Below, one piece after another: positions 1 through 64,000 of a stretch of 64,000 nt of DNA (position 1 is its first letter; each line of letters starts with the position of its first letter). The notes under the pieces were generated by a model. It searched no databases and had not been told where the DNA came from. It saw nothing but the letters and a program-made list of their open reading frames with translations. A program made the position numbers and the translations under genes. Source of the DNA: Haematococcus lacustris (taxonomy: Eukaryota; Chlorophyta; Chlorophyceae; Chlamydomonadales; Haematococcaceae); assembly GCA_030144725.1 (NCBI GenBank), contig JASKMD010000003.1, positions 14,342,496 through 14,406,495 on the forward strand, in the 5' to 3' direction.

Positions 1-88
1 ATATTAGTATTTTCACACAACCGTGTACTTTTCACGGGAAACCCAAGTTGTCCCAAAGGCCACCGCCCGTCGCACTGCGCATCGCGTG

Positions 89-1317
89 ATGGCTAAGAAG
101 AAGCACAAGAAGGACCCGGGAAAGAAACAGAAAGGTGCGTGACCCTAGCCGACTGTGGGCTACTGTGGGCTACGCGCTGTGTGATAACCCGTCGCTCCGG
201 TTGGTTACATCGCAGCGTCTCGTTCCGCCTAAGGCAAGCAACGCCAGGAGCGACGGGATGGCTGAAACACGACCAGACGTCAGGTGACGGCCCCGCCTTA
301 TGTGTCCCCGCACTGTTTGTGTTGACACCGCCTTGTGTCTTGGCCTGTCAAAATGGCAACTTTGATTGGCTGCAGGTCATCAAGGTCCCCGAGGGCGCAG
401 TGCGTAGGTGTGTGGGAGGGAGGGTAAGGTGGGCACTGGGAGGTGGTGGGTTGGGCATGAAGTGAAAGAGTACTTGATTGTGCCATGCCTAACCGTGTGC
501 CACCATGTCAGCCACCATGTGTGTGCCTTGTGTGCATGGCTGCAGCTGGAGGAGGAGATGGCTGAGCTGTCCATGAAGCGCCACAATCATGTCAAGCAGC
601 TGGTGGTGTTCTTTGGTGCAGCTACCATTGGCACTGGGGGTGGGTGGGGTGCTGACGCGGTGCTGCGAGCCTGCCGCAAGGTGGTGTGCAGGCCCAGGGG
701 CCCAGACCAGCTGCGAGGCAGGGTGGTGCTTGTGGATGAGCACCGCACCAGCCGGGTCAGCTCAGCAGTGAATGGCCAGCAGCCCTGTGAGGAGGAGCTG
801 GACAGACTCAGTGCCACAAGGCCTGCAGGCTGGAAGCCACCAGCAGGGCAGGTGGAACCCCACCTGGTGCGCCCAGCCTGGAGCCAGGAGCGTGGCCAGC
901 CAGTGCGGGGCCTGTTGTGGTGCCCAGTAGTGCCCCCCCCGCAAGCCCCCACAGGCCCCACGCAGCAGCCAGGCAGCCACACAGACAGCAGCCTCAGAGC
1001 CAGGGCCCAGCACTCCCCCTCCAGCCAAGCGCAGCAAGCCGCCAGCTGAGCCCACCAAGGGCAAGGGCAAGGGCAAGGCTGCCAAGGCCAAGCCAGCACC
1101 ACAGCCAGGCAGGTGGCTAGACCGGGACTGCAATGCGGCATTGAACATGCAGCGCATTGGGGAGAGCAGGTGGCGTCCACTGGAGCTGTGCTACTGGCCA
1201 GACCAGGGAGCTCTGCCAGCCAAGGGCAAGGAGTACCCTGGCCTGGGGTACAAGCGTCTGCGAGACAAGCCCCCAAAGGCCCAGGACCAGCAGCAGCAGC
1301 CTGCTGAGGCACAGTAA
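89..1317 (+). pseudogene. Fanzor-like (TnpB-type) nuclease remnant, family A
   Basis: Exon 1 (89-134) encodes the basic start MAKKKHKKDPGKKQK, which resembles a nuclear localisation signal, followed by a GTGCGT donor. A second exon begins after an acceptor at 545 and reads LEEEMAELSMKRH, then VVLVDEHRTSRVSS (a RuvC-II-like VDE-RTS motif), RGLLWCPVV, and after a frameshift GRWLDRDCNAALNMQRIGES (RuvC-III DRD.NAA.N), ending at TAA 1315-1317. The reading frame breaks at an 8-C run (933-940), where 7 C would restore continuity. The first zinc-ribbon pair expected after RTS is absent (SSAV instead of C..C). Known TnpB/Fanzor proteins are RNA-guided DNA nucleases; this copy lacks RuvC-I and should be inactive. 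Confidence 0.7.
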
Positions 1318-1577
1318 TGTGTGCCCCTTTTGTTGATCTGTCATCAGCTTACAATTAGTGCATGCATTGTCATGCCAACTCTACACATTGCCCTCGTGGT
1401 CAGGCAATAGTGTAGGTGGTAGGCGGGCTCATGTGCCATGTGCACTGGGTTTACTCCACACAGCCCAATAACACTGTTTGAGTCGGATCTAGTTAGTGGC
1501 TGCTAGTGGCTGCTAGTGGCGGCTAGTAGGTACTTCTGATCCGGCTCAAATGGAGGCCCTAGTGAGGGACAAGGGGG
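1318..1577 (+). other. conserved 3' noncoding end of family A (hairpin; omega-RNA candidate)
   Basis: About 260 bases after the stop codon are nearly identical in copy 1, copy 2 (14524-14782) and, in part, the solo copy at 3259-3461, although they do not code. Near the end, the arms at 1477-1489 and 1538-1550 are complementary over 13 positions with one G-U wobble, enclosing a loop with a repeated agtggctgct unit. TnpB and Fanzor guide RNAs are known to be encoded at the 3' end of the nuclease gene up to the element end, so this is a candidate guide RNA scaffold. It could equally be a recognition hairpin for a reverse transcriptase. Confidence 0.5.
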
Positions 1578-1580
1578 CTG

Positions 1581-2027
1581 CAGCAGGTCGAGCCCGTCTG
1601 TGAAGCCTGACCAGGAGGCCCCGGATCATGTGGCAGAGGCTGGGGACAGGGGGCCGCCCTGGCATACACTAGTGGCTATGAGGGGCCAGTCAGGGATAGT
1701 GTGGCTTGCTGTGTTGACCTGGCTGGGGTGCTGATCATGCCAGCTCTGGGGGCTGATGCAGCGGCCAGTGGTGTACCTCTCTTTCCTGGGGACCCCCTGA
1801 GCCTGGCCCTGTTGCGGGCCCATTCAAAGTTGTGCCGACCTGGCTGGGTTATAGCAGCAGATGCAGCAGCAGGGCTAGGCCCTTTGTTTGAGTATGAGTG
1901 TTACCTGATGGCCTGTCAGAGCCAAGGATAATGGTTTTGGCGTTAGGGATAGACTATGCTGTCTTTGTTAGCTGAACGCGGCATCAGAGGCAAGTCCCTC
2001 TGCAGCCTGCCAGGCACCATTGGGAAG

Positions 2028-2070
<43 letters not shown>

Positions 2071-2654
2071 TACATGTCTTAGCTGCCAAGTTAGCTTCAC
2101 GGCATGCAAACGCCCGTGCCTCAGCATCAATCCGCTGTGATCCCCCTGGAAGGCTTCTCACAGGTATCTTAGGCAAAGAGAGGGGTTGTGGAAGGGGGGC
2201 AGAGGGCATGATCCCGTAGCTAGTGCCCAAACCCTGCTGCCCTCAACAATTACACAGGTGTGTTAGGCTCCAGCGCTTCACAGGTCTGTAAGGATTACAT
2301 GCATTGACCGCTGGCGCTCCAACAGGCTTCATTGTGCAGACAGGCTGCGCTGGCTATCATCCCGAAAAAAGGTCCTACCACTCGGTCTTTGCATCTGAAC
2401 TCTCCGCCCGCTAGGCTCGCGAGGGAGGCGCTGGCCATCACAACGCGTGTCAACATAACGACAAACGTAACAAATCTAGAGAAGCCCGCGGGAACCAAAA
2501 CTGTAGGGCTCCCAAATGACCACGCCATTTAGTTCGTAGCCACCCTGCTCTCTCGCACACATCCTGCACACATCCCTGCACACATCTCTGCACGCTGCTC
2601 TTGAATCCCCGCACCTCTTGGGACCCCAAGTGGCGCAACCCATCATATTGCTAA

Positions 2655-2700
<46 letters not shown>

Positions 2701-2732
2701 TCCTCTCCCGCTGCCGGTGGCCTGCGGCGCGC
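1581..2732. other. gene-poor interval downstream of the protease, with two trinucleotide repeats
   Basis: I recognise no gene here. A short plus-strand open frame (1701-1931) has no family resemblance that I can name. A (CAG)n run sits at about 2029-2069 and a (CTG)n run at about 2659-2699. The part nearest 2733 is probably the 3' untranslated region of the minus-strand protease: a TGTAA motif, the usual green-algal poly(A) signal, lies on the minus strand at 2295-2299, about 435 bases past the stop codon. Confidence 0.4.
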
Positions 2733-9131
<6,399 letters not shown>

Positions 9132-9794
9132 CAAAGCGAGCGGACACCGGCACCAGCAGGGCCGTTGTATCGAGCTATACACAAAGGCCTGGCAGCCGTG
9201 TGATGCGTCTGTACGTGCTCTGTACAGGCTCTGTACAGGCTCTGGCAGCCGTGTGATGCGTCTGTACGTGTACCGGACTAGAGGCAGACTAGAGTGTGAG
9301 CAAGCACAAAGATTGATACTATTTGCTAAACTGCCCAGAGGAGAGGTAGTGCCGATTACATACAAGCGAGTGAGGCGAGGAGGCAACTTCCGCGTGAGAG
9401 GAGTGACCGCGCAACAACTCCCGGTCCGCTTGCCAAGGCTGACGATGTTCTTGCGATCAAAATTGTGAGGTAGGGTGCCTATATGCTTGCGGGCTACAGA
9501 GTCCGCGGCTGCGCGGCTACAGAGTGCGCGGCAACGACGGCCGCGTTGGGCCGGGATCTCTGGCTGTGGGAAGGAAGGCTGCGGCAGAGCTGCAGGTAGC
9601 ATGTCTGAGAAGGAATGTGATCCATTGCTGCAGCCAGCGCGCAGCGGCGCGACGCACGAGTTAGGTCGTGACTTCATAGGATGCTGACCGCCGGTAAAGG
9701 TTCGGCTCGTGAGGGACCAGCAAAAGCACGACCAATACTAGCAACTGCGGTGGCACGCAACGCATCCCCTGCTGTCCCTTTGCATAAATACAGC
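9132..9794. promoter_or_regulatory. upstream region of the protease gene
   Basis: The 660 bases upstream of the protease start show no convincing gene. Long open frames cross it on both strands but lack family resemblance and splice-bounded structure. A short tandem repeat of ctgtacaggctctg/cagccgtgtgatgcgtctgtacgtg type lies at about 9190-9275. I infer that promoter and 5' untranslated sequence lie here; no specific site is recognised. Confidence 0.35.
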
Positions 9795-10262
9795 CCAACT
9801 ACCTTGAGCAATGTGGAACAAGGTATTGTCTGTGGGTAATCTCACTCAGCTACTCTCAAACTGCAGCTACTCTCAAACTGTAGCTTCCTTGGTACTCATT
9901 AAAACAGCTTGATGCTTGAATGGCTCGCAGCCTGTTTGGGTACTGGACTCTACTAGTGTGGTTTGTAACCACAGGTTACTGGCCCAGCCATCAATGCCCC
10001 GCCGGTACTATGCATCCCGGTGCAGCAGCGGCCTGCCCTTGGGCAGCCGGTTGACCAGCTTGTATCGCTGCTGGTGCTCCTTGCCTTTGGGGGGCAGAGC
10101 CTCCCGGTCCTTCCTGCTTCACAGCTCCAGGGAGTGCTGCACGCTCTCCCCCATCCGCTGAAAGTCGAGGCAGGGGTCGGTTTCCCGGTCCAGCCACCTG
10201 CCCCACTGGAGGGCTTGGTGTGATGGGATTGGGCAAGGTGCAACAGGGGGGGCTGGTCAGGG
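9795..10262 (-). pseudogene. degenerate Fanzor-like C terminus, family C
   Basis: Read on the minus strand, this matches the C-terminal exon and 3' end of the family C copies at 15.8 and 20.9 kb. The RuvC-III core reads WLDRETDPCLDFQRMGES, so the second Asp of DRD is Glu and the conserved Asn is Asp. In-frame stops follow within the next 20 residues and near the end (a TAG where the better copy encodes the Glu of AAEYRRGIDG). The 3' noncoding part with the family C signature (ggtaatctcactcagctact) covers 9835-9960. It is clearly dead. Confidence 0.75.
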
Positions 10263-10344
10263 AGAGGGTCCCGGGAGGTGGGGCCTGGGCAGGGGTGGGG
10301 CCTGCCCACTAGTACATGCACCCAGCTTCGTAGAGAAGAGAAGG

Positions 10345-10510
10345 TAAGAGAGATCACGGTCAGACAAACAAAACTCATTCAACAAGGAACAACATGTTTG
10401 CCTGTGGGTAATCTCACTCAGCTACTCCAATCAAGTTGAAGCATCCTCGGTCGCAGCCTCGATGACTGCCAACCCCACACCGGTAACACTCTTTCCCACT
10501 AGACCACTGG
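10345..10510 (-). mobile_element. solo 3' end of family C
   Basis: This matches the noncoding 3' end of family C (15615-15770, 20515-20760, 40424-40585), including cagacaaacaaaactcatt, ggtaatctcactcagctact and catcctcggtcgca, with no coding part attached. It lies directly beside the degenerate copy at 9795-10262, giving two 3' ends in tandem. Confidence 0.8.
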
Positions 10511-10562
10511 CACCAGTGTTTTTGTCCATTTCGCCCTGACGCATGATCTATAGCTCAAAGTG
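10510..10562 (-). repeat. short dispersed repeat, partner at 28894-28945
   Basis: The minus strand reads tcactttgagctatagatca followed by gcgtcagggcgaaa. The same roughly 45 bases occur on the plus strand at 28894-28945. The family is not recognised. Confidence 0.7.
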
Positions 10563-10755
10563 ACCTAGTTCATACCTTTGAAATAATAGCTTGACCTGGC
10601 TGTAGGGATCCTTGCAATGCGGGAACTTTCCAGAAACCGATGCGGGAAACATTGTTGCAAAAATCATGTGCAATGCGGGGGCCCGAAAATCGCAACCCAC
10701 TACCGCACTGCCCACAGCCGCACGCCTGACGCCACAGCTGCCACTGCCGCAGCTG

Positions 10756-11650
10756 TCACGCAAAGATGTCGTTGGGTGCACCAGGGTTGCTGGTGGCTGG
10801 CGGTACACTGTTCAACATCGTTTCCTTGTCAAGCTTTGCTTTCTGGTAGAAGGGCATTACGTAGGTGCCCAGCAGCCCCGCGCCGATGAACCTGCAGAGC
10901 GGGGCACCGCAGGCAGACAACAGCTTAATGCTAGCCAGCTGGCCAGGGACATGGCGCTGAGCCATTGCTTGTGCTAGGTAGCAGTAAAGGCACAACAGGG
11001 TCAAGACACGGCAGCAGTGCTGGCAGCAGTAGCTAGCACCACGGGCAAGGAGGCGTGATGGGGTCTCGGTAGAGCAGCAGTGCCTGCAGCAGTGGCCAGG
11101 AGTAGTCTGCAGCAGCATTAGCGGTAGCTGTGGGCAGTAGTAGCAGGAGCAAGAGCAGGCAGCAGGGAGGTGCATGGGGTCAGGCAAGGGGGTCAAAGAA
11201 GCCCTGCTGGCTTTGGTCAGTCCCTCATGGCACGGGGTCGCTACATGACGTCTAGCCCGGCACAGCTACTTGCCAGGAGGCTGTGATGGTGCAAGGCAGG
11301 CAAGCACTCACGCCAGGGAGTGCAGCACCATCTTGATGTCAGTCGAGGAGTTCCACTTGGCCACCGCGGACGCTATGCAGAACAGCGCCGCCAAACTGAA
11401 GTACTTGATCTGCAGCGTGCGCAGCAAGCAGCCAGCTCTGCCTCTGGCTTCTCTGGTTGTAGCAGGTCTAGGCTGAGACAAATGCTGTGACCCAAAAACT
11501 GCAAGCTGTCTGTATGCATGGGAAGCCGCTCGCTCGTTGTATTCTTTCCCTGTCTGTATGCATGACCCTTGTACACCCCTGTACATTACGGCGCTGGTGG
11601 CCAGGGCAGCTAAAGCCAAAACTGCAGCCAATGGCAGTGAGTACCATGAC
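10756..11650 (-). CDS. small membrane protein, PAT-complex subunit Asterix-like (UPF0139), 5' partial
   Basis: Three phase-consistent exons are visible: 11575-11650 (SWYSLPLAAVLALAALATSA), 11312-11409 (IKYFSLAALFCIASAVAKWN, then SSTDIKMVLHSL) and 10756-10891 (AFIGAGLLGTYVMPFYQKAK to the stop). Together they encode three hydrophobic segments and a polar tail. The order and the central S..D.K...SL motif between the last two membrane segments resemble Asterix/WDR83OS, an ER membrane chaperone subunit that helps insert multipass proteins. The N-terminal exon was not found; a splice phase of two leftover bases is needed upstream of 11650. The assignment rests on pattern similarity recalled for the family and is moderate; an unrelated small triple-membrane-span protein is the alternative. 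Confidence 0.45.
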
Positions 11651-12239
11651 CTGAGAGGCCGCCTAAGGCAGGGCAAACCTTGGCCTGGGCTAGCCTGACC
11701 GCTCAAATCCAAGGTAAGGCAGCAGCCCGTGGCACAGTGCCCAGGGCCCATGGGCACCGGCCTGTCACGTCCCAAATGGCAACAGGATATGGGGCAGAGC
11801 CCGTAGTCACAGGTAGCCAGTGGTGCAGTGTGGTTGAGCTCGGGGCTGAGTCCAGCATACGCAATGGTGGGTATGCTATAGCAATGGCAATGCTGCCAGC
11901 TGAGTGTCAAGGAAGCTAGTGGGCCGACAGCCAGCTTCCAGGCAGTGGCCATATGAGCTAGCTGCTGTCACTACCATCTTATAGACTGTTGCACAGCCTC
12001 AGCATGCAGCAGCAGTCATGAGCGTGAAGGGGTGGAATGGACCAGAGCCGAGTCAAGACCCCTCTATTGCTGGTTGTGTGCCGCGCTGTACCTCTGCTAC
12101 AGGCAGCCTGCGTCCCTGCCTGAGCTGGCTGCCACCCAGACTAGACTAGGGCAGGGCACTGAGACTGCAGGCAAATCTACGTGCAGGTCAGACATTCTGA
12201 CAGGGCACAGTGGGCAGAAGCTGGCAGCCAGCACTCTGC
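11651..12239. other. interval upstream of the Asterix-like gene
   Basis: No gene is recognised. The missing first exon of the minus-strand membrane protein and its promoter probably lie here. Confidence 0.3.
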
Positions 12240-12519
12240 TACCGAACCTGCCATAGCCTGCAACAGCTACCCAGCCTGCCAAGGCTGACCAAGGCTTGAC
12301 TAAGCCAAGGCTTGACAAGGGCAAGGGCAAGGCTAACAACGGCAAGGACAAGGCTGCTGTGAAGCTCCTCCACGCTGGTGGCCTGGTCTCATGGCGTTGT
12401 TCTGCTTAGGCACTAAGGCATACCAGGGGTTGAGCAAGCAGCTGTGGTACCCCAGAATCAAGCCTAGGGTTATCACAGTCAAATTGGCTGATGTAGCGCG
12501 CAAGGCTGCTTTGTGATCA
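12240..12519 (+). mobile_element. family D Fanzor-like fragment, target of the copy 2 insertion
   Basis: The plus strand contains a Lys-rich linker-like stretch (KPRLDKGKGKANNGKDKAA) and then TKAYQGLSKQ and RIKPRVITVKLADVARKAAL. A related segment on the minus strand at 26571-27000 reads RIKAYQQLSKRSFKIKPSAI. Both resemble the end of family A (KGKEYPGLGYKRLRDKPPKA) at low identity. I infer a fourth, diverged family. The fragment is interrupted at 12519 by family A copy 2. Confidence 0.4.
12506..12519 (+). repeat. left target-site repeat of family A copy 2
   Basis: ctgctttgtgatca occurs here and again at 14783-14796, directly after the conserved 3' end of the element. With the two preceding G the match is 16 bases. 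Confidence 0.75.
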
Positions 12520-12694
12520 TGGACCGGGATCACTGTACCCCGCACAAAGTACCCCATTGCTGGTGCTGGTGCTGCGGCTGTGCCTGGACCCCGGCTGCAC
12601 CCAGCACTTGTGTATTTTCACACAACCGTGTATTTTTCACGGGAAACCCAAGTTGCTTGAAAAGGCCACCGCCCGTTGCACTGCGCATGGCGTG

Positions 12695-14523
12695 ATGGCT
12701 AAGAAGAAGCACAAGAAGGACCCGGGAAAGAAACAGAAAGGTGCGTGACCCTATCCGACTGTGGGCTACTGTGGGCTACGCGCTACTGTGGGCTACGCGC
12801 TGTGTGATAACCCGTCGCTCCTGTTGGTTTAATTGCAGCGTCTCGTTCCGCCCAAGGCAAACAACGCTAGGAGCGACGGGATGGCTGGACCACGCGTAGA
12901 CGTCAGGTGACGGCCCCGCCTTATGTGTCCCCGCATTGCTCGTGTCCCTGTCAAAATGGCAACTTTGATTGGCTGCAAGTCATCAAGGTCCCCGAGGGCG
13001 CAGTGCTGCGCGGCTGCAAGAAGACGAGGCGCAAGCTGCGGGAGCACCTCCGGCTGCGGGCTGAAATCCACTCCCAGCTCCGCGTGATCGCGTCGTTGTT
13101 TGTCTTGCGCATTTTTCTCACCTGCCTGGTGGCCTACCCTACCCCGGGCTTCCCCAGCGCCCCTCAGCCTCCAGTCGTGCAGCCCCCCCAACCCCCTGAT
13201 GCTCCCCCCCTACCCGCCCTACCCCCACAGGCCCCTGCCCAGCCTGCCCCTGCCCAGCCTGCCAGCATGGAGTTTGACACTGACTCTGACTCCGAGTCAG
13301 ACTGTGACTCAGAGCCAGAGCCACAGTCTGACTCGGGGTCAGAGTCAGAACACGAGCCAGTCACGCAGCCCCCCCCAAGGCGCTGCAGCGCCCGCCTGGC
13401 AGCCCTTGCACCCGCAGCACCCACTGGCCCTCCCTTGCCCCTTGACTGCGAGGACCCTGTCATGCTGAGGCAGCTCAAGGACTTCTGCATGTTCTTTGCC
13501 AACCCAAACTTCAAGACTGTCTACAACCAGCTGCAGCGACGCCATGTTCGGCACCGCCACCCCATGCTCATGCCAGCCTTTGAGGACCCCAGCAACCAGG
13601 CGCTGCTGGCCAAGCTGCAGGAGCTGGGTAACATCCACCTGGCGGGTGACGCCAACACCATTGGAGCGCACTCCATGCAGCTGGCGGTGGCCATGCAGCA
13701 GCATTACTCCAACCCAGGCAAGTAATGGTGGTGACTAGACCTGACCTGACCTGACCTGACCTGACCTGATACCAGACCAGACCTGACCTTATACCAGACC
13801 TGACCTGACCTGACCTGACCTGCAGAGCGCATTGTCAAGCTGGGGGTGGGTGGGGTGCTGACGCGGTGCTGCGAGCCTGCCGCAAGGTGGTGTGCAGGCC
13901 CAGGGGCCCAGACCAGCTGCGAGGCTGTGTGGTGCTTGTGGATGAGCACCGCACCAGCCGGGTCAGCTCAGCAGTGAATGGCCAGCAGCCCTGTGAGGAG
14001 GAGCTGGACAAACTCAGTGCCACAAGGCCTGCAGGCTGGAAGCCCCCAGCAGGGCAGGTGGAACAGCGCCTGGTGCGCCCAGCCTGGAGCCAGGAGCGTG
14101 GCCAGCCAGTGCGGGGCCTGATGTGGTGCCCAGTAGTGCGCCCCCCCGCAAGCCCCCACAGGCCCCACGCAGCAGCCAGGCAACCACACAGCCAGCAGCC
14201 TCAGAGCCAGGGCCCAGCACTCCCCCTCCAGCCAAGCGCAGCAAGCCGCCAGCTGAGCCCACCAAGGGCAAGGGCAAGGGCAAGGCTGCCAAGGCCAAGC
14301 CGGTTCCACAGCCAGGCGGTGGCTAGACCGGGACTGCAATGCGGCATTGAACATGCAGCGCATTGGGGAGAGCAGGTGGCGCCCACTGGAGCTGTGCTAC
14401 TGGCCAGACCAGGGAGCTCTGCCAGCCAAGGGCAAGGAGTACCCTGGCCTGGGGTACAAGCGTCTGCGAGACAAGCCCCCCAAGGCCCAGGAGCAGCAGC
14501 AGCAGCCTGTTGAGGCACAGTAA
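12695..14523 (+). pseudogene. Fanzor-like nuclease remnant, family A copy 2
   Basis: Exon 1 (12695-12740) gives MAKKKHKKDPGKKQK. A second exon (about 12984-13718) encodes VIKVPEGAVLRGCKKTRRK, a Pro-rich stretch, an acidic DSDSESDCDSEPEPQSDSGS region, a basic RRCSARLAAL patch, and EDPVMLRQLKDFCMFFANPN onwards; it ends at a possible GC-type donor (GCAAGT). After the TGACC repeat, 13825-14523 encodes VVLVDEHRTSRVSS-type RuvC-II and the C terminus. Compared with copy 1 the RuvC-I to RuvC-II portion is deleted. Two frameshifts are visible: a 7-C run at 14141-14147, and one lost base before RuvC-III that creates TAG at 14324-14326, so DRDCNAALN is out of frame. Confidence 0.7.
13739..13822. repeat. 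(TGACC)n pentanucleotide in the Fanzor intron
   Basis: Imperfect TGACC units fill the intron between the N-terminal and C-terminal exons of family A copy 2. The equivalent intron of the family C copy (16668-17340) holds the same pentamer in the same gene orientation, expanded to about 134 units. Confidence 0.9.
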
Positions 14524-14782
14524 TGTGTGCCCCCTTTGTTGAGCTGTCATCAGCTTACAATTAGTGCATGCATTGTCATGCCAACTCTACACATTGCCCT
14601 CGTGGTCAGGCAATAGTGTAGGTGGTAGGCGGCTCATGTGCCATGTGCACTGGGTTTACTCCACACAGCCCAATAACACTGTTTGAGTCGGATCTAGTTA
14701 GTTGCTGCTAGTGGCTGCTAGTGGCTGCTAGTAGGTACTTCTGATCCGGCTCAAATGGAGGCCCTAGTGAGGGACAAGGGGG
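14524..14782 (+). other. conserved 3' noncoding end of family A copy 2
   Basis: Equivalent to 1318-1577, with the same hairpin arms near 14685-14697 and 14741-14753. It ends with ggggg directly before the CTG-beginning target repeat at 14783. Confidence 0.5.
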
Positions 14783-14796
14783 CTGCTTTGTGATCA

Positions 14797-15604
14797 ATGT
14801 GCAGTGTAAATGGAGCCTGTGTACTTGGCGGGGAGCCCCAGAAAACTGTAAGGCCTCTCGGTCTCAGGGTCAGGCACCTGCTCCTGAGTACGAACCCACA
14901 CCCTGGTGTGCAGCTTTCATATGGTGTACCAACCTTTGCAAATACTGCAACCATTCCACATCCCAAGGCTGCCAGCAGCATCAGGCTGGGCATCTGTTGC
15001 TCATCCGGCTCATTTGGTACATACTTGACAACTTCATTGGGCCTGCGTGGGTCCCCAGCAGTGGCGATGTGGGCCTGCGTTGTTCACATAGGCAACGCCA
15101 TGTGCACACGGCCACACGACGGTGCTCCGTGCGATGGGGTGCGATGCGAGTGGCAGGCATCGCACAGCAAACACGCACCCGGGAGCTCAAGAGCATTTCT
15201 TCCACCTAGCGGTGCTCCGCTACCATGAGTGACTTGCGCCGTGCTGCGTCGCGCAAGCAAGAAATTTGCGGTCACATGGATGTTTTAGGAACATACGACT
15301 CGGGATAAGGAGCTCGAGCTGCCAGCCCCTCGTCATGCAGGCAGGGCGTCATTTGCTGGGGCTGTGGTCAAGTCGTAGGGCTGTTGCTGAGGTGGTCATA
15401 GGACTGAGATAGGGCCCCTATTAGGGGGGTTAGGATTGTCCAGTACTTCGACTTGAAACACAACTCCCCTCGCGCGAGGCATTTCCTGCAGGGTTGTTAG
15501 GCCCGTGGGTAGTCCCCCGCCCCCCAATGTGAATATCTCTACATCCATGGGTGCAACCTTCACTGCTGTAAACCCTGGCTCGACGGCAGGTTGCACAATT
15601 GCAC
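14797..15604. other. repeat-derived or intergenic sequence
   Basis: No host gene is recognised. A segment near 14880-14945 (caggcacctgctcctgagta, then acccacaccctggtgtgcag) has a diverged match at about 32222-32282, so part of it is an old dispersed repeat. Short open frames on both strands have no supporting motifs. Confidence 0.35.
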
Positions 15605-15820
15605 GTTACAGGCAAACAAAGCTCATTCAACATGGAACAACATGTTTGACTGTGGATAATCTCACTCAGTTACTTCAAACAAGTTGAAGCATCCTCGGTC
15701 GCTCCCCTGATGACTGCCAACCCCACACCGATGGCACATTCCCCCTAGACCACGGGGCACCTCATCAAAACTAACAGCTGGGTGCTTGAAAGGCTAACAG
15801 CCTGTGCAAACTACTAGGGC

Positions 15821-18357
15821 CTACGCCTTGTTGCGGGCCCGGCCATCAATGCCCCGCCGGTACTCTGCAGCCCGGTGCAGCCTCTGCCTGCCCTTGGGCA
15901 GCCGGTCATTGACCGGCTTGTAGCGCTGATGGTACTCCTTGCCAACGGGGGGCAGGGCCTCCAGGTCTTTCCAGCTGCACAGCTCCAGGGGGCGCTGCTT
16001 GCTCTCCCCAACGCGCTGGAAGTTCAGGCACGCGTTGGTATCCCGGTCCAGCCACCTGCCCCATGGGGGGGCCTGGGGTCGCTGTACTGGGCCAGGTGGG
16101 GGCTGGGCAGGGGGCTGGTCCTGAGCTGCGGGAGGGGGCTGGGCCTGGGCTGAGGGAGGGGGAGGGGGGTCCTGGGCAGGGGCAGGGGGAGGGTCCTGGG
16201 CAGGTGGCTCCTGGGCAAGGAGGGCCTGGGCGGGGGCAGGGGGGTCCTGGGCAAGGGGGGCTGGGGCAGGAGGGGGGCACCTCATGGCACCACTTCAGGC
16301 CCCGCACACACTTAGCATGCCGAAGGCTCCAGGCTGGGCGCAACAGCCTGTGGCTGACCTGGCCTGCTGGGGGTACCCAGTCTGCGGGCCTAGGCTGGTC
16401 AGGCGGCAGGTGCAGCTCACATGGCTGGCGGGCGTGCACAGACGAGCTGACACGGCTGGTGCGGAACTCATCCACGATCACCAGCCTGTCAGGCCTGGGA
16501 TCCGTGCTGGGCCTGCTGGGCTGCTCCACCACCTTGCGAAACCCCTCCCGCACCGCCCCTGCCTTCCACCCACCCTGGCTGAAGTTGCCCGCTCCCAGGT
16601 ACACCGCCACTCCCCTCTCCTGGTGGTAGTGCTGGCGTGACACCCACTTCATCCCATTCACCACCTGCAGGTCAGGTCAGGTCAGGTCAGGTCAGGTCAG
16701 GTCAGGTCAGGTCAGGTCAGGTCAGGTCAGGTCAGGTCAGGTCAGGTCAGGTCAGGTCAGGTCAGGTCAGGTCAGGTCAGGTCAGGTCAGGTCAGGTCAG
16801 GTCAGGTCAGGTCAGGTCAGGTCAGGTCAGGTCAGGTCAGGTCAGGTCAGGTCAGGTCAGGTCAGGTCAGGTCAGGTCAGGTCAGGTCAGGTCAGGTCAG
16901 GTCAGGTCAGGTCAGGTCAGGTCAGGTCAGGTCAGGTCAGGTCAGGTCAGGTCAGGTCAGGTCAGGTCAGGTCAGGTCAGGTCAGGTCAGGTCAGGTCAG
17001 GTCAGGTCAGGTCAGGTCAGGTCAGGTCAGGTCAGGTCAGGTCAGGTCAGGTCAGGTCAGGTCAGGTCAGGTCAGGTCAGGTCAGGTCAGGTCAGGTCAG
17101 GTCAGGTCAGGTCAGGTCAGGTCAGGTCAGGTCAGGTCAGGTCAGGTCAGGTCAGGTCAGGTCAGGTCAGGTCAGGTCAGGTCAGGTCAGGTCAGGTCAG
17201 GTCAGGTCAGGTCAGGTCAGGTCAGGTCAGGTCAGGTCAGGTCAGGTCAGGTCAGGTCAGGTCAGGTCAGGTCAGGTCAGGTCAGGTCAGGTCAGGTCAG
17301 GTCAGGTCAGGTCAGGTCAGGTCAGGTCAGGTCAGGTCATACCTTCTTGCAGAAGCCCTCAATGATGCGCTCCTGGCTTGAGGTACTCCTCCCACAGCGG
17401 TTCCCAGGTGGCCTTGAGGGCTATGTGGCTATGTGGGTGGCTGGGCTGTAGTCACTCGTGGCTGTGAGCTCGCGCCCTATGAAGGGCAGCTCCACTGGCT
17501 CATGGACTGCCTGGCTGCGCACAAAGTGAGCTGGCTGCGGGTGCCGGTAGTACTCTGTGATGCTTGTGATGATTTTGGTGGCGTTGGCATTGAGGGAGTT
17601 GTTGTCGCCTTGCATGTGCACCTGGTCCAGTTCCTGAAGCTTGGCTACTGGCCATGCACTACTGGGCTGCTCAAACACGGCCACCTCACCAGGCAGCAGC
17701 TTGATGCTGCGGTGGTGGGGGCCACGCATCAGGTGCTCCTGCACACTTGCGTTGGTGAGCAGGTCCATGGCAGCCTTGATCTGTGGCAGCAGGTTGGGGT
17801 CCTCGATGTCCAGCTGAACTGGGGGGGGCAGTTGGGCTGGGGGGGCTGCACTGCGGGGTGAGCGGCGTGTGGGGAGGCGGGGGTGAGAGTAGGGAGGGCA
17901 GGCTGGGTCAGGTGGGGGAGGGGGGCATGGGGCTGGACCTGCTGTTGGGAAGCCTCGAGAAGGCTGGCCTAGGAATGACTGGAGCAGCATGGTCAGGTCC
18001 ATGACCGCTGCCAGGCAACACTGCATGCTGCCCATGGTCATGCGCTGGTTGACCTGTGCCACCACTGCATCGACTTGAGCTGGGCTGAGGTCAGGCTGCG
18101 CTGCCTCCACAAGGGCACGAAAGGCGGCCTTGATCACCTGGCGCCGCTCTGCAATCACCTCCTGCTCACCCTGTCCCTGCCCCTCATCCTCTTGCTGCCC
18201 ACTACCACTGGGACCTGCATTACATGGAGTCGCAATGTCGCGTGGTGCACACTGCGTCGCGTCGTGAGGGGGGCCTGGACTTTTGTCGAGCTTAGTGGCT
18301 TACCGGCTGCACTCTGTGCGGGGGTGAGGGGCGCTTGCGTTTCCTTTTCGGCGGCAT
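15821..18357 (-). pseudogene. Fanzor-like nuclease remnant, family C
   Basis: A first exon (18304-18357) starts MPPKRKRKRPSPPHRVQP, a clear nuclear-localisation-like sequence. The next (from about 18214) carries IAERRQVIKAAFRALVEAAQ, EDPNLLPQIKAAMDLL and WPVAKLQELDQVHMQGDNNS, equivalent to the second exon of family A. It then decays: KATWEPLWEEYLKP and QERIIEGFCKK are in different frames. After the pentamer intron, VVNGMKWVSRQHYHQERG, RLVIVDEFRTSRVSSSVHAR (RuvC-II type), RGLKWCHEV and, after another C-run frameshift near 16280, GRWLDRDTNACLNFQRVGES (RuvC-III type) follow, ending RGIDGRARNKA. The RuvC-I region is missing. Confidence 0.7.
16668..17340. repeat. (GGTCA)n pentanucleotide, about 134 units
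   Basis: An essentially perfect pentamer array fills the family C intron between an apparent donor after GGCTTCTGCAAGAAG and the acceptor before GTGGTGAATGGG on the minus strand. All three frames on each strand are open across it. Confidence 0.98.
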
Positions 18358-18452
18358 CACAGGAATACAGCAACACCATCCAAGCGGAAAGGCCGTGCTG
18401 GAGGGCGCATCAGGTCACCATTAGGGAGCGTCATTTTTTCTAGGTTTTTCTA

Positions 18453-18491
18453 GGTGGTCACCCCTCCCATTGAACCACCACGTAAGGGACA
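18453..18491 (+). repeat. left inverted repeat of a putative DNA transposon
   Basis: 18453-18480 is the reverse complement of 20252-20279 at 25 of 28 positions, and the next bases (gtaagggaca, 18482-18491) also match inverted (20230-20239) after a short gap. Confidence 0.6.
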
Positions 18492-18768
18492 TTTGACTTT
18501 GCGGCGTGCCTGGTGACAGTTGAGTTGTCATTTTAACGCGAATTGCCTTATCTATGCGCCGCGCTTGCGCCTGCGCGCCCGAGCTGCTGGCACCCACGGT
18601 GACCGGCAGTCTGCCAGGCACGCGAACGGTTCCGCTGTGCGCGATGGGCCTTTCAAGTGCTGTCTAACAACACCCACAACGCGGGATGCAGAGTTCTCCG
18701 CTGCGGTACACTGCGGTACACTTTACGCATGGAGCCCAGTTTTCTCAACGTCATCTTACACGGCCAGC

Positions 18769-19802
18769 TCAATCCCACTCTGCCTGCTCATTCAGATGCT
18801 CCAGTACGATGTACAGTAGGTCAGCACGCAAGGTGTTGGGTGGCACATATAACCCCACTGCCTTGCAATACTCGTTTAACATTTTCACGCTCAGCTTCTT
18901 GCCCAAGGTGCACAGCTGCTTCACGCTGTCTGATGCAAATGAGCACAGAAGGGTGAGGCACTCGTCGTCCCAAATGTTTGTCATCCCTCTTCTGATCCTC
19001 GTCCTGCTCCTCAGTGGTTTGTCTGCATGACACCACACGAGAGTGTGACGAGTGGTGCTGCCACCAGGGTGCTAGGTGGAATGGGCTCAAACAGGCTGCA
19101 ACCTGAGTGTGCAGCTGATGCTGTGCAGCTGGCTTGCCATGTCAGCCCATCATCCAGCAGGGGCACTCACATGATGGGCTGCTGCTCCTCGGCAGGTGAG
19201 GTCACAGGGTTGGTGGCAGGCCTGGTGAGGATGGAGAGCCCCGGTAGGTGCAGCAGTGCTGGCAGGGCCGGGTGGTGCTGGCTGGACCCCTGCAGCTGGG
19301 ACTGTGGTGGTTGGTCTGGGAGATGGTGGGGGCTGGGCGCATGGGCTGGCCCAAGCTGTGCACCTGCTTGCATGGGTGTGGAGCAGAGACGGGGCATGGG
19401 CTGGGGCTGGCCGGCTGGCTCCTGCCCCCGCAGCCGCTTGGCAAGCGCAGCTGCAGCAGCCTGGGCGCAAGTCCTATGGGCCAGTGGAATCAGTGCGGGC
19501 TTCAGGTTGCTGCAGGCCATGATGACTTCAGACATCTGAGCTGTGACATGGCCGATGGCTTGTAGACTCTGTCCGGAGCTGTAGAAAGCTGCCTCCCCCT
19601 CCACATGGATCTCCACCCAGCCTGTGCTGCCAGCTGGCGTACACGTTACACAACACGCACAGCGGGCAGCATGGCCCCCCTTCCGTCTGTAGGGGTGGGA
19701 TTTGGAGGACAAGCCCATGCCTGCAGGCATGTGCACACGCCAGCTCCTAAAACCCCTCTTGGTAATTGTCAACAATAGATGAGAACTTGGCAGGGGGTCC
19801 AC
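18769..19802 (-). CDS. hypothetical protein inside the 18.45-20.28 kb inverted-repeat pair
   Basis: The minus strand carries an open stretch (19802-19167) encoding a Cys-containing patch (AARCACCVTCTPAGSTGWVE), then GQSLQAIGHVTAQMSEVIMA and a Gln/Pro-rich tail. A final segment (19038-18769) encodes WDDECLTLLCSFASDSVKQL and then KMLNEYCKAVGLYVPPNTLR and DLLYIVLEHL, a helix-turn-helix-like (possibly SAP-type) end. The two parts need at least one splice whose sites were not resolved. I do not recognise the family. Its position between inverted repeats suggests it belongs to the element. Confidence 0.4.
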
Positions 19803-20288
19803 AGCTAAGTTCCCTAGCCAGTGACGCAGGGCTGGAGAGGTTGATTTAGTTTGATGGTGGTCATACTGGCATCAGCAGTGCTGGCAGCATGGAGGAGGGT
19901 TTGCCCACCTTTTGGAGCCTAATCAACAAGGGATCGATGCAGTTGTCACTTCTGTGCTTCTGCCGTGGTCTTCTCCAAGTTTCAGAGCCCCTGAGCCAGC
20001 GCATGTGGGTTATTATGTTGGACATGAGGTCGGGCTCCTCGCACATCGCGCACTAACCATCGCGTTTAACAAGGACTCTACTGGGTCAACGTACATCAAG
20101 TCCGCAGGCTCGGTAGGGTCGGATACCCGGCAACATGCCCGACCAGCTCAGCGTGTGACTGAGCGCAGCCGCTTTCCGACGCTTCAATCCGCGTGTCTAT
20201 CCGTGCAGAAATGAGTCCGGAAAAGCCGTTGTCCCTTACCATGAGGGGGGTTGGTGGTCCAATGGGAGGGGTGACCATGTCCCTCTTG

Positions 20289-20349
20289 CCTAGAATTCTA
20301 GGCTTTTCTAGGAATCAGAGCTACCTAGAATTCTATGGGCGTACCCTAG
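20289..20349 (+). repeat. left arm of CTAGAATTC-rich inverted repeat
   Basis: Contains the palindrome cctagaattctagg (20289-20302) and a 32-base segment (20318-20349) matched in inverted orientation at 25472-25503 with few differences. Confidence 0.6.
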
Positions 20350-20414
20350 TCACCATCCATCCGAGTGGGGCTGAAATGGTAGCCATTACAATATATCCAT
20401 TACTCCATATCCAT

Positions 20415-20438
20415 TCTATACTTAGTTGAGAGGGGCTC
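20415..20438 (+). repeat. 24-base direct repeat flanking a truncated family C copy
   Basis: Identical 24-base sequence at 21317-21340. The two copies bracket the truncated Fanzor-like fragment. Confidence 0.8.
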
Positions 20439-21316
20439 TCCCGCTTATCAGTCAACACAGGTCAGCATGACACGAGCTTCACCGGTGCTTCTGACAGGAG
20501 CTTCTAACATGGTCAGACAAACAAAACTCATTCAAAATGGAACAACGTTCAACATGGTCAGACTCATCCATTGGCTACTGCTCGCTGGAGCCGCTGGAGA
20601 CACCCGGTTTGTCACACCTTCCCTCTAACACAGCTGTGGGTAATCTTACTCCCACACAGCTGTGGGTAATCTCACTCAGCTACTACAATTAACTTGCAGC
20701 AACCTCGGTCGCACCCTTGATGACTGCAAACCCCACTCCGGTGGCACGTTCTGAGGCTAATCCCCCATGACCACTGGGCACCTCATCAAAACTAACAGCT
20801 GGGTGCTTAAAAGGCTAACAGCCTGTGCAAACTACTAGGGCCTACGCATTGTTGCGGGCCCGGCCATCAATGCCCCGCCGGTACTCTGCAGCCCGGTGCA
20901 GCCTCTGCCTGCCCTTGGGCAGCCGGTCATTAACCAGCTTGTAGCGCTGCTGGTACTCCTTGCCAATGGGGGGCAGGGCCTCCAGGTCCTTCCAGCTGCA
21001 CAGCTCCAGGGGGCGCTGCTTGCTCTCCCCAATGCGCTGGAAGTTCAGGCAGGGGTTGGTGTCCCGGTCCAGCCACCTGCCCCATGGCGGGGCCTGGGGT
21101 CTGGGCACTGGGCCAGGTGGGGGCTGGGCAGGGGGCTGGTCCTGGGCTGGGGGAGGGGGAGGGGGGTCCTGGGCAGGGGCAGGGGGAGGGTCCTGGGCAA
21201 GGGGAGGGGGCTGGGCCTGGGCTGGGGCAGGGGGGTCCTGGGCAAGGGGGGCTGGGGGAGGGGGGTTAGGCGGCACCTCATGGCACCACTTCAGGCCCCG
21301 CACACACTTAGCATAG
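20439..21316 (-). mobile_element. 5'-truncated family C copy next to the bZIP gene
   Basis: On the minus strand this begins abruptly at AAGTGTGTGCGGGG (about 21314) and contains only the last coding part and the 3' noncoding end of family C. The C-terminal frame (to 20842) is intact: RGLKWCHEV, a Pro-rich linker, GRWLDRDTNPCLNFQRIGES and a tail ending RRGIDGRARNNA. The segment is bracketed by a 24-base direct repeat. About 75 bases (20439-20512) beyond the usual family C 3' end are included in the bracketed segment. Confidence 0.75.
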
Positions 21317-21346
21317 TCTATACTTAGTTGAGAGGGGCTCCCTTTC

Positions 21347-23077
21347 CTAAGGCGGCTGCACTGCCCCACTGATCCAGGGCTGGGACTGCACCAGCCCCTG
21401 CACTGCTGCCTGGGCCCCAGGTGGTGCTGCCTGCAGGCTGTGAGGCGGTGGGGCCTGAGGGGCAGCGGGCAGCAGCAGGGCGCCTGGGCAGTGGGGTGGG
21501 CAGGCCTCCATGCTGCCAGGCTGATCAGGAGAGGTGGCCTGGCTGGGGCCAACCCCCGGCTGGGTCCACAATGCCTGCATCCCCCCAAGCCCTCCTGCTC
21601 CTAACCCCACCCCGCCCCCTGCCCCTGAAACTGGCACCGGCCCTAGCCCTGGCCCTGCCCCTCCCCCCAACCCCCGCCCCACCCCTGGCTGCAGCAGGCG
21701 GTGAGGCAGCTGGTGGCCGGGGTCTGAAGAGTCCGGGGTGGGTGCCAGGCGCGGCTGCATGCTATCACCTGATAAGGTGTGGGCAGCGAAGGAGGCGCTG
21801 GGGCGAGGGCGCTGGCCCTCCAGGGAGATGGAGGCGGTGAGGAGCCCTGAAGAGGCTGCGCCGTCTGGCCACTGCTGCTTGGGCGAGGCCGCTGGCGCAT
21901 AGCCCATGGTCACAGGCATGGGAGGGAGGGTGTGCTCCGACCCGGGCAGCAGGTTAAGTGCTGGCAGGGCCGCCACGCTGCTGTCAGCTGATTGAAGGGC
22001 ACCTGCCTTGTCAAAAGCAGCTGGTTTAATGTCGTTGGCGGTGCTGGTGCCTGCTGCTGCTGTGGTGGAGGGGCCAGAGGCTGCAGCAATGGGTGGGGGC
22101 ATTTCACGGGGCAGGCCTAGAACTTGCTGGGCGTGGTTAATCTCAGCTGCCATGTGGGCATTGGCTGACTGCAGGTGTACCAGCTGCTTCTGCACCAGCA
22201 GCAGCTGCGGGCAGCAGCAGCAGCAGCAGGCAGGGCGAGGTGCAGAAATAGGCAGGCAGGTAGCCTTGGCCAGGCAGGCTGGGCCCTCGCAGCAATGCAG
22301 GTGCCGCAGCAGTGGCCCCACTCAGCCTGGGATACTGTGAGGGGTCTGTGCAGGGCCCTCAGCTGCTCTCACATCAGCCTCCGCGCCCTCCTCAGCACCC
22401 AATGCACCACTCACTGCCCACTACCATCCCGGTTGCCGTCAACCTCTGGCTGCCTGCCCAGGCTGACCCTGACCACTGCCAGCCGGCTGCCCAGGCTAAC
22501 CCTGCCTACTGCCTGCCCACTGCCTGCCACCAGCCTGCTGCCCAGCTGCCACCCACCTCTGCCGCTAGGCTGCTGCCGTACGCTTCTAGCACCTTGAGGT
22601 CCCCCAGCAGCTCCTGGCGGTGGGTCTGCAGCGCCTCAGACTCCTCCTGCACTGCGGCCAGCTCATGCTCCAGCTCTGACATGTGGGCCTGCCGACGCTC
22701 TTTGCTCTTGGCAGCGCTCTGGGACCACAGGCAGGCAGGCAGGCTCAGACCCAAGCGATCAAACACACTGATTGCTGAGCGAGGATGTGTGCAGGCTGTG
22801 GTGGGCCGAAAGTGGTAGTGACATAACGGTCAATTAGGGTGCTGTGAGGCGGGCTAGTGTTGGCTGGTCTGTAGCTGGTGTACAGATGCCTCGCATGTAT
22901 ACTTCGCTTGCTGTTGGAGATGAAGGGCCCTACCTGGCGGTTGGCCAAAATGCGCTTGACTTTCTTGGGATCGAGTAGCTGCAACTCCTGGTCGGTGCGC
23001 CCATTGTTCACGCTGCTCGACTTCCCTGGCTTTTTTTTTATGGCGCCTGATAACGGAGAGCCTGATTCGCCGTGCAT
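21347..23077 (-). CDS. bZIP transcription factor (group I / RF2a-VIP1-like)
   Basis: Three phase-consistent exons: 22934-23077, 22557-22718 and 21347-22204, together about 387 residues. Exon 1 ends DPKKVKRILANRQ and exon 2 begins SAAKSKERRQAHMSELEHEL, so the splice falls inside the basic DNA-binding region at the conserved NRQSAA site. Leucine-zipper heptads follow (ELEHELAAVQEESEALQTH, then LLVQKQLVHLQSANAHM). The rest is a Ser/Pro/Gly-rich low-complexity tail that may carry activation functions. The start MHGESGSPLSGAIKKK is the only upstream ATG in frame. The tail ends at TAG 21347, a few bases from the direct repeat bordering a Fanzor-like fragment, so the C terminus may have been altered by that insertion. 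Role inferred: nuclear DNA-binding regulator; target unknown. Confidence 0.85.
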
Positions 23078-25471
23078 CGCGCGTGCCGTTCACGTAATGG
23101 GTGATTTTAGATTCACAGCATTGGCTGGAGAAAACTGTATGTCACATAAATCGTCGCTGTTTTGTTTGTGTGTGTCGTAACAGATGCAACAATAGAGACA
23201 TCTTAGACGGGGTCTCCAGGCAGAGGAGTTTAGAGGCGGGGGCGGTCCCATACCTTGCTGAGGGGGGTGTTCGCTGCAGATTTAGAGGCGGGGGGGTCGT
23301 GGTGTCCAGTGTGGTCAAGGCAAGGGTCGTTATCGGAGGTTGTGGCTTGGGTGGACGCCTGCAGTACGCGGGCGATGCTTGGCAGCTTTCTAGAGAGCCA
23401 CACGGTACGCAACTGGTTCACCCTCGTCACGGTGCTCGCTGCGACGGGCGGGCGGCCTTCGACGACATGACTGCTGGGGACGCCGTCATCCTGAACTTGG
23501 CGGGGTGCACCTCCGACGCCGGCTACCTCCTGCCGGCGAGCACCCTCGGCCCCGCGAAGCTATACTGGCTGTGCTGGCCGCGTATTAAAACCTCCGTTGG
23601 CGGGGCCAAGTAATTACAGGAGCATCAGCGCAGGGAAAGATAGTTTGGGAGGGTGGGCAGGATAGGGATATCGACCAGCGTAGTGCGTCGGTGCACTTAT
23701 ATGCACCGCATGGTGTGTAGGGCGCGACCGATCATATGACTTGCTGAGGAATTGGTCATACGACTGAGTATGATGGCTTAAAGATGTGATATGACCGGGT
23801 CCGTAGTCAAGAGGATAATGTGGCAGATGTCCACACTAACCCACCTGGGAACCCCGAGTGTGAAGAGGGTTTGACGCCCTCCAAACCAGTACCGCTCTTA
23901 GTTACAGTTACCCCGCCGCAACACTCCTCTACTCTCTGCGCATTTAACCATTGAGCTTGAGACCACGGCAATGAGGCTCTGTATCCTCTTGCAATCGATC
24001 TCTGTAGCCTTGATCATGCGCAAAATGATACTGGCTACACGCCATGTCCGGGTTCCATGCGGGTCAAAGTTGTCAAGCTACTCAGCTGCAGCGGCCGGAG
24101 CAACCTGTGTGTGGTGCGCTGCTGGTCACCCCCGCCATAAATCAGCTGGGTACGAGGCGCCAGAGGAGAGGGTACAAACTTGGCCCTGTTAGCCCTTTGG
24201 CCGCCCCAACATGAGGTTGGTAATCTGCATGCGATTACTCGCGTAATACTGTATTTTTCATGTTTTTTCGAATTCAGTACCAGCAGTCATGTCATTCCGC
24301 TTGCAAACACAGACAGTACTGGTCACCCCCGCCATTGGCCCCGCAAATGTGAGACGGTCTGGGGCGCGAATCTCCGTGAAGGTTGCGACAAAGTTTTGAC
24401 GCAGACGGGTGTAACAGGTGTATGCGGCACCCACCGTCCGCAAAACACTAGCTCAGATCGGCGCCCGCCCAACCCTGACCTGTGCCTTCCGCTCATAAAA
24501 GACTCACGCACATCATAAGGCGAGGATGACAATTTTTCTACGCACGCCGTAAGCCAACGGCTCAAGTGCAGTACGCCTGCTTGCATGTCAGTACATGGAG
24601 CATAAAATTTGTAAATTAGCGCACAAGTCAGCCAGCTGGCACCCCTTACCTCATTTACGTCGCGGCATGACTCTATGCAAATACAAGCTGCATCATGACA
24701 TCACTACATCATCACTTGGCACTATGTTCTCGGGATAGCTCGGGATGGCTTTGGCTTTTAGTGTTACATGTGCCGTGGTGCCTCAACCTTCTCCCTCAAC
24801 TTCAGAAGGGCACTTGTAACGCAAAATCATTACAGCAATACATGTCTCGATGCTCAAACGCCTTGCAACACCACTACACAGAAGACATGTATCGCTAATG
24901 CTAAGCACATGCATTGATGTAAGAAGGTGGCAACACCACCTCAACAACACACCACCACCACAACAACACAATGACTCATGCCTCACACACCACTTATGCT
25001 ATGTGCACAACAAGCAAGGACTGGCTGCACCTCCTTGCTATAGATAACACTCACTACGGGACTGCTAAGCATTTTGCCTTGCTGCCTACGCCCCATGGCA
25101 CCAAATCAGGCTAGGCTGGGCTGGGCTAGGCTGGGCTAGGCTGGTCTGGGGTGGGCTAGGCTAGGCTGGGCTGGGCTGGGCTGGGCTGGGCTGGGGTAGG
25201 CTGGGTTGGGCTAGACTTTAGGGGGGAGGGGGGGGGGTATCCTAACAACAAGGTGACACAACACAACAACACACAACACAACAACAACGTCCAGCTCCAG
25301 GCTGCGCGCTTCAGGCTGCCCGCTCCAAGCTCCAGCGTGTGTCGTGGGGTGGGGGGGAGGGGAGAGGGGGAAGTAGGTGGGCAGTAGACTCAGAATTGGT
25401 GGTACCTCCTTGTTGGTGCTACCTCCTTGTTGGTTGCTCCTATTGGGTATATCCTATTGGGTATATCGCGG
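23078..25471. other. bZIP upstream region and AT-richer spacer
   Basis: This 2.4-kb stretch holds no recognised gene. A plus-strand open segment (about 23440-23613) reads RAAFDDMTAGDAVILNLAGC and ends in a stop, but I know no relative. The composition is more AT-rich than most of the window between 23.7 and 25.0 kb. A degenerate GGCTA/GGCTG pentamer tract lies at about 25101-25215, followed by AC/CA-rich and G-rich patches. Confidence 0.4.
25101..25215. repeat. GGCTR pentanucleotide tract
   Basis: Alternating ggctg and ggcta units, imperfect. Confidence 0.85.
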
Positions 25472-25555
25472 ATAGGGTACGCCCATAGAATTCTAGGTGG
25501 CTCGGAAACCTAGAAATGTTTCCTGAGCCTAGAAACCTAGAAATAGAATTCTAGG
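25472..25555 (-). repeat. right arm of CTAGAATTC-rich inverted repeat
   Basis: Read in reverse, it starts cctagaattcta, continues through three CTAGG-type sub-repeats and ends in the 32-base segment shared with 20318-20349. Confidence 0.6.
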
Positions 25556-26450
25556 TTGGCCGGTCGCTCCTTAATCGCGGATCATATTGGGTCATATCTT
25601 AAAGATTGTTCCGGGCGCGCCCTAATGGTGTGCGGCAAGGATGTCGCCCACTTTCTGGGCGAGGGAGAGGTGGTGGTCAGCCATGCCTTGGAGGCTGAGG
25701 TGGCGCTGCGGCGGGCCTGTTGGGGCTTGGGGAGGAGGAGTAGGTGGCGCAGGAGTGGCAGGCGGACCCAGCCCACCTTGCCTGCCTGCCACGGCATACA
25801 GAGCACGCCACCACAGAGATGGTAAAAGCCATGGCACTGCCTTGCCATTGGCAGCCTTGCTGAATATGGTGACCAGCATATGGTAGCAGTGTGAGCTCTA
25901 GCAAACAGAAAAAACACATATCTACCTCCCTGGGCCCTTGTCCCCGATGCTAACGTAGCCCCAGTTGACACCAGGTTTACAGCAGGCCTCCATAGCGTGC
26001 GACCGGAGCTCTATGGTACTAGCCTGCAAGCCCGGCTAAGCCCACAAATGTGGCCCTGTCCGCCAGTGTGCATTGCTGGGGTAAATTGAGGTACCATGCC
26101 AGAATCTTGTTGCCCCAGGAGTTTTAGTGAAACCCGCGTGCCGCATCTGTCCCCCTCATGGCGACCAATGAACACTGCTGGGACTTCTTGCATGCCTCGC
26201 TAGATGGTGGCCCGTACGATGAAGGCAAGTTGTTGCCGGACCTGTCCGCACTTCCCGACGACCTCTCACTGGCCAGGACGACATTGAGACGACTGCCGGA
26301 GGTTCTCCCACGATGGCCGGAGGATTCTCCGGAGGGTCGCGAAAGGTACTCAGGCGCTCGCAGTAGAGCTGTCCACATCCACGGATCCCTAGCCTTCTCA
26401 TGTCCCATAACCCCTGCTGCTCCTCGTTATCTGCTCTGCTTAAGCTCATG
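25556..26450. other. no recognised gene
   Basis: Small open frames occur on both strands (for example a minus-strand 85-codon frame starting at 25879) but none has a recognisable motif or a splice-bounded structure. Confidence 0.3.
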
Positions 26451-26454
26451 CTAT

Positions 26455-26535
26455 TGCTTTTGCTCGTGCCCATGCCCATGCTCATGCGCACGCTCGTGCT
26501 CATGCTCATGCTCATGCTCATGCTCATGCTCATGT
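26455..26535. repeat. (CTCATG)n-type hexanucleotide
   Basis: Imperfect gctcat/gcccat units; they create Met-Ser or Leu-Met repeats in open frames that are not genes. Confidence 0.85.
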
Positions 26536-26570
26536 ATCTATGCTCCTCCAGAATAAACCAAGAGTTACAA

Positions 26571-27000
26571 TCAAACACAAGCTGCAAGTTTATATCTGCC
26601 ATGGCCACAGACTCCATTGGAGATACTAAGTACTATGATAATGATCAAGCAGCTCATAGCAGCGGTGTGCGCCACAGCAGCCAGCATGGCCGTGATGGCA
26701 CTAGGCTTGATCTTGAAGGACCGCTTGCTTAGCTGCTGGTATGCCTTGATACGGCTGGGCACCGCGCTGCAAAACCACACACCAAACACTGCGGCTGGCA
26801 TGAAAGGGGGTTGGCTTGGCCTTGTCAGGCTTGCCCTCGCCCTAGTAAGCCTTAGTAGGGTGGGTAGCCTCGGCCGCCTGCTCAGCCTTCGCCAGAGGAA
26901 TGCCAGGCCCGGGCATAGAGGCTGCTGGCTGTGTTGCTGCCTTGCCCTTGGCGGGCTCAGTGTATGTGCAGGTCTGCATGCCGCAATTGTCATCCCAAAG
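26571..27000 (-). pseudogene. family D Fanzor-like C-terminal remnant
   Basis: The minus strand reads PAKGKAATQPAASMPGPGIP and then AEQAAEATHPTKAY, which parallels the Pro/Lys-rich linker before RuvC-III in family A (PAASEPGPSTPPPAKRSK). After frame changes it continues RIKAYQQLSKRSFKIKPSAI. The DRD motif itself is not recognisable. I read it as a decayed relative; support is similarity of linker and tail only. Confidence 0.4.
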
Positions 27001-27267
27001 TGGAACAGGCTGCATGCCCACCTGACCGCAACCCCACGCGCAGGGAGTGGTACAGCCGCCACAACGCCGACAAACAGCACATCAACGGCTGCGGGCTTGC
27101 CAGCTCTGGACCGCGCCCTGCCGACTGTGGGCTGCCTGGGGTGGCCCGGCACAAGCAGTACGCCGACAGGTGCACCTCCCTCCCGCAGGCTGTGTGTGGC
27201 TCAGCTAGGTGATAGGTATATGTAGGTAGCCTGTATAGGTAGGTGGGCAGGCAGAGGCTGGCAGGGC

Positions 27268-27575
27268 CAAGGTCAGGCAGAGGCTGCACCGGGCTGCAGA
27301 GTACCGGAGGGGCATTGATGGCCGGGCCCGCAACAATGCGTAGGCCCTAGTAGTTTGCACAGGCTGTCAGCCTTTCAAGCACCCAGCTGTTAGTTTTGAT
27401 GAGGTGCCCAGTGGTCATGGGGGATTAGCCCCAGAACGTGCCACCGGAGTGGGGTTTGTAGTCATTAAGGGTGCGACCGAGGTTGCTACAACATGTTTGT
27501 AGCAGCTGAGTTAGATTACCCACAGTCAAGCATGTTGTTCCTTTTTTAATGAGTTTTGTTTTACTGTCAGGTCTG
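27268..27575 (+). mobile_element. family C 3' end with last coding codons
   Basis: Begins with the last codons of family C (RGIDGRARNNA, stop at about 27341) and continues through the noncoding 3' end to gagttttgttttactg near 27566. Orientation is opposite to the copies at 9.8-21.3 kb. It lies just upstream of the ankyrin-like gene and could contribute to its 5' region. Confidence 0.8.
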
Positions 27576-27652
27576 CCAGGGTTGCTGTAGAGGGGCATTG
27601 AGGGGTCAAGAAGCTGAGAGGGGCTGAGAGGGGCTGAGAGGGGCAAAGTGGT

Positions 27653-30165
<2,513 letters not shown>

Positions 30166-30606
30166 AGGTAATAAAAACAGCTCTGACCCTGACCCTGACC
30201 CTGCCACTGCTACTGCCACTGACCTGAGCCAATAAACATCCCGGCCAACTCCAGCCTGGCCTGGGCCTGGGCTGAACGACTTGACTGCATGCCCCTGCCA
30301 TGACCTGACCTAGCCTGGCCTGGCTTGACATGGCCTGACCCAACCTGGCCTGGCTTGGCATCAACAGAGAACCCACTGACTCCAACGTGAAGGCACGCCT
30401 CCATGCACCATGCACGCCAGCATCCACCCAAGCGCCTCACACAACACGTTTGACAAGCCAGCTGGTTTGGCTCCACCCCTCCCCTGTACCCCTGTGACCA
30501 CCGCAACCCTAAACCCAAGACCCTAGAATCACCCTGTACACCCTGAGCAGCCACCACGGTGTACTGATACAAGCTCAGCTTGCCAGGCCTCCCTGCCAGA
30601 CCCCCC
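30166..30606. other. spacer 3' of the ankyrin-like gene
   Basis: Contains short ctgacc/ctggcct tandem tracts; no gene seen. Confidence 0.4.
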
Positions 30607-30617
30607 TGCTGTCCCTT

Positions 30618-30847
30618 GGGAGTTGTGCTGAATGAGAGTTGTCGGATGCTGATGCTGATGCTAAAGTGTGCACCGCATATGTGTGCCTACATCAGAGCAT
30701 GTGTTCATGCCAACATAGATTGCCCGGCCTTCGCAAGTGGGTTGGGGTAGTGAATCACGTATTGGTACCGGATGCTTGCTGCATGCAAACAGTTCGGATT
30801 ACAGATAACACAGCCCCTGCCCTGTAGTAATAGTAGGGGAACAACTG
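30618..30847 (+). mobile_element. solo 3' end of family B
   Basis: Bases from about 30667 match 34336-34520 almost exactly and, more distantly, the noncoding 3' end of the family B pseudogene (37215-37395): agagcatgtgttcatgccaa, then ttggtaccggatgcttgctg and taatagtaggggaacaactg. The first 50 bases resemble a variant family C terminus (gggagttgtgctga, compare 31925). The unit is flanked by the 11-base direct repeat tgctgtccctt at 30607-30617 and 30848-30858. Confidence 0.75.
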
Positions 30848-30858
30848 TGCTGTCCCTT

Positions 30859-31756
30859 CAATGCAACTTTTTCAATGCAAATTCAAGTCGTCTGGCGCAT
30901 GCTGGTTGGTGCTGGCTGGTTTGTGTGGGGGCTGCAATTGATACTGGCCGCAGGCTGGGCTGCCCCACCCCATCTCGCCATGCCCCGTCTCTCTGCCCAG
31001 TGAGTCCCTGGCGGGCTGTTCACGCCAGGCGCTACAGCTTCCTGAGCGCAGTGGGGCCGGACCAGCTCCTAGGAGCCAAGCTCCAGAGGGCAAGGCGCCC
31101 AGGCGGGCGTGTGGGTACACTGCAGGGCGGGGTGGCTCATGCAAGATGGGTGTGAGATGGATGGTGATTAATGTTGTTGCCCCATGTCAGGCATGAGGAC
31201 ATTGTGGCTGCTTTCAGGGGATGATGCTACTGGGCAGGGGCGGGGTGAGGTGAGGTGGGGTGGCAGCGGAGTGGGGCATGGCAGTTCAGCAATGGTGCAT
31301 CAATGTGTGGCGGCAAGGAGGGCACTGTCAAACAAGCATGGCCCTGCTCCTTAACTTTTGGATGCCTTGTACCATCTGTTGCATATGCTCCCCCTGCTAG
31401 CCCCCTGCTGTGGTGCAGTGCAGCTGCTTTGCGGGCCATCATTTGTCACCCTGTGCATGGCCTGCATGCGGTTGTCTGCATGCGGTAGCCTCCATGCGGT
31501 TGCCTGCATGCGGTTGCCTCCATGCGGTTGCCTCCATGCGGTTGCCTCCATGCAGTTGCCTCCATGCGATTGCCTGCATGCGCCAGGACTAGGTAGAGTT
31601 GCAGCAGCAGCGCCAACCAGTGGAATAAGGGCCAGTGCTCAGCGCCATGTGTACATATTGAGCATAGCTGCATGGCTCCATGCTGCTGCTACCTGGCATC
31701 ATTGACATGACGCACTGCAACCTCGCTGAAGTTGAGCAGGAGCTGTACTACCATGC
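30859..31756. other. spacer with a minisatellite
   Basis: A splice-bounded-looking segment near 31000-31110 (RYSFLSAVGPDQLLGAKLQR) is open but not recognised. A 14-base minisatellite lies at 31455-31588. Confidence 0.35.
31455..31588. repeat. 14-base minisatellite
   Basis: About nine tandem units of ttgcctccatgcgg with single-base variants. Confidence 0.9.
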
Positions 31757-31950
31757 TATAAGCCTTTCAAGCATTAAGCTGTTAGTTTTGATGGGAAGCT
31801 CAGTTGCCTTCAGAGGAAACGGGTGTCACAGGTGTGGGGTTTGTAGTCATCAGGGGTGAAATCGATGAAGCTACAGCTGAAATGTACCTGAGTGGGATTA
31901 CCCACAAACAACACCCTGCTCCATGTTGAACGGGAGTTGTGCTGAATTGG
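31757..31950 (+). mobile_element. solo 3' end of family C, variant terminus
   Basis: Diverged match to the family C noncoding end (agctgttagttttgatg, ggggtttgtagtcatcagggg, gggattacccaca). It ends in a variant form, gttgaacgggagttgtgctga, rather than gttgaatgagttttgtttg. Confidence 0.65.
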
Positions 31951-32737
31951 AGTTATTTTAGCCCACATATGTACATCAAGGTTGCCTCAGCATCAGATGC
32001 CTGCTTGGGTGGTCATGTGCATCATGTGGGGGGTGCTTTATGTGGGGGCTACTGTCAAGGGTTGTTACCAGATGTTTTGTGCAGCTGCATTGCTAGGACA
32101 TGAGTGCCCATGGCTCACAATGCATACATCCAACCTACTACCTGGTGCCAGGCTGACTACCATAACTCTCAACGCTGGTGCTTGTTGCGGTGCCGTTGTC
32201 CCGCTAGCATGCGGCTTTAGAGTCAGGCGCCTGCTGGAGGCCATGAACCCATACCCTGGTGTACAGCTTCAGTGGTGTGGCCCACACGCCCAGTGAGTTG
32301 CTCAGTGACTGCAGATCAAGTCCCAAGACTCCGCTAGTGTGACTCCCAACCTTATGTGAGACCCAGTTATGCACTTGCCTTGTTGCAGCGGGTAGATTGG
32401 CACTGGGCGGTATCGCGGTTGCTTCATCTTAAGTGGACTGTGCAAATGGAGCTGGTGTTGAGAACTTGATTGAATCATGTACCTGCCTAATGCCATTAGT
32501 GACGAAAGAGCTGTCGTGGGGCAGTCACCCAGTTGTGAGATCCGTGTCTGACCTATTCAATAGGCTATTGAGATTGACGGTGGAGGATTGAGGGAGTCAC
32601 AGACCCGAGCCTTGCTCATTCCGCAAGTCTCACTCTCTCTGTAAACGGCTATCCTGCGCTCTTTCCCCTGCCAGTCGCGTGTGACCAAAGGCGGGGCACT
32701 GCGCATACAGGGCATGCCTGATGTCACGCGTCGACGC
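31951..32737. other. spacer 3' of the golgin-like gene
   Basis: No gene is recognised. It includes the diverged repeat segment 32222-32282, shared with 14880-14945. The 3' untranslated region of the golgin-like gene probably occupies the right part. Confidence 0.35.
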
Positions 32738-35700
32738 TCATGGTTGCAATGTGTTCGGCTGTGTTGGCAGGGCCAGCAGGCCCTTGTCGTCACACACGCA
32801 CAGCTGTGACACGTCCCGCGTACGAGTGAAAGACACCATCACCGCGATGTGCAGCAGGGACAGGTAGCCGGCGATGAGCCACACGCGAAGTGGCACCACG
32901 CCCAGCACCTTTGCAGCTGCAGCCTGCGCGCTCCCCGTAGCTGCAGCAGCTCCCCGCGCCTTGACCGGTCGCACTACTGCGGGCGCCGCCTCCATGTCCG
33001 CCTCACTCTTCCAGCGCAACCGGTCATCCTTCCAAAGCTCTAAACCTAGACCTGCAGGCGGCGGGCAACGAGAGGGGCTGTCAGAGGCCGCCCAGGCCCA
33101 GGATTGTAGCTGGTAATAATGTAACGATCACGCAGTAACGCAACCCATCACAGGTTGAGTGTGGGTGGAGTGCGGGAGCCAACACGGTTGCCCCCAGCGG
33201 CATGAGGCTGATATTGTAATAGCTGCCGTGAGCGCCCCTGTCCCTCTGGATCCCCATAGCACCTTGCATGCCAAGTGACACTGTGCATGACCTTCATCTG
33301 CACCCAGAGGTGCCCAGAGTGAATAGCACCTAGGGCAGCAGAGTATGGCTGAGCCAGCGTCATTTGTTCACTAGAGCAGCGGTGATCTCACCTGCCAGCA
33401 CGTCCTGCTTGGTGGGCAGCTGGAACAGCGACAGCACGCCTGAGCTGGCGCGCAGCTGCTGCAGCTCTGCCTCCAGCTCAAGCACACGCTTGGCTGCGGC
33501 GGCGGCTTCGTTGCCTGACCTCTCCGCCACTTCCCGCCCTACGCACACGCAGAGAGGCAACTCTCATGTTCGGCCTTGCCTCAGACTCTGGTGCAGATAC
33601 ACACAGCAACGTCTAGGGACGTGCCCCATCATTACATCACAGTCTTGGCTTGTAGGTCTAGCTAAGCGACCCAGTCCCTCTTCAGCTGCACACCCTGACA
33701 CCTCCAGCAGCAGCAGCAGTGTGGGGGTCTGGCTGCTCTCTGGCTGCCTGCCAATACCCCGCTCGCTGGCCTGCCTGCCCATGCATCTTAACCAGTGCCT
33801 CCCCTTTGAGACCTGCTAGCATGCGGCCCTCTCACGAGCCCCCACCTGCTGCCACCGCCTGCTCCAGTTGCCTCTCCGCTGCGTGAGCAGCTTGTGCTGC
33901 AGCCTCTGCCCGGTCCTGCTGCCGCCTGACCTCCAGCTGCAGGCTGTTGACCAAGTCCTCATGCAGGCTGCGTTCACGCACCAGCTGGCCTCGCAAGGCA
34001 TCCGCCTCTGCCCTGGCAGCAGCGCATGCGCCCTGCACCACCACAAGCCCAGCACCCATCACTCTACCACTCCTTTGCATGGCCACATGACCGCTCCTTG
34101 CGCCATGGGTCTGGCAGGGGCAATGAGAGGGACAGTCACCACAACAAACTGGCTGGGTGGGCATCACTGACATTGCAGCACAGGGGCTGGCTGGTCCAGC
34201 AAGGTTGGCACATCACACACCACAGCTCCACAATGCCACATCACCAGCTGTTCAGACAGATCGCTGTCCCAGGGGCATGTGCTCAGAGAGCGAGCCCCCA
34301 GGGCCCAAGCCCAGCAGCCTGTAGCACAGTAGCATGTGTGCACCGCATGTGTGCCTACATCAGAGCATGTGTTCATGCCAACATAGATTGCCCAGCCTTC
34401 GCAAGTGGGTTGGGGTAGTGAATCACGTATTGGTACCGGATGCTTGCTGCATGCAAACAGTTCGGATTACAGATAACACAGCCCCTGCCCGGTAGTAATA
34501 GTAGGGGAACAACTGTGCTGAGGGGCAGCGATGCAATTCTGATGAAATGATGATGAAATTTTGAAAAGACACACAGCACCACAGACAGCCACAGCCTCCA
34601 GCCACACCCCAGCCACAGCAAGGCACAGGCCAGGGACTCCATGCTGTCTAGCAGCACGCAATCCTCAAACTCAGAATCACGCATGGCCACGGCTGCGTGT
34701 GCTGAGCCCCCTGCCGTGCTTGCCACCATGCATGTCCAGCATGTTGCCCCCTCTGCATCACTGGGCCTAAACCAGACTCTACACACACACTGCTGTCACC
34801 CTTGCTAGATACTAGACATGTTAGACATGTAGTCGTGGTGACAGCAGTGGCAAGCACGGTGGCAAGCACGGCAGGGGGCTCAGCAGACGCAGCCGTGGCC
34901 AACCTCGATGGTCGACCTCGCGCACCCAGGCGCTCTGGGCCTGGCCTTGGTCGCCACCCAACAGGGCTGACACGCCGGCCCAGTCAGAAGCAGAGGAGAA
35001 ACTGGCAAGACCACCAGCAGCCCTCCCCCCAACACCGCGCCACTTGCCTGCAGGTCTTCATGGGCCGACTGCAGGGCATCCAGTGCAGCCTGAGCCTCCC
35101 TTGCCACCGCCTTGGCGTCATGAGCATTTGCCAGCGCCTCCGCCTCCCTGGCTGCAGCCCTCTGGGCCGCGCTCTCTGCACTAGCGGCCAGGTTGCCAGC
35201 GGCCACGGCATCGGCAGTGCGGGCATCGGCCTCCTGCCTGGCTGCCTCGGCTGCTGCCAGGGCCAGGCGCAGCTCACTGCGTGCCTCATACTGCCCGGCC
35301 TGAGCTTCACGCAACTGGCTCTGCAGGGCAGCAGCAGCAGCAGCAACGGCGGCAGCAGTAGCAGCACAGAGGTTTGTCATACTGCACTCCTCAAGGGCTG
35401 GGCCTCCCCAAGCCCCGCTGAATGGGCAGAGTGACTGCTTCTCAAGGTGCCCTTTCGAGGTGCCCTTTGGAGGTGTCCTTTGGAGGTGCGAGAGTGAGAG
35501 CGTAGTGGCGCAATGCCTCCGAGGAAGCCTTCCAGAATGCTGCCTGGCAAGCTCCTCATGGGTACTAGAGGGCATGGCAGGCACCTACACACAGACTAGG
35601 GTCAACCTGTGTCAGCCACCACTCCTGTTGGTGGCCTTTGTGCAAATTGGCATGGCTTCCACTCCAATGCCAGGACAATGAATTCTTATGATACATTGAA

Positions 35701-38700
35701 ACCTGACATTGAAACCTTACAATCTGAAGGTAGTTCATGGCCTTTTCACTCACGGACTGCGACAGATGGCTGGCTAGCTGGTGGCCACAGCTGGCACCTG
35801 CCAGGCACACTGTGTCCATGTCTGTGCAAGCACCTCACTGTCAATGTTAGTACCCCTCATCAGCGCAGGACCCAACCCTGTCCTGGGCCTGCCTTGCATG
35901 ACTGCATGATAGAGCAGCGTCCTTGCCTGCAACTCGTCCCGCTCCGCTTCCAGCTCCGATTGCACACGGCCCACTGCAGCCTTAACCGCGTTGTTGAACA
36001 CGCGGGCTCGTCGCTCCTGCTCCATCTTCAGCGTTTCAGTCAGGCCCTCCGCCTCTGCGCGAGTGCTGCGCTCAGCGTCTGCGGCTGCAATGGCAGCATG
36101 CGCTTCTGCCTGCAGGCAGAGGGAGCAAGGTTCAGGGCTCTTAGCCCAGTAGGTCAGGTCAGGTCAGGTCAGGTCAGGTCAGGTCAGGTCAGGTCAGGTC
36201 AGGTCAGGTCAGGTCAGGTCAGGTCAGGTCAGGTCAGGTCAGGTCAGGTCAGGTCAGGTCAGGTCAGGTCAGGTCAGGTCAGGTCAATTCAGGTCAGGTC
36301 AGGTCAAGCACGCCCCTCTACCCTCAATACTTTTGAGCCTGGCACAAGAGCTGCATCCCACAGCCACCAAAGCTGACAAGAGCCCAGCGCGGTGCTCAGC
36401 CTGCCCATGTCGTCCCCACCTCTTGCTCACAGCCCTCACCTGAGCCGCCCTGCGCATGCGGTCTGCCTCATTGCGAGCCGCCTCTGCCGCCTGGCGCGCT
36501 GCCTCAGCCAGTGCTGCCCGCGCCTCAGCCGCCTCTTTGGCCTCCACAGCTGCCGTGGCCTTGCGCACCGCCGCCAGCAACTCCACCCCCAGCTCCTCCA
36601 GCTCTGCAGTGCCGGCAGCCTGCCATACAACAACACATGCATAATAAAGAACAGGGCGGAGCAGGCGCTGGTGACACAAGCAGCCATGGTGGCCCATTAG
36701 CGGTGGGGGACACGCAAGCAGCTGGTGGTGTTCTCTAGCAACGCAGGCATTGGCACGCGGGTTGGGTGTGGGGCCAAGGCCGTGCTGCAGGCCTGTCGCA
36801 AGGTGGTGGAGAGGACCAACAGCGGCAAGCCGACAGACAGGCTGCCAGGCAAGGTGGTGACAGTGGATGACAGTGGAAGCCCCCAGCAGGTCAGGTGCAG
36901 CACCGCTTGTTGCAGTCAGCCTGAAGCAAGCGGTTTGAAGCGCCAGTGCGGGGCCTCATGTGGTGCCCCTGGCTGGACCAGGCCACCCCTTGGGACATTG
37001 GCAAATGTGTGGACAGGAATTGCAACGCAGCCCTCCATCTTAAGCACACCCCATGAAACCCCATGGCGCCCACTGGAGCTGTGCAGGTGGCAACACCGAG
37101 GAGCGGCTCCTGCCAAGGGCAAGGAGTACCCAGCATTGGGCTTCAAGAAACTGCGAGACCGAGCACCCAAGGCCCAAGCCCAGCAGCCTGTAGCACAGAA
37201 GCACGTGTGCCCTAGGCAATGCTTAAGCTGTTGCTTACATTAGAGCATGTGTTCCATGCCAACATCTATCGCCCCACCCTCGCAAGGGCATGGGGGTAGG
37301 AAATTAGGTATTGGTGCCGGCTGTTGTAGGTGTAGGTACCGACAGTTTGGAGAGCAGATAACGCATCTCCTAGTAAGGGAACTATGCGCTGGAAAGGACA
37401 TGACGAAACCCTGAGTGAGAGGGAGAAAGGGAAGAGAGAGGGAGAGAGTGGGGGGGGGAGGGTCCACACCATGCACCCCATGCGCCCTTGCTTTTGAGGA
37501 GGCAGGCATGCACGCATGGGCAGCTCACCCTGCCAGACCCACCACTCGACTCTGCGCCTCTGCCTCCTCCAGCTTTAGCTGTAACTGTGAGGCCACGAGC
37601 TGGGCTGCCGCAGCCTCTTGCCGTGCCGTCGAGGCTGTCTGTACAGCCTCTGCGGCCTCACGCTTTGCTGCTTTGGTGGCCGCAGCACTCTCCTGAGCAG
37701 TGGCTTGAGCTGCTCGGTTCTGAGCCTCTAGCTTGACCTGTGCCAGCAGCCACACACGGTCACACTGCCGCCATCAACGAGCCAGCCGCTGGGCACGCTA
37801 CACTGGGCACGCTGTCACTGGGCACGCTGGACACTTAGTGCATGCAGGACATGCCAACTCTACATCATAGCCCTCCGGGGTCAGATAATAGTGTAGGTGG
37901 TAGGCGACCATGACCATGCATATGCCATGTGTGAGCCATGTGTATGCCATGAGCATGGGAACTCCACACAGACAAAAAACTGTTTTGAAGGGGTCCACAC
38001 TGAGTGTTCCACTGCAATGAAGGCTCAAGGTTGAGGGCCAAGGTGCTGTCAGCCAGTGTGCAAGCATGATGGTAGGGGAGGCACAGGCAGGAGCAGTGCG
38101 CCCTGGGGGTCAGCAGGTGCGGCAGAAGCCCCGGCAGTGAGGCTGGCAATGGACAGGCAGCCCAGTCAGGAGGTTGGGTACCGGGCGCTGCGGCAAACCC
38201 ACCACTTCATCGCTCAACCGCACGCACTCATCCATGCTCTTCTTCAGCAGCTGGCGCATGTCGTCATAAGCCCTCTGCAGCCGCCCCACACACACAGTCT
38301 TGCACATCGCCATCTGACTCCCTTGGCATTCCCTAGTTATGTTCTTATGTCCTCCCTCTGCCATGTCATGGTGGTTATGGTGGTTATAATGGTCCTTTGC
38401 AACCCACTAACTATACTGCTGTATACATGCCGCCATGCAGTGGCCCTGGCCCAAGCCCTGGCTATTCCCTGCTGGTATCCTGCGGTGCAGCAATGAAGGC
38501 TGAAGCCCCGAATGCAGTCAGCAAGTCATCGGGATCCTGGATAGGGGCGCCCCTTACCTTCATCTCATTGTATGCCTTGCGCATGTCACTGTTGACAACA
38601 TGCTCTGCAGCATCGCTGCGCTGCCCCTGGCCCCTGTCAGTTGATTGGGACTCCGCCTGCAGGAGAGTGGGCAGGTTGCATCACTGAAGAACCCTGTGGC

Positions 38701-39861
38701 CACACCTCCCTGGTGCGCTACTGCCAGGAGGGCTGAGCTTTCCAGAGGGTGTTGGGCCAGGGCAGTGTGGGGTTGGGCAGGGAATGTGAGGAGGGGAAGA
38801 TGGAGCGGGGCAGGGAAATGGAAGTTTGGGGTGGTGAGGCAGGTCAGGGCAGGAAATTGGGAGTAGGGGGCCGGCGCAGGGGGCTCCCCACGCAAGGCAT
38901 GGACTGGATGCTGTCGTGTCTTGACTCACTTTTTCAGGCAGCAGCTGCTGCTGTGGCTGCCTGGTGCCCGAGCCTTGCTCTGCTGTTGCCACGCCCCCTG
39001 CCTTGGAGGAGCTGGGGCTACCTGTCTGTTCCAGTTCCTCCTGGCTTGCATGGCCTGAAGATGTGTTCTGATGCTGTTGGCCAGGAGCCTCCTGTGGGGC
39101 AGGAGTCAGGTAGTGCTGCAGCAGGTTTAGTTACAACTCACATTGTATGCTGGAGCCATGGAAGCTGGCCCTCACAAACGTCCAGCATGCCATGCCATGC
39201 ATGCAGTACTGAACCACTTACTGGCTGTGTGCTGCTGTTGCTATAGCCACTGCTGTTGTTGCTGGCTACACTGCGCTTTGACGCCTCCACTGAATGATCG
39301 AGTGATGGCTGTGGGATGTGGGTGGTGGCAGTGGCTTGTGACTTTGGGGCAGTTGGGCCATGCCCTGCACGATAACAGCATGGAAGTTTGGAGAAAAATA
39401 ATGAGGTTGTCTGCTGAGATAGTCCCGAGTGTCTCCACACCATGCTGGGGTGCAAGGGCTTCCATGCTTACCATCAGGCATAGCCAAGGAATTGGTATCC
39501 TGACCAACAGGGGCTGCATTGCCATACACTGGCGGGCTGCGAGGTGTGGGTGGATGCTGTCCTTGGTGTTGCTCATCTGGATGGTACTGGGTCCCTGTAC
39601 TTGCGTCTCTGCAAGATTTGAAGTCAATGTCAACAGACGCCTGCCACAATGAGTACTATAGTCGAACGATCACCTCGCACTCAAGCCCGATGGCAGTAGC
39701 AAATCGTCCTCAGCGTGTGCAGAAATGTGAATGCCTTCCCGAACCCCTTCTGCTAACTCGCGCACTCCCTCGGAGACTGCGCTGACAGACTCCTGCAATA
39801 CAGCTCTTATCTTATCTTGCCACATAGGTGCAACGTATGTGCGTCGAGACACGACAACCAT
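32738..39861 (-). CDS. golgin-84/CASP-like coiled-coil protein with C-terminal membrane anchor
   Basis: The minus strand has a series of splice-bounded exons. They begin with MWQDKIRAVLQESVSAVSEG (about 39820), continue through Ser/Gln-rich disordered exons (39.6-38.9 kb: EASKRSVASNNSSGYSNSST; PQQQLLPEK), then a long Ala/Glu/Arg-rich heptad region (38.7-33.4 kb: MRKAYNEMK, LQRAYDDMRQLLKKSMDECV, AELEELGVELLAAVRKATAA, RARVFNNAVKAAVGRVQSEL, LQSQLREAQAGQYEARSELR, LEAELQQLRASSGVLSLFQL). The last exon encodes LELWKDDRLRWKSEADMEAA and a single membrane span, PLRVWLIAGYLSLLHIAVMV, then a short polar tail ending at 32738. Disordered N terminus, long coiled coil and C-terminal anchor with a YL.LLH motif are the architecture of Golgi tethers golgin-84 and CASP. 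Exact exon borders were not all resolved. Two introns carry family B fragments and one a GGTCA array. Confidence 0.55.
34285..34520 (+). mobile_element. 5'-truncated family B copy, intronic
   Basis: Starts in the last codons of family B (compare gaccgagcacccaaggccca at 37158) and runs through the noncoding 3' end to ggggaacaactgtgctg. It sits in an intron of the golgin-like gene in the opposite orientation. A clean target duplication was not found. Confidence 0.75.
36150..36306. repeat. (AGGTC)n pentanucleotide in a golgin-like gene intron
   Basis: About 31 units with one variant (aattc). It is the same pentamer as in the Fanzor introns at 13739 and 16668. Confidence 0.97.
36717..37400 (+). 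mobile_element. Fanzor-like element, family B, 5'-truncated
   Basis: Lies in a golgin-like gene intron, opposite in orientation. Contains the C-terminal coding half (pseudogene entry) and a noncoding 3' end related to the solo copies at 30667 and 34336. Upstream parts are absent. Confidence 0.7.
36719..37193 (+). pseudogene. Fanzor-like nuclease remnant, family B
   Basis: Reads VVFSSNAGIGTRVGCGAKAV, then LQACRKVVERTNSGKPTDRL and GKVVTVDDSGSPQQ, parallel to family A LVVFFGAATIGTGGGWGADA and VVLVDEHRTS. The acidic VDE becomes VDD and the RTS segment is lost, apparently by a small deletion. A RuvC-III relic follows in another frame (GQELQRSPPS region; DRNCNAALH in the correct frame at about 37013-37039), then WRPLELC and PAKGKEYPALGFKKLRDRAP. 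Decayed and inactive. Confidence 0.65.
37846..37990 (+). mobile_element. diverged family A 3' end
   Basis: Matches the family A noncoding end from gccaactctacatca through gtgtaggtggtaggcg to ctccacacag, with a central rearrangement; the terminal hairpin is lost. In a golgin-like gene intron. Confidence 0.6.
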
Positions 39862-40059
39862 GGCAGCATGGCACTGCCAGTACGCCGGTATGCAAGTACG
39901 TCTTTGGGGTCAACTCGACATACCTTGGCACGGCAGAAGGTCTTCCAAAGGCTAATGTTTGTGGGTGAGAACTCTACAAGCCCAGTCTTTTAGCAGCCCC
40001 AGAATCCACTGTGTCCATCACAATGTGCCTGAGCCTGTGCGAGTAAACCTCCTGCACTT

Positions 40060-40245
40060 TTGCCTGACCCCCTAGGGGACTGGGTGGCATCAGCTTCCTG
40101 CTCAGCCCCGGTGCGCTTTGCTGGCATCAGGGCTGGGCTCAGAGGCTGCCGACTGGCTGGCCGCGTGGGGGCTGTGGGGGCTGGCGTGGGGGCACCTGGG
40201 GAAACCACATCAGGCCCCGCACTGGCTGGTCACGCCGCTGGTGTA
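40060..40245 (-). pseudogene. family A Fanzor fragment
   Basis: The minus strand encodes QPVRGLMWFPQVPPRQPPQP and, in a second frame, QSAASEPSPDASKAHRG, equivalent to the RGLMWCPVV segment and linker of family A. No DRD motif or 3' end is attached. It lies between the golgin-like and DPH7 genes. Confidence 0.6.
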
Positions 40246-40419
40246 GGGTCCAAACCCAGAGCCAGAGCTAGAACCAGGCCCAAACCCAGGCCTAAACGCA
40301 GTGTCGCCGCCCAGTGTGTAAGCATGTTTGCTACTATGTGGGATATGCATGATGCAGCAAGGCCATAGTTCTGACACCCGTGCGGTGATCAGACCAAAAA
40401 GCACGCAGTCCCGCCACAA

Positions 40420-40600
40420 CAGACAAACAAAACTCATTCAACAAGGGACAACATGTTTGCCTAAGGGTAATCTCACTCAGATACTCCAATCAAGTTAAAG
40501 CATCCTCGGTCGCACCCTTGATGACTGCCAACCCCACACCGATGGCACATCTCCCCTAGACCACTGGGCACCTCATCAAAACTGAATAACAGCTGTTGAG
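40420..40600 (-). mobile_element. solo 3' end of family C
   Basis: Shares cagacaaacaaaactcatt, ggtaatctcactcaga, catcctcggtcgcacccttg and gggcacctcatcaaaact with the other family C ends. It lies 120 bases past the DPH7 stop codon, in DPH7 orientation, so it may supply DPH7 3' untranslated sequence. Confidence 0.8.
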
Positions 40601-40720
40601 CTCGGCCCTGCATGCCCCGGCAAATTCATCGACGGCTGGCCTCTCAGGGGCCAGCCCAACTTCTTCCCGCCTCAGTGGCCCAACCACATTGCACCACACC
40701 ACACTACACCACACCCATCA

Positions 40721-43700
40721 CTATGGTTCAGGCGACCACAAGTGCAGCAGTTGGTCATAGAAGGACGCCGTGACCACCAGGTCCTGGCTGCCTGCTGTGG
40801 CCTGCCCTGCAGCATGCGCATGGGCACATGCCACCGGGCGGCAGGAAGTGTGCAACGCAACAGCCTCATCTACCTGGACAACAGAACCGTGCTGTTCCTC
40901 GCTACTCGCATGCAGGGCTTGCGCTGCGTCAGCTGCAAGGGCGTCATGCCTCGCCCCTTCCGCAAACCAGTCTGCGCCATAGCCGATGCTGCCATGCCCA
41001 GAGTATGTCTGTTTCACACGCAAAGGGGAGTGCCAGTCACGCATACCACCACTGCCATGCCCCTGGCACTCCCCCTCTCCAGCTGCCTCCCCTGTCTTTG
41101 GCACTGCCACGGTGGAGAATACCTGGAAGCCACCGTACATGCAAGCCGCTAGCAGCTTGGTAGGATCATGGGGGTGCCACTTCAAACGCCACACTCCACC
41201 CGTGGTGCTGGCCTGTCATGCAAGGCAGGCGAGGGTGGTGGTAAGGCAACCTTTCACAAGGTGAGGTGGACTTCAGTAAGACATGCCGTAAGGACTTCAG
41301 TAAGGCATGCTGACTTCAGTAAGGCATGCCAGCAGGCTGGAAGCCTGCTTGTAAGCGATTGTGGAGGCGGCTATGCAGCCAGGTGTGCAAGGGACTGTGC
41401 CATGGCTAGGCTATGCTTGCCTGGAGTAGACTAGACTGTGTCCAGCACAGCCCAGCACAGCCCAGCACAGCCCGGCCTAAAGAAGACTAGCCTAGGACAA
41501 AGAAACCCTGTGGGCTCCCAAGCCACCCCACAAGCTCCCCTACATCACTGTGGGCGCCTCTGTCACTGACCCCTGACCACTTTGCTGTACAGTGCCGGCA
41601 GTGGTGATGACATCTTGAGTGCTGCTGCTGGTGGTGATGACCCTGACAATGATGTTTGTGTGATTGTTCAGCTGCAGTGTGCCAGGTGTCACCTGGCTGA
41701 GCACCACCGGCCGGGCTGTCTGCCTCAGGTCCCAGATGCGAAGCTGATCATCGTAGCTCCCTGTGGCCACGATATGCTGGTGGGCCGGGTGTGGCGCGAT
41801 GCTGCAGACACCAGCACCATGTGCCTTGCGGTTGGTGTGCATGCAGGTCGGGGGCTCCAGGTCTAGGGATCGACTCCAGGCATCGTCAGCAGCTCCTGCG
41901 GTGTACACCCAGCTGAAGTTGAGGAGGCCCAGGAGTGGTGCAGGCCTCGCTGGTCAGGCCTGCTGCAGAGGCTGATGATGTGTGGTTCTGGGTGTAGCAT
42001 CACAGTGTGAGCATCAGTTTAGTACAAAACAGCGAAGCTGATGTGTATCACTCAGCGTCCTATCCCGTCACCTGGCTGGTGACATGGTGGGATGTCTAGG
42101 GACATGACAGCGGAGCTTTCAGATGCTATTCTAACCAATAGCAGTTTTTGATAGCTTTAGGAGTCATTCAGTTATGGAGGAATTTAGGCTTTCCAACGCT
42201 ATGGCACGTTCAAGTGACAAACTACGTCATGAAGAACTGGCTTTTAGTCTCAATCATTACACGTCACACAGACAAAGAATTACTGGTAAGCATGCGGCAG
42301 CAGTCCCATACCTTGTGACAGGAGCGGACAGTTCACTTTGACAAGAGGCGCCCTCTGACATGTCAGTTTGACCCTCAGCCGACAGCTGCTGTTCACATGC
42401 GTGCATGTCCCCCAGTGCGCCTGCTCCCGTGCCAATGATTGGCTTGCTCCAGTGCGTCTGGCACACGTTAGTGCTGCCCCTAGGGTGTGCAGTGTGCTGG
42501 TGATGCAGAGCAGTAGGGGAGCCCAGGGTGCCCAAAGCGCAACAATGGCCTAGGTCGCCTCCCGGGGCCACTGCAGGGCTGCCTGCCTCACCTTGCCTCC
42601 CTTCCCTGTCATCAGGCCTGCTGATCAGGGCCAGGCTGGGCCCAGCCAGGCATCTGAGGTCCCAGACCTTGAGGCAGCAGTCGTCAGCACCGCTCAACAG
42701 CACACTGGGCTGCACACATCAACATCACCACCACCACCACCACCACCACCATGAAGTTGTAGTGCTGCAGCGCTGCAACAATGCTGTCATGCAAATGCCC
42801 ATGTGAAGTCCATGTTGTTGTTACTGACATCTAAACAGTCAGGTTGGGATGCAAGCTTAGTGAGATACAAGTCACACACGCAAGCACAGCACCATATGAC
42901 CTGTGTGGCCCAGTGCTGTCTTTCTGAGTGCAGGCCAAGGGTAAGGAGGGTCTGCGCCTCCAACTGCAGCTGGGTGCTTTTAAATGCAGCACATGGTGTG
43001 CATGGAATGCAAACGCCACTCGCATCACTTCAGCTGCTTGTCGTCTTTGCATGAGGTGCAGGGCTGAGCCTCAGCGTGAGCATCCCACCACACCACAGGG
43101 CTGCAGGCCATGCAAAGTCAGTGCATGGATGCATGATACACGCGAAAGATAACACGGCCAGCACTCTAGGAGCAGGTGGTGACCATCACTCATCACACAC
43201 ATGGATGCATGCAGAGAAGCCCTGGGCAGGCAGCATGTGGGCGGCTGGTAACCACGGCATGACACAGGCAGGAGGTTAGCAGCCACTCGGGACTTGCCTG
43301 GCAGTTGTCGTAGTGCGCAACGCTCCAAACCTCTGCGTTGTGAGCGTCCCAGCGCACTAGAGGGGCCAGGCACGCAGGCGTGACCTGCAGCCACGCATGG
43401 GCAGCTAGGCAAGGCAGCCCATGCGAGTCAATGCGGTGAGTGTCATCCTGTTTACCTCAACCTAGAGTGAAGTGCTGTGCATGGCTGCTGCACGACACAG
43501 GCAGCAGCGCCTCCGTCTTCTATTTTATGAGGTATGTTGATAGTGGGAATGGTCCAGAGTGAGCACAAGGGATCACTTTCTGACCACATGGGCACATGGG
43601 CACTTTTCAGCCACACAGGGGCGCTTGCTGGCCAGGGCTCGTGTCTTCCTCACCCCACCTCCACTAGCCTATCAACGATGATGCAAAGTCAGCGCCATAG

Positions 43701-44784
43701 GCATCAGCTCCAGTGCCTCATACTGCGAGGTGGCTTCCTAGCTTGTGTATGGGCCCCAATGCCTGCTATGCCTGCCAACCCCACACCTGCAGCAGGGCCA
43801 GCTGGCCGTCTGACGTGCTGACTGCCAGCGTCTGAGGCTGCAAGGTACTGGCAGGGCAATCCATCTCTGCTTCACCGTCCTTGCTCCTGCTGCCGCTGCT
43901 GGTGCCATGTTGGGGCATGCTGCTAGTGCCTTGGCTTTGGGACCAGGACAGGGCGAGGGCCATGGCCCCTGAGCCACACACTGTGCAGGCAGCAACTTGC
44001 TGCAGCCAGGAGTCTTTGCCGGGCTGCATGCAGAAGGCAGGCAGCGTACATAGGCACAAGTAAACCCACATGAGTATGAGCTGCAGGCCATGCGGCCTGT
44101 AGTATGCCAGAGCAGCTGTGGGGCAAGGCTGGAGCAGAGTAAACAGATTGTCATGGCAGCATCATCGCTGCTGCTATGATTCACTGCAGCAACAGGGTTC
44201 CCATTATCCAGGTGCCACACTTACTTCGCGTGGTTGCAGTTGGAACAAGCGCACACTGCCATCTGCCAGGGCTGCGGCTAAGCAGTTGGAGCTTGTGCCT
44301 GGTGGTATGGAGTGTACGTCTGCAGCTCCCTCAGGCGATTGTACCTATTACCTATCACCAACTTCACACAATCAGAGACCTTGATCAGGGTGAAGTCAGG
44401 GTAGGTGGTGCAGGCTGGGCCGTGGCAAGGCCTGCAGCACCTGGGCCCACTTCAAGTCGAAAACGCCAGGCAGGTCCAAGGTTTGAAGGGGCCGGAGCTG
44501 CCATGTCTGTTCTGCTTTTGCACCATTGCCCACGTCGCCGCACAATGGGCGCTGGGCGCTGAGGGCCTTGAGAAATAGTCGCCCTGAGCGCGAGGTTGGG
44601 GTGATGGGTTTAACAAGTTTGGCAGTTGCACTTAGCAATGCCGAAGCGCCGCACCATTGCGCAGACCAGTGGCTTCGTCGAGCTGGTACGTGCCAACAGC
44701 GACAATGTGGCGCACGCCAGGGCCTTGACAACATTCTGCGCTGTCTGCATTCCAGCCGAGTGCCTCAGAGTAGTGCAGCACCAT
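40721..44784 (-). CDS. DPH7: diphthine methylesterase DPH7 (WD40 protein)
   Basis: Removes the extra methyl ester from methylated diphthine on elongation factor 2, the step before the final amidation in diphthamide synthesis; cytosolic. Start ATG at 44784 gives MVLHYSEALGWNADSAECCQ and then HIVAVGTYQLDEATG, the characteristic DPH7 N terminus. Exon 1 is 44655-44784 and exon 2 44441-44583 (GRLFLKAL, VFDLKWAQ). Later exons carry LADGSVRLFQLQPRE (44.25 kb), LAVSTSDGQLALLQVW (43.8 kb), WDAHNAEVWSVAHYDNCQ (43.35 kb), PSVLLSGADDCCLKVWDLRC (42.7 kb), HGAGVCSIAPHPAHQHIVAT with GSYDDQLRIWDLRQ (41.8 kb), MWRLKWHPHDPTKLLAACMY (41.15 kb), SIGYGADW and VTASFYDQLLHLWSPEP to the stop at 40721. The ATGSYD and YGADW motifs are typical of the family. 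The exon 2 to exon 3 junction is one base out of phase with the homology. Confidence 0.88.
42722..42752. repeat. (ACC)n trinucleotide in a DPH7 intron
   Basis: About ten units. Confidence 0.9.
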
Positions 44785-45145
44785 GTATCATATATGAACA
44801 TAAGGGGTCCCGATGAGATACGTACACATGGGGGTCACAGCCGGCGGTCATGTAGATCGGAGGCAAGGTGTGGCTACATGACAAACAGTGGAGCAGTAGG
44901 GTTCCACCTTGGTAGTGCTTGCCACAACAGCAGTAACACAGAGAACGTTTGTTCTACTGTTACTTTTGCCATCTGAAGACATTTGGATGATTCGTCAGTT
45001 ACATAGCGAGCACTGGACTTGCTCGGGAACCCGCGTTTGGCACCATGCTCTCAGCCTGCGTACTGACCCTCGCCATGTCTAGCATGCCATCGCACTGTGG
45101 CTGCAAACCCTCGCCATCCCTCTCCGGACCTGGCTTAGCAACTGT
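44785..45145. other. RPS3A 3' region and DPH7 promoter
   Basis: 360 bases separate two same-strand genes. A minus-strand TGTAA at 44999-45003, 143 bases after the RPS3A stop, is a good green-algal poly(A) signal. DPH7 promoter sequence must lie between there and 44784. Confidence 0.55.
44999..45003 (-). terminator. TGTAA polyadenylation signal of RPS3A
   Basis: TGTAA is the common green-algal poly(A) signal; distance from the stop codon is typical. Confidence 0.55.
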
Positions 45146-46814
45146 CTAGGCTGTCTCTGGCTCTGCAACAGGGGCTGCATCAGGTGCGCGGTCAAGCTTG
45201 GCGCCAACCTGCAAGGCACAAACAGGTACCAGAGACAAGACTGCTCGCTTCCATGACAAGCTGTGTATGATAATTGCATGCATTGCAACCAGGCCAGCCT
45301 GTCTAAGGTTGCATGCCAGCCCACCCAGCAGCAAGCTGGTGACAGCACCAGAAGCAGGAACATCAGTCCAGCAACAACACTGGTGCGACCAAGCCCGGTG
45401 CTCCAGCCTGCCCAGCACCCCAATGCTGGCCTGTACTACTAGGCGCTGACCTCCTCAGTGTAGTCGCCGTGAACCTCCATCAGCTTGGTCAAGTCAAACT
45501 TGGGGGACTTTAGGATCTTGACCTTGCGAATGAAGGTGTTCTGGAGGGGGTAGATGCCTGCAGGGAACAACCAGGCAGCATGCATGCACCGTGTATTCAA
45601 CCCAGCTGCAACCAGTGCAATGCCAGGTCAGCTAGCAACGCCATGCTTGGCAAAGCACATTGCTGGAGCAAGCACTGGGGATACTGTGTTGTTGGTGACA
45701 TGGATCTCAACCAAGCATAGATTAACTAAGCATGGCCTTGGACCTTCTGTTATAGCTAGCACACACAAAGATCCATTAAACCTACACCAGCCATGGCTGG
45801 TCAGCCTCCCTTGCACTGACTAGGACAAGCCAGGGGCATCACCACACACCCTGGCAGGCCTTCTCAATGTCCTTTCCAATAGCTTCAGGAATGAACTTGG
45901 CCACCAGATCCTTCAGGTCCACAGAGCTGGCCTCCCGTGTCATGATGTCCGTCATCTTCTTGCGAATTGCGCGGATCTGGGAGCTCTGTGCATAAGCTGT
46001 GCGCTTGATCTGTCCCTGGCGCTTCTTTGTAAAGGAGATGCAGAAGATGCGCAGGATGTAGCCATCTGTGGTCTTGACATCCACATGTGCCTCAATCAGA
46101 GTCTGCCACTTGCGGACCAAGGACCTCAGCTTGTCAGTGGTGAAGTCCATGCCCTGGAAGCAGAGGACACAACCTTCATACCAACCTGCTACATGGGGCT
46201 GCTGCATGCATGATAGGGCTGCTGCAGCCTGCCTATGGCAGCTGGCTGTCCAGCTAGTGGGAGCTGTGAGAGCGTACCCAAAAGTTGGTCAGGCAGTTGC
46301 GACCCTGCACGTCCTCCACTCGCAACCGGATCTTCCTGTAGGCATCCTCCTCATTCTGCGGCCATTTCACTCAGTGTGAACACCGTCCCAAGCCGCTGGT
46401 TGCTGCAACTCTGCGCCCCGGGCCTGTTCGCCCACCTTCTGCAGGTCTGCAAGCGACACCTCAAACACCCTGCCCTTCAGGGCGTCGGAGGCAATCTGCG
46501 TGGCGGCCAGGTCCGCCGTCGGTTAGGCACAACCCACACCGCTGCTGTGTTCTGCTCTTTTCTGCTATTCCTGCACCTTTGTGCCAGTCGTCCTGGTCAC
46601 AAGTGTCTTGCCCACTTGGCGCACAGAGAAGGAGGTGGGGGCCTTGATATCATACCAGTCCTTGCGTGCAAAGGGATCTGAGGCCTTCTTCTTGCCTGCG
46701 AGGCAGAGCATAACCAATGTCTTCAATTGCTTGAGCCAGGTATGGCCTGGAGCGCGCCGCAAACGTACCTCCCTTCTTCCCCTTAGAGATGCGCTTGTTC
46801 TTGCCGACAGCCAT
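45146..46814 (-). CDS. RPS3A: 40S ribosomal protein S3a (eS1)
   Basis: Structural protein of the small cytosolic ribosomal subunit, near the mRNA exit. Seven exons, all in phase and all with GT-AG borders: 46769-46814, 46577-46695, 46436-46495, 46278-46355, 45850-46153, 45451-45557 and 45146-45208. They total 777 bases and 258 residues, the normal family size. Recognisable segments in order: [69 protein letters not shown] sequence (here [20 protein letters not shown]), [80 protein letters not shown] and a variable Ala/Glu/Pro-rich C terminus. No defects seen. Probably strongly expressed and divergently arranged with the PDE12-like gene. Confidence 0.97.
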
Positions 46815-48010
46815 GGTGGCGCGCCGGAAGTAGCCTGCAGCGCACCAGCGAGCTGAACTCTGGCAACTTTGCAATCGCTCGTAGCTAGCTGCAGGTAACA
46901 CACCTGAGCTTCAAGGGGTTCAAGACAAAAGAGGGCAACATGCTCGATGCCCACCTTTTCTCCACCATGCACCATGCACCGTGAATCAAATGGCTTGAAC
47001 ACCCACCATACAAACAAGCGTAAGGGAAGCATCGCTGCTTCTAACTGTTCACGGCTCCAAGTTACTGAATGCCGCGTTTATTCATGGATCTGTCACAGGT
47101 CTGTGGAAGGTAGTCTCGTGAGCTTGTGTGTCCTGAAGGGTTTTTACACTAGGCAAGCATTTTGGTCGCAGCATGACGACAGCAGGGTGGATGAAACAGC
47201 AATACTTGACAACCAAACAGCAGGAACTAAGTGCACCTGTATCCACTGGCACTTCAGCACGCCACTGTGGTGCTCGCTTATGGCAGCTGAGCGGAGCCAT
47301 TGCTGAATGTGGACATCGCCATGCGACACATTTTCATGCGAAGCGGGAATGCATGGCGGCGTGGCCCGTGTTTCCTGGCGATGCTGGCTTTGTGTTGGAG
47401 CGATGCTCGTTGCAGACTGCTGACCCATGACAGGGCACGACTCAGAATTTCTGCCAAGTTGAGGTCAGCTGCTGCCACCTTTGCCACCACTGCTGCAAAC
47501 ATGGAAAAGGCAAGCCAAGACCGTTGCTGTCATGCAAGCGCAGCCTCAGCCTGACAGTGCAGCTGCCCTGACGCCTGTCAGCAAGCTTTAGGCCACATGC
47601 GTGTCTAGTGTGCTGACCACATCCTTGACAGGTCCATGTGCGGCACACAGAGGTTGACAGAACCCTCTCTGTTTCCTTAGTGTACGACAACAAGCTGCGT
47701 ACCCTGAACAGGTGCCAGCCGAGCCAGGGATTCTGCATATGGCAGGGCAGCTGGCCTCAAGTCCCCTGCACACACTAGGACCATGTGTAGGCCATGCGCT
47801 GTCCCATGGCCCCAGCCACAGTTGCACTTGACACGAGATGAGCCACCTACAGCATGCTGGACATCCAGCATCACTCCCTTGCCTGCCTATCTGCTGCCCT
47901 GCCTTGCTGCTGCCCTGTCTTGCTGCTGCCCTGCCTTCCTGCTGCTCTGCATTCGCCTTACTGCTGCCCTGCTTTATTGCCCCACCCTTGCCTTGCCTGC
48001 CTTGCTGCAG
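46815..48010. promoter_or_regulatory. divergent intergenic region RPS3A / PDE12-like
   Basis: 1.2 kb between the RPS3A start (minus) and the first confident exon of the PDE12-like gene (plus). The 5' exon(s) of the latter must lie here, since the exon at 48011 begins at an acceptor. No specific promoter element was recognised. Confidence 0.45.
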
Positions 48011-57041
<9,031 letters not shown>

Positions 57042-57554
57042 TCTGAACGTGATCCTACTTTGTGAGCGGCTCAAAGGCAGTGACTGGTGAGGCAGTGGTG
57101 ACCGTTAGCCATGCCTGCTACTGAATGTGATCAGCCGTGTGTGCTATGAGGCAATTGTTTGAGTGTGGTGTCATTGATGGCAGAGCACTCGAGTAGCGTT
57201 ACAGCTGACGGCATAAGTGACGCACGCCAACGTTAACTGGCCCAGTCATCATTGTCACATGGCCAGGGCATCTGCCAGCGTCATGGCCTGCGACACACGT
57301 GCTCGTTGGCCTGACATGGTAGGGGATTGGCTCCTCCTTCCTGATCGCATTGTCTTGCCTAGGGTAACCTGACCCAGTGGCCAGCGATGACTTGTCATCC
57401 AGGGTTCAAGCCCGTTGCAGGCCTGCAGCTACAGTGTTGCCATTAAGTCGTTCGTTAAGGAGCAGACGGAGTTCGGGGGGAATATCCAGAATAAGTAAAC
57501 TCTAACGATACACATGCTTGGGACAACACCCCACCAATGAAATCAGTGTGCTTA
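57042..57554. other. PDE12-like gene 3' region
   Basis: No gene seen. No TGTAA signal is found in the first 500 bases after the stop. A match to a tRNA B box (ggttcaagccc) near 57403 lacks a tRNA around it. Confidence 0.4.
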
Positions 57555-57785
57555 TGCCCAGATGGTCGGAGCTGAAGTGGCTAGGAAGGCGGTCATTTGG
57601 ATCAAGCACAAGGCTGCCAGATTATGATGATTGGTGTTTACCCCTTCCCCTCGAGGGTTTAAGACTTTCTGTGATGGTCAGGAACGAGTCAACGCAATAT
57701 TGTATGATGCCTCCTGATGGCAGCAGCTCATGCAAATTGCAGTCTGGTTCATATGAGTCACAAGCTTTGCTCTCTGAGGTCCGTT
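57555..57785 (+). repeat. dispersed repeat E, copy 1
   Basis: About 195 bases (57583-57772) match 59503-59697 at high identity, including tcaagcacaaggctgccaga and aacgcaatattgtatgatgc. The family is not recognised. Confidence 0.85.
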
Positions 57786-57834
57786 GAGGTCTCCGCTTCA
57801 GGTCTCATCTGTCAGGGGCTAGCCAGCAGCTGTG

Positions 57835-58010
57835 GTTGACCTGAAGTGTCATGGGGTGCCCAGTGGTCTGTCGGGAAAGTGCCATCTATGTGGGGGCTGC
57901 AGTCATCAAGGGTGCGATTGAGGATGCTACAACATGTTTGTAGTAGCTGAATGAGATTACCCTCAGGCCGACATGTTGTTCCTTGATGAATGAGTTTTGT
58001 TGGCCTAAAG
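57835..58010 (+). mobile_element. solo 3' end of family C
   Basis: Plus-orientation match to the family C noncoding end: ggggctgcagtcatcaaggg, gctacaacatgtttgtagta, acatgttgttccttgatgaa, gagttttgtt. Confidence 0.75.
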
Positions 58011-58725
58011 TGTCATAGCCAGGTTGAAGGAGGTCCAAACTATGACGGCATACCCCCGCGACCAAGCTAAGCCAAGCGGACAATCACCTTCATACACTGC
58101 ATGCATGCTACTCAAGTGGCTTGCTACTCCTAGCAATAGCACAACAATTCTCAATAACTCATCATACATTACCCGCTTCGCAGCCATGGCGCTCTAGTGG
58201 ATCTTGCATGGGGGCACATCCTTCTTGGATCATCCGGTTTATCGGTTTATCATCCGGTTTATTCACAAGGATGTCACACCTCACCCCCCTGCCTGGTGTG
58301 CATAGTTATGACTTGACATGGCGCGTTAGGGTTGTGCAACAGTCAAATCATTATCTAAGCAAGCTGCACCCACCCTCACCGGCACAGGCAATCAGGGGCA
58401 TGGGATGCTGCGAAAGTGAGAATGGTGTATAACATCTGCACGGCATCACAGTGCGTATAGATTGCTGACTGAGCATGCATGCAGCATGCAGGACAGATAT
58501 TGATGTGAGCCGCAGCCCACCAGCTCCACCTCCATCACCAGCATCCGTTCTTGAGAGATATTCGAAAATAATCATGTAGTGCCTGTGACTAGGATACTGA
58601 CCTCCTACCTATGCTTGCTGCAGCCACCTGCAAAGTATGGATCCAAAGTGGTGTGACCAACGGTGTGATCCGACTGGATTGTTGCCACCCAGGCTGGTGT
58701 GACCCAGCCTTTGTCACTTGCTTGG
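58011..58725. other. spacer 3' of DNA2
   Basis: No gene recognised; probably holds the DNA2 3' untranslated region at its right end. Confidence 0.35.
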
Positions 58726-61700
58726 TCACACCCCGTTCACAACGGGGACGAGCCATCCCTTTTCCTGCACCAGGTTGAGCAGCTGGCACATCATGGGTGC
58801 AGCCCTCAAGGTCACGCTGCTGCCCACCATGACCAGCTTGTGCTGGGCCCGTGTAAGCGCGACGTTGATGCGCTGCAGATTGGCCAGCAGCCGGCCGGCT
58901 TGCCGCTCCGGGTTGCTCCGTACAAAGGACAACAGTATGCAAGGCTTGTCCCGGCCCTGGTACTTGTCGATGGTCAGCACCTCAATGCCTGCGAGGAGAG
59001 GGGTGGGAGGTAGTCAACGGCCAGACCTGTACCTTTTTTAGCTCGGCTCACGGTGGAGCAGTGTGCTTAATAGTGGACAAAGCCTGAGAGTAGGGAGGGT
59101 GGAAGGCACGGGGCACCCGCACAGAGTACTGCTGCATGACTGAGGATGTTTTTTCCTAGCACTGCACAACCACCCTTGCCACCAATCTACATGAGTTTGA
59201 CACACAGCTGTCACCTTGTGTCACGAAATGCAGCACATGTTGATGCCTTCTGACAACTCTGCTTCCCACCAGCAGCTGTACTTAACGCTGACCGCATGTG
59301 TAAACCATCAGGAATGCAGCCCAGCATGCAGGCATGCTCGAGGCTTAGCCCCTTGCTCCTAGGCTTCAGGTGATGTCAGGGCCTGAGTGGTTAGACAAAA
59401 GCTGCAGAGATGCCAAGTGTTAGCTGCAGGACACGCTGCACTCAGGAGTAGTGCTGCACCTTCACCGCCAGCACAAGGAGGACTATAGAGGGCTGGTGGC
59501 TAGGAAGACGGTCAGTTGGATCAAGCACAAGGCTGCCAGATTATGATGATGATTGGTGTATACCCCTTCCCCTCAAGGGTTTAAGACTTTCTGTGATGGT
59601 CAGGAACGAATCAACGCAATATTGTATGATGCCTCCTAATGACAGCAGCTCATGCAAATTGCAGCCTGGTTCATATGAGCCACAAGCTTTGCTCTGCAGA
59701 ACTTCACAAGGTATTAGCGGAGCTGCTGCCCCTTACATCTGCTGCTCCCTGCGCCAAAGTAATCCCAATGAATACTGATGCCGATAGCAATGCATGAAAT
59801 GCTTGCACTCTGCTTTCCCGCAGCTGTTAGCGCATGGCGGGCGTAGTGGGCCATTGCAAGCAGCCCTGCTCCACTGACCTGAGGCAGGGGTGGAGGCAGT
59901 ACTGCCTGCAGCAGGGCTGGGTGCAGGGTGGTCCAGGGCCAGGGCAGACTGCACCTCAGCCACCTTGCGCTGCAGTAGAGAAACCTGCAGCTCAGCAGGC
60001 GGACGCTGTAGGCAGCAGGTGCAAGACGGGCACAGCATGATGTGCACCTGTGGAACCCCCTGGAGCTGCAGGGATCCCACACCTGAGGATCCATAGCATG
60101 CATTGAGGACAGGGTAGCCTGGTGTGTGTGTTGTAGCAGTGCTGACAGGCAAATGCGATGTAATGCTAGTCTTGATGATCCGGACAGGGTAGCCCGGCGG
60201 GCAGGGTGTTCCGGGAGGGTGCCTCGAAGCCATTGCAAGTGAACACCTCACCTAGCGGTACACCCTGCAGACAGCCTGATCAGGCAGTACGCTACATCAC
60301 ATGGTTGCAATGATGATGGGAGTGGTCTGGGTCTGGGTTTCTTGCCAAGCTAGTGCAGTGCCTGCATGCCAGATGCAGCCCATGCGGGCTGACAGCAGCA
60401 GCCAGGTGTAGGTGGCAGCACTGACCTGCGCCCTGAACGGAGACACCAAGCCCAGGTCAGCTGGCTGCGCACCACACAGCAGGAGCGACTGCACCAGGCG
60501 TGCAATAATCTGCGCCTCGCCAAGGTTGCTCACTGCCTCCTGTGCATGACAGGCCAGCCGCAGCAGCAGGTCAACAGGTGAGTGACAACTGGGCTAGCAC
60601 CACCCTGACACCCTGCTGCAGTGCACTGGCCAATGTACCTGAGCCTGGTCTGCCCACAGGAGTATACCTAGTGTACCTGTGTCTAGCTACCCTGTGCAAG
60701 GGTAACCTGTGCCTGGGTAGCTGTGCCTGGCTACCCACATAAGTGTACTTTATAAGCCTGGTCTACCCACAGGAGTCTGCCAACCCCATGGCAGCTGCCT
60801 GGTCGGTCTAAGCGCCACTGCTTGCTGGCTTAGCTGCTCCGTTGTTGAAGGCAACAGCTTGGTGACAGCTTAGACAACGAAAAAACCTATCAATGCAGAT
60901 GAGAAGGGGGAGCGCGAGGAGGGAGGAAGGGGAGTGGATGGATGAGGGTGGTGTGAGGGGGCTGAGGCAGAGGGGCAGTGGCCCAGTCCCTGAACCCACC
61001 TGGCTGCAGCTGTCATGGCAGCTGTCTGCTGTGTCCAGGAACACCACTCGGCGCTCAGGGTCCAGGGCCTGGTCACACAAGCACACCGCCGCATGAGTGA
61101 CCGAGCACCTAGGCTCATGGGCTACTGGGCGCACAGTTCACTGCAGCATGCGGGCAGTACTTGATCATGCTGCGCCCTAGGAAACATGATGTGCTGCTCT
61201 CTTGGCTGCTGAAGTTGATGGCGATGATGATGCTGCAGCCTCTGCGACGCTGCTGCCTGCAGTGAGTGTCTGATTGCGTTGGAGGGACAGTGTGGATAGG
61301 TGCTGCAGGTGTGACAGTGTCTGCTGCACCTGCTTCAGCCAGGCGGGCAGCGGCTGTCCTGCGGGCAGCTCCGACAGCTGGTGGGACCAGGCTGGGAGGT
61401 GCAGGCGGGCAGTGGCCACGGCTTGCGAGGCGCAGCGCAGACTGCCACTGTAGACCAGGCTGTTGCTGAGCGCCTGCAGCAGGGGAGGGAGGGGAGCAGG
61501 GCCATGGGGGTGGCATGGGAGGTGGGGTGGCATGGGGACGAGGTACACAGATAAGGTGGTGAACACACAGGGTGGTGAACACACAGGGTCCAAGGTTGTG
61601 TCGGGGGGATACAGGTGGTGTGCAGGGAAGCCAGGGTGAGAGTGAGGGTAAGAGTGAGGGTGATGGACAGGGGCCAGGGGGCAGGGGCGGGAAGCTCAGT

Positions 61701-63875
61701 CCCCACCCTCATCACCCCTCTGAAGCTACTATCACAAGCCTGGCACCCCTTGGCTGCTTAGGCTGGTCGTAGGCCACCCTTACAGCTTCTAGTTTTGAGG
61801 CTACAATGCCGCAAGCTGGCATGTGCCACTTGACGGTGTTGTTCATGACAAACAGGGCCACCAGCCCCTCCCACCAGCCCAACCACAACACACCTGGATC
61901 TCCTCAGCCATGCGGTACTGGCGGCACAGCTGCACCACTGCCTGCGCCAGCACGCAAACAGCAGCAGCGTTGGCAGCAGCCGGGTGGCGGCCAGCATGCG
62001 TCTCACATGGAGGGAAGCCTGACCTGAGCAATGCAACAGCCATGCGTGCTGCTTATGATGATGGGGTGTAGGGTGGGGGGGCATCAGGGTGGAGTAGGCA
62101 GAGGTGGCTCGGGTGATAGTGGAGGGGTTGAGGGGCTGGCCAGTCCATGCCTGACCTGCGGGTGCGCCTCTGACAATTGCTTGAACAGGCTCTCACTCAT
62201 GCCCTGGGCGGCAGCCGCTGAATTGGTAACCAGGGGCGGCAGCTGGTGGTGGTCCCCTACCAGGACAAAGCTGGAGGCCAGTGCCAAGGGACCAAGGCTG
62301 GCAGGCAAAGCCACCTGCAACAGCCCCACCACCAAGGTGTCTCAGGCAAGTGATTAAGGGGGTGGACAGGCAGGTTGGCAGGATGCCAGGCAATCGCAGA
62401 GATGAGCCAGCGGCCTGGCATTGAGGCTGCTAGAGTGATGTGCGCAAGTGTGGAGGTGACAGCCGCATAGGTAGGATAGTCGAGTAGGCAGCAGGCCTGG
62501 TAGGCAGTGTAGTATGGGAGGCCGGGCCTGCCGCATGCAGCCAGTGTGGTGCATGCTGGGCAGTCAGTGTGCGTGGGGAGGCTGGTGGCACTGACCTGGG
62601 ACGCCTCGTCCAGCACACACACATCAAAGGAGCGGCGCGCTAGCAGGGGGTGCCTCACACCCAGGCAGGTGACGGCCACCACCTTGACATCGGCAGCCAG
62701 CTGCGTCAGGCCCGCCGCACTGTTGCCCTGTAACAGGCAGACCTTCCTTTAGCCCCCTGGACCCTAACATCTAATCTCTAACCGTAGAACCCTAATCCTG
62801 ACCCTGAACCCTCACCCATAACAAGGGGCCCCCAACTATCTCCCCTTCACCCTGTGCCCTGCACCCTGCCTACCCATGATTTCACCCTGCCTATCCCTAC
62901 CACCATATACACACCCAGAGGCAGCAGGGAAGAACACACCGGGCACACCAAGCACCAGGCACAGCACCACCCTGGCCAGCTGCTGAACCCAGGCCAAAGT
63001 GTAGCTCAGGGTCACCTCTGACCCCACCCTGACTCCTAACTCTGACAAGCGGACCCATGTCGGCTGCACCGCACTTGGTGGCCCTAGCCATCACACCAAC
63101 TCTGACTCCTCGGGGCCGAGACCCTGCCGCCCCCGCGAGCCTCACCCACCGCAGGGTAGCGCTCCCCGCCTGGGGTGTGGCCCCTCACACCCGGGTGCAC
63201 TGCGTCTAGGCTGCTGCCCGGCAGCCGCACAAACTGCACCGCCGCAGCCGCCAGCTTGAGGCAGATGTTGTCCACCGCGCTGTTGGTGTAGGCGGTGAGG
63301 AGTACGCTGCGCCCAGCAGCCACCATGGCTTGGATGGCGCACACCGTGGTGCTGGTCTTGCCTGCAAACACAAGGTCAGGGATGAGGCTCAGGGAGGGTT
63401 CAGAGGCTGGGTGGGGTGTCGGTGATGAGTGTGGGTGCCTAGGGGCAGGGGCGCTAGGGCTGGAGACGCCCTCCAGAGTTTGAGGTGCATGTGCCGTGAG
63501 GTTATGGGCAGTCTGCTAAACCAGCTATGGACTCAGGGAGTGCAAGTGGAAGTGGAAAGGGGGTTGCGGAGGATCATCTCCATCTCGTGTTGAGGAGGGT
63601 CATTGACATCTAGGGTAGGTGGTGGGATTAGGCCATACCCCAGCTCCTCCCTTCAAGCACGTCTATATTTCTAGAGGAGTCTTTTCCTCCTTTACTAAGC
63701 CTGGCAACCCTGCGCAGTCAGGCTGCTCCCTGCTGCTGCACCCACCTGTGCCTGGCATGCCCAGGATGAGGGTGTAGTCCTGCATCTGGAGCACCGCCTG
63801 CACTGCAGCCTGCTGCTCGCTGTTCAGGTGGCTGCAGGCTACAGCAAGGTCGCTACTTGCTTCACATCTGGCTGC
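58726..63875 (-). CDS. DNA2: DNA2 replication helicase/nuclease, helicase part (5' partial)
   Basis: Superfamily 1B helicase of Okazaki-fragment processing and DNA-end resection; nuclear or mitochondrial. Visible exons: 63746-63875 ([28 protein letters not shown]), 63146-63361 ([36 protein letters not shown]; Walker A spans the splice), 62596-62727 ([29 protein letters not shown], motif II), 62156-62314 ([20 protein letters not shown], motif III), 61894-61941 ([12 protein letters not shown], motif IV), about 61190-61473 ([12 protein letters not shown]), 61000-61078 ([11 protein letters not shown]), 60426-60539 ([32 protein letters not shown]), a possible 59879-60002 exon, and 58726-58988 ([38 protein letters not shown], motifs V-VI), stop at 58726. 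All helicase motifs are present. The PD-(D/E)XK nuclease domain must lie off the right edge. Confidence 0.92.
59490..59700 (+). repeat. dispersed repeat E, copy 2, in a DNA2 intron
   Basis: Partner of 57555-57785. Lies in the DNA2 intron between 58988 and 59879. Confidence 0.85.
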
Positions 63876-64000
63876 CTGCAAGCAACGCCACGGGAGGGGA
63901 GCAGCTGACGAGTCGTCACAATCGTAGCATGTGAAGCTGCCATATTAGCTCACCAGCAGTAACCGGTGAAGCAGTGACAGTGTAGTAAAATGGGTTATAA
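63876..64000. other. DNA2 intron at the window edge
   Basis: Directly upstream of the acceptor of the first visible DNA2 exon. No coding exon is recognised in these last 125 bases. Confidence 0.5.

What the first reader, a model, noticed from the sequence alone, without database searches (positions are those of the whole stretch)
7..37400. A nest of Fanzor-like (eukaryotic TnpB-type) element families in one 64-kb region
At least three separable families (A: 7-1580, 12520-14782; B: 36717-37400; C: 9795-10262, 15605-18380, 20439-21316) encode a protein with VDE[HF]RTSRVSS followed about 100-150 residues later by DRD.NA.LN, matching the RuvC-II and RuvC-III signatures of TnpB/Fanzor. Family A and C open with strongly basic, NLS-like peptides (MAKKKHKKDPGKK; MPPKRKRKRP), as reported for Fanzors that act in the nucleus. 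The density of remnants implies a recently very active system in this genome.
Basis: partly seen in the sequence, partly recalled or inferred. Interest (0 to 1): 0.85.

Follow-up and report, generated by a model that had tools for sequence, protein, structure and literature searches.

The report
Green-alga Fanzor transposons without zinc finger
This stretch of a green alga's genome is littered with broken copies of jumping genes that carried an RNA-guided-nuclease-like protein (a Fanzor), and this alga's version of the protein keeps its cutting residues but has lost the zinc-binding part described as strictly conserved in its relatives.

Summary
The motifs are real. The window lies in a Haematococcus lacustris assembly and holds at least 15 pieces of Fanzor1-type elements (families A, A', B, C). 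The copies are broken; the RuvC-I motif is in none of them. Intact-looking relatives from this species (P0122, P0125) carry DPG (RuvC-I), the repositioned glutamate (VDE..TS) and RD (RuvC-III). A weak AlphaFold model of the core has solved Fanzors as its best matches.

(1) The C4 zinc ribbon is absent: 0 of 231 segments between glutamate and RuvC-III have a CxxC, while the glutamate is kept in 231 of 231. (2) Copies share a fixed 3' end, ...CTG, are 5'-truncated or internally deleted, and where an exact target duplication of 8 nt or more was found (14 distinct insertions) CTG precedes it 14 of 14 times; an empty paralogous site confirms one. This matches the one-ended, Helitron2-like transposition described for Fanzor1 elements in Chlamydomonas, with CTG in place of TTTT. 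A Helitron Rep domain occurs in the genome.

Best reading: non-autonomous Helitron-borne elements of a zinc-ribbonless Fanzor1 lineage. Guide RNA, nuclease activity and partner Helitron are untested.

The parts
1..1580 (+). Family A copy A1 (the element begins upstream of the window, at about -418); exon with basic N-terminus, RuvC-II/VDE part and RuvC-III part; internal deletion, frames broken; 3' end ...GGGGGCTG at 1580; 12-bp TSD 1581-1592
3259..3464 (+). Family A 3'-end-only copy A3; 9-bp TSD CCAGCCATA at 3250-3258 and 3465-3473, preceded by CTG
12520..14785 (+). Family A copy A2; TSD CTTTGTGATCA at 12509-12519 and 14786-14796, preceded by CTG; RuvC-I region missing, frameshifted; an empty paralogous site is L052
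37831..38048 (+). Family A' 3'-end fragment, ends GGCCAAGGTGCTG
36715..37391 (+). Family B copy (degenerate: VDDSG, DRNCNAALH); 3' end TGCGCTG
34286..34520 (+). Family B 3'-end-only copy; a 7-bp repeat AGGGGCA at its flanks is not preceded by CTG
30618..30852 (+). Family B 3'-end-only copy; 6-bp repeat TCCCTT at its flanks, preceded by CTG
15609..18380 (-). Family C copy C2 (5' limit approximate); basic N-terminus, VDEFRTSRVSS, DRDTNACLN; RuvC-I region missing; (CAGGT)134 array 16668-17339 in a presumed intron; 3' end TTTGCCTG
20514..21316 (-). Family C 5'-truncated copy C3 (RuvC-III part and 3' end, with an insertion)
9795..10300 (-). Family C degenerate copy C1b (DRETDPCLD); 3' end not fixed
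10361..10514 (-). Family C 3'-end-only copy C1a, ends TTTGTCTG
27267..27566 (+). Family C 5'-truncated copy (C-terminal 24 residues and 3' end), ends TTTTACTG
31752..31944 (+). Family C 3'-end-only copy, ends TTGTGCTG
40420..40595 (-). Family C 3'-end-only copy, ends TTTGTCTG
57851..58006 (+). Family C 3'-end-only copy, ends TTGGCCT (the one fixed end in the window without CTG)
40144..40241 (-). Family A coding fragment (82% over about 100 nt)

Best explanation
These are dead, mostly 5'-truncated copies of non-autonomous, Helitron2-like elements whose cargo gene is a Fanzor1-derived RuvC protein. A Helitron Rep/helicase acting in trans recognises the constant 3' end, nicks after its terminal CTG and joins it to a target nicked after a genomic CTG (often GGCTG); copying runs from the 3' end and often stops early, leaving 5'-truncated copies with target duplications of about 8-13 bp. 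Shown here: fixed CTG end, CTG target, TSDs, truncations, internal deletions, 5' filler in one copy, one empty paralogous site, a Rep domain in the genome, three catalytic motifs in intact-looking relatives, no CxxC zinc knuckle in any segment examined. Inferred: that the Helitron is the mover; that a guide RNA is made from the 3' end with its guide in the 3' flank (as shown for other Fanzors in PMC10432273); that the zinc-less protein still cuts DNA and so helps the element to persist or re-copy.
Confidence: 0.66

Rival explanations
1. The copies are spread by a LINE (non-LTR retrotransposon) that copies the transcript: 5' truncation and variable TSDs are its usual signature.
For: 5'-truncated copies with intact 3' ends and TSDs of 8-13 bp.
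Against: A2 and C2 keep a first intron: removing the GT..AG stretch joins the flanking codons as in the annotated relatives P0104 and P0227 (A2 read by hand; C2). No A-tail or other tail at the 3' ends seen; the target trinucleotide equals the element's own end; several copies keep the 5' part and lose the middle.
Confidence: 0.14
2. Cut-and-paste DDE transposons (such as MULE-like) that captured a Fanzor gene.
For: Fanzor1 genes are known in Mariner, MuDr, Sola and IS4-like elements (abstract passage).
Against: TSD length varies from 8 to 13, and TSD-bounded copies start at different places while ending at one. Terminal inverted repeats were not searched for systematically.
Confidence: 0.06
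3. Fanzor-derived protein that has lost nuclease function: the lineage is a self-spreading 3' end whose coding part is a passenger, and the zinc ribbon was lost because the protein no longer cuts.
For: The window's copies are broken; no CxxC in 231 of 231 segments; dN/dS of 0.62-0.78 across the RuvC-II/zinc region between families, higher than in most RuvC-III comparisons.
Against: DPG, E and RD motifs are kept while the zinc cysteines are not, and between A and A' the RuvC-III segment has dN/dS 0.12-0.18.
Confidence: 0.3
4. Not a Fanzor at all: another RNase H-fold transposase with look-alike motifs.
For: No profile match by sequence above a cut-off.
Against: Motif order, spacing, repositioned glutamate and structural ranking all point to the TnpB/Cas12/Fanzor group; 7 of the 331 listed relatives carry a precomputed PF07282 label, two of which stayed just below the cut-off when rescanned.
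Confidence: 0.05

Closest known systems
Chlamydomonas reinhardtii CRe-1/2/3 (Fanzor1 in non-autonomous Helitron2; Bao and Jurka 2013, PMC3627910, sections 6, 8 and 9 read, the rest by passages)
   Same: Green alga, multi-exon Fanzor1 gene, 5'-truncated and internally deleted copies with constant 3' ends, TSDs of variable length (about 7-19 bp there, 8-13 bp here) directly after a short target motif, occasional 5' filler
   Different: Target motif is TTTT or another T-rich word there, CTG (often GGCTG) here and equal to the element's own 3' end; the published Fanzor motif includes a C4 zinc finger, absent here (CRe proteins themselves were not compared); link to an autonomous Helitron's ends shown there, not here
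SpuFz1 (Spizellomyces punctatus Fanzor1; PMC10432273, passages read; PDB 8gkh, 9ceu)
   Same: RuvC order and catalytic D-E-D arrangement; best structural neighbour of the model by Foldseek E-value
   Different: SpuFz1 has a CCCC zinc finger (PMC10432273 legend) and its element has terminal inverted repeats and TA duplications (PMC3627910 passage); RNA-guided cleavage shown there, untested here
The most abundant repeat of Auxenochlorella, a Fanzor-encoding element (PMC12633428, passages read)
   Same: Fanzor-encoding element abundant in a green-algal genome
   Different: Element uncharacterised there; no sequence comparison made here

Membership tests
Fanzor1 (motif of PMC3627910; hallmarks of PMC10711439) | RuvC-I aspartate in DPG | tested here: met
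   138 of 145 listed proteins with ..GVTQ read DPG, 4 another D.G, 2 EPG, 1 unrelated; absent from the window's copies
Fanzor1 (motif of PMC3627910; hallmarks of PMC10711439) | Repositioned RuvC-II glutamate, six residues before the zinc finger position | tested here: met
   E in 231 of 231 VDE..TS segments (the pattern allowed E or D only); six residues lie between E and the first S of SSAV/SSSV
Fanzor1 (motif of PMC3627910; hallmarks of PMC10711439) | C4 zinc finger between [TS][TS]xx and RD | tested here: not met
   0 of 231 segments (226 unique, from 214 of 331 proteins) hold any CxxC; usual reading SSAV or SSSV; PF07282 below cut-off
Fanzor1 (motif of PMC3627910; hallmarks of PMC10711439) | RuvC-III RD, with D-X(125-275)-[TS][TS] spacing | tested here: met
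   DRD.N together with the other two motifs in 97 of 331 proteins; 186 residues in P0236
Fanzor1 (motif of PMC3627910; hallmarks of PMC10711439) | RNase H-like core resembling solved Fanzors | tested here: inconclusive
Fanzor1 (motif of PMC3627910; hallmarks of PMC10711439) | Guide RNA from the element's 3' end and RNA-guided cleavage | not testable with these tools
   No RNA or biochemical data. A 3' stem shared by A and A' was predicted from 8 sequences of two subfamilies only; no Rfam match in the window
Non-autonomous Helitron2 with one-ended transposition (PMC3627910) | Constant 3' end with frequent 5' truncation and internal deletion | tested here: met
   CTG end in 45 of 46 copies with a fixed end; truncated and deleted copies
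Non-autonomous Helitron2 with one-ended transposition (PMC3627910) | Variable-length TSDs directly after a short target motif | tested here: met
   14 distinct insertions with 8 nt or more, CTG before 14 of 14; empty paralogous site for A2
Non-autonomous Helitron2 with one-ended transposition (PMC3627910) | 3' subterminal hairpin | tested here: inconclusive
   z -2.8 for family A; -1.8 to +1.0 for the seven other 3' ends folded
Non-autonomous Helitron2 with one-ended transposition (PMC3627910) | 5' hairpin and asymmetric terminal inverted repeats | not tested
   No full-length 5' end was fixed
Non-autonomous Helitron2 with one-ended transposition (PMC3627910) | RepHel-encoding partner with the same ends | tested here: inconclusive

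The most novel reading that the evidence does not exclude
A Fanzor1 lineage that dropped the zinc ribbon but still cuts DNA, and in which one short word, CTG, is at once the end of the element, the target of the rolling-circle transposase and possibly the motif that the nuclease needs beside its target. If so, each insertion recreates a cuttable site at its own 3' junction, a self-targeting arrangement that would help explain one-ended copying and the mass of truncated copies.
Probability: 0.2. Interest if true: 0.78.

Novelty: new variant of a known kind. Interest (0 to 1): 0.52.

Why it matters
The C4 zinc finger is described as part of a strictly conserved motif of TnpB/Fanzor (PMC3627910, section 6) and as shared by SpuFz1 and ISDra2 TnpB (PMC10432273, a legend passage). 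A large lineage that keeps the D-E-D motifs but has no CxxC asks whether the ribbon is dispensable, which bears on how such nucleases fold and how small they can be. The CTG rule makes the Helitron-Fanzor partnership testable in a cultivated alga. It is also a practical warning: at least 331 'hypothetical proteins' of the H. lacustris annotation (the rows listed) match these elements, out of 30,575 genes reported in PMC10400597.
Full report
What is there. B carries VDDSG and DRNCNAALH, C3 only the RuvC-III half, and the 9795-10300 piece a decayed form. BLAST of the copies against the window adds family A' and eight copies that hold little more than the 3' end. The copies are broken: no D.GVTQ occurs in six frames of the window and no tblastn match covers the RuvC-I motif, and in A1, A2 and C2 the two reported motifs lie in different reading frames.

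Whose genome. A query spliced from family A found 1158 relatives at E <= 0.001; the 120 listed are all 'hypothetical protein QJQ45_...' of Haematococcus lacustris, and so are the 120 listed of 639 and of 434 in the other two searches (331 distinct proteins; the unlisted ones were not seen). Six large contigs of the window's genome (16,549,500; 16,037,447; 12,357,645; 8,246,294; 6,974,760; 5,182,000) equal contig lengths given for these proteins; two others are slightly shorter (C175 21,597,500 against 21,607,000; C166 17,718,615 against 17,722,355), and the total is 307.9 Mb against 316.0 Mb published (PMC10400597, passages: 30,575 genes, 50.8% transposable elements, longest scaffold 21,607.0 kb).

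What protein. Intact-looking relatives P0122 and P0125 (A type) and P0236 and P0227 (C type; P0122 is 41% identical to P0236) read DPG, VDE..T[ST] and DRD in the order and spacing of Fanzors. PMC10711439 gives DPG and a glutamate moved to six residues before the zinc finger as Fanzor hallmarks (passages). Among the 331 listed proteins DPG stands in 138 of the 145 with ..GVTQ, the glutamate in 231 of 231 VDE..RD segments, and 97 proteins hold all three motifs. The segment pattern itself required V, an acidic residue and T followed by S, T or R, so it cannot see copies that lost those.

What is missing. The zinc ribbon. None of the 231 segments (226 unique, 214 proteins) has a CxxC; the first knuckle reads SSAV in 160 and SSSV in 50. 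Two single cysteines remain in most: QPC-like in 226 and WC in 208 of 231; a third, in LELC, is invariant in two alignments (C834 of P0236). Families A and C share the loss, and so do the B-type readings seen (L014; P0251), so it is a property of the lineage and not decay of single copies. This fits PF07282 staying below its cut-off (its best stretch is only the RuvC-III end) and finding nothing in the genome, although 7 of 331 listed proteins carry a precomputed PF07282 label. It breaks a feature that PMC3627910 includes in its strictly conserved motif (section 6), so by the membership rule these are Fanzor1-derived proteins and not textbook Fanzors. Whether the Chlamydomonas proteins share the loss was not tested.

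Selection. In the 61-codon RuvC-III segment dN/dS is 0.12-0.18 between subfamilies A and A', 0.10 between the two A' copies, 0.31-0.36 between A or A' and B, and 0.44-0.89 between A or A' and C. A1 against A2 gives 0.2 there and 1.75 (on 9 changes) in the RuvC-II/zinc segment, where the families differ by 0.62-0.78. So the A/A' master copies were under constraint at least at RuvC-III, and the former zinc region is looser. Counts are small and the method (Nei-Gojobori counts) is simple.

How it moves. The copies stop at ...CTG: 13 of 14 fixed ends in the window (the exception is C58), 5 of 5 in the random samples and 27 of 27 further family A loci (3 of the 30 loci are the window's own). For family A the end was located by a string ending in GGGCTG, but all 30 fall at the same place (1700-1703 of each locus) with 25 different 3' flanks; the ends of B and C were set by eye. 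Searching with no condition on the preceding bases, exact repeats of 8 nt or more of the 3' flank were found upstream in 14 distinct insertions (A1, A2, A3, L017, L018, L020, L028, L036, L037, L044, L045/46, L049, L050, L051), 8 to 13 nt long; CTG stands before 14 of 14. Displaced flanks gave CTG plus 8 or more in 0 of 180 and any 8-mer in 9 of 180; random window positions gave CTG plus 8 or more within 4.5 kb in 0.9%. Repeats of 6-7 nt are mixed: after CTG in B30 and L043, not in C2, C3, C40, C58, B34, L042 and some others, about what chance gives. The remaining copies showed none in the stretch available (1.7 kb for the 30 loci). In 10 of 12 family A insertions, the 7-bp case L043 included, the target reads GGCTG, like the element's own end. 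A related place without the element (L052) shows a single CTTTGTGATCA after ACTG, as an empty site should; it is a paralogous stretch with two nearby gaps, not an exact allele. Copies bounded by TSDs are simple 5' truncations (L025/L031, L037, L043, L045/46, L051), retain 5' sequence and lose the middle (L028, L036, L044, L050), or have 133 nt of 5' filler (L049).

Reading. PMC3627910 (section 8) describes the same for Chlamydomonas CRe-1/2/3: 5'-truncated, internally deleted, constant 3' ends, TSDs of about 7-19 bp after TTTT or another T-rich word, filler at some 5' ends, interpreted as one-ended rolling-circle transposition of non-autonomous Helitron2. Here the word is CTG. A Helitron Rep domain is present in the genome (18 places, 7 strong). 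The LINE rival explains truncation and TSDs but not the kept first intron of A2 and C2, the missing tail, the deleted middles or the identity of target and end.

Density and age. Family A 3' ends are 97-100% identical in the 40 places that were scored, of 2718 first-look candidates; a 5' region gives 96-100% in 40 scored of 1489. Only the best candidates are scored, so these are the youngest copies, and candidate numbers are not copy numbers. The window's C copies are 78-95% alike and B pairs lower. By protein match the window holds about three times the density of 20 even samples of its contig (6.2% against 2.2%).

Prior print. In the library searched, the only work holding both Fanzor and Haematococcus (PMC12633428, in two versions) does not connect them in the passages seen, and no listing or passage seen reports a Fanzor without zinc finger; most subscription papers are not held.

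Noticed in passing
16668-17339 and 36151-36306: Long pure 5-bp arrays, (CAGGT)134 in a presumed intron of Fanzor copy C2 and (AGGTC)31 upstream of the B copy; a short array of the same word lies between coding parts of A2.
   Followed up: partly
L001, about -418 to -90 relative to the window: The 5' part of element A1 is a (GTGCCA)n array bounded by the TSD, as if the end of copying had run into or expanded a simple repeat.
   Followed up: no
49462-51096 and 53603-54565: Very large GC-rich arrays, (CGGG)240 and an 8/28-bp array, read as open in several frames (ARPP, GRAGG); they lie near an ORF with sub-threshold exo_endo_phos similarity (52021-52551).
   Followed up: partly
5252-5770 (-): Papain-type cysteine protease exon (PF00112, E 9.9e-11) in one open frame with a (GGGCAG)44 array.
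   Followed up: no
46565-47032 (-): N-terminal piece of a ribosomal S3Ae protein (PF01015, E 2.1e-9).
   Followed up: no
BFVD hit A0A2P0VP66 (Tetraselmis virus 1): An uncharacterised protein of a virus named for the alga Tetraselmis matches the model (E 4.4e-6); a possible route of Fanzor transfer among algae.
   Followed up: no
C175:18338385-18338560 (L053): A second copy of the A2 3' junction, with the element end, about 4 Mb away: the insertion seems to have been carried along in a segmental duplication.
   Followed up: partly
QJQ45 proteins listed: Some predicted genes join host domains (Pfam labels such as PF00069, PF00022, PF00125, PF00416; names kinase, actin, histone, ribosomal protein recalled) with Fanzor element pieces, so domain combinations in this annotation need care.
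   Followed up: partly
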